A stretch of 64,000 nt of DNA from assembly GCF_002878395.1 (NCBI RefSeq), contig NC_061114.1, forward strand, positions 145,513,931 through 145,577,930, read 5' to 3'. Shown here piece by piece: positions 1 through 64,000 of the stretch. The translations under genes and the position numbers were made by a program. Source of the stretch: Capsicum annuum. Its lineage: Eukaryota > Streptophyta > Magnoliopsida > Solanales > Solanaceae. Numbering within the stretch: position 1 is the stretch's first letter; each line of letters opens with the position of its first letter. Below the pieces are notes generated by a model that was not told where the DNA came from, ran no database searches, and was given only the letters and a program-made list of their open reading frames with translations.

Positions 1-1
1 T

Positions 2-187
2 CCAGTTGAAATCCTAGACTATAATACTCATAGATTGAGGAACAATAAAGTCCCTCTAGTTAAATTTCTTTGGAAAAATCAGTCCGTCGAGGGAGCTACT
101 TGGGAAGCAGAAGTACTTATGCGTACCAAGTACCCTCACCTTTTCCCTGCCATCTCAGATCAAGCTCAAGGTAATAGTTCTCCTTAA
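2..187 (+). pseudogene. M0: chromodomain-like C-terminus of gypsy polyprotein (cut by window edge)
   Basis: The last 61 codons of a monomer, open from the window edge to the natural stop (TAA 185-187). Residues read LDYNTHRLRNNKVPLVKFLW followed by KNQSVEGATWEAE and KYPHLFP, the group-II chromodomain-like tail seen in Tekay/Del-type polyproteins. In the family this domain is thought to direct integration to heterochromatin. The upstream integrase lies outside the window. No frameshift is visible in this piece, but the monomer is presumably dead like its neighbours. Confidence 0.8.
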
Positions 188-1063
188 GCTTACTTAGTTT
201 CATATTTAGTGTGCATCACTAACTTAGTATACCATGATAATCTTGGTATCAAGTACCACCACATATTCAGTCATGCATTCATGTATCAGATCAGTTATAT
301 AGTTATGCATTAGTCATTCATTCTCATTTTGTGAAAATTTAGTTCTTTAGAACTTTCAGTTATGCATTTATGCATCAGTTACGCAAGCATCAGATATGCA
401 TGTTCAGTATGTTATGTTCAACTTGTCAGTAATGTCCGTCATGAGATCATATTCCTATTATTCATGGTTAGCTCATTGTTTCCCCCCTCAGTTAGTCTCA
501 TTCGAGGACGAATGTTCTCAAGGGGGAGATATGATAATACCTGTACTTTTTCTTAGCTTGAAAATCACCTTAAGGATGTTAAACTTGATTTGAAATAATA
601 ATTCATTATTATACACGGGGTATTTCCATAATTTTCTCATTTTATCACATAGGAAATTGAATTATATTTCCATCAATATATATATTTCCTGCAAATCCGA
701 CACCCGGGCAAAAAGTTTGGTCCTTTTCAGTGAAACAGTGTTTGACCTGAGCCTTCAGCACATCACGGAGATATCTCAAATAGAAATTGTCAATTTCTTG
801 TGTTTCTCTATGATACTGGCGCATCACGCAAAACTTCTAGGTTATTGACAAGGCGGCAACGCGATAGCTTTGCGTCGTGCCACCATGAAATTTTTTATTT
901 GTCAAATTCTAGTAACTTGGCAGATGGTGGCACGTTGCACCAAGGGCCCAATTCAAGAAATTGTACTAAAAATTAAATAATGTGTGCATGGTTAAAATTT
1001 CAATTTTCCACCATTATATAAGCTTCCATAGAAGGGATTTAGCCCTTATTCATTCAAAATATT
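188..1063 (+). repeat. U1: 3' UTR, PPT and truncated LTR before M1
   Basis: Polypurine tract AGGGGGAGAT at 521-530. The LTR edge at 532 reads TGATAATACC, one of the few copies with TG. TATATAAG lies at 1015-1022. The 3' UTR carries the paired ATGCAT block (305-410) and the GTTCTTTAGAAC hairpin-like element near 342-353. No G-box survives (ACACGGGG at 613). Confidence 0.82.
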
Positions 1064-2128
1064 GATGTTTTTCCAAAAACTTGTCATCAGCCTGATTTTG
1101 TTATGGTCATTATAGACAGGATGTCCAAATCAACTCATTTTCTTCTGGTTCATAACTCTTATTCAGTTGAGGATTATTCCAGAGTCAATATTAAGGAGTT
1201 GGTCATATTGAACGGTGTTTCGTTATCTGTTATTTCAGGCAGACGTACCCAATTCACCTCTTATTTTTGGAAAGTATTCCAAAAGGGTCTTGGTACCAAA
1301 ATTCATCTCAGTACTTCCTTTCATCCTCAAATAGAAGGTGAAACAGAAAGGACCATTCAGACAATAGAAGATATACTACGGGCATGTTCAATTAATTTCA
1401 AGGAAAGTTGATATGACCATTTTCCTTTGATTGAGTTTTGATACAATAGTAGCTATCATTCCAGTATTTAGATGGCTCCATTCAAAGCTCTCTATGGTAG
1501 TAGATATAGATCTACGATTGGTTGGTTAGAAGTTAGTGAGGCCTCAGTCATAGGGCCTGACTTGGCATACGATACCTTAGGGAAAGTCCAGTTTATCAGA
1601 GAAAGACTCTGATCTGCTGAGTACTGATAAAAGTCTTATGCATATATTCATAGAAAAGATCTCAAGCTTTAGATTGGTGATCATTTCTACTTAAATATCT
1701 CTCCTATGAAGGGAGTGAAGAGATTCGGCAAAAAGGGAAAACTCAGTCCCCGATATATTAGTCCCTTTAAGATTCTTAGTCATTTTGGCAAGGTACCTTA
1801 TGAGCTCGAATTGCCTTCAAATCTAGCCTCAGTTTATCCAGTCTTTTATGTCTCTTTGCTCAAGAAGTAATGAGGTGACCCATCAAACGTAGTCTCTATT
1901 CAAAGCATCGATGTTCAGAACAACCTCTCTTATGTGGAGATTCCAGTCGAAATCCTAGACTATTATACTCATAGATTGAGGAATAAAAAAGTCTCTCTAG
2001 ATAAATTTATTTGGCAAAATTAGACCGTTGAGGGTGCTACTTCGGATGTAGAAGAACTTATGCGTACCAAGTACCTTTACCTTTTTCCCGCCAACCCAGA
2101 TCAAGCTCAAGGTAATAGTTCTCCTTAA
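1064..2128 (+). pseudogene. M1: broken integrase/chromodomain fragment
   Basis: Starts at the array junction in the frame that leads into the integrase core. The frame is open 1103-1411: the first catalytic Asp is present in IIDRMSK, the second-Asp site reads SGRRTQF (Gly), and the Glu is kept in GETERTIQ. A TGA at 1409-1411 replaces the conserved Trp of the GSW motif. Several CAG/CGA-type codons downstream have become TAG/TGA (for example at the tract before ATGGCTCC near 1470). The GPY/F-like part (KKGKLSPRY near 1730) and the tail remain recognisable to TAA 2126-2128. It shares with M2 the unusual VHNS and RRT variants, so the two are local duplicates. Confidence 0.85.
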
Positions 2129-3002
2129 GCTTACTCAGTTTCATAATTAGTGTGGATCAATAACTTAGAATACCATGATAATCTTGGAATAAAGTACCAC
2201 CGCATATTCAGTCATGCATCCATGTATCAGATTATTTATATAGTTATGCGTCATACATGCACTCTTATTATGAAAAAAATTAGTTCTTAAGAACTTTCAG
2301 TTATGCATTTATGAATCAGTTACACAAGCCTCAGATATGCATGTTCAGTATGTTATGGTCAGCTTATCAGTCATGTCCTTCATGAAATCATGTTTCAGTT
2401 ATTCATGTTCAGCTCATTATTCCCCTCTCAGTCAGTCTCATTCGAGGATGAATATTCTCATGGGGGAGATATTGTAATACCTGTGTTTTTTCTTAGCTTA
2501 CAAATCATCTTAAGGATGTTAGATCTTGCTTTGAACTAATAATTCATTATTATACACGTGGTATTTCTATAATTTTCTCATGATATCACATGGGAAATTG
2601 AATAAGCATTCCATCAATTATATTTCACCCAAATCTGATACCTGGGTGAAGAGTTAGTCCTTTTTAGTGAGACAGTGTTTGACCTAAGCCTTCAGCGTGA
2701 TACAGAGATAGCTCAAATGGAAATTGTTAATTTCCAGTGTTGCTCTGCGATAATGGCACATCGCTCAAAACTTCTATGTAGTGGACAAGGTGGCAACGCG
2801 ATAGCTCCGCGTCACGCCACCATGAAATTTCTCATTCGTCAAATTCTAACAACTTGACACGATGGTGGCACGTCGCACCAAGGGCCCAATTTGGGAAATT
2901 TTACTAAACATTAAATTACTTGTAAAGGGTTAAAAGGGTCAATTTACCCCCGCTATGTAAGCTTCAAAACAAGAGATTTAGCCCTTATTCATCCAAAATA
3001 TT
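2129..3002 (+). repeat. U2: 3' UTR, PPT and truncated LTR before M2
   Basis: Polypurine tract TGGGGGAGAT 2461-2470. The LTR edge TGTAATACCTG at 2473 has canonical TG. The promoter motif has decayed to TATGTAAG (near 2954). The U3 still encodes an open + strand stretch (2675-2857), discussed under findings. Confidence 0.82.
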
Positions 3003-4066
3003 GATGTTTTTCCTCGAACTCATCATCAGCATGATTTAGTTTGGGTCATTGTAGACAAGATGTTCAAATCAACTCATTTTCTTCAAGTTCATAACTCTTG
3101 TTTAGTCGAGGATTATGCCAGACTCAATATAAAGAGTTGGTCATATTGCACGGTGTTTCCTTATCTATTATCTCAGCTAGACGTACCCGATTCACCTCTC
3201 ATTTTTCAAAAAGATTCCAAAAGGGTCTTGCTACCCAAATTCTTCTCAGTACTGCCTTTAATCCTCAAACTAATGGTCGACCAGAAAGGACCATTCATAC
3301 ATTAAAAGATATGCTAAGGGCATGTTCAAGTGATTTCAAGGGAAGTTGGGATGACCACTTGCCTATGATTGACTTTGCATCAAACAACAACTATCATTCC
3401 AGTGTTCAGATGGCTCCATTTGAAACTCTCTATGGTAGGAGACATAGATCTCTGATTAGTTGGTTTGAAGTTAGTGAGGACTCTATCATAGGGCCTGACT
3501 TGGTATTCGATGCATTAAGGAAAATCCAGTTGTTCAGATACAGACTCTGAGTTGTTAAACGCCGATAGAATTCTTATTCAGATTTTCGTAGAAAAGATCT
3601 CGAGTTTTAGATTGGTGATAATATCTGCTTAAATATCTCTCCTATGAAGGGAGTGAAGAGATTCGGCAAGAAGGAAAAACTCAGTCCCCGATATATTGGT
3701 CCCTTCAAGATTCTCAATCATTTCGGCAAGGTAGATTATGAGCTCGAATTGCCTTCAAATCAAGCCTCAGTTCATCCAGTCTTTCATGTCTCTTTGCTCA
3801 AGAAGTTCTTAGGTGACCCATCAGTGATAGTCCCTATTCAGAGAGTCGATGTTCAGAATAACCTCTCTTATGTAAAGATCCCAGTCGAAAGCCTAGACTA
3901 TCATCCTCATAGATTTAGGAACTAAGAAGTCCCTCTAGTTAAATGTCTTTGGCAAAATCAGTCCATCAAGGGAGCTACTTAGGAAGCAGAAGCAGTTATG
4001 TGTACCAAGTACCCTCACCTCTTCCCCGCGAACTCAGATCAAGCTCAAGGTTATAGTTCTGCTTAA
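3003..4066 (+). pseudogene. M2: broken integrase/chromodomain fragment
   Basis: In frame from the junction through VDKMFKSTHFL. A 1-nt deletion near 3133 (AAGAGTTGG where others read AAGGAGTTGG) shifts the frame. The shifted frame is open 3098-3550 and covers SARRTRF (Ala at the second catalytic site), PERTIH with its Glu, and FETLYGRR. TGA 3548-3550 ends it. The GPY/F-like part is open 3644-3925 ([13 protein letters not shown]) and stops where AACAAA became AACTAA. The Trp codon before EAE is TAG (near 3980). Confidence 0.85.
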
Positions 4067-4921
4067 GCTTACACAGTTTCATAATTAGTGTGCATCACTA
4101 ACTTAGTATACCATAATAATCTCGGTATCAAGTACCACCACATATTCAGTAATGCATTCATGTATCAGATCAGTTATATAGTTATGCATTAGACATGCAT
4201 TCTCATTATGTGAAAACTTAGTTCTTCAGATCTTTCAGTTATGCATTTATGAATCAGTTACGCAAGCATTAGATATGCATGTTCAGTATGTTATGTTCAT
4301 CTTTTCAGTAATGTCCGTCATGTGATCATGTTCCAGTTATTCCAATTTAGCTCATTGTTTCCCCTATAAGTTAGTCTCATTCGAGGACGAATGTTCTCAA
4401 GGGGGAGATATCGTAATCTCGTGCTTTTTCCTATCTTGAAAATCATCTAAACAATTTTAGAAATTTCATTGAAATAAGAATTCACTATAATACTCGTGGA
4501 ATTTCCAAAATTTTCTTATTCTATCATATGGAAAATTGAATATGCTTTCCATCGATATATATTTTACCTAAATTCGACACCCAGGCGAAGAGTTAGATCC
4601 TTTTTAGTGAGGCCATGTCTGACCTCAGCCTTCAGCGTGTCGTGGAGATAGTTCAAATGGCAATGGTCAATTTCCAGTGTTGCTCCATGATACTGGCATT
4701 GCAGAAAACTTTCAGGTCGTAGACAAGGTGGCAACATGGTAGCTCAGCGTCACGCCATCGTGAAATATCTTATTTATCAATTTCCAGTGACTTAGTGTGA
4801 AAAGGGCCTAATTTGGAAAATTTTATAAAAAAATAAATTTTCTGTCCAGGGTTAAAATGGTCAATTTCCCCCTATATAAGCTACCAATCCTAGGATTTAA
4901 CCCTTATTTATCAAAAATATT
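4067..4921 (+). repeat. U3: 3' UTR, PPT and truncated LTR before M3
   Basis: Polypurine tract AAGGGGGAGATA 4399-4410, LTR edge CGTAATCTCG at 4412, TATATAAG 4873-4880. About 25 bp next to the conserved CTTGGCGCGAAAGGG region is lost (reads CTTAGTGTGAAAAGGG near 4791). Confidence 0.82.
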
Positions 4922-5987
4922 GAAGTTTTGCCTCAAATGTGTCGTCAACATGATTTAGTTTGTGTCATTGTAGACAGGATGACCAAATTTTCTCATTTCC
5001 TTTCGGTTTATACCTCTTATTCAGTTGAGGATTATGTCAGACTCTACATCAAGAAGTTGGTTAGATTTCACGGTGGTCCCTTATCTATTTTCTCTAACAG
5101 AACTACCCGATTTACCTTTCATTTCTAGAAAGCATTCCAAAAAGGTCTTGCCATTCAAATTCATCTTAGTACAACCTTTTATCTTCAGACAGATGATAAA
5201 GCAAAAAGGACCATTTAGACGTTAGAAAATATGGTAAGGGATGTGTGCAATTTATTTTAAGGGAAGTTGGGATGACCACTTCCCTTTGATTGAGTCTGCA
5301 TACAACAACAACTATCATTCCAGTATTTAGATGGCTCCATATGAAACCCTCTATGGTAGGAGATGTAGATCTCTAATTGGTTGGTTTGAAGTTAGAGAGG
5401 CCTCAGTCGTAGGGCCTGACTTGGTATTCGACGCCTTAAGGAAAGTCCATTTAATCAGAGTTAAACTTTGGGCTGCTGAGAGATTATACAATTCTTATGC
5501 AGATGTTCATAGAAAAGATCTCAAGTTCAAGATTGGTGATCATGTCTACCTCAATATCTCTCCTATGAAGGTAGTGAATAGATTCAGCAAGAAGGGAAAA
5601 CTTAGTCCCCAATATATTGGTCTCTTCAAAATTCTCATTCGTTTCATCAAGGTAGCTTATAAGCTCGAATTGCCTTCAGATCTACCCTTTGTTCATCCAG
5701 TCTTTCATGTCTCTTTGCTCAATAAGTGCATAGGTAACCCCTTAGTTGTAGTCCCTATTCAGAGCATCGATGTTCATATTACACTCTTTAATAACGAGAC
5801 TCCTGTTAAAATCCTGGACTATCATACTCATATATTTATGAACAAAGAAGTCCCTCTAGTAAACGTTCTTTGGAAAAATCAGCCCGTCGGGGGAGCTTCT
5901 TGGGAAGCAGAAGTAGATATGCGTACCAAGTACCCTCAGCTTTTCCCTACCAACTCAGATGAATCTCAAGGTAATAATTCTCCTTAA
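4922..5987 (+). pseudogene. M3: integrase/chromodomain fragment with 218-codon open 3' part
   Basis: Open 4928-5128 from the junction (VDRMTKFSHF, then SNRTTRF with Asn at the second catalytic position), ending at TAG where Trp is conserved. After a frameshift near 5240, the frame is open 5331-5987: FETLYGRR-type segment, IGWFEV, KKGKLSPQYIGLFKIL, and the chromodomain-like tail to the natural stop. This is the longest surviving open frame in the array. It has no obvious promoter, and its start is an internal Met, so it is better read as slow decay than as a gene. Confidence 0.85.
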
Positions 5988-6670
5988 GTTTAATCAGTTT
6001 CATGATTAGTGTGCATCACTAACTTAGTATACCATGATAATCTTGGTATCAAGTACCACCGCATATTCAGTCATGGATTCATGTATCAGATCAGTTATAT
6101 AGTTATGCATCAGACATGCATTCTCAGTGTGAGAAAACTTAGTTCTTTTGAACTTTCAGTTATACATTTATAAATCAATAATGCATGCATAAGATATGCA
6201 TGTTCAGTATGTTATGTTCATCTTTTCAGTCCCGTCCGTCATGAGATCATGCTCCAGTTATTCATGTTCAGCTCATTATTTTTCTACCCAGTCGGTCTCA
6301 TTTGAGGACGAATGTTCTTAAGGGGGAGATATCGTAATACCCGTGCTTTTTCTAAACTTGAAAATCATCGCAAGGATGTTAGAACTTTCTTTGACATAAG
6401 AATTCATTCTTATACATGTGTTATTTCCATAATATTCCCATCCTATCGCGTGGGAAATTTAATAAGTTTTCCATCGATAAATAACTTTCCCTAATCCGAC
6501 ACCTGAGCAAAGAGTAAGGTCCCTTTTAGTGAGACAGTGTCTGAACTGATTTTTCAGCGAGTCGCGGAGATAGCTTAAATGGCAATAGTCAATTTCCAGT
6601 GTTGCTATGCGATATTGGCACTTCGCGCCAAACTTCTAAGTCGTAGACAAAGTGAAAATGTGATAGGTCC
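5988..6670 (+). repeat. U4: 3' UTR, PPT and LTR part, interrupted by element A
   Basis: Polypurine tract AGGGGGAGAT 6321-6330, LTR edge CGTAATACCCG at 6333. The LTR is cut at GTGATAGGTCC (6670), where element A begins. About 190 bp of the LTR, including the TATA region, is missing: the array resumes at 12208 with TTATTTAACCCTTATTC. Confidence 0.82.
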
Positions 6671-7633
6671 TAATAACGCTTAACTTACACCTCAAATAAG
6701 TGCAAGGCGGTCGTCGTCTACATATTTACCCATCTTCGGAGTCGGGGTCGAATCCACAGGGAACAATGTGAGTGGCGATTAACTTTGTTCGAAACTTTAG
6801 CCACAATTTAAATTCAAATAAATAATAAGAAAAGACACAATATGGTTTTTTATCAATCAAACAAATTTTAACGTTTCAACTTATTTTAGAACTCAAAACT
6901 TAGATTTCAATATTTCTAATCAATGATATAGAGAAACTAGGGTGGTGATCACTATGACTATTAATATCTATTGAATAATAACTATTCATGATTTTTGTGA
7001 TAGGTGGGAACAACAGATTATCCCTGCCGATGATACTATCTGACTTATCTCTGGACCTCACCAGACAATTTATTATCTAATTCTCTCAAACTTAGATAAC
7101 TTATCTATTTCCAACCATATGTTATCTCAGGTAGATTGATCCAGTTACGGTATCAATCATTAAATAGAAGGTTGGTAGCTTCTGAGTCCCTGTTGATAAT
7201 ACACGACCTCTAGTCTATTTCTCCATTAGATGCAAATATAACCTAAGGCATAACCTAATGTTTGCAACCAATAGGTTCAAGTTAAAACAACAGAATTTCA
7301 TGATGTTCCCACAATCACTCAAACCCTAATCCAAATATTAAATCAGTGAAATAATAATCATAGATCCCACAACCCTAGTTGTAGGTTTTTAGTTGCTCAT
7401 AAGATAGAAAGAGATAACAAAGATTCAATTCATAACTTAAAGCAAGTGAACTTACAAAAGATGAAATTCGAAGTTTTTTCTCCTTTAACTACAATATGAA
7501 TTTCCAAGAACTAAATCAAAGGATGGAAAATTGAATTTCTAAGTCAAGAGACTAAAGAAAAGTAGAGTCGTCTTTGGAATAAGTTCCAGACGTTCCTAGA
7601 CATCCAAGATGCCCCATGAAACCCTAAAAGTTG

Positions 7634-7642
7634 CTATTTATA
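7634..7642 (-). promoter_or_regulatory. TATA box of element A LTR
   Basis: TATAAATAG on the minus strand, upstream (in sense) of TTTTAGGGTTTCATGGGGC. The other LTR has the same box at 11903-11911. This is the expected promoter position for this element's transcript. Confidence 0.5.
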
Positions 7643-7706
7643 CCTGTACTTTAAGAAAAAATTTGAAATAAAAATTTCAGAATTTTTACTTTTTGTGATG
7701 CCATTT

Positions 7707-7935
7707 GTGATAGGCTATCACAAACCTGACGTCCTCCATGATAGTCTATCACAACCTGACGCCCTCCGTGATAGCCTATCATAAATCTAATGACCATTGT
7801 GATAGCCTATCACAACCTGATGACCTCTGTGATAGCCTATCCCAAACCTGATGGCTTATCACAACATGTTATGAGAAAATATTAAATTTTCTTGTTCTCT
7901 GCCTAAACCTGATGACCTCCGTGATAGCCTATCAC
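7707..7935. repeat. 30-31 bp palindromic minisatellite in element A LTR
   Basis: GTGATAGGCTATCAC-type palindromes (7-bp arms around one base) begin at 7707, 7738, 7768, 7799 and 7829, separated by AAACCTGACGCCCTCC-like spacers, with a further copy at 7921-7935. The same cluster recurs at 11976-12201. Confidence 0.85.
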
Positions 7936-8177
7936 AAAACTGATAGCTTATCACGACATGTCATCAGGAAATCTTCAGAAACTTTTCAAAACTAAATTTC
8001 TTGCATCTTTTCACCAAAAATCATCCTTCTTGATGTAGATTTCATGTATTTCCATGCATCTTGATTTTCGTACAAAATCATAAGAAATATCATCAAAAAA
8101 CACTAGTAGTTACTTAAGAACTTACAATTATATCGAGTTAAAAAGTCTTAAATGTGCTATGAAAATCTAGCACATCA

Positions 8178-8190
8178 ACACCCTAAACTT
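8178..8190 (-). other. Element A polypurine tract
   Basis: Minus strand AAGTTTAGGGTGT immediately before the sense LTR start TGATGTGC. It is a decayed form of the AAGTTTGGGGGTG tract usual in this group (from memory). It primes plus-strand DNA synthesis in the family. Confidence 0.65.
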
Positions 8191-9896
8191 AAAACAATTT
8201 CATATCCTCAAGCAACTACATAACACCATATTACGATGATTAACCAAGAGACACATAAGATACCTAAGACAGTTGATTATCAAGTTTAGCTCAAAACACA
8301 TTGCCTTCTCTATTTTCAATCACCTTAAACCCAATTATGTATATCAATGAAGATCAATAATGTGACCCAAAGGATTCGAGATATGGCATCAATTCAGCAA
8401 CAATAACCATGTATGTACCAATATTACACTATCCAACTCAGTTAACAGCTAGCAATGCATCCGATGTACCCTTATAATAAAGAAGTCCCTTCTCACTCAT
8501 ATATGAACTCAAGCATGTCATTGAGGGGACGATCTAGAGACACTCACTCTCAAAATGAAATTCCAATCAATGCATGTCAAATACCTATGCTTGCCCTTAT
8601 TTTCATTACCAAAGTGTCCAGACAGGTAAGTTAGGATCACTATAGGTCTTTTCTTCGGTTTGTAATGTAGGCTAAGGGCTGGTATGATATTCAATGGCAT
8701 TTAGAGTGACTAAGCCTCCTTGGCACTACCTTAAATTTTGGGGTTCACTCATTAACCTTTTTGTTCTTTTTCTCCTATTCTTGATGAACCATTATTCAGG
8801 ATGGATGTGGCTTTTCTTATTCATTTTTTTCACATCTATTCTTTTCTTATTCTTTTTCCAAAGCACTCTACTTTTTATTCATTTTTTTCTTTTATTCTAC
8901 TATTCGTCGTACTCATTTTACATCATGCACGCCTATGATATCCACCCTCAACTTAGGTTGTTTTCCTAAGACAAGGTGTATAGTGTCCAAGGAGGACGAG
9001 GGCCAAAATATGTTCATTATGATATAAATGGGAAGGTGATAGGTCTCATAGAAATAAATGGTCAATTCAGGCTCAAAATAGGGATCAAGATATATCATGC
9101 ATAACAGGAAAGGTCATTTAGTCTAAAAGTGGACTAACATCAACAACGTCCTGTAATCGGGAAAGTTCTGGATTTACCAGACAAAGGGAACTAAGTAGTA
9201 TCTCACACACACATGGTACAAAGGTGCATCACAAGATACTACCTATCCGGTTCGTACAATTATTTAGCAGTTGCTATCATGTCACTAGTATTAATGCCAT
9301 AACAAGATGCACAGTGGTCACACATAAATGTATGTCACAAAGTTATAAAACTGACCAATGGGGAGGTGTTTATCAGTCTCAAAAATCATCAAAAATATGT
9401 CAACTATCCTAGATACTTATTTTTCTCCCAATTCACCACAACACATCACAAAACAAAAAAAATACGCCTAAATATGTCGGCTCTACTAGGAACAAGACTT
9501 CGGGGAAAAGAGGCACATAAACAAAAACCCCAGGAGGACATCAACACCCACAAGTAGCCCCACCCTCAACTTAATATCATGCACTATTCCCAACGCGTCA
9601 AATCAAAACAAAAGAGTTAGAAATGTACCTGTGGCACCATGGGTGCAAAGATCTGATGTCAATCATTTAATAATAATACAAACAACAAAATACCTTAGGT
9701 TGCCTCCTAAGAAGTGCCTAGTTTAACATTGTGGCACGACCTAACTCAGATTTTTTCTCCACCTTGAGGATATGAATTTCACCCCCAACTTAGAGTCCAT
9801 CTTCTTGCCTCACTTATAAGGAGGTGGTACAAAGATTAATAAGCTGAGTAATGAATGATGCATGGTAAACAACTCAACCATAAAGTGAGGTGTGTT
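8191..9896 (-). other. Element A internal region without recognisable genes
   Basis: No protein domain recognised on either strand. It holds a T-rich stretch (about 8751-8930), a CACCCTCAACTTA-like motif recurring near 8943, 9561 and 9781 (polypurine-like on the minus strand), and sequence with many stops. The position (between ORF remnant and 3' LTR) is where a complete element would carry pol, which appears deleted or never present. Confidence 0.6.
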
Positions 9897-10790
9897 TTAA
9901 TATTGTTTATAAAGTGTAAAATAAAGAATATAGGATTCTTGTTCCTCATGTTCACAGTTTTCCACTAGTTTAGATGATTCCACAGACAAGATATCATCTA
10001 AACATAATGTGGAAAAATGCTTCTAGTGTGGCCCAACAAATCCTATGTCAAAATTTACACTATCCTCTACATACTCACTTTTATTCATCTTCTCAACATT
10101 GTCTCTTTGAATTGGGCTAGAGTCTTCATAAGAGATTGGTTGGGCTACTTCTTTTTCCTCTAGCACTATTCCCTGAATCTTGTCATCATCCCTCATAGTT
10201 GGTTTGGTTGGTTGGGAAATCTCCAAGGGTTGATCAACATTAAGCTAATCATTAGTATAGGAATATTTCTCTTCATCGTCACACTCTTCCATTATTTTAA
10301 ATGATTTCACAAACAAGATATCATCTAAACATAATGTAGAAAAGTGTTTTGGATGATTGACCTCGATATCTATCTCTTCTATCCTTTCTCTTCCCTCATT
10401 AAATGCCCTAATGTCTTGACGTATGTCACATATGGTATCATTCATTCTATCTATATGATCCAACATTAGTTAAAGCATAACTTCAATGTCACTCTTTCCA
10501 GTGCTTCGGTCTTTCTTTTCTTGACCATAAGACCTGTCATACCCATAAGAAGAACTAGAACCTGGGTTAGCGCAATAGGGGGAAGGGGCATTTAGGCAAT
10601 CACTCCAATGTCCATCTTGACCGCCACAGAAAGAACAATTATACTCCAAGTAGGCTGAAGATGGTGCACACCTATCTCTCCAAGGATAATATTTACAATC
10701 TTGCCAAAAGTGAGGTCCATCAAAATATGAACATGGATCATCAAGAAATGATTTCCAACCACTAAACTCATGTTCATTCCAAGATGCCAT
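9897..10790 (-). pseudogene. Element A broken gag-like ORF with zinc-knuckle-like motif
   Basis: One minus-strand frame from ATG 10790 to TAA 9897-9899 (298 codons) interrupted by three stops (TAA 10470-10472, TAG 10245-10247, TAG 10023-10025). Residues 1-106 begin MASWNEHEFSGWKSFL and contain C52-x2-C55-x5-H61-x3-C65, close to but not the standard C-x2-C-x4-H-x4-C retroviral knuckle. The following part is acidic (EECDDEEKY). A ~60 bp segment encoding KHFSTLCLDDIL is duplicated (9961-10023 and 10288-10349), the second copy lying past the third stop. The ORF starts ~130 bp after the primer site, where gag is expected. I do not recognise a named family. Confidence 0.6.
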
Positions 10791-10918
10791 AGTAATTAGA
10801 AAATTAGAATAAATATCTACCTAACACAAGAAATAATAGAAAACTAAAAACAAATATTTACAAGTTTGAATTCAAGCAAAAAGGATAAAATTCCAAATCA
10901 ACTCAATACATCAAATTG

Positions 10919-10937
10919 TTCCCCAACAACGGCGCCA
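10919..10937 (-). other. Element A primer binding site (tRNA-Asp type)
   Basis: Minus strand TGGCGCCGTTGTTGGGGAA, four bases inside the LTR end TGATAACG (10942). It complements the 3' end of plant tRNA-Asp with about two mismatches. This is the minus-strand primer site and fixes the element's orientation. Confidence 0.85.
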
Positions 10938-10941
10938 TTTT

Positions 10942-12207
10942 TGATAACGTTCAACTTACACCTCAAATAAGTGTAAGAAAGCCGTCGTCAATATACTTAC
11001 CCAACTTCGGAGTCGGGGTCGAATACATAGGGAACAATGTGAGTGGCAATTAAACTAGTTCGAAACTAAAGCTACAAGTTAAATTCAAATAAATAATAAG
11101 AAAAGACAAAATAGAGGTTTTTATCAATCAAACAAATTCTAATGTTTCAACTTATTTTAGAACTCAAAATTTATATTTCAATATTTTGAATCAATGATAT
11201 ACAGAAACTAGGGTTGTGATCACTATGACTATTATTCTCTATTGAATAATAAATGTTCATGATTATCGTGATAGGTGGGAACCACATATTATCCCTGTCG
11301 GGGATACTATCTGGCTTGTCTGTCGACCTCATTAGAAAATTTATTATCTAATTCTCTCAAACTTAGATAACTTATCTATTTCCAACCGGATGTTATCTCA
11401 AGTAATCGATCCAGTTATGGCATCAATCATTAAACAGAAGGTTGGTAGCTTCTGAGTCCCTATTGATAATCTATGACCTCTAGTCTATTTCTCCATTAGA
11501 AGCAAATAAAACCTAAGGCATAACCTACTATTTACAACCAATAGATTCAACTTAAAACAACTTAATTTCAAGACGTTCTAACAATCACTCAAACTCTAAT
11601 CCAACTATTAAATAAATTAAATAATAATCATAGATCCCACAAACCTAGTTCGGGGTTTTTAGTTGCTCATAAGATAGATAGAGATAACAAAAATTGAATT
11701 CATAACTCAAGAAAGTGAACTTACAAAAGATGAAATTCAAAGTTGTTTCTCCTTCAAGTACAATAAGAATTTCCCACAACTAAATCAAAGGATAGAAAAT
11801 TGAATTTCTAAGTTAAGAGACTAAAGAAAAGTACAGTCATCTTTGGAATAAGTTCCAGATGTTCCTAGATGTCCAAGATGCCCCATGTAACCCTAAAAGT
11901 TTCTATTTATACACGTACTTTAAGAAAAAATTCGAAATAAAAATTTCAGAATTTTTACTTTTCCTGACGCCATTTGTGATAGGCTATCACAAACCTGATG
12001 CCCTCTGTGATAGCCTATTACAACCTGACACCTTCCGTGATAACCTATCACAAAACTGACGACCTCCATGATAGCCTATCACAACCTGACAACCTCCATG
12101 ATATCCTATCACAAAGTTGACGGCTTATCACAACATGTCAGAAAATCATCAATTTTCTTGTTCTCTACCTAAACATGATGACCTTCGTGATTGCCTATCA
12201 CAAAACT
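10942..12207 (-). repeat. Element A 5' LTR (truncated at sense 5' end)
   Basis: Direct repeat of 6671-7943. It matches the left LTR until CTATCACAAAACT, then jumps to host monomer sequence, so about 235 bp including the sense start is missing. TATA box TATAAATAG (minus) 11903-11911. Confidence 0.85.
11976..12201. repeat. Palindromic minisatellite, second LTR of element A
   Basis: GTGATAGGCTATCAC at 11976-11990, with related copies from about 12007, 12037, 12068 and 12098, and a last one at 12187-12201. Period 30-31 bp. Two copies read CCATGATA..CTATCAC, so the palindromes are decaying at CpG. Confidence 0.8.
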
Positions 12208-12235
12208 TATTTAACCCTTATTCATAAAAAATATT
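12208..12235 (+). repeat. Resumption of the array LTR after element A
   Basis: TTATTTAACCCTTATTC, equivalent to the last ~30 bp of other monomers' LTR just before the fusion junction. The TATA-bearing segment is deleted. Confidence 0.7.
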
Positions 12236-13293
12236 GATGTTTTTCCTCAAACTTATCATCATCATGATTTACTTTGGGTCATTGTAGACAGGATAACCAA
12301 ATCTGGTTATTTCTTTCTAGTTCATACCTCTTATTCAGTTGAGTATTATGCCAGACTCTACAACAACAAGTTTGTCAGGTTTCACATGTTCCCTTATATA
12401 TTCTTTGAAATAGAGGTACCCGGATAAGCTCTCATTTCTAAAAGCATTCCAAAAGGGTCTTTCTACCCAAATTTATGTCATTAAATCCATTCATCCTCAG
12501 ACAAATAGTCAAGAAGAAAGGCCAACTCATACATTAGAAGATATGATAAGGGCGTGTGCAATTGATTTTAAGGTAAGTTGGAATGTCCATTTTCCTTTGA
12601 TTGAGTTAGCATACAAAAACAACTGCCATTCTATTGTTCAGATGGCTCCATTCAAATCTCACTATGGTATGGGATGTAGATCTCCCATTGGTTGGTTTGA
12701 AGTTAGGGAGGCCTCATAGGGCCTGACATAGTATTCGACACCTTAGGGAAAGTCCAATTGATTAGAGAAACACTTCAGGCTGCTAAGAACCGATAAAAGT
12801 CTTATGTAGATGTTCGGGAAAAGCTATCAAGTTTGACATTGGTGATCATGTCTACCACAAGATCTCTCCTATGAAGGGAGTGAAGAAATTCGGCAACAAG
12901 GGAAAACTCTGTCCCCGATATGTTGGTCTCTTAAAGATTCTTTGTTATTTTAGAAAGGTAGCTTATGAGCTCGAATTGCCTTCAGATCTACCCTTAGTTC
13001 ATCTAGTCTTTCATGTCTCTTTCCTCAATTAGTGCATACGTTACCCATCAGTCATAGTCCCTAATCAGAGCATCGATGATCAGAGCAGCCTCTCTTATGA
13101 AGAGATTCTAGTCGAAATCCTAGATTATCATACTAGTAGATTTAGGAACAAAGAATTCCCTCTAGTTAAAGTTATTTGGTGAAATTAGTCCATTGAGGGA
13201 GCTAATTAGGAACCAAAAGTAGAGATGCATACCAAGTACCCTCATCTTTTCCCCGCCAACTCAGATCAAGCTCAGGGTAATAGTACTCCTTAA
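12236..13293 (+). pseudogene. M4: broken integrase/chromodomain fragment (IK subtype)
   Basis: No long frame survives. VIVDRITKS is readable (first Asp kept). The second-Asp codon is AAT, preceded by a stop. It carries ATTAAATCCATTCATCC where other monomers read AGTACAACCTTTCATCC; this marks an IK subtype with M5, M6, M7, M11 and M12. A 3-nt loss follows GAGGCCTCA, and a gap breaks GTTCGTAGAAAAGAT (near 12812). M4 and the following U5 match M11 and U12 at rare variants (AAATAGTCAAGA; TAGTGCATACGTTACCC; CATCGATGATCAGA), indicating a block duplication. Confidence 0.83.
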
Positions 13294-14149
13294 GCTTACT
13301 CAATTTCATAATTAGTGTGCATTAATAACTAAGTATACCATGATAATGTTGATATCAAGTACCACCACATATTCAGTCATGCATTCATGTATCAAATCAG
13401 TTATATAGTTATACGTCAAACATGCATTCTCATTATGAGAAAACTTTGTTCTTCAGAACATTCAATTGTGCATTTATGAATGAGTTACTCATGCATCAGA
13501 TATGCATATTTAGTATGATATTTTTATCTTGTCAGCCACATCTGTCATGAGATCATGTTCCAGTTATTCATGTTCCACTCATTGTTACCCCTCTCAGTTA
13601 GTCTCATTCGAGGAAAAATGTTCTCATAGGGAGATATCGTAAAACCCGTGCATTTTCTTAGCTTAAAAATCATCTCAAAGATGTTAGAACTTGCATTGAA
13701 ATAAGAATTGATTATATTACACATGGTATTTCCATAATTTTCTCATCCTATCACGTGGGAAATTAAATAATCTTTCCATCGATATATAATTCGCCAAACT
13801 CCGACACCCGGGCGAAGAGTTCGGTCCTTTTTAGTAAGATAGTGTCTAACCTGGGCCTTCAGCACATCGAGGAGATAGCTCAAATGGAACTGGTCAATTT
13901 CCAGTGTTTCTCCACGATACTGATGCATCACGCCAAACATTCAGGTTGTAGAAAAGGTGGCAACGCGATAGCTCAGCGTCGTACCATCGTGAAATTTCTC
14001 ATTTATCAATTTCCAGTGACTTGGTGTGAAAGGGCCCAATTCAAGAAATTTTACCTAAAATTAAATTATGTGTCTAGGGTTAAAATGGTTAATTTTCCCC
14101 TATATAATTTTCCAAACCCAGGATTTAACCCTTATTCATAAAAAATATT
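13294..14149 (+). repeat. U5: 3' UTR, PPT and truncated LTR before M5
   Basis: Decayed polypurine tract ATAGGGAGAT (about 13626-13635), LTR edge CGTAAAACCCG at 13638, G-box CACGTG 13752-13757, TATATAAT at 14101. Twin of U12: both have GAGGAAAAATGTTC, GTAAAACC and TTCCACTCAT. Confidence 0.82.
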
Positions 14150-14617
14150 GATGTTTTGCCACGAACTTGTCATCAACATAATTTAGTTTTTGTCATTGTA
14201 GATAGTATGACAAAATCTGCTTATTTTCTTTTGGTTCACACCTCTTATTCAGTCAAGGATTATGCCAGACTCTACATCAATGAGTTGACCAAATTTTATG
14301 GTGTTCCTTTATTTATTTTCTCAAATAGAGGTACCCGGTTCACCTCTCATTTCTTGAAAGCATTTCAAAAGGGTCTTACTACCTAAATTCATCTTATTAA
14401 ATTCACTCATCATTAGATAGATGGTCAATAAGAAAGGACCATTCAGACATTAGAAGATATGCTAAGGGTGTGTGCAATTGATTTTAAGGGAAGTTGGAAT
14501 GACCGCTTGCCTTTGATTGAGTTTGCGTACAACAACAACTATCACTCGAGTATTCAGCTGGCTCCATTCGAAGATCTCTATGGTAGGAGATTTAGATCTC
14601 TGATTGGTTGGTTTGAA

Positions 14618-14622
14618 GTTAT
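14618..14622 (+). other. Target site duplication of element D, left copy
   Basis: GTTAT, repeated at 16116-16120. The uninterrupted site is visible in M7 (GAAGTTATTGAGGCC near 19860). Confidence 0.8.
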
Positions 14623-15105
14623 TGATGATAGGCGAAATTACGCGCCTATATCAATATATTTTGCCCATATTTTAGCCTAGTTTCGAGAACTAATTATCTA
14701 TTTCGTACACTTTTAGTCCTTTTTCCTGTAAATGAGCTAACAAATGTGATTAGGAAAGTTTCAGGTATAAATGATGCAAAATACAGCAATTTATGGCTTA
14801 CTTGACGCAAAAGAAAGCTCACAAACGAGATGGAAAGGAGCTGGACGCATAAAGGACTAAATCTGCTGCATGGAAAATCTGTCCCGGGCTAAAACAGCAT
14901 TTCTGAAGACTTTGGGACTTACAGACACAAAGCTGGATTTTTGCCATAATACATTAACCTAGTGCAATTAGGTTATGTGTTTCATCATTCTATTTGGATT
15001 ATAATTTTGTAACCTTACCCTAGTACAATTGGGTCAAGGATTTCATTAGTATATTAGGATTTGGTTATTTATTTTATTAGTTTAGTAGGAGTAGGATAGG
15101 AGTAT

Positions 15106-15113
15106 TATAAATA
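15106..15113 (+). promoter_or_regulatory. TATA box of solo LTR D
   Basis: TATAAATA followed by CCCTATC in a GGAGTATTA context, about 480 bp into the LTR. It could drive read-through transcription into the downstream half of M5. Confidence 0.5.
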
Positions 15114-15489
15114 CCCTATCATGTTAGAGATTTTAGAGAGGAGGGGAGACATTCTGACAATTCATTCATCTCCTTACAATTAAGACATCTTCCTACAACC
15201 CATTCTCAATTCTTCATTCTTCTACTCTTAAATTCCACAACAAGAGAATCGTTACTTGCTACGGAATCACTAAAACCACACGCCAAACACCTACTATTCA
15301 CGCCATCCACCATGCAAAACGTGATATCCTTCGCATTCATGGGTAACTAAATCTCTTAGTTGGGGTTATGGAAGCCGAATGAGTTACTATCTATAGCTAT
15401 GAGTTTGTGAGTTCAAGACAAGTATATTGCTTATATCATTATTCTCTTCATCTTAAATCTACATTCTTTGCGGTTCAAACACAAGAACA

Positions 15490-15625
15490 CGCCATTCTAA
15501 CATCTAACCTGTTCGAGAGAAAGGTTATTTGTCTAGAAAAGAAGACGCATAGACCAACGCCAGTCTAACATCTGACTTGTTCGAGAGAAAAGTTATTTGT
15601 CTGGAAAAGAGATAATGTCAAGGTA
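15490..15625. repeat. 68-bp tandem duplication inside element D
   Basis: CGCCATTCTAACATCTAACC at 15490 and CGCCAGTCTAACATCTGACT at 15558 begin two copies sharing TTCGAGAGAAA and TTATTTGTCT. Confidence 0.75.
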
Positions 15626-16709
15626 GTAGGACACCCTTTCCTATTAAAAAGCTAGTGCCGTACCTGGACTAACTTCTTGGAGAATTCGTACCGTTAGTCA
15701 CACTTTAAGCTCGAGAGAGTTAAAGTGAAATAGTCCTTGTTTAGGTCGAGAGACGCTTGGATTTACCATCGACTACAATTCTCTATAAGCAATTACATGT
15801 CAAGACTCTACACACTCATAGCCAATAGAGACGTATACCTCAGAAGGTGGACATAACCCCAACGCCTCAATTCTCATTGTTTACAACACACGTGACAATC
15901 TCTCTTTATTTTGCTATTTTCAGTTCTTACATTCTTGTTTTGGTTACATACTACAATCCCCCCTTTCCTACGAGACTTGCACTAAAAGTCTAGTAATTTC
16001 TCTTGCTTGTTGGCCAAGCTATTCTCTGTGGGATCGATACCCAACCCAGGTTGGGTTCTATATTTGCTAACGACCGCTTTACACTCCCACGAGAGCTGTA
16101 GATTGAGCGTTATCAGTTATTGAGGCCTCAGCCATAGGGCCTGACTTGGTATTCGAAGCCTTAGGGAAAGTCCAGTTGATTAAAGAAAGACTTCGGGCTG
16201 TTAAGACCCGATAGAAGTCTTATGCAGATGTTCGTAGAAAAGATCTTGAGTTTCAAATTGGTGATCATGTCTACCTCAACATCTCTCCTATGAAGGGAGT
16301 TAAGAGATTTAGGAAAAAGGGAAATCTCTATCCTTGATATGCTGGTCTCTTCAAGATTCTGAAACATTTCGGCAAGGTAGCTTATGAGCTTAAATTTACT
16401 TCAAATCTACCCTCAGTTCATACAATCTTTCTTATCTCTTTGCTCAAGAAGTTCATAGGTTACCCATCAGTCGTAGTCCCTATTCAGAGCTTCGTTGTTC
16501 GAAATAGCCTCTCTTATGAAGAGATTCCTGTCGAAATCCTAGACTACAATACTCATAGATCGCAGAACCAAAAGCCCTCTAGTTAAAGTTCATTCGCAAA
16601 ATCAGTCCGTCGATGGAGTTACTTAGGATCCAGAAGCAGATATGCATACCAAGTACCCTCACCTTTTCTCGCCAACTCAGATCAAGCTCAAGTTAATAGT
16701 TCTCCTTAA

Positions 16710-17475
16710 GCTTACTCAGTTTCATAATTAGTGTGCATCACTAACTAAGTATACTAAGATAATTCTTGTATAAAGTACCACCGCATATTTAGTCATCCAT
16801 TCATGTATCAGATCAGTAATATAGTCATGCATTCTCATTGTTAGAAAACTTAGTTCTTTAGAACTTTCAGTTATGCATTTATGAATCAGTTACGCATGCA
16901 TCAAATATGCATGTTAAGTATGTTATGTTCATCCAGTTAGTCACATCCATCATGAGATCATGTTCCATTTATCCATGTTCAGCTCATTTTTTCCCTCTTA
17001 GTAAGTCTCATTCGAGGATGAATGTTCTCAAGGGGGAGATATCGTAATACCCATGCTTTTTCTTAGCTTGAAAATCATCTCAAGGATGTTTGAACTTTTT
17101 TTAAAATAATAATTCATTTTTATACACGTGGTATTTCCATAATTTTCTCATCCTATCACGTGGGAAATTGAATAAGCTTTCCTTATATTTATAATTCGCC
17201 CAAATCCAATGCCCGGTCGAAGAGTTAGGTCCTTTTTAGTGAGATAGTGTCAGACCTGGGAATTCAGCGCATTGCGAAGAAAGCTCAAATGGCAATGGTT
17301 AATTTCATGTGTTACTCTGCAATACTGATGCATCGCGCCAAATTTCCAGGTCTAAGACAAGGTGCAAATGCGATAGCTCTACATCATGCCACCGTGTCCA
17401 GGGTTAAAAGGGTTAATTTTCCCCCCAATATAAGCTTCCAAACCCTGGATTTAACCTTTATTCATCAAAAATTTT
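16710..17475 (+). repeat. U6: 3' UTR, PPT and truncated LTR before M6
   Basis: Polypurine tract AGGGGGAGAT 17031-17040, LTR edge CGTAATACCC at 17043, two intact G-boxes (17125-17130, 17157-17162). The promoter motif reads CAATATAAG (near 17427). About 80 bp around the CTTGGCGCGAAAGG block is deleted (ACCGTGTCCAGGG near 17390). Confidence 0.82.
17125..17162 (+). promoter_or_regulatory. Paired G-boxes in array LTR U3
   Basis: ACACGTGG at 17124 and TCACGTGG at 17156, 32 bp apart, in the best-preserved copy. Single boxes survive in U5, U10, U11, U14, U17, U18, U19 and U21. CACGTG is the core bound by plant bHLH/bZIP factors. The recurrence suggests the parent LTR carried both; function is inferred. 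Confidence 0.5.
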
Positions 17476-18538
17476 GATATCTTGCCTCAAATTTGTCATC
17501 AGCATGATTTAGTTTGGGTCATTGTAGACAGGATGACTAAATCTGCTCATGTCCTTCCGGTTCATACCTCTTATTCAATTGAGGATTACTCCAGACTCTT
17601 TTATAATGAGTTGGAAGGATTTCACGGTATTCCCTTATCTATTTTCTCAAACAGAGGTACCCGTTTCACCTCTCATTTTTGGAAAGAATTCCAAAAGGGT
17701 CTTGCTACCCAAATTTATCTCATTAAATCTATTCATCCTCAGATAGATGGTCATGAAGAAAGGACCATTCAGACAGTAGAAGATATTCTAAGAGGGTGTG
17801 CAATTGAGATAAGGGAAATTAGAATGACCACTTGCTTTTGATTGAGTTTGCATACAAATACAACTATCATTCCACTATTCATATAGATCCATTCAAAGAT
17901 CTCTATGGTAGTAGATTTAGATCTTCGATTGGTTTCTTTGAAATTAGTGAGGCCTCAGTCATAAGGCCTGACTTGGTACTCGACTCCTTAGGGAAAGTCC
18001 AGCTGATCAGAGAAAGACTTCGGGCTGTTGAGAGCCGATAGAAGTCTTATACAGAAGTTCATAGAAATATGTCATGTTTGAGATTAGTGATCATGTCTAC
18101 CATAAGATCTCTCCTATGAAGGGAGTGAAGAAATTCGGCAAGAAGGGAAAACTTCATCACCGATATGTAGGTCCCTTCAAAATTCTCAGTCATTTCGGCA
18201 AGGTAGCTTATGAGATCGAATTGCCTTCAGATCTACCCTTAGATCATCTAGTCTTTCACATCTCTTTTCTCAAGAATTGGATCGGTTACCAATCAATCGT
18301 AGTCCCTATTCAGAGCATTGATGTGCAGAACAGCCTCTCTTATGAAGAGATTCTAGTTGAAATCCAAGACTATCATACTCGTAGATTAAGGAACAAAGAA
18401 GTCCCTCTAGTGCAAGTTCTTTGGTAAAATCAGGCCGTTGAGAAAGCTATTTCGGAAGTAGAAGCAGATATGCATACCAAGTACTCTCACCTTTTCCCCA
18501 CCAACTCAGATCAAGATCAAGGTAATAGTCCTCCTTAA
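17476..18538 (+). pseudogene. M6: broken integrase/chromodomain fragment (IK subtype)
   Basis: Open 17482-17841 from the junction: IVDRMTKSAHVLPV (first Asp), SNRGTRFTSHFWK (Asn at second site), IKSIHPQIDG, EERTIQT (Glu kept). This is the best view of the catalytic core in the array. A frameshift follows near 17815 (IDFKGSW lost). Further open pieces run 17832-18041 and 18074-18427 (HHRYVGPFKIL through VPLVQVLW), ended by TAA after LW. The natural stop is at 18536-18538. Confidence 0.87.
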
Positions 18539-19395
18539 ACTTACTCAGTTTCATGATTAGTATGCACACTAACTAAGAATTCCATGATAGTATTGGGATC
18601 AAGTTTCAACACATATTCAGTCATGCATTCATGTATCAGATCAGTTATATGGTAATGCATCAGACATACATTCTCATTGTGAGAAAACTTAGTTCTTCAG
18701 AACTTTCAGTTATGCATTTGTGAATCAGTTATTCATACATTTGATATGCATGATTAGTATGATATGCTTAGCTTCTTAGTCACGTCTGTCCTAAGATCAT
18801 ATTCTAGTTATTCATGTTGAGCTCATAGTTTTCCCTCTCAGTCAGTCTCATTCGAGGAAGAATATTCTCAAGGGGGTGATATCGTAATACCCGTGCTTTT
18901 TCTTAGCTTGAAAATCATCTCAAGGATGTTAGAATTTTCTTTGAAATAAGAATTCCTTCTTATAGACATGTTATTTCCATAATTTTTTCATCCTATATCA
19001 TGGAAAATTAAATAAGCTTTCCATCGATATTTAATTTGCCAAAATCCGACACCTGGGCGAAGAGTTAGGTCCTTTTTAGTGAGACAGTGTCTAACCTGGG
19101 CCTTCAATGCATTGCTGAGATAGCTCAAATAGAAATGATCAATTTCCAAAGTTCCTCCGCGATACTGGTGCATCACGCCAAACTTCCAGGTCTTATACAA
19201 GGTAGAAACGCAATAGCTTCGCATCACGCAACCATGAAATTTCTCATTTGTCAATTTGCAGTGACTTGGTGCGAAAGGGCCCAATTTGGGAAATTTTACA
19301 GAAAATTGAATTAAATTTCCAGGGTTAAAAGGCTTAATTTTCCCCCTATATAAGCTTCCAAACCTAGGATTTAACACTTATTCTTAAAAAATATT
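18539..19395 (+). repeat. U7: 3' UTR, PPT and truncated LTR before M7
   Basis: Polypurine tract variant AAGGGGGTGAT 18870-18880, LTR edge CGTAATACCCG at 18883, TATATAAG 19347-19354. The U3 is open on the minus strand over 129 codons (18988-19377), the longest antisense frame of the array. Confidence 0.82.
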
Positions 19396-20417
19396 ATTTT
19401 TTTGCCTCAAACTTGTCATCAGTATGATTTAATTTGGGTCATTGTAGACAGGATGACTAAATCTGCTCATTTCCTTCTAGTTCATACTCTTATTTAGTCG
19501 AGGATTACACCAGACTCTACATTAATGCATTTGTCAGATTTCACGGTGTTCCCTTATCTATTTTCTCAAATAAAGGTAAACGATTCACCTATCACTTATG
19601 GAAAGCATTCCAAAAGGGTCTTGCTACCCAAATTCATCTCATTAAATTCATCCATCCTCAGACAGATGGTTAATAATAAATGACCATTCAGACATTAGAA
19701 GATATGCTTAGGGCATGGGCAGTTTATTTTAAGGGAAGTTGGAATGACCACTTGCCTTTGATTGAGTTTTTATACAACAACAACTATCATTCCAGTATTC
19801 AGATGGCTCCATTTGAAGCTCTCTATGGTAGGAGATATAGATCTCCGATTGGTTGATTTGAAGTTATTGAGGCCTCAGTCATAGGGCCTGACTTGGTATT
19901 CGACGCCTTAGGGAAAGTCCATTTGATCAAAGAAAGACATCGAGCTACTGAGAGACGATAGAAGTATTATGCCGATGTTCGAGGAAAAGATGTTGAATTT
20001 GATATTGCTGATCATTTCTACCTCAAGATATCTCCTATGAAGGGAGTGAAGATATTCAGCATGAAGGGTAAACTCTATCCCTGATATGCTAGTCTCTTAT
20101 AGATTCTCTGTTATTTTGGCAATGTAGCTTGTGAGCTCATATTTCTTTCAGATCTACCCTAAGTTCATCCAGTCTTTCATATGTCTTTTCTGTAGAAGTG
20201 CATAGGTTACCCATCAGTCGTAGTCCCTATTCAGAGGATCAATGTTCAGAACAACCTCTCTTATGAAGAGATTCCAGTCAAAATCCTTGACTACCATACT
20301 CGTAGATTATGGAACAAAAAGTCCCTCTAGTTAAAGTTGTTTAGAGAAATAATTCCGTTGAGGGAGTTACTTAGGAACCCAAAGCAGATATGCATACCAA
20401 ATACCCTCACCTTTTCT
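19396..20417 (+). pseudogene. M7: broken integrase fragment, fused to partial monomer M7b
   Basis: The junction has decayed (ATATTATTTTTTTGCC). VIVDRMTKSAHFL is readable; a lost base in CATACTCTTATTTAG shifts the frame. The second catalytic site reads NKGKRF (Asn). IK subtype. Stops include TAATAATAAATGACC where GTCAAGCAGAAAGGACC is expected. The monomer breaks in the terminal CACCTTTTC and jumps back to the CAAGCTCTCTATGG segment of another copy, so its own stop, 3' UTR and LTR are missing. Confidence 0.83.
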
Positions 20418-21065
20418 TTTCAAGCTCTCTATGGTAGGAGATATAGATCTCCGATTGGTTGGTTCAAAGCTAGTGCAGCCTCAATCATAGGGCTTGATTT
20501 GGTATTCGACGCCTTTGGGAAATTCGAGTTGATTAGAGAAAGACTACAGGTTGCTGATAGCTGACAAAAGCCTTACACAGATGTTCCTAGAAAAGATCTT
20601 GAGTTTGATATTGGTGATCATTTCTACCTCAAGATCTCTCCTATGAAGGGAGTGAAGAGATTTGGCAAGAAGGGAAAACTCAGTCCCCGATATATTGGTC
20701 TCTTGAAGATTCTTAGTTGTTTTGGCAAGGTAGCTTATGAGCTTATATTACCTTTAGATCTAGCCTCAGTTCATCTAGTCTTTCATGTCGCTTTGCTCAA
20801 GAAATGCATAGGTTACCCATCAGTCGTAGTCGCTATTTAGTGCATCGATGTTCAGAACAACCTCTCTTACGAAGAGATTCCAGTCAAAATTCTAGACTAT
20901 CATACACGTAGATTGAGGAACAAAGAAGTCCCTCTAGTTAAAGTTCTTTGGCTAAATCTGTCCGTCGACAGAGCTACTTGGGATGCAGAAGCAGATATGC
21001 ATACCAAGGATCCTCACTTTTTCCCTGCACACTCAGATCAAGCTCAAGGTAATAGTTCTCCTTAA
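20418..21065 (+). pseudogene. M7b: 5'-truncated monomer starting in mid-integrase
   Basis: Begins at [15 protein letters not shown], with no LTR or catalytic core in front. An open frame crosses the fusion (20337-20564), showing that the join is sequence-continuous. A second open piece (20643-20840) holds [16 protein letters not shown]. It ends at the natural stop TAA 21063-21065. It looks like the product of unequal recombination or a deletion that joined two monomers out of register (LTR-start spacing 2528 bp here). Confidence 0.83.
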
Positions 21066-21923
21066 GCATACTAAGTTTCATGATTAGTGTCCATCACTAA
21101 CTTACTATACCATGATAATCTTGTTATCAGTTACCAATGCATATTTAGTCTTGCATTTATGTATCAGAGCAGTTATATTTTTATGCATAAAATATGCATT
21201 CTCATTGTGAGAAAACTTAGTTCTTCTGAACTTTCCGTTATACATTTATCTATCAGTTCTGCATGCATTAGATAAGCATATTCAGTATGATATGTTCAGT
21301 TTGTCAGTCACGTCTGTCATGAGATCATGTTCTAGTTATTCATGTTCAGCTCATTGTTTCCTCTCTCAGTCTGTCTCATTCTAGGATGAATGTTCTCTCG
21401 GGGGAGATATCATAATACCCATTCTTTTTCTTAGCTTTAAAATCATCTCAAGGATGTTATATCTTGGATTGAAATAAGAATTCAATCTTATACATGTGGT
21501 ATTTCCATAATTTTCTCTTCCCATCACGTGAACAATTTAATAAGCTTTCCATCAATATATAATTTTCCTAAATCCGACACCCGACTAAAAAGTTAGGTCC
21601 TTTTTACTGACACCTTGTCTGACCTGAGCCTTCAGCATGTTGTGGAGATAGCTCAAATGGAAATTGTCAATTTCCAGTGTTGCTCCATAATACTGGCTCA
21701 TCGCACTAAACTTTAAGGTCGTAGATAAGGTGGCAACATGATAGCACCGCATCGCGTCATTGTGAAATTTCTCATTTGTCAATTTCCAGTAACTTGGCAC
21801 GAAAGGGAACAATTCGAGAAATTTTGCTGAAAATTAAATTATGTATCCAGGGTTAAAAGGGTCAACTTTCCCCCTATATAAGCTTCCAAACCCGGTATTT
21901 AGCCGTTAGTCACCCAAAATATT
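21066..21923 (+). repeat. U8: 3' UTR, PPT and truncated LTR before M8
   Basis: Polypurine tract CGGGGGAGAT about 21400-21409, LTR edge CATAATACCC at 21411 (CG to CA), TATATAAG 21875-21882. The ATGCAT pairs of the 3' UTR are partly lost (ATGCATTAGATAAGC near 21262). Confidence 0.82.
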
Positions 21924-22885
21924 GATGTTTTGCCTCGAACTCGTCACCAATATGATTTTTGTTTTGGTCATTGTAGATAAGATGACCAAATTAACTCATT
22001 TCCTTTCAGTTCATACCTCTTATTCCGCTGAGGATTATGCCAGACTCTACATCAAGGAGTTGGTCAGATTGCACGGTGTTTCATTATCAATTTTTTCAAA
22101 GCGAGGTCCCCGGTTCACCTCTTAGAAGATATGCTAATGATGTGTGCAATTGATTTTAAGGAAAATTGGGATGACCACTTGCCTTTGATTGAGTTTGCAT
22201 ACAATAATAGCTATTATTCCAGTATTCAGATGGCTTCTTTCGAAGCTCTCTATGGTAGGAGATATAGATATCTAATTGGTTCATTCAAAGTAAGTGAGGC
22301 CTCAGTCATTGTACCCGACTTGGTATTCGATGCCTTAGGGAAAGTTCAGTTGATCAGAGAAAGAGTCTGGGCTGCTGAGAGCCGACAAAAGTCATATACA
22401 GATGTTCATAGAAAAGATCTCGAGTTTGAGATTGGTGATCATGTCTACCTCAAGATCTCTCCTATAAAGGGAGTGAAGAGATTTGCCAAGAAGGGAAAAA
22501 TCAGTCCCAGATATGTTGTTCTTATCAAGATTTTTAGTCGTTTAGGCAAGGTAGCTTACGAGCTCAATTGCCTTCAGATATAGGGTCAGTTCATCCAGTC
22601 TTTCATGTCTTTTTTCTCAAGAAGTACATAGCTTACCCATTAGTCGTAGTCCCTATTGAGAGCATCGATGTTCAGAATAGCCTCTCTTATGAATAGATTC
22701 AAGTCAAAATGCTAAACTATCATACTCATAGATTTAGGAATAAAGAAGTACATCAAGTAAAAGTTCTTTAGAGAAATCAGTCTGTCGAGGATGCTACTTG
22801 GGAAGCATATGCAGATATGCCTACAAATTACCTTCAACTTTTCCCCGCTAACTCAGTTCAAGCTCTAGGTAATACTTTTCCTTAA
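21924..22885 (+). pseudogene. M8: integrase fragment lacking two of three catalytic residues
   Basis: VIVDKMTKLTHFL is present, then SKRGPRF (Lys at the second site). Immediately after TTCACCTCT about 190 bp is deleted, removing the FWKAFQKG segment and the catalytic Glu. The frame is open again 22131-22583 from the last codons of that region through KKGKISPRYV and KVAYEL, then shifts. The 3' half matches M12 at rare variants (TTTGCCAAGAAGG; CATAGCTTACCC; GAATAGCCTCTCTTATGAATAG). Confidence 0.85.
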
Positions 22886-23753
22886 GCTTATTCAGTTTCA
22901 TGATTAGTATGCATCACTAACTTAGTATATCATGATAATCCTGGTATTAAGTACCGCCACATATTAAGTCATGCATTTATGTATCAGATCAATTATATAG
23001 TCATGCATCAGATATGCATTCTCATTGTTAGAAAACATAGTTCTTTAGAATCTTCAGTTATGCATTTATGAATCAGTTATGCATACATCAGATATGCATG
23101 TTCAATATGTTATGTTAAGCTTGTCAGTGACATCTGTCATGAGATCATTTTCCATTTATTCATGTTCAGCTCATTGTTTTCCCTCTCAGTCAGTCTCATT
23201 CGAGGATGAATGTTCTCAAGGGGGAGATATCGTAATAACCTTGCTTTTTCTTATCTTGAAAATTATCTCAAGGATGTTAGAAGTTTCTTTGAAATAAGAA
23301 TTAATTCTTATACACATTTTATTTCCATAATTTTCTCATCCTATCATATGGAAAATTGAATAAGCTTTCCATCAATATATAATTTACCCAAATCCGACAC
23401 CCGGGCTATGAGTTAGTTCCTTTTTACTGAGACAGTGTCCGACCTGAGCCTTCAGCGCATCGTGGAGATAGCTCAAATGGAAATGGTCAATTTCTAGTGC
23501 TACTCCTCAATACTAGCGCATCGCACCGAACTTCCAGGTCGTAGACAAGGTGGCGACACAATAGTTTCGCATCGCCCCACTTTGAAATTTCTCATTTGTC
23601 AATTTCCCGTGACTTGGCATGAAAGGGCCCAATTTGGGTAATTTTACTGTAAATTAAATTATGTTTCCAGGGTTAAAAAGATCAATTTTCCCTGTATATA
23701 AGCTTCCAAACCTGGAATTTTGCCGTTATTCATCAAAAATATTGATGTTTTGC
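22886..23753 (+). repeat. U9: 3' UTR, PPT and truncated LTR before M9
   Basis: Polypurine tract AAGGGGGAGATAT 23218-23230, LTR edge CGTAATAACC at 23231, TATATAAG 23695-23702. Near-identical to U13: both have GTTAAGCTTGTCAGT, GATCATTTTCCATTTATTC, AGAAGTTTCTTTG and GGGCTATGAG or a close form. Confidence 0.82.
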
Positions 23754-24698
23754 CTCGAACTTATCATCAGCATGATTTAGTTTCGGTCATTGTAGATAGG
23801 ATGATCAAATCAGCTTATTTCCTTCTGGTTCATACCTCTTATTCAGCCGGGGATTACGCAAGACTATACATCAAGGAGTTGGTCAGATTGCACAGTGTTA
23901 CATTTTTTATTTTCTCAAATAGAGGTACTCGATTCACCTCTTATTTCTGGAAAGCATTCAAAATAGGTCTTTCAACCAAAATTTATCTCAGTACAGCCTT
24001 CTATCCTCAAACAGATCGTCTAGTAAAAAGGACCATTCACACGTTAGAAGATATACAAAGGGCATGTGCAATTGATTTTAAGGGAAGTTGGGATGACCAC
24101 ATGCCTTTGATTGTGTTTTCATACAATAACAACTATTATTCCGTATTCAGATAGCTTCTTTTGAAACTCTCTATGGTATGAGATATAGATCTCTGGTTGG
24201 TTGGTTTGAAGTTTGTGCAGCCTCAGTCATAGGGCCTGACTTGGTATTCGATGGCTTAGGGAAAGTCCTATTGATTAGAAAAATTCTCTGCGTTACTGAG
24301 ATCCGATAGAAGTCTTATGCAGAAGTTCGTATAAAAGATCTCGAGTTTGAGATTGGTGATCATGTCTACCTCAAGATCTCCCCTATTATTAGAGTCAAGA
24401 GATTTGACAAGAAGGGAATACTGAATCCCCGATATGTTGGTCTCTTCAAGATTCTCAGGTGTTTCAACAAGGTAGCTTATGAGCATGTATAACCTTCAGA
24501 TCTAGCCTCAGTTCATCCAGTCTTTCTTGTCTCTTAGCTTAAGAAGTGCGTAGGTTACCCATCACTCATAGTCCCTATCAGATCATCGATGTTCAGAACA
24601 ATATCTCTTACGAAGAGATTCCAATCAAAATCCTAGATTAGCATACTCATAGATTGAGAAACAAAGAAGTCCCTATAGTAAAAGTTCTTTGGTGAAAT
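23754..24698 (+). pseudogene. M9: integrase fragment, 3' end deleted
   Basis: Open from within the LTR (23720) to 24154, so the fusion itself is translated: FIKNIDVLPRT, IVDRMIKSAYFLLV, SNRGTRFTSYFWK (Asn). The catalytic Glu is replaced by Lys (VKRTIHT). A lost base at CCGTATTCAG shifts the frame. The GPY/F-like part reads KKGILNPRYVGLFKIL, shared with M13. The copy ends at GAAAT (24694-24698), which also begins the next LTR piece: a deletion with 5-bp microhomology removed the tail, 3' UTR, PPT and LTR start. Confidence 0.85.
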
Positions 24699-25092
24699 AA
24701 TAATTTATTCTTATACTCATGGTATTTCCATAATTTTCTCATCCTATCACGTGGAAAATTGAATAAGCTTTCCATCGATATATAATTCGCCCAAATCCGA
24801 CACTCGAACGAAAAGTTAGGTTCTTTTTAGTGAGACAGTATCTGGCCTAAGTCGTCAGCGCATCTTGGAGATACCTCCAATGGCAATTGTCAATTTCCAG
24901 TGTTACTCCATGACACTGGCGCATTGGGCCAAACCTCTAGGTCATATACAAGGTGGCAACGTAATATCTCCGCATCGCGCCGCCGTGAAATTTCTCATTT
25001 GCCAATTTCCAATGACTTGGCGTGAAAGGGCCCAATTCGAGAAATTTTTCTAAAAATTAAATTATGTTTCCAGGGTTAAAAGGGTCAATTTA
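24699..25092 (+). repeat. U10: LTR fragment only
   Basis: Enters the LTR about 65 bp past its usual start. It keeps a G-box CACGTG (24748-24753) and GATACCTCCAATGGC shared with U14, then ends at AATTTACC, losing TATA box and junction. Confidence 0.78.
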
Positions 25093-26103
25093 CCTTGAAC
25101 TTATCATAGCATGATTTTTTTGGGTCATTGTAGACAGGATGACAGAATATGCTCATCTCCTTCCGGTTCATACATCTTATTAAGTCGATGATTACGCCAG
25201 ACTCTACATCAAGGAGTTGATCAGATTTCACGGTGTTTTCTTTTTTCTTCTCTAACTGAGGTACCTAGTTTACCTCTCATTTCTGGAAAGCATTCCAAAA
25301 GGGTCTTGCTACCCAAATTAATCTCAGTACTGCCTTTCATTCTTAGATAGATGGTCAAGTAGAAAGGACCATTCAAATGTTAGAACATATGCTAAGGGCA
25401 AGTGCAATTGATTTTAAGGGAAGTTGGAATGACCACTTGCCTTTGATTGAGTTTGCATACAACAACAACTATCATTCCAGTATTTAGATGGCTCCATTTG
25501 AAGCTCTCTATGGTAGGAGATGTAGATCTATGATTGGTTGGTTTGAAGTTAGTGAGGCATCAGTCATAGGGCCTGACTTAGTATTTGACGCCTTAGGAAA
25601 AATCCAGTTGATCCGAGAAATACTTTGGGTTGCTAAGAGCCGATAGAAGGCTTATGCAGTTGTTTGTAGAAAAGATCTTGAGTTTGAGATTGGTAATCAT
25701 GTCTACCTTAAGATCTCTCCTATGAAAGGAGTGAAGGGATATGGCAAGAAGGGAAAACTCAGTCCCCGATATGTTGGTCTCTTCAAGATTCTCAGTCATT
25801 CGGACAAGGTACCTTATGAGATCGAATTGATCTTAGATCTACCCTAAGTGTGTCCAGTATTTTATGTCTCTTTGCTCAAGAAGAGAATAGGTTACCCATC
25901 AGTCGTAGTCCCTATTCAGAGCATCGATGTTCAGAACAGCCTCTCTTATGAAGAGATTCTAGTCAAAATCCTATACTATCATACTCGTACATTGAGGAAT
26001 AAAAACTCCCTCTAATTAAAGCTCTTTCACAAAATCAGTCCATCGAGGGAGCTACTTAGGAACCACAAGCAGATATGCATACCAGGTACCAAGTTCTCCT
26101 TAA
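25093..26103 (+). pseudogene. M10: broken integrase/chromodomain fragment
   Basis: Begins two codons past the normal junction because the U10 deletion ran into it. VIVDRMTEYAHLL can be read after a frame change. The second catalytic region reads AACTGAGGTACC (Asn followed by stop); the Glu is kept in VERTIQM. No + strand frame of 60 codons remains. The terminal CCTCACCTTTTCCCC...GGTAAT segment is deleted, so ACCAGGTACC runs directly into AAGTTCTCCTTAAGC. Confidence 0.8.
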
Positions 26104-26961
26104 GCTTACTTAGTTTCATGATTAGTGTGCATCACTAACTTAGTATACCATGATAATCTTGGTATCAAGTACCACCGCATATTCAGTCCTGCATTCATGT
26201 ATCAGATCAGTAATATGGTTATGCATCAGTCATGTATTCTCATTGTGAGAAAGCTTAGTTCTTCAGAACTTTCAGTTATGCATTTATAAATCAGTTATGC
26301 TTGCATCAAATATGCATGTTCAGTATGTTATGTTCAACCTGTCAGTCATGTCCATCACGAGATTATGTTCCTATTATTCATGTTCAGCTGGTTGTTTTCC
26401 CTGTCAATCAGTCTTATTCGAGGTTGAATTTTCTCGAGTGGGAGATATCGTAATAACCGTGCTTTTTCTTAGCTTGAAAATCATCTCAAGGATGTTAGAA
26501 CATTTTTAGTAATAAGAATTCATTCTAATACACGTGGTATTTCCATAATTATCTCTTTATATCATGTGGGAAATTGAATAATCTTTCCATCGATATATAA
26601 TTCACCCAAATGCGACACCCAGGCGAAGAGTAAGGTCCTTTTTAGTGAGATAGTGTCTAACCTGGGCCTTCAGTGCATCGCGGAGATAGCTCAAATGGCA
26701 ATGGTCATTTTCCAGTGTTTCTCCATGATATTGGTGCGTCGCGGTAAACTTCAAGGTCGTAGACAAGGTGGCAACGCAATAGCTCCACATCACACCACAT
26801 TGAAATTTCTCATTTGTCAATTTCCAGTGACTTGGCGCGAAAGGGCCAAATTCACGAAATTTTACTGAAAGTTAAATTACATATCCAGGGTTAAAAAGGT
26901 TAATTTTCCCCCTATATAAGCTTCCAAACCCAGGATTTAACCCTTATTCATAAAAAATATT
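26104..26961 (+). repeat. U11: 3' UTR, PPT and truncated LTR before M11
   Basis: Decayed polypurine tract GAGTGGGAGAT before the LTR edge CGTAATAACCG at 26449. G-box CACGTG 26531-26536. E2F-like TTGGCGCGAAA 26832-26842. TATATAAG 26913-26920. Confidence 0.82.
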
Positions 26962-28025
26962 GATGTTTTGCCTCAAAATTATCATCATCATAAATTAGTT
27001 TGGGTCTTTGTGGATAGGATGACCAAATCTACTCATTTCTTTTCGGTTCATACCTCTTATTCAGTCGAGGATTATGCCAGACTCTACATAAACAAGTTGG
27101 TAACGTTTCACGGTGTTTCCTTATCTATTTTTGTAAATAAAGGTACCCGGTTAAGCTCTCATTTCTGAAAGCATTCCAAAAAGGTCTTTCTATCCAAATT
27201 CATCTCATTAAATCCATTCATCCTCAGACAAATAGTCAAGAGGAAAGGACCATTAATACATTTGAAGATATGCTAAGGGCGTATGCAATTGATTTTAAGT
27301 GAAGTGAGAATGACCATTTGCCTTTGATTGAGTTAGCATACAAAAACAACTATCATTCTAGTATTAGATGGCTCCATTCGAAGCACTCTATGGTAGGGGA
27401 TGTAGATCTCAGATTGGTTAGTTTGAAGTTAGTGAGGCCTCATTCATAGGGCCTGACTTAGTATATAATGCCTTAGGGAAAATCCAGTTGATTAGAGAAA
27501 GACTTCGGGCTGCTAAGAACCGATAAAAGTCATACACAGATGTTCGTAGAAAAGATATAGAGTTTGAGATTGGAGATCATGTCAACCTTAAGATCTCTCC
27601 TATTAAGGGAGAGAAGAAATTCAAAAAGAAGGGAAAACTCTGTCCTTGATATGTTGGTCTCTTAAAGATTTCTGTGTCATTTCGGCAAGGTAGCTTATGA
27701 GCTCAAATTGCCTTCAGATCTACCCTCAGTTCATCTAGTCTTTCATGTCTCTTTCCTCAAGTAGTGCATACGTTACCCATCAGTCATACTCCCTAATCAG
27801 AGCATCGATGATCAGAACAGTCTCTCTTATGAAGAGATTCTAGTCAAAATCCTAGACTATCATACTCGTACATTGAGGAACAAAGAAGTCCCTCTAGTTA
27901 AACTTCTTTGGCGAAATCACTCCATTGGGGGAGCTACTTAGGAACCAGAAGCAGACATACATACCAAGCACCCTCATCTTTTCCCCGCCAACTCAGATTA
28001 AGCTCAAGGTAATAATGCTCTTTAA
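26962..28025 (+). pseudogene. M11: broken integrase/chromodomain fragment (IK subtype)
   Basis: Open 26968-27168: FVDRMTKSTHFFSV, then VNKGTRLSSHF (Asn) ended by TGA at the conserved Trp. IKSIHPQTNSQEERT with the Glu follows in a second frame. A base is lost in CCAGTATTAGATGG. GPY/F-like segment near 27625. Natural stop 28023-28025. Twin of M4 (TAAGCTCTCATTTCT; GTCTTTCTA; TAGTGCATACGTTACCC). Confidence 0.83.
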
Positions 28026-28882
28026 GCTTACTCAGTTTCATTATTAGTATGCATCACTAACTAAGTATACCATTATAATGTTGATGTCAAGTACCACCAC
28101 ATATTCAGTCTTGCATTTATGTATCAAATTAGTTATATAGTTATGCATCAGACATGCATTCTCATTGTGAGAAAACTTAGTTCTTCATAACTTTCAGTTA
28201 TGCATTTATGAATCAGTTATGCATGTATCAGATATGCATGTTCAGTATGATATGTTTAGCTTGTTTGCCACGTCTGTCATGAGATCATGTTCCAGTAATT
28301 TACGTTCCACTCATAGTTTTCCCTCTCTGTGAATCTCATTTGAGGAAAAATGTTCGCATGGGGAGATATTGTAAAACCAATGCTTTTTCTTAGCTTGAAA
28401 ATCATCTAAAGGATGTTAGAACTTGATTTGAAATAAGAATTGATTTGATTACACATGGTATTTCCATAATTTTCTCATCCTATCACATGGGAAATTAAAT
28501 AAGCTTTCCATTGATATATAATTCTCCCAAATCCGACACCCGGACGAAGAGTTTGGTCCTTTTTAGTGAGACAGTGTCTAACCTGGGCCTTCATCACGTC
28601 GAGGAGATAGGTCAAATGGAAATGGTCAATTCCCAGTGTTTCTCTATGATATTGGTGCATCGCGTCAAACTTCCAGGTCATAGACATTGTGGCAATGCGA
28701 TAGCTCTACATCGCACCACTGTAAAATTTCTCATTTATCGAGTTCCAGTGACTTGGTGCGAAAGGGCCCAATTCAAGAAATTTTACCTAAAATTAAATTA
28801 TGTGTCTAGGGTTAAAAGGGTTAATTTTCCCCCTATATAAGCTTCCAAACCCAGGATTTAACCCTTATTCATTAAAAATATT
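28026..28882 (+). repeat. U12: 3' UTR, PPT and truncated LTR before M12
   Basis: Polypurine tract ATGGGGAGAT, LTR edge TGTAAAACC at 28370 (TG), TATATAAG 28834-28841. The U3 is open on both strands (28511-28840 +, 28475-28687 -). Twin of U5. Confidence 0.82.
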
Positions 28883-29936
28883 GATGTTTTGCGTAGAACT
28901 TGTCATCAACATGATTTAGTTTGGGTCATTGTAGACAGGATAACAAAATCTTGTTATTTCCTTGTGGTTCATACCTCTTTTTCAGTCAAGGATTACGCCA
29001 GACTCTACATCAATGAGTTGGTCAAATTTCATGGTGTTCCTTTATGTATTTTCTCAAACAGAGTTACCCAGTTCACCTCTCATTTCTGTAAAGCATTTCA
29101 AAAGGGTCTTGCTACCTAAATTCATCTCATTAAATTCACTCATCAATAGACAGATGGTCAATAAGAAAGGACCATTCAGACATTAGAAGATAAGCTAAGG
29201 GCGGGTGCAATTGATTTTAATGAAAGTTGGAATGACCAGTCGCCTTTGATTGAGTTTGCATACAACAACAAATATCATTCCAGTATTCAGATGGCTTCTT
29301 TCGAAGCTCTCTATGGTAGGAGATGTAGATCTCTAATTGGTTGGTTCAAAGTTAATGAGGCCTCAGTCAATGGGCCTAAATTGGTATTCGATGCCTTAGG
29401 AAAAGTTCAATTGATCAGAGAAAGACTCCGAGCTGCTGAGAGCCAATAGAAGTCATATGCGTATGTTCGTAGAAAAGATCTCGAGTTTGAGATTGGTGAT
29501 CATGTCTACCTCAAGAACTATCCTAAGAAGGGAGTGAAGAGATTTGCCAAGAAGGGAAAAATCAGTCCCCGATATGTTGGTCTCTTCAAGATTTTCTGTC
29601 ATTTTCGAAAGGTAGCGTATGAGCTCAAATTGCCTTCAGATCTAGCGTCAGTTCATCTATTCTTTCAAGTCCTTTTTCTCTAGAAGTGCATAGCTTACCC
29701 ATCAGTCGCAGAGCATCAAAGTTGAGAATAGCCTCTCTTATGAATAGATTCCAGTCGAAATGCTAGACTATCATACTCGTAGATTAAGGAATTAAGAAGT
29801 ATATCTAGTTAAAGTTCTTTGGAGAAATCAATCTGTCTAGGGAGACACTTGGGAAGCATAGGCAGATATGCCTACCAAGTACCTTCACCTTTTCCCCGCC
29901 AACTCAGATCAAGCTCAAGGTAATACTTCTCCTTAA
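28883..29936 (+). pseudogene. M12: chimeric broken integrase/chromodomain fragment
   Basis: Open 28889-29119: IVDRITKSCYFLVV, SNRVTQFTSHF (Asn), then TAA in GCTACCTAAATTC exactly as in M5. Open again 29246-29449 through FEALYGRR and IGWFKVNEAS. The 5' half carries M5-type variants (GGTCAATAAGAAAGG; AATTCACTCATCA). From about 29290 on it carries M8-type variants (ATGGCTTCTTTCG; TTTGCCAAGAAGG; CATAGCTTACCC), so the switch lies near 29190-29290. Natural stop 29934-29936. Confidence 0.85.
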
Positions 29937-30755
29937 GCTTACTTAGTTTCATGATTAGTGTGCATCAATAACTTAGTATAACATGATAATGATGGTATCA
30001 AGTACCACCGCATATTCCGTCATGCATTTATGTATCAGATCAATTATATAGTCATGCATCAGGCATGTATTCTCATTGTTAGAAAACTTAGTTCTTCAGA
30101 ATTTTCAGTTATGCATTTATGAATCAGTTATGCATGCATCAGATATGCATGTTTAGTATGTTATGTTAAGCTTGTCAGTCACATCTGTCATGAGATCATT
30201 TTCCATTTATTCATGTTCAGCTCATTGTTTTCCCTCTCAGTCAGTCTCATTCGAGGACGAATGTTCTCAAGGGGGAGTTATCGTAATACCCATGCTTTTT
30301 CTTAGCTTGAAAACCATCTGAAGGATGTTAGAAGTTTCTTTGAAATACGAATTAATTATTATACACATTGTATTTCTATAATTTTCTCATCCTATCACAT
30401 AGGAAATTTAATAATCTTTCCATTGATATATAATTCGCCCAAATCCGACACCCAGGCTATGAGCTATGTCCTTTTTACTGAGACAGTGTTTGACCTAACC
30501 CTTCAGTGCGTCGTGGAGATAGCTTAAATGGAAATGGTCAATTTCCAGTTTGCTCCGCGATACTGGCGCATCGCGGCAAACTTCCAAGTCGTAGATAAGG
30601 TGCCAACACAGTCAATTTCCAGTGACCTATCACGAAAGGGCTAATTCGGGAAATTTTACTGTACATTAAATTACGTTTCCAGGGTTAAAAGGGTCAATTT
30701 TTCCCGTATATAAGCTTCCAAACCTGGAATTTTGTCGTTATTAATCCAAAATATT
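29937..30755 (+). repeat. U13: 3' UTR, PPT and truncated LTR before M13
   Basis: Polypurine tract AAGGGGGAGTTA 30269-30280, LTR edge CGTAATACCC at 30282, TATATAAG 30707-30714. About 45 bp around GCAACGCGATAGCTCC is deleted (GGTGCCAACACAGTCAATT near 30600). Twin of U9. Confidence 0.82.
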
Positions 30756-31800
30756 GATGTTTTGCCTCGAACTCGTCATCAGTATGATTTAGTTTTGGTC
30801 ATTATAGAAAGAATGACCAAATCAGCTTATTTCCTTCTGGTTCATACCTCTTATTCAGCCGGGGATTATGCTAGATTCTACATCAAGGAGTTGGTTAGAT
30901 TACACAGTGTTACATTTTCTATTTTCTCAAATATAGGTACCCGGTTCACCTTTAATTTTTGGAAAGCATTCCAAACAGGTCTTTCTACCTAAATTCATCT
31001 CCGTACAACCTTTTATGCTCAGAAAGATGGTCTAGTAGAAAGAACCATTCGCACGTTAGAATATATGCAAACGGCGTGTGCAATTGATTTTTAGGGAAGT
31101 TGGGATGACCACATGCCTTTGATTGAGTTTTCATACAACAATAGATATCATTCAGTATTCAGATGACTTCTTTTGAAGTTCTCTATGGTAGGACATATAG
31201 ATCTCCAGTTGGTTGATTCGAAGTTAGTGCAGCCTTAGTCATACGGCCTGACTTGGTATGTGATGCCTTAGGGAATGTTTCTGGGTTGCTGAGATCCGAT
31301 AGAAGTCTTATGCAAATGTTCGTATAAACGATCTCGAGTTTGAGTTTGGTGATCATGTCTACCTCAAGATGTCTCCTATTATTAGAGTCAAGAGATTTGA
31401 CAAGAAGGGAATACTGAATCCCCGATATGTTGGTCTCTTCAAGATTCTCAGTTGTTTCAGCAAGGTGGCTTATGAGCTTATATTGCCTTTAGATCTAGCC
31501 TCATTTCATCCAGTCTTTCGTGTCTCTTTGATCAAGAAGTGCATAAGTTACCCATCACTCTTAGTCCCTATTCACATCATCGATGTTCAGAACAATATCT
31601 CTTATAAAGAGATTCCAGTCGAAATCCTAGATTATCATACTCGTAGATTGAGGAAAAAAGAAGTCCTTCTAGTTAAAGTTCTTTGGCGAAATCAGTCCAT
31701 CGAGGGAGGTACTTGGGAAGCAGAAGAAGATATGTGTACCAAGTACCCTCACCTTTTCCCAGCCAACTCATATCAAGATCATGGTAATAGTTTGCCTTAA
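30756..31800 (+). pseudogene. M13: integrase/chromodomain fragment with 143-codon open tail
   Basis: Open 30732-30992 across the fusion: LIQNIDVLPRT, then VIIERMTKSAYFLLV, where the first catalytic Asp is Glu, and SNIGTRFTFNFWK (Asn at the second). TAA follows at CTACCTAAATTC. Further lesions include a deletion after TTAGGGAATGTTTC (near 31280). The tail is open 31369-31800 to the natural stop: KKGILNPRYVGLFKIL, then LWRNQSIEGGTWEAEED. Twin of M9. Confidence 0.85.
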
Positions 31801-32658
31801 GCTTACTAAGTTTCATGATTAGTGTGTATCATTAACTTAGTATACCATGATAATCATGGTATCAAGTACCACCATATATTCCGTCCTGCATTCATGTATC
31901 AGATCAATTACATAGTTATGCATCAGACATGCATTCTCATTGTGAGAAAACTTATTTCTTCAGAACTTTCAGTTATGCATTTATGAATCAGTTACGCATG
32001 CATCAGATATGCATGTTCAGTATGTTATGTTCAGCTTGTCAGCCATGTCCGTCATGAGATCATGTTACAATTATTCATGTTCAGCACATTGTTTCCCCTC
32101 TCAGTCAGTCTCATTCGAGGACGACTATTCTCTAGGGTGAGATATCGTAATACCCATGTTTTTTCTTCGCTTGAAAATCATCTCAAGGATGTTAGAACTT
32201 TCTTTGAAATAATCATTTATTCTTATACACATGGTATTTCCATAATTTTCTCATCCTATCACGTGGGAAATTGAATAAGCTTTCCATTGATATATAATTC
32301 GCCCAATTCCGCCACCCGGGCGAAAAGTTAGGTCCGTTTTAGTGAGATAGTCTCTTGCCTTAGTCTTCAGTGCGTCGTGGAGATACCTCCAATGGCAATT
32401 GTCAATTTCCAGCGTTGCTCCACGACACTGGCGCGTCGCCCCAAACTTCTAGGTCATAGACAAGGTGGCAACGCGATAGGTCCGCATCGTGCCGCCGTGA
32501 AATTTCTCATTTGTCAATTTCTAATGAGTTGGCATAAAAGGGCCCCATTCCAGAAATTTTTCTGAGAATTAAATTATGTTTCCAGGGTTAAAAGGGTCAA
32601 TTTGACCCCTATATATGCTGCTAAACCCAAGATTTTGCCGTTATTCATCCAAAATATT
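31801..32658 (+). repeat. U14: 3' UTR, PPT and truncated LTR before M14
   Basis: Polypurine tract decayed to CTAGGGTGAGAT, LTR edge CGTAATACCC at 32146, G-box CACGTG 32260-32265, TATATATG 32610-32617. CpG-rich block GCGCGTCGCCCC near 32430 is among the least deaminated. Shares GATACCTCCAATGGC with U10. Confidence 0.82.
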
Positions 32659-33654
32659 GATGTTTTGCCTCGAACTCATCACCAGTATGATTTAGTTTGG
32701 GTCAGTGTTGATAGGATGACAAAATTAGCTCATTTCCTTTTGGTTCATACCTCTTATTTTGCCGGGGATCATGCCAGACTCTACATCAAGGAGTTGTTCA
32801 GATGGTGCGGTATTTCGTTAATATAGTTTTTCAAACAGAGATACCCGATTATCCTTTTATTTCTGGAAAACATTCCAAAAGGGTTTTGGTACCCAAGTTC
32901 ATCTCAGTACAGCCTTTAATCCTCAGACAGATGGTCAAGCAAAAAGGACCATTCAGACGTTAGAAGATATGCTAAGGGAATGTGCAATTCATTTCAAGGT
33001 AAGTTAGGATTACCACTTACCTTTGATTGTGTTTGCATACAACAACAGCTATCATTCCAGTATTCAGATGGCTACTTTCGAAGCTCTCTATGGTAGGAGA
33101 TATAGATCTCCGATTGGTTGGTTTGAAGTTAGTAACGCCTCAGTCATAGGGCCTGACTTGATATTCAATTTGTTAGGGAAAGTCCAGTTCATCAGAGAAA
33201 GACTCCAGGCTGCTGAGAGCAAACAGAAGTCGTATGCTGATGTTCGTAGAAAAGATCTTGAGTTTGAGATTGGTGACAATGTCTACCTCAAGATCTCTCC
33301 CATGAATGGTGACCATGTCTACCTTAAGATCTCTCCTATGAATGGAGTGAAAAGATTTTCCAAGAAGGGAAAACTATGTCCCCGATAAGTTTGTCTCTTC
33401 AATATTCTCAATTGTTTTGGCAAGGTAGCTTATGAGCTCGAATTGCCTTCAAATCTAACCTCAGTTCATCCAGTTTTTGATGTCTCTTTGCTCAAGAAGT
33501 GCATAGGTTACCCATTAGTCAGTCCCTCTTCAGAGCATCGATGTTCAGAACTACCTCTTTTATGAATAGATTCAGTCGAAATCCTAGACAATCATACTCA
33601 TAGATTTAGGAACAAAGAAGTCCCTCTAGTTAAAGTTCTTTGGCGAAATCAGTC
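32659..33654 (+). pseudogene. M14: integrase fragment with internal duplication, cut by element B
   Basis: Open 32602-32826 across the fusion (IQNIDVLPRT, VSVDRMTKLAHFLLV; first Asp kept). The second-site region is frame-shifted. Open 33023-33388 through [16 protein letters not shown] and LEFEIGDN. A 36-bp in-frame direct duplication (33272-33307, 33308-33343) doubles the twelve residues around VYLKISPMN. The copy ends at GAAATCAGTC, where element B sequence starts; the last ~110 bp of coding sequence is gone. Confidence 0.85.
33272..33343 (+). repeat. 36-bp in-frame tandem duplication in M14
   Basis: GGTGACAATGTCTACCTCAA at 33272 and GGTGACCATGTCTACCTTAA at 33308 start two 36-bp copies with only a few differences. 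The duplication is unique to this monomer. Confidence 0.9.
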
Positions 33655-33962
33655 TACCAAGCTCTTACATATTACATAATGGTTCTTTTATAGTTTTATG
33701 AGTAAGTTAGATGTACATTAAGGATTCAAATAACTCCCAGCTATCAGACGAATCAAAACATTCCTTACCAATTGAATTCTAAAGAAGGATATTGGTATAG
33801 TCAATTTTAAACGAGCATATTATACTTTGAATTTTTGAGCTCATGACCTATCAATAGATATATAATTTAATTAGCTTTTAAACAATACCAATTTTACCTA
33901 AATCCGATATCGGAGCAAAGAGTTATTTCTATTTTACTCCAACATGTTAGGCTGGAAACACT

Positions 33963-34270
33963 GTGACGACATTCATGGTAGCTTACCACATTTGTGATGC
34001 CCCATCACGAAGGTCGTTAGCCTTAGGCCAAAACCAACTCCTAAGTGGCGATATTCATGGTATCTTACCATATTTTTGATTCCACGTCACAAAGGTCCTC
34101 AGCCTTAGGCAGAATCCAGCTTCTGTGTGACGATACTTTTGATGGCTTACCACATTTTTGATGCCATGTCACAAATGTCATCAGCCTTAGGCAGAATCAA
34201 GCTTCTGTGTGAAGATATTTTTGATGGCTTACCACATTTTTGGTGCCTTGTCGCAAATGTCGTCAGCTAT
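33963..34270. repeat. 82-bp tandem repeats in element B 5' LTR
   Basis: Units start at 33963, 34045, 34127 and 34209 (last partial), each beginning GTGACGATA-like and holding GGCTTACCACATTTTTGATGC and CAGCCTTAGGCAGAATC. Confidence 0.88.
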
Positions 34271-35218
34271 TATTTTCAGTAACAGGGAATTTATTTCATA
34301 AGGGTATTTTTGTCTTTTCCCTTCACTTTCCATGACTTATAACCCTAAAGAGGCATAATTTTTCCTATTTTTCTTCATTTAAGCATCTCAAAGACCCTCT
34401 CTTACACTCTCAACCATAAGATTTGGGTTTCCATCAAAATTATCTCTCAAAAGCAAGATTCAAGCCTTTTTCAAAGATAATCAAGTATTGAGTTTCCCAA
34501 TCCAAGAACTCTCCCGCAAATCATCAAGGTTTCATTTCTAAGTTATGCATAGTTTTCATCTATGGATCCAATCCATTCATACAGCTCAAGAACCATGTTT
34601 TAAATATTATTTTATAAAATTTTTATGGTGATGTGAGTATGTACAAGATGATGATTGTTGTTTAATTTTCAAGATGATATCTAAAGGTGTTTTCTTGGAA
34701 TATATATGGTTGTTAGTTGAAAAACATGAACTTTAGGTGGTTTGATATAATGCAAGTATGAAATCCACCGATTCTTTAAAGAATGCATTCAAGGTGTTTG
34801 ATAAAATTCCTAGGATTCTAGAAGTCAATATTCACATGATTCCATGATATCTAGATGAAAAGTCCGAGTTATTTATACATTCTAACATAAATTCCATGCT
34901 ATTTGTATGTTTTTATTGTTGTGGTATGAAGCATGTATGATAATAGAAATATGAATTATCTACACAAAATTTATCCATACTTTCACTGCCATGTTTCAAA
35001 TGTTGAATAAATACATGAAGTATCATATCCCATACTTATGATATTGTGAATTGTGGACTCCAATCTTGTAATCAAGTCATATCATGTGTGAGTCAGTTTT
35101 CTTCTATCGAGTTCTGGGGGTATTCATACCCAAAAAATATAGTTGTGTGCCAACATCCATGTCATGTTATCATGATACTTAGTCAATCCAATATCAACAG
35201 AATTTAGTCAGTCATGTG

Positions 35219-35420
35219 ACTCAGGAAAACTCAAAAATCTCAGCAGTCTCAATAGTTCAGTAATCTTAGTAGTTCAAAAATTTCAGTACTCGGTTAATCT
35301 CAGAAATCTCAGTATATAGTAACTTAGTAATCTCTATATGTTAGTACTCTCAGTAATCTCATGAACTCAGTACTCAGTATGATCATTAATCTCATGAACT
35401 CAGTTAGCTATCAGATATCA
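35219..35420. repeat. CTCAGTA-type short tandem repeats in element B LTR
   Basis: Irregular repetition of CTCAGTAATCTC, GTAGTTCAG and GAACTCAGTACTCAGT. The same tract is in the other LTR at about 41565-41770. Confidence 0.7.
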
Positions 35421-37032
35421 GTATTATTTCGTCAGCTATGGAACTCTTTAAACTAAAAATTAGTTCAGTTCAGTTAATCAGTACAGTTAGTTATTCATGT
35501 TCAGTCTCTTCAGATTGGAGTAGAAGTTAGCACTGAGTGAATCCAAGCATAGGAATATACCTACCAGTTTAGGGTGTGATTCTTAGCAGTCATCCTTGTG
35601 TTCCAGAACTACGTAGCCAGCGTAGGTTAAGATATCTTAGCCTGTCATATTAGGGTTGATGAGATGGCTTAACCTATCAGTTTAGGGTCCCACCATTCTC
35701 ACTTTGAGTACCTTCTAGATAATGGTCGCTCATAGCTTGTCCTTACCAGTGGTGCGATACTAACACCCTTCTAGTAAAGACAGAGATTGGACCCTCCCTA
35801 ACTTAGCTATATTTGCTTATTTGGGGCATGTTGGTTAGATTAATACATCCTACAGTTTCAGTTACTGATTCAGGACTGTCAAATAAAGTTAATTTAGTTC
35901 AGTAGTACAGATTCAGTATTGTTAGATACAGTCAATGCTTATCAATTGTAAATAGACTGAAAATCACCCATTAGCTAGGACTGATATCAACTCTGATTAA
36001 TTAGTATCAGAATCATTAGATTTTAAGATCACTCACTATATAGGACTACTCTCAGACTAAGTCAAATCATCCTTATTATCAGTATAATCATGACCACCCA
36101 CTAGAAAGGATTGATCTAAGATTGAGTTACTCCGAGTAGAATAGAACTCAGATAGTTCCATCAAAACTTAGACTATCAGATACAGTCGCTCATTATCTGT
36201 TACATCGGTTAGGCCAATCATCATAGTTATATCAGTTATATTAGTTTTCTGAACTCATGTAGCAGTCAAATCAGTTATCAAAATTCATGATATCAATATT
36301 TCGTTTCAGGACTGTCAGAAATAGTTAACCAAAATAGTTTTTTATAATTTGAACTGTCAGAAATAGCCGTTCATCTATTCAGTATCTCAGTATCAGTACA
36401 CTCATGTTGTCAGTAGTTAGTATCTCCATGAGTTCAGTTACAGTTATGTATGCATGTATGTATTCTTACGTTCATATTAGTCAGCAATATTCATGCATAC
36501 AACCCTTCGCATTTATCCTACCTTACTCATATACTCAATGCATTCAGACATACTGATGCATTTTTACTATGGTGCTTTCTCTCATGTTACACCATAGGTT
36601 CAAAGGCACGAGCTCTAGATCAGTAGTAGAATTCTAGTGTTCAGAGTTTGTAGTGACTCCTTCTCATTCAAGGATGATATAATTATTACTATATTTACTA
36701 TTTAGTTGCTAGATGGAGTTAGTTGGAGACAAGTTCCTCCAACTCCTTATTCAGCTCAGTTAGAGGCTTTCAAACTAGATGTCAGATTAGATATTCAGAT
36801 CTTATTATTAACGGTATTTATGACTTATTTTGGTATTGTTATACCTTTTTCAAATATTTTGTTATCAGATGTTTATTCAGTTCGAACCTTACGGCCTTTC
36901 ATGTTCATGTTTCCATATTTTTTGATATATTATGCAGTATACAGGTACAAATATCAGTCATGGGTTAGCTTATGGTCCTTTGGGGTCATGAGCACCGTGT
37001 ATCATTCTGGTTATGAAAATCGAGGTGTTATA

Positions 37033-39933
37033 AACCTTGTATCCGAGCATAAAGTTCAATAGAGTCCTAGGAAGTCTGAAAGCCGCATCTAGTAGAGTCT
37101 TGTACATTTGTGTGTTGTGCACCACACTTGTGTGTAGGAGGCTATGAGATGTTTTAGGAATAGTTTCTTTTTTTTCATGTCTCAAATCATACTATTACAA
37201 GGTTTTCTAGGGAACCCATGCAGATTCACATCATGCTCCCCTCATGTCAACTTTACCTTTTTTTTAAGGTAATAGAAATAATAAAGCTCAAGTCCTAAAG
37301 ATAGGGCTTTCTTATACTGCATCCCATCAGTTAAGTTATGTTCTAAAGATGTACAGATATCATTCGTGATCATGAGAACTTGTTCTCGAACCCAGATTTA
37401 GATATGCCATCAGATCCAATCCCTTCTAAGAATCTTATAATCGAATGAGACCCAGAGTTAGAAGCATGAACCCAGGAGTTTACTAGTATTAGAGTTGGGA
37501 TGAAGATATCCAGATTGAACAAACTATGTATTCATGGGGATAGATGTGCCAGAATGAATCAGTAGGCTTGAACAGTCTGAGTTAGAAATTTAAGTTTATT
37601 GACTTAAAGTTAAGCATGAAGGTTTGAATGTGATATTAGTAGTATGTAAGGGAAATAGGGGTAGACGATGTGTTTAGTAACACAAGTATGTTCTAGTCAG
37701 AGTGTAAACAAGTGATGATGATTGCAGTTTAGTTCAGAGGTTAATTTAGTGTTCATATACTTATAATTATGGCTTAAAGCCAAGGGGGAGATGGTAGATC
37801 AAGTACCCAAGTTAGTCTCTCAGATTTTAATAGTAGTGCCAGTATGTACGAAAAAGTAGTTAGGGAAGATGATTCCCGACCCATCGATATCTAGTGTAAA
37901 GCTTCGTACTTCAGTCAGCATAATGCCTATGCTGCTTCATGTCTCAAATTCCATGAATTCAACTTATGTTCACACGCATTCCATAGAATCATGTATGCTT
38001 TCAGTTCCCAGTATAGGAAGTTTAGTTCTAGATCACTCAGTGTTACAAATCATGTTCCATGAACTCAGAAATTCCAGACTCAGGTCACGCAGATCATGAC
38101 TCATGTACACGTATCATGCTCCCCAGTATACTCAGTTTCCAAGACTCATACTACGCCCTGACTGATTATATAAATTCAGAGTATATCATGTATATACTTA
38201 GTTCATACCTTTTTGGTAAATCCATGTTGTTGATATTTTATTCCTTAGGTTTCAGTCATGTGTCAAGTTCAGTAATTATCCATTCATGTTTTAGGTTTTC
38301 CTGATTTAATCCTTCATGAAATCTCTTTATGAGAATAGTTTAGTGTTGATAAATTACTTAGATGGGAGAGAGTTAATATTTCATGTTAAGAGCAGATTAT
38401 TGCATGCATATTTTATACGAGGGTGTAGATATAAAGATAGGCTTGAATATCCTGTTAGTATGAAAGCAAAGGGCTAGAAAAAGGTAATATTTAGAAATTT
38501 GGAAAGTTTAGAGTGTGAATGTATATTCAAACCCTTGACTTATGTCATCCTTCATTGTGTAAATATCACAACCCAGTTTCTATCTCACTTACAGTTCAGT
38601 AGTCAGTAATTAGTGTTCAGTCTCAGAATTAAGCACTTCAGTATCAGTTTAAACATCAGTTTTAGATTCAGTTATCAAGACCCAGCATTTAGATCCAGTA
38701 TGGATCCCCGTTACAGTCTTAAGTTATAGTGTCAGCTTTAGGTCAGTATTTAGCTCAGAAATTTAGTTCACTTTTAGAGTTGCTTGACCATAGCGTACAA
38801 TTATCAACTACTCAGTTATAGGTATTTTAATACCTCAGCCTATGGAATGTCTCCAAATTATGCAATACGTTTGGTCTTGCATTTTAAAAAAATGTAGCTT
38901 TCATAAAATCTATGATCAGTTACCTCATGTTGCCCAGTCAGTCCCTTATCATATGCATAATACTTTATAGCCTCAGTCCAGCTACTCAGATTAAGTGTAA
39001 TTCAGCCTTGCATACCTAGCGTTCAGTTACCAGTTACTCAGTTAATCAGGTAAGTCAGTATGTCTATGAATTCGTGCATCATGCTTCAGTTCTAGATCTC
39101 AGATAATCAATCACGATTTCGTACCTAGGTTTCTTATGACTCACCTCAACTTCCTTAATATCTCAGCAAGGTCAGTCCAGCATCCTTCAAGAGACATGGT
39201 GTCCCAAGGGGGAGATACATTATAGCCCCCAAACTGCCATGATTTAAATATTCATTTTCTTTGATGAATCTATCTTGGTGGAAGTGTTACTTTTGAGCCA
39301 ACCCTCTAGCCTCAAAACTAAGTCGTCAGCTATGTACTCAATGTCTCAGCTTAATTTATGAATCAAGTTCCAAATTCAATTATGTTATTATGTTTCTGCT
39401 CATGCATATTGAGTAATCAACCTTAGAATCATTAGTATTTTTAGTTCATAGTAGCATTCTTCTTTGAGCTTACTCATTCTCATGTTCAAATTTCAGTACA
39501 AACATGGTATTTAGTTCCATGCTCAGTTTTTAGTTCAAACATGGTATCTTTAACATTACATGTTCAGTCACATATTCGTAAGTCAGTTAAGTCATGTATT
39601 CACGCATCAGATATGCGTGGTCAGCTTATTAGTACTTTTAGTCAGGCATTTACGTATCATGTCAGTCATGTAAGCATGCATTAGATATGCATGGATTCAA
39701 CTTATCAGTAAGCATCAGATATGCATTCTCTGTTTGAGAAACTCAGTTTATCGGAACACTAAGTCCTACATTCATAAATCAGCTACCCATGCATCAGATA
39801 GGCATCTACAGTATAACATACTCAGTTTTCAGTCATGTCAGCCATGAAATCATGATCAGTCATTCATGCCATATATTCATCATTTTATCTTTTCTCCCCA
39901 CTCAAGCAGTCATCATTCGAGGATAAATATTTC
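37033..39933 (+). other. Element B internal region, no coding domain recognised
   Basis: The 5' part (to about 37260: GAGTCCTAGGAAGTCTGAAA, GCACCACACTTG) resembles the 5' leader of Tekay-like elements as I remember it. No gag, protease, reverse transcriptase or integrase motif is seen in any frame. Two extra polypurine-like motifs occur, CAAGGGGGAGAT (37781) and CCAAGGGGGAGAT (39204), the second followed by CATTATAGCCCCC, which looks like another LTR edge. From about 39540 the sequence is homologous to the array's 3' UTR. Confidence 0.65.
37037..37050 (+). other. Element B primer binding site (initiator tRNA-Met type)
   Basis: TTGTATCCGAGCAT, matching TGGTATCAGAGCA with two mismatches over the first 13 bases, four bases after the LTR end. 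Confidence 0.7.
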
Positions 39934-39947
39934 AAAGGGGGAGATAT
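39934..39947 (+). other. Element B polypurine tract
   Basis: AAAGGGGGAGATAT immediately before the 3' LTR start TGTAATACCCC (39948). The array has the same tract but with CG at the LTR edge. Confidence 0.85.
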
Positions 39948-42352
39948 TGTAATACCCCAAAAAATCCCAATCAATATTACAGCCATGTACCAAGATCATG
40001 CATAGTACATCATGGTTATTTTATAGTTTTATATGTAAGTTAGATGTATATTAAGGCTTCAAATAACTCCCAGGTATCAAGCGAATCAAAACATTCCTTA
40101 CTAATTGAATTCTTGAGAAGGATATTTGTAAAGTCAATTTCAAATGAGTCTATCTCTCATTATACTTTGAATTTTTGAGCTCATGACCTATCAACAGATA
40201 GAGAATTGAATTAGCTTTTCAATGATACCAATTTTTCCTAAATCTGAAATCAGACCAAAGAGTTATTCCTATTTTACTCCAGCATGTCAATCTGAAAATA
40301 GTGTGATGACATTCGTTGTAGCTTACCACATTTGTGACGCCCTATCACGAAGGTCATTAGCCTTAGGAAGAAACTAGCTCCTAAGTGATGACATTCATGG
40401 TAGCTTGCCATACTTTTGACGCCATGTCACAAAGCTCATCAGCCTTAGGCCGAATCCAGCTTCTGTGTGACGATATTTTTGACAACTTACCACATTTTTG
40501 ATGCCATGCCAAAAATGTCATCAGCCTTAGGCAGAATCCATCTTTTGTGTGATGACATTTTTGATGGCTTACCATATTTTTGATGCCTTGTCACAAATAT
40601 TGTTAGCTATTATTTTCAGCAACTGGGAATTTATTTCATAAGGGTATTTTTGTCTTTTCTCTTCACTTCCCATTACTTATAACCCTAAAGAGGCATAATT
40701 TATCCCATTTTTCTTCAGTTAAGCATCTCAAAAACCCTCTATTATGCTCTCAACCACAGGATCAGGATTTTCATCAAACTCATCTCTCAAAAGCAAGATT
40801 CAAGTCTTTTTCCAAGATAATCAAGAATTAAGTTTCCAAATCCAAGAACTCTCAAGCAAATCATCAAGGTTTCCTTTCTAAGGTATCTGTAGTGTTCATT
40901 TATTGATCCAATCCGTTCATAGAACTCAAGAACCATGTTTTAAATATTATTTTGTAAACTTTTTATGGTGATATGAGTATGTACATGTTGATGGCTGTTG
41001 TTTAAGTTTCAAGATGATATCAAAAGGTGTTTCCATGGAATATATATGGTTGTTAGTTGAAAAACATGAACTTTTGGTGGTTTGATATAATGCAATTATG
41101 AAATCAACCTATGCCTAAAAGAATGCATGCAAGGTGTTTGATAAAATGCCTAGTATGCTAGAAGTTCATATTCACATGATTCCATGATATCTAGATGACA
41201 AGTCCATGTTAGTTATACATTACAATATAAATTCCATGCTATTTATGTGTTGTTATTGTTGTGGTATGAAGCATGTACGATAATGGAGATATGAATTATG
41301 TACACGAAATTTATCCATGCTTTCCATACCATGTTTCAGATGCTTAGCAATTACATGAAGTATAATATCCCCTACTTATGATATTGTGAATTATGGACTC
41401 CAATCTTGTGATCAAGTTATGTCATGTGTGAGTCAGTTTCCTTCTATCGAGTCCTAGGGTATTCATACCTAAAAAATATAGCCGTGTTACTAGATCCATG
41501 TCATGTTATCAAGATACCAAGTCATGCCAAGATCTATAGAATTTAGTCCGTCTTATGACTCCGGAAAACTCAGAAATCTCAGTAGTCTCAGTAGTTCAGT
41601 AATCTCAGTAGTTCAGAAATCTCAGTACTCGGTTAATCTCAGAAATCTTAGTACCCAGTAACTTAGTAATATCTAAAATTCTGTACTCTCAGTAATCTCA
41701 TGAACTCAGTACTCTGTAAGATCAGTAATCCCATAAACTCAGTTAGCTATCAGATATCAGTATTATTCCGTCAGCTATAAAAATTAGCAAACTCAAAATT
41801 AGTTCAGTTCAGTTAATCAGTACAGTCAACTATTCTTGTTCAGTCTATTCAGATGGGAGCAGAAGTTAGTAACGAGTGAACCCAAGGATAGGAACATACC
41901 TACCAGGTTAGGGTGTGATTCTTAGCAGTCATCCTTCTATTCCAGAACTACGTAGCCAGCGTAGGTTGAGCAATCTTAGCCTATCAGATTAGGGTTGATG
42001 AGGTGTCTTAACCTGTCAGTTTAGAGTCCTACCATTCTCACCTAAAGTACCTTCTAGATAAGGGTCACTCATAGCTTGACCTTACCAGTGGCGAGATATT
42101 GACACCCTTATAGTTGGGGCAGAGATTGGACCCCAACTTAGCTATATTCTCTTAATTAGGGAATCTCGGTTAGATGAATACATCTCACAGTTTTAATTAT
42201 AGATTCAGGACTGTCAGATACAGTCAATTTAGTTCAGTTGTGCAGATTCTATACTGTTAGATAAAGTCAATGCTTATCAATTATAAATAGACTTCATGAC
42301 CACCCATTAGCTAAAATTGATCTCAACTCTGATTAATCAGTATCAGAATAAT
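39948..42352 (+). repeat. Element B 3' LTR (truncated)
   Basis: Starts TGTAATACCCCAAAAAATCC and follows the 5' LTR closely until TATCAGAAT near 42349 (equivalent to about 36013), then switches to array 3' UTR (TTACCATGATAG). About 1.0 kb of its 3' end is missing. 82-bp repeats at 40303-40610. TATA-like TTATAA at 40677-40682. Confidence 0.83.
40303..40610. repeat. 82-bp tandem repeats in element B 3' LTR
   Basis: Same family as 33963-34270 (GTGATGACATTC..., CAGCCTTAGGCAGAATCC). Individual units align in order with those of the 5' LTR, so the repeat expansion predates this insertion. Confidence 0.85.
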
Positions 42353-43170
42353 TATTACCATGATAGTTATGGTATCAAGTACCGCCGCATATTCAATCCT
42401 TCTTTCATGTATCAAATTAATTGTATAGTTAGGCATCAGACATGGATTCTCATTGTGAGAAAACTTAGTTCTTCAAAACATTCAATTATGCATTTAAGAA
42501 ATTACTCACACATGCATCAGATATATATGTTCAGTAATTTATGTTCATCTTCTCAGTCACGTCCGTCATGTGATCATGTTCTAGTTATTCATGTTTAGCT
42601 CATTGTTTTCCTCTCAATCAGTCTCATTCGAGGACGAATGTTCTCAAGGGGGAGATACCGTAATACCCGTGCTTTTTCTTAGCTTAAAAATTATCTCAAG
42701 GATGTTAGAACTTTCTTTAAAATAAGAATTCATTCTTATACTCATGGTATTTCCATAATTTTCTACTCCTATCATGTGGGAAATTTAATAACCTTTCCAT
42801 CAATAGATAAGTCACCCAAATTCGACACCCGAGCAAAGAGTTAGGTCCTTTTTAGTAAGACAGTCTCGGACCTGAGCCTTAAGCGCGTCGCGGAGATAGC
42901 TCAAATGGAAATGGCAAATTTCCAGTGTTTCTATATGATACTAGCGTGTCACACCAAACTTCTAGGTTGTAGACAAGGTGGTAATGCATAGCTTCGCGTC
43001 GCTCCGCCATAAAATTTCTCATTTGTCAATTTCCAGTGACTTGGCGTGAAAGGGCCCAATTTGGGAAATTTTACTAAGACTTAAATTATGTGTCCAGGGT
43101 TAAAAAGGGTTAATTTTACCCTATATAAGCTTCCAAACCCGGGATTTAGCTGTTATTCATCCAAAATACT
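42353..43170 (+). repeat. U15: 3' UTR remainder, PPT and truncated LTR before M15
   Basis: The 3' UTR resumes at TTACCATGATAGTTATGG after element B. Polypurine tract CAAGGGGGAGAT about 42645-42656, LTR edge CGTAATACCCG at 42659, TATATAAG 43122-43129. Confidence 0.82.
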
Positions 43171-44233
43171 GATGTTTTGCCTCGAAATCATCATTAATAT
43201 GATTAGTTTGGGCCATTGTAGGTAGGATGACCAAATCAGCTAATTTCCTTCCGGTTCATACCTATTATTTAGCTAAGGATTACGCTAGACTCTACATCAA
43301 AGAGTTAGTCAGATTACACGGTGTTCCGTCATGTATTTTTTCAAAAAGAGGTACCCGGTTCACCTTATATTTCTGGAAAGCATTCCAAAAGAGTTTTGGT
43401 ATCCAAATTTATCTAAATAAAACCTTTCATCATCACACAGACAGTAAAGTAGAAAGGACTGCTCAGACGTTAGAAAATATGCTAAAGGCATGTGTAATTG
43501 ATTTCAAGGGAAGTTGGGAAGACCACCTGCCTTTAATTAAGTTGCATACAACTACAACTATCATTTTAATATTCACATGGCTCCTTTCGAAGATCTCTAT
43601 GGTGGGAGATGTAGATCTCCGATTGGTTGGTTCAAAGTTATTGAGGCCTCATTCATGGGGCCTGACTTGGTATTTGACCCCTTAGGGAAAGACCAGTTGA
43701 TCAAAGAAAGACTATGGGCTGCTGAGAGCCGATAGAAGTCTTATATAGATGTTTAAAGAAAAGATCTCGAGTTTGAGATTGGTGAACATGGATACCTCAA
43801 GATCTCTCCTATGAAGGGAGTGAATAGATTCGACAAGAAAGGAAAACTCAGTCCCTAATATGTTGGTCTCTTCAAGATTCTCAGTCGTTTTGGCAATGTA
43901 GCTTATGATCTCCAATTGCCTTCAAATCACGCCTCAATTCATGCAGTATTTCATGTATCTTTGATCAAGAAGTGCATAGATTACACATCATTCGTAGTCC
44001 CTATTCAGAGCATCTATGTTCAGAACAACCTCTCTTATAAATAGATTCCAGTCCAAATCCTAGACTATCATACTCATAGATTGAGGAACAAAAATGTCCC
44101 CCTGGTTAAAGTTATTTTGAGAAATTAGTCTGTCGAGGGAGCTACTTGGGATGCAGAAATAGATATGTGTAGCAAGTACCCTCACCTTTTCCTTACCAAC
44201 TTAGACCAATCTCAAGGTAATAGTTCTTATTAA
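43171..44233 (+). pseudogene. M15: broken integrase/chromodomain fragment
   Basis: TAA in CATCATTAATATG and a lost base (GATTAGTTTGGG) destroy the 5' frame and the first-Asp segment (reads ATTGTAGGTAGG, Gly). Open 43227-43685: MTKSANFLPV, SKRGTRFTLYFWK (Lys at the second site), KVERTAQT (Glu kept), DFKGSW. A further frameshift at GTTGCATACAACTAC ends useful coding. GPY/F-like region near 43840; natural stop 44231-44233. Confidence 0.85.
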
Positions 44234-45096
44234 GCTTACTTGGTTTCATGATTATTGTGCATTACTAACTTAGTATAACATGATCATCAAGGTATCAAGT
44301 ACAACTACATATTCAGTCCTGCATTCATGCATCAGATCAATTACATAGTTATGCATCAGACAAGCATTCTCATTGTGTAAAAACTTAGTTCTTCAGAACT
44401 TTCAGTTATGCATTTATGAATCAGTTACACATGCATCAGATATGCATGTTCAGTATATTATGTTCAGATTGTCAGTCATGTCCTCCATGAGATCATGTTC
44501 CAGTTATTCATGTTCAGCTCATTTTTTCCCACTCAGTTAGTCTCATTCGAGGACGAATGTTCTCAAGGGGGAGATATCATATTACCCATGCTTTTTCTTA
44601 GCTTAAAAATCATTTGAAGAATGGTAGAACTTGATTTCAAATAAGAATTCATTCTTATACATATGGTATTTCCATAATTTTCTCATCTTATCATGTGGAA
44701 AATTGAATAATCTTTCCATCGATATATAATTTGTCCAAATTTGACACCCGGGCGAAGAGTTAGTTCCTATTTAGTGAGACAGCGTCTAACCTGAGCCTTC
44801 AGCACATCGTGGAGATAGCTCAAATGGCAATGGTCAATTTCCAGTGTTTCTCTGTGATACTGGCGCATCGCGCCAAACTTTCAGGTCGTAGACAAGTTTG
44901 CAATGGGACAGCTCTGCATTACGTCGCGCCACCCTCAAATTTCTCATTTATCAATTTCTAATAACTTGGCGCGAAAAGGCCCAGTTTGGGAAATTTTACT
45001 AAAAATTAAATAACGTGTCCATGGTTAAAATGGTCAATTTTTCTCCATATATAAGCTTCCAAACCCAGGATTTAGCTGTTATTCATCCTAAATATT
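44234..45096 (+). repeat. U16: 3' UTR, PPT and truncated LTR before M16
   Basis: Polypurine tract CAAGGGGGAGAT about 44565-44576, LTR edge CATATTACCC at 44578, TATATAAG 45048-45055. Keeps both E2F-like sites (separate entry). Confidence 0.82.
44869..44976. promoter_or_regulatory. Pair of E2F-like sites in array LTR U3
   Basis: TCGCGCCAAA at 44869 (minus TTTGGCGCGA) and TTGGCGCGAAA at 44966 (minus TTTCGCGCCAA) both match the E2F consensus TTTSGCGC. Decayed equivalents occupy the same places in most other LTR copies, usually through CG to TG/CA changes. This suggests the parent LTR had two such sites upstream of its TATA box. Binding is untested. Confidence 0.4.
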
Positions 45097-46086
45097 GATG
45101 TTTTCCCTCAAACTCGTCATCAGCATGCTTTAGTTTGGGTTCATACCTCCTATTCAACCGAGGATTATGCCGGACTCTACATCAAGGAGTTGGTCAGATT
45201 GCAAGGTGTTCTGTTATCTATTTTATCAAGTAGAGGTAGCCAGTTTATCTCACATTTTGAGAAAGCATTCCAAAAAGGTTTTGCTACCCAAATTCATCTC
45301 AGTACAACCTTTCATCCTCAGACAGATTGTCAAATAAAAACGACCATTTAGACGTTAGAAGATATCCTAGGGGGGGTGTAATTCATTTCAAGGGAAGTTG
45401 GGATGACCACTTACCTTTGATTGACTTTGCATACAATAATAGCTATCATTCGAGTATTCAGATGGCTCCATCCGAAGCTCTCTCCGGTAGGAGATATAGA
45501 TATCTAATGCATTGGTTGGAAGCTTGTGAGGCCTTAGTCATAGGGCCTGACTTCGTATTTGATGCCTTAGTCTTACGGAAAGTCCAGTTAATTAAAGAAA
45601 GACTTCGGGCTACTAGGATCCGACAGAAGTCATATGTAGATGTTCGTAGAAAAGATCTGGAGTTTGTGATTGGTGATCATGTCTACCTAAAGATCTCTCC
45701 AATGAAGGGAGTAAAGAGATTCAGCAAGAAGGAAAAACTAAGTCCCCAATATATTAGTCTCTTAAAGATTCTCAGTTGTTTTCTCAAGGTAGATTATGAG
45801 CTCAAAGTTAATTCAGATCTACCCTCAGTTCATCCAGCCTTTCATGTCTCATTGCTTAAGAAGTGCATAGGTTACTCATCAGTCGTAGTCCCTATTCAGA
45901 GAATTGATGTTCAGAACAGCCTTCCTTAAGAAGAGATTCTAGTCGAAATCCTTGACTATCATACTCATAGATTGAGGAACAAAGAAGTCCCTTTAGTTAG
46001 AGTTCTTTGGCGAAATCAGTCCGTCGAGAGAGCTACTTGGGATGCAGAAGCAGATATGCATTCCAAGTACCCTCACCTTTTCCCCA

Positions 46087-46091
46087 CAACC
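46087..46091 (+). other. Probable target site duplication of element C, left copy
   Basis: CAACC, matching CAAAC at 47299-47303 with one mismatch. Confidence 0.6.
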
Positions 46092-47298
46092 TTATATGCC
46101 TAAATTACACCTCTCTTACTAAAGAGTAAGCGGTCGCTGTCAAATATAGAACCCAGCCAGGTTGGGTGTCGAATCCCACAGGGAATACTGTGTTACTAAG
46201 TATTGTAGTTGTTACTGGACTATTGGTCAGTGGTTCCTGAATGGGGGGATTTGGTTTAAATTTGAAATGATAGTTACAATATAAAAATAAAGCAATATGT
46301 GTATTAATATTTGACCACAGAGAACGACAAGTTAGGGTTATGTCCACCTTGTAGCTTTTACTTCTCTATTAACTATAAGTAATAAGGATTTATACATTTA
46401 TGCACTTATAGAGAGATGTATTCTAATTCTAAATCCAAGTGTTTCTCAACTATCAAGGATTTATTCACCTTAGTTCTCTCGAATCCAAAGTGTACAACCA
46501 ATCATACGAACTCTCTAAGTAGTTAATCCTGCTAAGGCATTAACGTGTAAAATAGAGGTTGGAAACCCTATTTTCTTGTGACTACTCTCTTTTCCAAACA
46601 TTAACTTTTCTATCAAACAAGTTATTGCTATAATGGCATATTACCCATGTTTGCAACCATGAGAATTCAATCATAACGGAGAAAGTAATTATATAAGTGA
46701 ATTAACACATCATAAATTCAAAATCCCATAGCAATAGAGAGTATACTACAAGGTTTCCATAACCCTAACAAATAAACTTACCTAATCATGAGTAAAATGG
46801 AAATCACAATAGAAATATTCATCATACCAAAACTCAGAACGATTTTGGTGGAGAAGATGAATAGTGAAAATAAGAGAGAAAAATGTTTCTCTCTCTTTCT
46901 CCTTAAGCTAAGCCACTTTCTCTTGCTTTCAAAATAATACAGAATGTTCAATAATCCCTAAAAATTCAGCCATAAGGCTTTTAATAACATCCTTCTCTAA
47001 TAAATTGCCACTGCATCCTTAACTATTTAAAAATATTGAGTTTGCCTACGAAATAGTTCTCATATATCACATTCAGTGCAAAAGCTGATTTCCTTTTATG
47101 TGAAGTTTCCTTTTCAATCCACAGGTCCCCAAAGTGTCGTAATCTTTCTCATCAGTACCTGAAAAGCATGCTAATCACATAGGTCAGCTCACTTAACTAA
47201 AAATAGACAAAGTGCAAGAATTATGTATTTTATCCTCAAAACTTCGCTAAAACATGGGTAAGTTATGGTGCTTAGATGTATAAATATGCCCAACATCA
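46092..47298 (-). mobile_element. Element C: solo LTR (Tat/Athila-like)
   Basis: 1207 bp on the minus strand. The sense start TGATGTTGGGCATATTTATAC aligns with the starts of D and A (TGATG). The sense end, read on +, is TTATATGCCTAAATTACACC...GCGGTCGCTGTCAAATATAG followed by GGTCGAATCCCACAGGG, homologous to A and D over the GCGGTCG...CACAGGGAA block. No internal region or second LTR is present and the array resumes with matching flanks, so it is a solo LTR. The small minus-strand frame at 46105-46347 has no recognisable product. Confidence 0.83.
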
Positions 47299-47336
47299 CA
47301 AACTTAGATCAAGCTCAAGGTAATAATTCTCCTTAA

Positions 47337-48195
47337 GCTTACTCAATTTTATGATTAGTGTGCATCACTTATTTAGTATACCATGATAATCTTGGTATCA
47401 ATTACCACTGCATATTCAGTCATGCATTCATGTATCAGTTCAATTATATAGTTATGCATCAATTATGCATTCTCATTGTGAGAAAACATAGTTCTTCAAA
47501 AGTTTCAGTTATGCATTTATAAATTAGTTACGCACGCATTACATAAGCATGTTCAGTATGTTATGTTCAGGTTGTCAGTCATGTCCGTTATGAGATCATG
47601 TTCCAGTTACTCATGTTCAGCTCTTTGTTTCCCTTCTCAGTCAGTCTCATTTGAGGATGAATATTATCTAGGGTAGATATCGTAATACCCCTGCTTTTTC
47701 TTAGCTTGAAAATTATTTTAAGGATGTTAGAACTTGATTTGAAATAATAATTTATTCTTATACATGTGGTATTTCCATAATTTTATGTTCCTATCACGTG
47801 GGTACTTGAATAAGATTTCCATCGATATATAATTCGCTGAAATCCGACACATACGCAAAGAGTTAGGTCCTTTTTAGTAAGACAATGTCTGACCTGAGCC
47901 TTCAGCGCATCACAGAGATATCTCTATTGGAAATGGTCAATTTTCCAGTGTTACTTCGTGATACTGGCATGTAACGCCAAACTTCCAGGTCGTAGACAAG
48001 GTGGAAATGTGATAGCTCCGTGTCACTCCACCATTAAATTTTAACTTTGTCAATTTCCAGTGACTTGGCATGAAAGGGCCCAATTTGCAAAATTTTACTA
48101 AAAATTAAATTATGTGTCTAGGGTTAAAAGGGTTAATTTTTCCCCTTATATAAGCTTCCAAATCTGGTATTTAGCCGTTATTCATCAAAAATATT
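47337..48195 (+). repeat. U17: 3' UTR, PPT and truncated LTR before M17
   Basis: Polypurine tract decayed to CTAGGGTAGAT, LTR edge CGTAATACCCC at 47681, G-box CACGTG 47795-47800, TATATAAG 48147-48154. Confidence 0.82.
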
Positions 48196-49154
48196 AATGT
48201 TTTGCCTCAAACTCATCATCAGCATGATTTTGTTTGGGTCATTGTAGATAGGATGACAAAATTAGCTCATTTCCTTCCGGTTCATACCTCTTATTAAGCC
48301 GAGGATTATGCTGGAATCTACATCAAGGCGTTGGTCAGATTGCATAATGTTCTGTTATCTATTTTCTCAAACAAAGGTACCCGGTTCTCCTCTCATTTCT
48401 AGAAAGCATTCCAAAAGGTTCTTGCTACCCATATTCATCTCAGTACAACCTTTTATGCTCAGATAGATGGTCAAGCTTAAAGGACCATTCATATGTTAGA
48501 AGATATGCTAAGGGCGTGTGCAATTGATTTTAAGGGAAGTTGGGATGACCACATGCCTTTAATTGAGTTTGCATACAACAACAACTATCATTCCTATATT
48601 CAAATGGCTCCATTCAAAGATCTCTATGGTATATAGATCTTTGATTCGTTGTTTCGAAGATTGTGTGGCCTCAGTCATAGGACCTGACTTGGTATTTGAC
48701 GCCTTAGGGAAAGTTCAATTTATCAGAGAAATTCTTTATGCTGCTAAGAGCTGACAGAAGTCCTATGCATATGTTCGTAGAAAAGATCTTGAGTTTGAGA
48801 TTGGTGATTATGTCTACTTTAAGATATCTCCTATTAAGGGAGGGAAGAGATTCTGCAAGAATAGAAAACTCAATCCCCGATATGTTTGTCTCTTTAAGAT
48901 TTTCAATCACTTCGCCAAGGGAGTTTATGAGATCGAATTGGCTTCAGATCTACCCTAAGTTTATCCTATCTTTCATGTCTCTTTGCTCAAGAAGTGAATA
49001 GGTTATCCATCAGTCGTAGTCCCTATTCAGAGCATCGATGTTAAGAATAGCCTCTTTTATCAAGAGATTCCATTCGAATTTCTAGACTATCATACCCATA
49101 GATTGAGGAACAAATAAGTCCCTTTAGTTAAAGTTATTTGGCAAAATTAGTCCC
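48196..49154 (+). pseudogene. M17: broken integrase fragment, tail deleted
   Basis: IVDRMTKLAHFLPV is readable before a TAA in CTTATTAAGCC. SNKGTRFSSHF (Asn) is followed by TAG at the Trp. The codon of the catalytic Glu is TAA (CAAGCTTAAAGG). Open 48563-48754 only after a frame change. The GPY/F-like part is decayed (CPRYVCLFKI-like near 48880). The copy breaks at AAATTAGTCCC and continues directly in 3' UTR, losing the chromodomain-like end and ~230 bp of UTR. Confidence 0.83.
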
Positions 49155-49906
49155 TGATATATAGTTATGCATTAGACATGCATTCTCATTGTGAGAAAAC
49201 TTAATTCTTCAGAACTTTCAGCTATGCATTTATGAATCAGTTATGCATGCATCAGATATGCATATTCAGTATGTTATGTTCAGCTTGTCAGTCACGTCCG
49301 TCATGAGATCATGTTCCAGTTATTCTAGTTCAGCTCAGTGTTTCCCCTCTCAGTCATTTTCATTCGAGGATGAATGTTCTCTACGGGAGATATCATAATA
49401 CCCGTTCTTTTTCTTTTATTGAAAATCATCTCAAGGATGCTAGAATTTTCTTTGAAATTAGAATTCATTCATCTACATAAGGTATTTCCATATTTTTCTC
49501 TTCCTATCACGTGGGATATTGAATAAGCTTTCCATCAATATATTATTTGCCTAAATCCAACACTCGGGCAAAGAGTTAGGTCCTTTTTAGTAAGACAGTA
49601 TCTGACCTGAGCCGCTAGCTCATCGCGGAGATAGCTCAAATGGAAATGGTCAATTACCTGTGTTGCTCCTCGACATTGGCACGTCGCACCGAACTTTCAG
49701 GTCGTAGATAAGTTGGAAACGCAATAGCTCCGCATCACGCCATCGTGAAATTTTTTATTTGTCAATTTCCAGTGACTTGGTGCGAAAGGGCCCAATTTGT
49801 GAAATTTTACTGAAAATTAAATTATGTGTCTAGGGTTAAAATGGTCAATTTTCCCCCTATATAAGCTTCCAATCCCTGGATTTAGCCGTTATTCATCCAA
49901 AATATT
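49155..49906 (+). repeat. U18: shortened 3' UTR, PPT and truncated LTR before M18
   Basis: The UTR starts at TGATATATAGTTATGC because of the deletion shared with M17. Polypurine tract CTACGGGAGAT, LTR edge CATAATACCCG at 49394, G-box CACGTG 49508-49513, TATATAAG 49858-49865. Confidence 0.82.
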
Positions 49907-50968
49907 GATGTTTTGCCTCAAAATCATCATCAACATAATTTAGTTTGGGTTATTATATGCAGAATGACCAAATCATCTCATTTTCTTTTGGTTCATACCT
50001 CTTATTCAGCTAAGGATGATGCCAGACTCTACATCAACGAGTTGGTAAGATTGCACGGTGTTCCATTATCTATTTTCTCAAATAGAGGTACCCGGTTCAA
50101 CTCTTATTTTTGGAAAGCATTCTAAAAGTGTCTTTCTACCCAAATTCATCTCAGCGCAGCCTTTCATACTTAGAAAGGTGGTCAAGCAGAAAGGACCATT
50201 CAGATGTTAGATGATTTGCTAAGGGCGAGTGCAATTGATTTCAAGGGAATTTTGGATGGCCACTTTCCTTTGATTGAGTTTTCATTCAATAACTTCTATC
50301 ATTCAAGTATTTAGATGGTTCCATTAGAAGCTCTATATAGTAGAAGATGTAGATCTCCGATTGGTTGGTTTAAGATAGTGAGGCCTTAGTATTAGGGCCT
50401 AACTTGGTATTGACACCTAAGAAAAAGTCCAGTTGATTAGAGAAAAACTTTGGGTTGTATAGAGCTGATAGAAATCTTATGTAGATGTTCATAGAAAAGA
50501 TCTAGAGTCTTAGAATAGTGATCAGGTCTACCTCAAGATCTATCCATGAAGGGAGTGAAGAGATTCGGCAAGAAGGGAAAACTCAGTCCCCGATATGTTG
50601 GTCTCTTCAAGATTCTCAGTCATTTCGGCAAGGTATCTTATGAGCTCAAATTGCCTTCAGATCTACCGTCAATTCATCAAGTCTTTCATGTCTCTATGCT
50701 CAAGAAGTACATAGGTTACGTATCAGTCGTAGTCCTTATTCAGACTGTCGATGTTTAGAACAGCCTCTCTTATGAAGAGATTCCAGTCAAAAACCTACAT
50801 TATCATACTCATAGATTGAGGAACAAAGAAGTCCCTCTAATTAAAGTTCTTTGGCAAAATCAGTCCGTCGAAGGAGATACTTAGGAAGAATAAGCACATA
50901 TGCGTACCAAGTACCCTCACCTTCTCCCCGTCAACTCAGATCAAGCTCAAGGTAATAGTTCTCCTTCA
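49907..50968 (+). pseudogene. M18: broken integrase/chromodomain fragment, natural stop lost
   Basis: Open 49913-50125: VIICRMTKSSHFLLV, in which the first catalytic Asp is Cys, then SNRGTRFNSYFWK (Asn). TAA follows. The Glu is kept in QAERTIQ. Open 50546-50758: [20 protein letters not shown] and LPSIHQVFHVSMLKKYIG. Trp to TAG in GATACTTAGG. The usual terminal TAA is TCA (50966-50968), so any residual frame would run to TGA 50984-50986. Confidence 0.85.
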
Positions 50969-51791
50969 GCTTACTCAGTTTCATGATTAGTGTGCATCAT
51001 TAACTTAGTATACCATGATAATCTTGGTATAAAGTACCACCGCATATTTAGTAATGTATTGATGTATCAGATCAATTATATAGTTATGCATCACACATGC
51101 ATTCTCATTGTGAGAAAGCTTAGTCTTCAGAACTTTCAGTTAGGTATTTATTAATCAGTTACGTATGCATCAAATATGTATGTTCAGTATGTTTTGTACA
51201 GCTTGTCAGTCACGTCTGTCATGACATCATGTTCTAGCTATTCATGCTAAGCCCATTGTTTCCCCTCTAAGTTAGTCTCAGTCAAGGACGAATGTTCTCT
51301 AGGTGGAGATATCGTAATACCCATGCTTTTTCTTAGCTTGAGAATCATCTCAAGGATGTTAGAACTTTCTTTAAAATAAGAATTCAATCATATACACGTG
51401 GTAGTTCCTTAATTTTTTTTGATACATACTTTTCCCAAATTCGTCACTTGGAAAAAGAGTTAGGTCTTTTTTTGTGAGATATTGTCTGACCTGAGCCTTC
51501 AGAGAGTTGCGAAGATAGCTTAAATGGCAGTTGTCAATTTTCAATGTTGCTCCACGATACTGGCATGTCGTGCCAAACTTCCAGGTCATAGACAAGGTGT
51601 CAACGCAATAGCTTCGTGTCGCGCCATCATGAAATTTCTCATTTATCAATTTCTAGTGACTAGACGTGAAAGGGCCCAATTCGGGAAATTTTACTAAAAA
51701 TTAAATTATGTGTCTAGGGTTAAAAGGGTCAATTTTCCCTCTTATATAAGCTTTCACACCCGGTATTTATCCGTTATTCATCCAAAATACT
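50969..51791 (+). repeat. U19: 3' UTR, PPT and truncated LTR before M19
   Basis: Polypurine tract CTAGGTGGAGAT, LTR edge CGTAATACCC at 51313, G-box CACGTG 51395-51400, TATATAAG 51743-51750. A deletion near 51415 removes about 45 bp around the second G-box position. Twin of U22 (ATGGCAGTTGTCAATTTTCA against ATGGTAGTTGTCAATTTCCA). Confidence 0.82.
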
Positions 51792-52856
51792 GATGTTTTA
51801 CCTCGAACTCATCATCAGCATGATTTAGTTTGGGTCATTATAGACATGATAATCAAATCAGTTCATTTCCTTCTAGTTCATACCTCTTATTCAGTCAAGG
51901 ATTACGCCATACTCTATATCAAGGAATTGGTCAGATTGCATGGTCTTTCTTTATTTATTTTTATAAACAGAGGTACCCGGTTCACCTCTTATTTTTTGAA
52001 AGCTTTCCAAAATGGTGTTGGTACCCAAATTCATCTCAGTACAACCTTTCATCCTCAGACAGATTTTAAAGCATAAAGGACCATTCAGACGTTAGGAGAT
52101 ATAATAAAGGCATGTGTAATTGATTTCAATGGAAGTTAGGCTGACCATTTTCCTTTGATTGAGTTTGCATACAACAATAGCTATCATTCCACTATTCAGA
52201 TAGATCCATTTGAAGCTCTCTATGGTAGGAGTGGTAGATCTCTGGTTGTTTGGTTTGAAGTTAGTGAGGCCTCTGTCATAGGGCCTGACTTGGTATTCGA
52301 CGCCTTAGGGAAAGTCCAGTTGATCAGAGAAAGACTCCGGGATGCTGAGAGCTGACAGAAGGCTTATACAAATGTTCATATAAAAGAACTATAGTTCGAG
52401 ATTGGTGATCATGTCTACATCAAGATCTATCATATGAAGGGACTGAAGAGATTCGGCAAGAAGGGAAAACTCAGTCATCGATATATTTGTTTCTTAAAGA
52501 TTCTCAGTCTCTTCGGCAAGGTAGCTTATGTGCTCAAATTACCTTCAGATCTAGCCTCAGTTCATCCAGTCTTTCTTCTTTTTTTTCTCAAGAAGTGCAT
52601 AGGTGACCAAACAGTCGTAGCCCCTATTTAGATCATCGATGTTCCGAACAGCCTCTCTTATAAAGATATTCTAGTCAAAATTATAGACTATCATACTCAT
52701 AGATTGAGGGATAAAAAATTCCTTCTAGTTAAAGGTTTTTGGCAAAATCAGTCCATCGAGGGAGCTACATTTGAAGTAGAAGCAGATATACATACCAAGT
52801 GCCTTCACCTTTTTCCCACCAACTCAGATCAATCTCAATGTAATAGTTCTCCTTAA
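51792..52856 (+). pseudogene. M19: broken integrase/chromodomain fragment
   Basis: The first Asp survives in VIIDMIIKSVHFLLV although the following Arg is Met. Open 51846-52076: YAILYIKELV, INRGTRFTSYF (Asn). TAA replaces the catalytic Glu (AAAGCATAAAGGACC). Open 52155-52355 (YNNSYHSTIQID, FEALYGRSGRS) and 52434-52631 (KKGKLSHRYICFLKIL; GDQTVVAPI). Natural stop 52854-52856. Confidence 0.85.
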
Positions 52857-53554
52857 GCTTACTCAGTTTCATGATTTGTGTTCATCACTAACTTTTTGTG
52901 TCTATCACTAACTTAGTTACCATAATAATTATGGTATCAAGTACCACTGCTTATTCAGTCATGGATTCATGTATCAGATCAGTTATATAGTTATGCATCA
53001 GACATGCATTCTCATTGTGAGAAAACATAGTTCGTCAGAACTTTTAGTTATGCATTTATGATTGAGTTATGCAGGTATCTGATATACATGTTCAGTATGT
53101 TATGTTCAGCTTGTCAGTCACATCCGTGATGATATCATGTTTCTGTTATTCATGTTAAGCTCATTGTTTTACCTCTCAGTCTGTCTCATTTGGGGACGAA
53201 TGTTCTCAAGGGGGAAATATCATAATACCCATACTTTTTCTTTGAAATTTCTCAATGAGCTTTTCATCGATATATAATTTGCCCAAATTCGACACCTGGG
53301 TAAAGAGTTAGGTCCTTTTTAGTAAGGCAGTGTGTGACCTGATCCCTCAGCGTGTCGCGGATATTGATCAACTAGCAATTGTAAATTTCCACTGTTGCTC
53401 CACGATACTGGCGCATTTTTTGAAACTTCCAAGTTATAGACAAGGTGGCAACGCAACAGCTCCACGTCACGCCTCTTTGAAATTTTTCATTTGTTAATTT
53501 CCCTCTATATAAGATTCCAAACCCTAGATTTAGCTGTTATTCATCCAAAATATT
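52857..53554 (+). repeat. U20: 3' UTR, PPT and internally deleted LTR before M20
   Basis: Local duplication GTTCATCACTAACTT / GTCTATCACTAACTT (52879-52914). Polypurine tract AAGGGGGAAATAT, LTR edge CATAATACCC at 53221. About 110 bp after CTTTTTCTT is deleted, joining TTTGAAATTTCTC to AGCTTTTCATCG, and a second deletion removes the E2F-like region. TATATAAG 53506-53513. Confidence 0.82.
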
Positions 53555-54617
53555 GATGTTTTACCTCGAACTAATCATCAGCATGATTTAGTTTGGGTCA
53601 TTGTAGATAGGATTACCAAATTAGCTTATTTCCTTCCTATTCATACCACTTATTCAGCCGAGGATTATGCCAAACTCTACATCAAGGAGTTGGTTCGATG
53701 GCATGGTGTTTTGTTATCTATATTCTCAAACAGAGGTGCCTGGTTCACCTCTTATTTCTAGAAAGCATTCCAAAATGGTCAGGGTACCAAAATTTATCTC
53801 AGTACAACCTTTCATCCTCAGACAGATTGTAAAGCAGAAAGGACCATTCAGACATTAGAAGATATGCTAAGGTCGTGTTAAATTGATTTCAAGGGAATTT
53901 GGGTTGACCACTTTTCTTTAATTGATTTTGCATGCAACAACAGCTATAATTCCAGTATTTAGATGGCCCAATTCAAATCTCTCTATGGTAGGAGATGTAG
54001 ATCTCTAATTTATTTGTTCGAAGTTTGTGAGACCTCGGTCATAGGGCCTGACTGGTATTCAACGCTTTAAGGAAAGTCCAGTTGATCAGACAAAGACTCT
54101 GGGCTGCTGAGAGCCAATAGAAGTCTTATGCAAATGTTTGTATAAAAGATCTAGTGTTTGATATTGGTAATCATGTCTACCTCAAAATCTCTCTAATGAA
54201 GGAAGTGAAGAGATTCGGCAAGAAGGTAAAACTCAGTCCCCGATATGCTTGTCTCATTAAGATTCTCAGTCATTTTGACAATGTAGCTTTTGAGCTCGGA
54301 TTGCCTTCATATCTACCCTCAGTTCATTTAGTCTTTCATGTCTCTTTGCTCAAGAAGTTCATAGGTTACCCATTAGTCGTAGTCCCTATTCAAAGCATCG
54401 ATGATCAGAACAACCTCTCTTATGAAGATATTCAGTCAAAATCCTAGACTATCATACTTGTAGATTAAGGAACAAAGAAGCCCCTCTAGTTAAAGTTCTT
54501 AGGTGAAATCAGTCCGTCGAGGGAGCTACTTGGGAAGTAGAAGCAGATATGCTTACCATGTACCCTCACCTTTTCCCTGCTAACTCAGATCAATCTCAAG
54601 GTAATAGTACTTCTTAA
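53555..54617 (+). pseudogene. M20: broken integrase/chromodomain fragment
   Basis: From the junction VLPRT is readable as TAYLEL-type decay in the shifted frame. In the main frame IVDRITKLAYFLP keeps the first Asp, SNRGAWF has Asn, and KAERTIQT keeps the Glu, each broken by TAG/TAA in between. A lost base in CCTGACTGGTATTC. Open 54154-54447: GNHVYLKISLMK, KKVKLSPRYACLIKIL, and a tail up to a frameshift at GATATTCAGTC. Natural stop 54615-54617. Confidence 0.83.
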
Positions 54618-55469
54618 GCTTACTCAGTTACATGATTAGTATCCATAACTAACTTAGTATACCATGATAATCTTTGTATCAGGTAACACCACATATTCAG
54701 TCATACATTCATGTATCAGATCAGTTATATAGTTATGCATCAGACATGCATTCTCATTATGAGAAAACTTAGTTCTTCTAAACTTTCAGTTATGCATTTA
54801 TGAATCAGTTACGGATGCATTTGTTATGTATGTTCATTATATTATATTTAGCTTGTTAGTCATGTCCGTTATGAGATCATGTTCCAATTATTTATGTTCA
54901 GCTCATTTTTACCCTTCTTAGTTAGTCTCATTAAGGATGAATGTTCTCTAGGGGGAGATATCTTAATATCCATGCTTTTTCTTAGCTTAAAAATCATCTA
55001 AAGGATGTTAGAACTTGGTTTTATATAAGAATTCATTCTTATACATTTCCATAATTTTCTTTTCCTATCACGTGGGAAATTGAATAAGATTTCTATAGAT
55101 ATATAATTCACCTAAATTCAACACCTCGGTGAAGAGTTAGGTCCATTTGAGTGAGATAGTGTCTGACCTAAGCCTTCAGCGCGTTGTATTGATAGCTCAA
55201 ATGGCAATTGTAAAATTCCAATTTTGTTCAATGATACAGGCACATCATGCCAAACTTCTAGGTCATAAAGAATGTGGCAATGCGATAATTCCACGTCGTG
55301 CCATCGTGAAATTTCTCATTTGTTAATTTTCTAGTGACTTGAGGAGAAAGAGTCAAATTTGGCAAGTTTTACTGAAAATTAAATTACATGTCCAGGGTTA
55401 AAAGGGTCAATTTTCCCTCATATATAAGCTTCCAAACTCGGGATTTATCCGTTATTCATAAAAAATATT
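54618..55469 (+). repeat. U21: 3' UTR, PPT and truncated LTR before M21
   Basis: Polypurine tract CTAGGGGGAGATAT, LTR edge CTTAATATCC at 54962, G-box CACGTG 55069-55074, TATATAAG 55421-55428. The first G-box segment (CACGTGGTA) is deleted, as in U24. Confidence 0.82.
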
Positions 55470-56532
55470 GATATTTTTCCTCGAACTCATCATCAGCATG
55501 ATTTAGATAGGGTCATTATAGACAGTATGATCAAATCTACTCATTTCCTTCCGGTTCTTACCTCTTATTCAGCCAAGGATTATGCCAGACTCTACATCAA
55601 GGAGTTGGTCAGATTTCATGGAGTTTCGTTACCTATTTTATCAAACGGAGATACCCGATTCACCTCTCACTTCTGGAAAGCATTCTGAAAGGGTCTTGGT
55701 ACCCAAATTTATCTCAGTATAGCCTTTCAACATCAGATATATTTTAAAGCAGAAAGGACCATTCAAACATTAGAATATATGCTAAGGGCATGTGCAATTG
55801 ATTTCAAGGGAAGTTGGGTTGACCACTTGCCTTTGATTGAGTTTGCATACAACGATAGTTATATTTTCTCCAGTCAGATAGCTCCATTTAAAGCTCTATG
55901 GTAGGAGATGTAGATCTCTGATTGGTTGGTTCAAAGTTAGTAAGGCCTTAGTCATAGGGCCTGACATGGTATTTGATGCCTTAGAGAAAGTCCAGTTGAT
56001 CAGAGAAAGACTCCGAGCTGCTAAGAGCCGACAGAAGTCTTATGCAGATGTTCGTATAAAAGATCTAGAGTTTGATATTGGTGATCATGCCTACCTCAAG
56101 ATCACTCCTTTGGAGGGAGTGAAGAGATTTGCCAAGAATGGAAAACATAGTCCCCGATATGTTTGTTTCTTAAAGATTCTCAGTCGTTTCGATAAGGTAG
56201 CTTATGAGCTTGGATTGTCTTCAGATCTAACCTTAGTTCATCATGTATTTTATGTCTCTTTTCTTAAGAAGTGCATAGGTTACCCATCAGTCATAATCCA
56301 TAGTCAGAGTATCGTTGTTCAGAACAGCCTCACTTATGGAGAGATTCCAGTCAAAGTCCTAGACTATCATACTCTTAGATTGAGGAACAAAGAAGTCCCT
56401 TTAGTTAAAGTTCTTTCACGAAATCAGTTCGTCGAGGGATGTACTTTGGAAGCAGAAGCAGATATGCATACCAGGTACCCTCACCTTTTCCTCGCCAACT
56501 CAGATAAAGCTTAAGGTAATAGATCTCCTTAA
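55470..56532 (+). pseudogene. M21: integrase/chromodomain fragment with 182-codon open tail
   Basis: RVIIDSMIKSTHFLPV keeps the first Asp. The second site reads SNGDTRF (Asn). KAERTIQT keeps the Glu. TGA follows at the FQKG segment. A ~6-bp disturbance (TATATTTTCTCCAGTC) breaks the FAYNNSYHS segment. Open 55966-56514: LEFDIGDHAYLKITPLEG, KNGKHSPRYVCFLKIL, LEAEADMHTRYPHLF. A premature TAA at 56512-56514 precedes the normal one (56530-56532). Confidence 0.85.
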
Positions 56533-57377
56533 GCTTACTCAGTTTCATGATTAGTGTACATCACTAACTTAGTATACCATGATAATCATGGTATCAAGTA
56601 CCACTGCATATTAAGTCATGCATTCATCAATTATATAGTTATGCATCAGACATGCATTCTCGTTGTAAGAAAACTTAGTTCTTTAGGACTTTCAGTTATG
56701 CAATTATAAATCAGTTACACATACATCAAATATGCATTTTCAGTATGTCATGTTCAGCTTGTCAATCACGTCTGTCATGAGATCATGTTCTAGTTATTCA
56801 TGTTCAGCTCATTATTTTCCCTCTCCGTCAGTCTCATTCGAGGATGAATGTTCTTAAGGGAGAGATATCGTGATATCCATGCTTATTCTTAGCTTAAGAA
56901 TCATCTCAAGGATGTTAGAACTTTCTTTAAAATAAGAATTGATTCTTATACGTTTCCATAATTTTTTCTTCCTATCACATGGGTAATTGAATAAACATTC
57001 CATCGATATATACTTCTCCTAAATTCAACACCTAGGAAAATAGTTATGTCCTGTTTAGTGAGATAGTGTCTGACCTGAACCTTCAGATCATTGCGGAGAT
57101 AGCACAAATGGTAGTTGTCAATTTCCAATGTTGCTCCATAATACTGGCGCACATCATGCCAAACTTCTAGGTCATAAACAAGGTGGCAGCGTGATAGCTC
57201 CACGTCGCGCCATCGTGAAATTTTTCATTTGTCAATTTCTAGTGACTTGGCGTGAAAGGGCCCAATTCAGGAAATTTTACTAAAAATTAAACTATGTGTC
57301 CAGGGTTAAAAGGGTCAATTTTCCCTCCTATATAAGCATCCAAACCCAACATTTAGCCATTATTCATCCAAAATATT
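56533..57377 (+). repeat. U22: 3' UTR, PPT and truncated LTR before M22
   Basis: Polypurine tract TAAGGGAGAGATAT, LTR edge CGTGATATCC at 56869, TATATAAG 57329-57336. The minus strand is open 56946-57203. Confidence 0.82.
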
Positions 57378-58440
57378 GATGTTTTGCCTCGAACTCATCA
57401 TCAGCATGATTTAGTTTGGGTCATTGTAGACAGGATGACCAAATCAGCTCATTTCCTTATGGTTCATACCTCTTATTCATTCAAAGATTATGCCATACTC
57501 AATATAATGGAGTTGGTCAGATTTCACGGTGTTTTGTTATCTATTTTCACAAAAAGAGGTAACCAGTTAACCTCTTTTTTCAAGAAAGCATTCTGAAAGG
57601 ATCTTGGTACCCAAATTCATCTCAATACAGCCTTTCATCATCAGACAGATTTTAAAGAAAAAAGGATCATTTAGACGTTAGAAGATATACTAAGGGCGTG
57701 TGCAAATCATTTCAAGGGAAGTTAGGCTGGCCACTTGACTTTGATTGAGTTTGCATACATTAACAACTATTATTCCACTATTCAAGTGGCTCCATTCAAA
57801 GCTTTTTGTGGTAGGAGATGTAGATATTTGATTGGTTGGTTCGAAGTTAATGAGGCCTTAGTCATAGGGCATGACTTTGTATTCGACGCCTTAGGGAAAG
57901 TCCAGTTGATCAGAGATAGAATCCGGGATGCTGAGAGCCGAAAAAAGACTTATGCAGATGTTCATATAAAATATCTAGAGTTTGAGATTGGTGATCATGT
58001 CTACCTCAAGATCTATCTTATGAAGGGAGTGAAGAGATTTGGCAAGAAGGGAAAACTATGTCCTCGATATATTGGTTTCTTAAAGATTTTCAATCGTTTT
58101 GGCAAGGTAGCTTATGAGCTTGAATTTCCTTCAGATCTAGCCTCTGTTCATCTAGTTTTTCATGTCTTCTTGCTCAAGAAGTGCATAGGTGACCAAATAG
58201 TCGTAGCCGCTATTCAGAGCATCGATGTTACGAACAACCTTTCTTATGAAGATATTCCAGTCGAAATCTTAGACTATCATACTCATAGATTGAGGAACAA
58301 AGAAGTCCCTCTAGTTAAAGTTTTTGGCAAAATCAATCCGTTGAGGGAGCTACTTTGGAAGTAGAACCAGATATGCATACCAAGTACCCTCCCATTCCCC
58401 CGCCAACTCAGATCAATCTCAATGTAATAGTTCTTCTTAA
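57378..58440 (+). pseudogene. M22: integrase/chromodomain fragment with 209-codon open part
   Basis: Open 57384-57596: IVDRMTKSAHFLMV (first Asp), YAILNIMELV, TKRGNQLTSFFKK (Lys at the second site). TGA follows. The catalytic Glu is Lys (KEKRII). Open 57735-58364: FAYINNYYSTIQ, WFEVNEA, LEFEIGDHVYLKIYLMKG, KKGKLCPRYIGFLKIF, DVTNNLSYEDIPVEILDY. A lost base in GTTTTTGGC then shifts the chromodomain-like tail. Natural stop 58438-58440. Confidence 0.86.
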
Positions 58441-59235
58441 GCTTACTCATTTTCATGATTAGTGTTAAGTACTAACTTAGTTTACCATGTTAGTCATGGT
58501 ATCAAGTACCTCTGCTTATTCAGTCATGGATTCATGTATCAGATTAGTTATATAGTTATGCATCAGAGATGCATTCTCATTGTGAGAAAACATAGTTTTT
58601 CAGAACTTTCAGTTATGTATTTATGAATGAGTTACGCAGGCATCAGATATGCATGTTTAGCATTTTATGTTCAGCTTATCAGTCATGTCCGTCATGAGAT
58701 CATGTTCCTGTTATTAATGTTCAGCTTATTGTTTTCCTTCTCAGTCCATCTCATTTGGGGACGAATGTCTCAAGGGGTAGATACATAATACCCATGCTTT
58801 TTCTTTGCTTGAAAACCATCTCAAGGATGTTAGAACTTGTTTTGAAATAATAATTCATTCTTAATAATAATTTCCTATCATGTGGTAAATTGAATAAGCT
58901 ATCCATTAATATATAATTCGCCCAAATTTGACACCTGGGAAAAGAGTTAGGTACTTTTTAGTAAGGCAGTGTCTGACCAGAGCCCTCAGCGCGTGATGTA
59001 TATAGATCAAATGGCAATTGTAAATTTCCAGTATTTCTCCACAATATTAGCGTGTCGTGCCAAGCTTCCAGGTCATAGACAAGGTGGCAAAGCGATAGCT
59101 TCGCATCTTGCCACCGTGAAATTTCTCATTTGTCAATTTCCAGTGACTTGGAGCGAAAGGGCATTATTTTGGAAATTTTCCCCCCTATATTAACTTCCAA
59201 ACCCCGGATTTTAGCCCTTATTCATCCAAAATATT
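58441..59235 (+). repeat. U23: 3' UTR, PPT and truncated LTR before M23
   Basis: Polypurine tract AAGGGGTAGAT, LTR edge CATAATACCC at about 58784, promoter motif TATATTAA (59186). About 80 bp upstream of the TATA region is deleted (GAAATTTTCCCCCC). Confidence 0.8.
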
Positions 59236-60269
59236 AATATTTTACCTCGAACTCATCATCAGCATGATTTAGTTTGGGTCATTATAGACAGGATAACCAA
59301 ATTATCTCATTTCCTTCCTATTCATACCTCTTATTCAGTCGACGATTATGCCAGACTCTACATCAAGGAGTTGGTCAAGTTGGATGGTGTTTCACTATCT
59401 ATTTTCTCAAACAGAGGTTCTTAGTTCACCTCTCATTTCTAGAAAGCATTACGAAAGGTTCTTGGTACCCAAATTCAACTCAGTACCGCCTTTCATCCTC
59501 AGACAGATTGTAAAGCAGAAAGGACCGTTCAGACATAAAATGATAGGCTAAGGTCATGTGCAATTGATTTCAAGGAAAGTTAGGCTGACCACTTTTCTTT
59601 GATTGAGTTTGCATACAACTACAACTATCATTCCAGTATTCAGATAGCTCTATTCAAAGCTCTCTATAGTAGGAGATGTAAATCTCTATTTTGTTGGTTC
59701 AAAGTTGGTGAGGCCTCTGTCATAGGGCCTGACTTGGTATTCAACGCTTTAGGGAAAGTCCAGTTGATCAAAGAAAGACTCTGGGCTGCTGAGAGCCTAT
59801 AGAAGTCTTATGCAGATGTTCGTAAAAAAAATCTGGTGTTTGAGATTGGTGATTATGTCTACTTCAAGATCTATCCAATAAAGGGAGTGAAGAGATTCGG
59901 TAAGAAGGGAACTCTCATTAAGATTCTCAATCATTTCGGAAATATAGCTTAGTGCTCGAATTTCCTACAGATCTACCCTCAGTTCATTTAGTTTTTCATG
60001 TCAAGAAATGCATTGGTTACCCATTAGTAGTAGTCCGTATTCATAGCATCGATGATCAGAACAGCCTCTCTTATGAAGAGATTCCAGTCGAAATCCTATA
60101 CTATCATACTTGTAGATTAAGAAACAAAGAAGCCCCTCTAGTTAAAGTTCTTTGGTGAAATCAGTCCGTCGAGGGAGCTACTTGGGAAGCAGAAGCAGAT
60201 ATAATTACTAAGTACCCGTACCTTTTCCCCGCTTACTCAGATCAAGCTCAAGGTAATAGTTCTCCTTAA
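59236..60269 (+). pseudogene. M23: broken integrase/chromodomain fragment
   Basis: VIIDRITKLSHFLPI keeps the first Asp. SNRGS then TAG (Asn at the second site). KAERTVQT keeps the Glu. Open 59599-59802 (FAYNYNYHSSIQIALF, WFKVGEASVIGPDL) and 59952-60158 (tail to LW, ended by TGA at GGTGAAATC). About 24 bp is missing in the GPY/F-like stretch (KKGTLIKIL). Natural stop 60267-60269. Confidence 0.84.
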
Positions 60270-60748
60270 GCTTACTCAGTTTCATGATTAGTGTGCGTAA
60301 CTAACTTAGTATACCATGATAATATTGGTATCAATTACCACCGCATATTCAATCATACAATCATGTATTTGATCTGTTATGTAGTTTTGCATCAGACATG
60401 CATTCTCATTATGAGAAAACTTAGTTCTTTAGAATTTTCAGTTCGGTATTTATTAATCAGTTACGCGTGCATCTATTATGTATGTTCATTATGTTATGTT
60501 TATCTTTTTGGTCACGTCCGTCATGATATTATGTTCCAATTATTCATCTTCAGCTCGTTGTTTCCCTTCTCAGTTAGTCTCATTAAGGATGAATTTTCTT
60601 TAGGTGAATATATCTTAATATCTGTGCTTTTTCTTAGCTTGAAAATCATCTCAAGGATGTTAGAACATGCTTTGATATAATAATTCATTCTTATACATTT
60701 CTATAATTTTCTTTTCCCATCACGAGGGAAATTAAATAAGATTTCTAT
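60270..60748 (+). repeat. U24: 3' UTR, PPT and ~135 bp of LTR
   Basis: Polypurine tract decayed to TTAGGTGAATATAT, LTR edge CTTAATATCTG at 60614. The LTR is cut at AAGATTTCTATT and followed directly by mid-integrase sequence, with CCTTAGGGA duplicated at the join (60750, 60766). Confidence 0.8.
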
Positions 60749-61319
60749 TCCTTAGGGATTCAACTCCTTAGGGAAAGTCCAGTTAATTAGAGAAAAACTC
60801 CGGGCTGCTGAGAGCCCACAAAAATCTTATGTAGATTTTTGTAGCAAAGATCTCGAGTTTGAGATTGGTGATCATTTCTACCTTAATATCACTCTATTAA
60901 AGGGACTAAAAAGATTCAGCAAGTAGGGAAAACCCAGTCCCCGATAGATTCGTCCCTTCTAGATTCTCAGTCATTTTAGAAAGGTAGCTTATGAGTTCAA
61001 AATGCCTTCAGATCTAGCCTCAGTTCATCCATTCTTTTATGTCTCTTTGCTCAAGAAGTGAATTGGTGACCAATTAGTCTTAGCCCCTATTCAGACCATC
61101 GATGTTCAGAACAACCTCTCTTATGAAAAAATTCTAGTAGAAATCCTAGACTATCATACTGATAGATTGAGGAAAAAAGATGTCCCTTTAGTTAAAGTTC
61201 TTTGGCGAAATCAATCCATCAAGGGAGATACTTGGGAAGCAAAAGCAAATATGTATACCAAGAACCCTCACTTTTTCCCCGCCAACTCAGATCAAGCTCA
61301 AGGTAATAGTTCTTCTTCA
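60749..61319 (+). pseudogene. M24: 5'-truncated monomer, C-terminal half only
   Basis: Begins at CCTTAGGGAAAGTCCAG (ALGKVQLI-type segment). Catalytic core, TATA box and junction are absent. Retains [13 protein letters not shown], a GPY/F-like stretch with TAG (GCAAGTAGGGAAAACC), and the tail with LWRNQSIKGDTWEAKAN. The natural stop is TCA (61317-61319). Part of two consecutive short monomers (LTR spacing 1060 and 1095 bp). Confidence 0.82.
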
Positions 61320-61734
61320 GCTTACTCAGTTTCTTGATTAGTGTACATCACTAAATAGTATACCATGATAATCATTGTAGCAAGTACCACTGTATATTCA
61401 GTCATGCATTATTGTATCAGATCGGTTATAGAGTTATACATCAGACATGTATTCTCATTGTGAGAAAACTTAATTCTTCAGAACTTTCAGTTATGCATTT
61501 ATGAATCAATTACGCATACATCAGATATGCATGTTTAGTATGTTATGTTCATCTTGTCAGTAACGTTCACCATGAAATCATGTTCTAGTTATTCATGTTC
61601 AACTCATCATTTTCCCTCTCAATCAGTCTAATTCGAGGATGAATGTTCTTAAGAGGGAGATATCATAATATCCGTGCTTTCATGCTTTTTCATAGCTTGA
61701 AAATCATCTGCAGGATGTTAAAACTTGCTTTGTA
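61320..61734 (+). repeat. U25: 3' UTR, PPT and ~60 bp of LTR
   Basis: Polypurine tract TAAGAGGGAGATAT, LTR edge CATAATATCCG at 61674, small duplication CTTTCATGCTTTTTC, then a cut at TTGCTTTGTAATAC where integrase sequence begins. Confidence 0.8.
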
Positions 61735-62422
61735 ATACAACAACAGTTATCATTCCAGTACTAAGTAGGCTCAATTCGAAGCTCTCTATGGTAGGATATG
61801 TAGATCTCTGATTGGAAGATTTGAAGTTAGTGAGGCCTCAGTCTTAGGGATTGACTTGGTATTTGATGCCTCAGGGAATTTCCAGTTGATCAGAGAAAGA
61901 CTTCGGGCTGTTGAGAGGCGATAGAAGTCTTATGCAGATGTTCAGAGGAAAGATCTTGAGTTTGATATTGGTGATCATGTCTACCTCCATATCTCTCCTA
62001 TGAAGGGAGTGAAGAGATTCGGCAAGAAGGGAAAACTCAATCCCGGATATGTTGGTCCCTTTAAGATACTCAGTCATTTCGACAAGGTATCTTATTAGTT
62101 TGAATTGCCTTCAAATCTAGCTTTAGTTCATCCAGTCTTTGATGTCTCTTTGCTCAAGAAGTGCATAGGTAACCATTCATTCGTAGCCCCTATTTGGAGC
62201 ATTGATATTCAGAACAGCCTCACTTATGAAGAGATTCCAGTCGAAATCCTAGACTATCATACTCGTTGATTGATGAACAAAAAAGTTCCTCTAGTTAAAT
62301 TTCTTTGGTGAAATCAGTCCATTGAGGGAGCTACATGGGAAGCATAAGCAGATATGCGTACCAAGTACCCTCACCTTTTCCTAGACAACTTAGATCAAGC
62401 TCAAGGTAATAGTTCTCCTTAA
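61735..62422 (+). pseudogene. M25: 5'-truncated monomer starting in the NNSYHSS segment
   Basis: Begins ACAACAACAGTTATCATTCC. Covers FEALYGR, WF-segment variant GRFEVSEAS, LEFDIGDHVYLHISPMKG, KKGKLNPGYVGPFKIL, then TAG at AYE (CTTATTAGTTTG). The tail ends at TAA 62420-62422 with Trp to TGA at GGTGAAATC. Its join to the LTR differs from that of M24 (about 170 bp further upstream in the integrase), so the two short forms arose separately. Confidence 0.82.
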
Positions 62423-63278
62423 GCTTACTCAGTTTCATGATTAGTGTGCATCACTAACTAAGTATACCATTATAATCTTGTTATCAATTACCACCGTATA
62501 TTCAGTTAACCATTCATGTATCAGGTCAGTTACATAGTTATGCCTCAGACATGCATTCTAATTGTGAGAAAACTTAGTTCTTTCAAAACTTTAAGTTATG
62601 CATATATGAACCAGTTACGCATGCATCAGATATGCATGTTCTGTATGTTATATTCATCTTGTCAGTCACATCCATCATAAGATAATGTTCCAATTATTTA
62701 TGTTTAGCTTATTGTTTTCCCTCTCAGTCAGTCTCATTCGAGGACTAATGTTCTCAAGGTGGATATATCGTAATACCCGTGCTTTTTCTTAGCTTTAAAA
62801 TAATATCAAGGATGTTAGAACTTTCTTTGAAATAATAATTCATTCCTATTCACATGGTTTTTCCATAATTTTCTATCCTATTATATGGGAAATTAAATAA
62901 GCTTTCTGTCGATATATAATTCATCCAAATTCGATACTCGGGTAAAGAGTTAGGTCTTTTTTAGTGAGACAGTGTCTAACCTTAGCCTTCAGAGTGTCGC
63001 TGATATAGCTCAAATGGAAATTGTGAATTTCCAGCATTGCTCCGCGATACTGGTATGTCACGCTAAACTTCCATGTCATAGAGAAGGTGGTAATGCAATA
63101 TCTCTGCGTTGCGCCACAGAGAAATTTCTCATTTGTCAATTTCTAGTGACTTGGCGGGAAAGGGCCCAATTTGGGAAATTTTAATGAAAATTAAATTACT
63201 TTTTCATGATTAAAAAGGTAAATTTGCCCCTGTATAAGCTTCCAAACCCGGGATTTAGCCTTTATTCATCCAAATATT
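62423..63278 (+). repeat. U26: 3' UTR, PPT and truncated LTR before M26
   Basis: Polypurine tract CAAGGTGGATATAT, LTR edge CGTAATACCCG at 62769, promoter motif TGTATAAG (63231-63238). The U3 is open on both strands (62972-63184 +, 62921-63139 -). Confidence 0.82.
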
Positions 63279-64000
63279 GATGTTTTGCCTCAAACTCATC
63301 ATCAGCATAATTTAGTTTGGGTCATTGGGAACAGGATGACCGAATCTGCTCATTTACTTCTGGTTCATACCTCCTATTCACTTGAGGATTATGCTAGACT
63401 TTACATCAAGGAGTTGGTGTGATTTTACGGTGTCAAACAGAGGTACCCGGTTGACCTCTCATTTCTGGAAAGCATTCAAGAAGGATCTATGTACCCAAAT
63501 TCATCTCGTTACAACCTTTCATCCACGGATAGATGGTCAAGCAGAAAGGACCATTCAGACGTTAGAAGATATGCTAAGGGCATGTGAAATTTATTTCAAG
63601 GGATGTTGGGATGACTACTTGGCTTTGATTGAATTTGTATTTAACAACAGCTATCATTCTAGTATTCTGATGGCTCCATCGAAGATCTCTATGGTAGGAG
63701 ATGTAGATCTCCAATTGGTTGGTTCAAATTTAGTGAGGCCTCTATCACAGAGCCTGACTTTGTATTCGACGCCTTAGCGAAAGTCCAGTTGATCAGAGAA
63801 AGAATTTGGGCTGTTGAGAGCCGAAAGAAGTCTTTTGTAGATATTTATAGGAAATATCTCGAGTTTGAGATTGGTGATCTTTTCTACCTCAAGATCTCTC
63901 CTATGAAAAGAATGACGAGATTTGGCAAGAAGGGAAAACTTAGTCCCTAATAAGTTGGTCCGTTCAAGATTAATAGTCGTTTTGACAAGGTAGCTTATGA
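63279..64000 (+). pseudogene. M26: broken integrase fragment, runs off the window
   Basis: The first-Asp segment reads VIGNRMTESAHLLLV (Asp to Asn). TGA at GGTGTGATTT. About 16 bp before the second site is missing (GGTGTCAAACAGAGG). Open 63382-63777: SNRGTRLTSHFWKAF (Asn), [16 protein letters not shown] with the Glu, and FKGCWDD. A lost base in GGCTCCATCGAAG then shifts the frame. LEFEIGDLFYLKI and KKGKLSP follow to the window end. Confidence 0.85.

What the first reader, a model, noticed from the sequence alone, without database searches (positions are those of the whole stretch)
1..64000. A whole 64 kb window is one satellite-like array made from a fragment of a Ty3/gypsy retrotransposon
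About 27 head-to-tail copies of a ~1.9 kb unit, each consisting of integrase core to stop, 3' UTR, polypurine tract and a 5' piece of LTR, all on one strand with near-constant spacing (1.91-1.94 kb where intact). This is neither nested insertion nor a tandem LTR-element array with full internal regions. It is a long-monomer satellite born from a retroelement fragment and easily mis-annotated as many separate gypsy polyproteins.
Basis: seen in the sequence. Interest (0 to 1): 0.88.

Follow-up and report, generated by a model that had tools for sequence, protein, structure and literature searches.

The report
One retrotransposon insertion grown into satellite
A single jumping-gene insertion in a plant chromosome (probably pepper) has grown in place into a roughly 225-kilobase ladder of about 90 copies of one of its own fragments, and the locus still shows how a satellite repeat can be born from a mobile element.

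Summary
47.7 of 64 kb (24.8 monomer equivalents) is a head-to-tail, one-strand array of a ~1.92-kb unit: integrase after its first D, SH3 and chromodomain-like end, 3'UTR, polypurine tract, then the first ~0.5 kb of an LTR. Most of the rest is four insertions. Units are ~18% diverged; 84 unit boundaries (21 in the window) carry the same LTR-to-integrase junction. The host genome shows more. The array runs 225 kb (~92 equivalents). Its left edge is an LTR 5' end; at its right edge the last LTR reads through the junction into a full LTR, primer-binding-like site, pol remains and a truncated 3' LTR. The whole 235 kb has one 5-bp target duplication, AAGAC, and a paralogous empty site ~9 kb away aligns without a gap at the join. 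So one Ty3/gypsy insertion became a tandem element, lost most of one internal region, and expanded in place early, then largely froze (star-like tree). Single-insertion LTR tandems and LTR-derived satellites are both published; their link preserved at one locus is the new part. A genome-wide search for other loci with the junction did not complete.

The parts
1..64000 (+). Middle part of the tandem array; 37 unit chunks, 47.7 kb of unit DNA, interrupted by four insertions
   Evidence: array extends on both sides to C4:145,431,669-145,656,237
3009..4927 (+). One representative unit, from the LTR~integrase junction to the next junction (used as search query with a few flanking bases)
   Evidence: dispersed copies match from query base 9 = window 3008/3009
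3009..4063 (+). Integrase-derived part of that unit (core after the first D, SH3_Tf2-1, chromodomain-like end, stop; decayed, frameshifted; end approximate)
   Evidence: sequence; PF24626 in 6 of 8 window ORF pieces, Chromo in 1 of 8 below cut-off
4064..4401 (+). 3' UTR part of that unit (start approximate)
   Evidence: position between stop and polypurine tract
4402..4412 (+). Polypurine tract GGGGGAGATAT
   Evidence: 67 matches with at most one mismatch in the array span
4413..4927 (+). First ~0.5 kb of the LTR, ending ~55 bp past the TATA box, joined there to integrase
1061..1076 (+). Example of the shared LTR~integrase junction (one of 21 in the window that pass the test)
   Evidence: (23 of 24 contexts printed show it; at 25089 a deletion removed it)
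6673..12210 (+). Insertion I1: nested LTR element, LTRs 6673-7944 and 10944-12210, 88.4% alike; ~150 bp of the unit missing at its flank
14626..16114 (.). Insertion I2 with 9-bp duplication AGTTATTGA
   Evidence: read from the printed ends
33655..42354 (+). Insertion I3: end-truncated related gypsy-type element, LTRs 87.2% alike; its own polypurine tract at 39938; 3'UTR ~70% like the unit's
46095..47297 (.). Insertion I4 with near-duplication ACAACCTTA/ACAAACTTA, inverted relative of I2 (67%)

Best explanation
One ~10-kb Ty3/gypsy element (Tekay/Del-like, tentative) inserted once and made a 5-bp target duplication (shown). It became a tandem LTR-INT-LTR-INT-LTR, most simply by exchange between its two LTRs on sister chromatids (inferred from the LTR shared at the array's right end). 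Illegitimate recombination at short repeats then joined a point just past the first LTR's promoter to the middle of the first integrase gene, deleting the rest of that LTR, gag and most of pol (junction shown, route inferred). The remaining 'LTR start~integrase-UTR-PPT' unit had LTR direct repeats on both sides and multiplied in place to ~90 copies by unequal exchange or non-allelic conversion of blocks of one to several units (inferred from neighbours being closest relatives and from locally recurring deletion variants). Growth came early and was brief, then nearly stopped as copies diverged (inferred from the star-like tree). The units are decayed, non-coding DNA; later insertions broke the array up. 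Confidence: single insertion about 0.95; local expansion by exchange or conversion about 0.7.
For: Left edge is an LTR 5' end preceded by AAGAC, right end is an LTR end followed by AAGAC. Flanks joined with AAGAC once align over 3-793 of 802 at 80.6% to an uninterrupted paralogue at C4:145.4225-145.4233 Mb, with no gap at the join. At the right edge the LTR continues past the junction as in dispersed copies, then a primer-binding-like site and an internal region of sibling length, matching a sibling at 86% in both stretches compared. 84 boundaries share one junction, against 89 unit starts and 87 unit ends counted. Short repeats at the break: TTT shared, TGATG just upstream in both. Terminal branches of units are 87.7% of tree length. 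Nearest relative lies a median of 4 units away against 33.7 when shuffled (79 of 111 within 10); near pairs exceed far pairs by 0.014, shuffled maximum 0.003, in 79 long units. Only 2 of 1924 columns separate units from six siblings, 0 in each of 50 controls. Nested LTR pairs are younger (88.4%, 87.2%) than units.
Against: Units are less alike among themselves (0.805) than to dispersed siblings (0.826), and in the tree the siblings do not separate from the units (smallest clade with all six holds 36 tips); common origin therefore rests on the junction and the duplication, not on the tree. LTR2 against LTR3 (84.1%) is slightly less diverged than units, although insertion must come first. Two of the nearest-neighbour pairs (17/18, 45/46, identity 1.0) are overlapping chunks of the same DNA. 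The tandem stage is seen through one shared LTR only. Two 3-kb N runs and a block on the minus strand lie in the left part. The internal region was compared with a sibling in two stretches, not through the middle.
Confidence: 0.75

Rival explanations
1. The tandem was made before or during integration (cDNA concatemer, read-through of a one-LTR circle, or rolling-circle extrachromosomal DNA) and went in as several units, growing only a little afterwards.
For: A single duplication fits this too; the star-like tree fits many copies made nearly at once. Morales-Diaz et al. 2025 leave both routes open for simple LTR tandems (PMC11899658 Discussion).
Against: Relatedness is local and deletion variants recur side by side, as expected of growth in the chromosome; ~176 kb of units is far beyond a retroelement RNA (general knowledge).
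Confidence: 0.17
2. Each unit is a separate insertion or a nest of insertions of a deleted element.
For: The family is very abundant (16,988 first-look candidates); nested insertions do occur here.
Against: Units have no second LTR end; 84 boundaries share one internal junction; one duplication encloses everything.
Confidence: 0.01
3. An ordinary satellite family with this unit exists at many loci and this is one of its arrays.
For: Only 40 of 16,988 candidates were scored, so other loci could be missed; the junction search did not complete.
Against: The 9 matches in this array start at query base 1; of the 32 elsewhere 30 start at base 9, one at 7, one at 14 (only 8 bases lie beyond the junction). 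Both ends of this array are the ends of one insertion.
Confidence: 0.06
4. Assembly artefact: repeated contigs strung together.
For: N runs, a wrongly turned block with a 47-base contig-end overlap, and two unit pairs near it 92-96% alike, possibly duplicated haplotypes.
Against: Other units differ by ~18%, which no assembler makes from one sequence; N runs are absent from the window and right half.
Confidence: 0.02

Closest known systems
CRM1TR and CRM4TR tandem repeats of maize (Sharma et al. 2013, PMC3648361; abstract, section 5 and passages seen)
   Same: Array of units made of part of an LTR plus adjoining internal sequence of a Ty3/gypsy element, joined at a deletion junction; authors propose deletion inside an element, then conversion; later retrotransposon insertions break the arrays
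   Different: CRM elements in (peri)centromeres, units of ~0.7-0.8 kb (CRM1TR) from LTR and UTR, more than one locus; 'target site' does not occur in that main text. Here the unit includes integrase coding sequence and the enclosing insertion with its target duplication is intact
Tandem LTR-retrotransposons from single insertions (Morales-Diaz et al. 2025, PMC11899658; abstract, passages and Discussion seen)
   Same: Elements sharing internal LTRs, one target duplication around the whole, gypsy-rich
   Different: The two loci described in the passages have two internal regions; here one internal region lost most of its length and became a ~92-fold unit
Sobo satellite of Solanum bulbocastanum, from Sore1 (listed in review PMC9659126, passages; original paper not held)
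   Same: LTR-element-derived satellite in the same plant family
   Different: Derived from LTR only, per the review table; further details only recalled
Potato centromeric satellites St3-58, St3-238, St18, St3-294 and pea PisTR-A (review table in PMC9659126)
   Same: Satellites derived from gypsy LTR or 3'UTR
   Different: Other parts of the element; in the potato cases several centromeres
Kangaroo KERV megasatellite (title in a reference list and one Discussion sentence)
   Same: LTR-element-derived tandem megasatellite, attributed to LTR-LTR recombination
   Different: Provirus structure retained there; deleted fragment here

Membership tests
Satellite DNA | Long head-to-tail array of one monomer | tested here: met
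   225 kb, ~92 equivalents, one strand apart from a probable scaffold error
Satellite DNA | Homogenised monomers | tested here: not met
   Units ~18-20% apart, star-like tree
Satellite DNA | High genomic abundance or several loci | tested here: inconclusive
   One locus seen; 0 of 32 scored matches elsewhere start before base 7 of the query; junction search unanswered
Tandem LTR-retrotransposon from one insertion | One target duplication around the whole | tested here: met
   AAGAC on both sides and gap-free empty site
Tandem LTR-retrotransposon from one insertion | Internal LTR shared between neighbouring internal regions | tested here: met
   At the right end of the array
Tandem LTR-retrotransposon from one insertion | Full internal regions and full LTRs in each repeat | tested here: not met
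   Units keep ~0.5 of ~2.5 kb LTR and integrase end only
CRM1TR-like LTR-derived tandem repeat | Unit = LTR part joined by a deletion to internal sequence of the same element | tested here: met
   internal part is integrase to PPT, not UTR alone
CRM1TR-like LTR-derived tandem repeat | Parent is a CRM element at a centromere | not tested
   No RT phylogeny, no CENH3 data
Ty3/gypsy element (parent) | RT-RNaseH before integrase, 5-bp duplication, TG..CA LTRs, PBS, PPT | tested here: met
   RVT_1, RNaseH and SH3_Tf2-1 matches; match to Ty3 Gag-Pol 6.2e-30; rve only below cut-off; sibling on C6 10,238 bp, LTRs 2540/2549, duplication GTAAT
Tekay/Del chromovirus lineage | Chromodomain at the integrase C-terminus | tested here: inconclusive
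   Chromo in 1 of 8 window pieces at 20.5 bits, cut-off 25.1; none in 5 sibling pieces; a Capsicum survey reports a chromodomain only in CRM II (passage in PMC7076952)
Tekay/Del chromovirus lineage | Reverse-transcriptase phylogeny | not tested
   none

The most novel reading that the evidence does not exclude
This locus is a preserved intermediate of satellite birth: a single integrase-made insertion that turned into a tandem LTR element and then, in a short burst soon after insertion, into ~90 copies of a promoter-headed deletion derivative, after which divergence froze the array. The burst (star-like tree, almost no founder-specific changes) would mean that retrotransposon-derived satellites can be born in one brief episode at one insertion instead of by slow accretion.
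Probability: 0.45. Interest if true: 0.72.

Novelty: new variant of a known kind. Interest (0 to 1): 0.6.

Why it matters
How retroelements turn into satellites has mostly been argued from unit sequences. Here the two ends of the array, its single target duplication, an empty site, the founder junction and the left-over tandem element lie at one locus, so the proposed steps (insertion, tandem formation, internal deletion, local expansion, freezing) can be checked one by one, for example at the same site in related species. It also shows that kilobase monomers ~18% apart escape a finder limited to 500-bp periods; if the genome is pepper, reports of under 0.01% satellite there (PMC11106260, passage) may not count such arrays (inference).

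Tried and rejected
Separate or nested insertions of each unit: rejected by the shared junction and the single duplication.

Error-prone amplification: units have Ti/Tv 1.12 against 2.03 in six siblings, which suggested a low-fidelity burst. The nested LTR pairs inside the array show the same (1.26 and 1.21), so it is regional or age-related and not tied to amplification; a sibling's LTR pair on C6 has 2.8. The cause stays unexplained.

Codon-position test for units descending from several active elements: no third-position excess in units (class means 0.173, 0.193, 0.207), but none in siblings either (0.094, 0.093, 0.132), so it does not discriminate. Units diverge equally in coding and non-coding parts (0.17-0.21 and 0.18), siblings less in coding (0.09-0.13 and 0.16), with the caveat that siblings were picked by coding similarity.

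Monophyly of units in a tree: not obtained.

Rows dropped: one search dropped 7 of 143 matches as outside the array or inside nested elements; the alignment behind holds 78 of 113 units (at least 1500 bp) and all 6 siblings; one search used 79 units of at least 1400 aligned positions.

First empty-site test had left five LTR bases in the join; it aligned over 1-792 of 800 at 80%, and I repeated it with exact ends.

Rfam on the window: 0 matches. Tandem Repeats Finder: 22 short-period rows, no 1.9-kb row possible.
Full report
WHAT IS THERE. The window is the middle of a tandem array. Successive identical 14-mers are most often 1921 bases apart, and 54 of 50,352 14-mers have a reverse complement in the window. 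nhmmer with one unit finds copies on the + strand. Unit DNA makes 47.7 of 64 kb, 24.8 monomer equivalents; 34 window chunks have mean pairwise identity 0.817. Most of the rest is four insertions: a nested LTR element (6673-12210, LTRs 88.4% alike), a 1.5-kb insert with a 9-bp duplication (14626-16114), an end-truncated related gypsy-type element (33655-42354, LTRs 87.2% alike) and a 1.2-kb insert with a 9-bp near-duplication (46095-47297).

THE UNIT. It begins inside the integrase gene after the first catalytic D (motif recalled) and runs through an SH3_Tf2-1 domain (PF24626 in 6 of 8 ORF pieces, 34.5-74.4 bits, cut-off 30) and a chromodomain-like end (1 of 8, 20.5 bits, below the 25.1 cut-off) to the stop. 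Then come the 3'UTR, the polypurine tract GGGGGAGATAT (67 matches with at most one mismatch in the array span) and the first ~0.5 kb of an LTR, cut ~55 bp past a TATA box: TATATAAG is exact before 49 of 81 plus-strand boundaries and within one mismatch before 74, against 1.2% of 5000 random windows for the exact form. A dispersed sibling's 308-residue piece matches SH3_Tf2-1 (82.6 bits), rve (28.4 bits, below its 32.6 cut-off) and Ty3 Gag-Pol at 6.2e-30. Stops occur in the coding frame in each 120-column stretch examined, and at one integrase codon 59% of the window's copies covering it read stop, so the units are dead as genes.

BEYOND THE WINDOW. The host genome is held (G000, 3.21 Gb in 80,840 contigs, window at C4:145,513,931-145,577,930). 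I read 264 kb including the window. The array covers C4:145,431,669-145,656,237: 113 chunks, 71 with both ends, 176,040 bp of unit DNA or ~92 equivalents. Two 3-kb N runs enclose a minus-strand block in the left part. The block's end, read on the plus sense, repeats the first 47 bases of the next contig, so a scaffolding error is likely.

THE ENDS. The left edge is the first base of an LTR (TGTAAGACC...), preceded by AAGAC. At the right edge the last unit's LTR does not turn into integrase but goes on as in dispersed copies. A 3.76-kb insert with its own duplication (CATAG) interrupts it. The LTR ends at 145,662,026 and a primer-binding-like sequence follows. Then comes an internal region: 939 and 1636 bp of it match a sibling on C6 at 86%, and its length to the integrase point is 3754 against 3745 bp there (my arithmetic; the middle was not compared). 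RNaseH pieces are found in it. A second deletion joins integrase to the middle of a 3' LTR, which ends GGTCGTTAGA at 145,667,019 and is followed by AAGAC. Flanks joined with AAGAC once align over 3-793 of 802 at 80.6% to an uninterrupted paralogue ~9 kb to the left, with no gap at the join. So 235 kb sit in one target site. A whole sibling on C6 measures 10,238 bp, LTRs 2540 and 2549 bp, duplication GTAAT.

THE FOUNDER EVENT. 84 boundaries (21 in the window) pass the test for joining the same LTR point to the same integrase point; 89 unit starts and 87 unit ends were counted in all. Of 24 window contexts printed, 23 show it and one (25089) has lost it by deletion. In six LTR contexts and six sibling integrase contexts read, the native sequence goes on differently. 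Comparing them, the unit keeps TTGATGTTTT from the LTR and TTTGCC from integrase: TTT is shared at the break and TGATG lies just upstream in both, as illegitimate recombination at short repeats would leave (recalled pattern). Of 41 matches scored genome-wide, the 9 in the array start at query base 1; of the 32 elsewhere 30 start at base 9, one at 7, one at 14. Only 8 query bases lie beyond the junction, and 40 of 16,988 candidates were scored, so this is a modest test.

GROWTH. Units are on average 10.1% away from the column majority, six siblings 6.3% from theirs. Units are 0.805 alike among themselves, 0.826 to siblings, siblings 0.860 among themselves. Terminal branches of 78 units are 87.7% of the tree, and 26 of 81 nodes have support above 0.9: most copies were made over a short time long ago. 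Only 2 of 1924 columns separate units from siblings (0 in each of 50 random-unit controls), so the founder had hardly changed before it multiplied; for the same reason the tree does not separate siblings from units. Relatedness is local: the nearest relative lies a median of 4 units away (79 of 111 within 10) against 33.7 when shuffled, lowest of 1000 shuffles 22. Two of those pairs, identity 1.0, are overlapping chunks of the same DNA. In 79 long units, which exclude them, near pairs average 0.819 and far pairs 0.805, shuffled maximum difference 0.003, and it holds without pairs above 0.85. Some blocks were duplicated later (units 43-44 and 53-54, 50-51 and 54-55, 65 and 68, 109 and 111), and deletion variants recur near each other (177/561 in four units, about 1700/1798 in three). 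Unequal exchange or non-allelic conversion would leave this.

TIMING. With Jukes-Cantor on the identities and a recalled rate of 1.3e-8, units date to roughly 8, LTR2 against LTR3 (84.1%, 1055 sites) to 7, and the nested elements to about 5 million years. These are rough, and the first two are not in the expected order. A passage in PMC7076952 cites splits of 1.14 and 1.74 million years among three cultivated peppers and 19.6 from Solanum, so peppers should share the array.

COMPARISON. Sharma et al. 2013 proposed for maize that deletions in an element make an LTR-UTR~LTR founder which conversion expands (abstract, section 5, passages). Morales-Diaz et al. 2025 showed tandem LTR elements from single insertions with one duplication and left the route open (abstract, passages, Discussion). 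Reviews list other LTR- and UTR-derived satellites, including Sobo in a Solanum (passages; the Sobo paper is not held). In nine answered library searches (listings) I saw no title or abstract start reporting a satellite-scale array inside one target duplication; the library lacks most subscription journals, so this is weak. The pepper T2T paper reports satellites under 0.01% and centromeres without high-copy tandem repeats (passages). Tekay/Del is reported as the main gypsy lineage of C. annuum and C. chinense, with elements of 8.1-8.9 kb and a chromodomain only in CRM II (passages); neither fits the sibling here exactly, so the lineage name is tentative.

SHOWN AND INFERRED. Shown: array, unit, common junction, single duplication, empty site, read-through into a full LTR and internal region, star-like tree, local relatedness. 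Inferred: tandem stage by LTR exchange, deletion at short repeats, expansion by unequal exchange or conversion, early burst, host. Not tested: other loci, other species, expression, chromatin, centromere position, lineage by RT phylogeny.

Noticed in passing
window 14626-16114 and 46095-47297: Two inserts with 9-bp (near-)duplications that are inverted relatives of each other at 67%; 9-bp duplications suggest Mutator-like elements (recalled).
   Followed up: partly
window 33655-42354: Related gypsy-type element with both ends truncated, a short internal region of ~2.9 kb and its own primer-binding-like site and polypurine tract; perhaps non-autonomous.
   Followed up: partly
window 6673-12210: Nested LTR element whose insertion is accompanied by loss of ~150 bp of the unit; no clear target duplication.
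   Followed up: partly
array units and nested LTR pairs: Low transition/transversion ratio (1.1-1.3) in units and nested copies against 2-2.8 in dispersed siblings; cause unknown.
   Followed up: partly
G000:C4:145641506-145654304 (outside the window): Four units share one ~385-bp deletion (unit positions 177-561) and partly alternate with undeleted units, a higher-order-repeat-like pattern.
   Followed up: partly
G000:C4:145443553-145448927 (outside the window): Minus-strand block between two 3-kb N runs with a 47-base contig-end overlap; probably turned wrongly in scaffolding, with two unit pairs 92-96% alike nearby.
   Followed up: partly
window, integrase part of units (core column 584): One integrase codon reads stop in 59% of the window's copies covering it; an old or recurrent change.
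   Followed up: no
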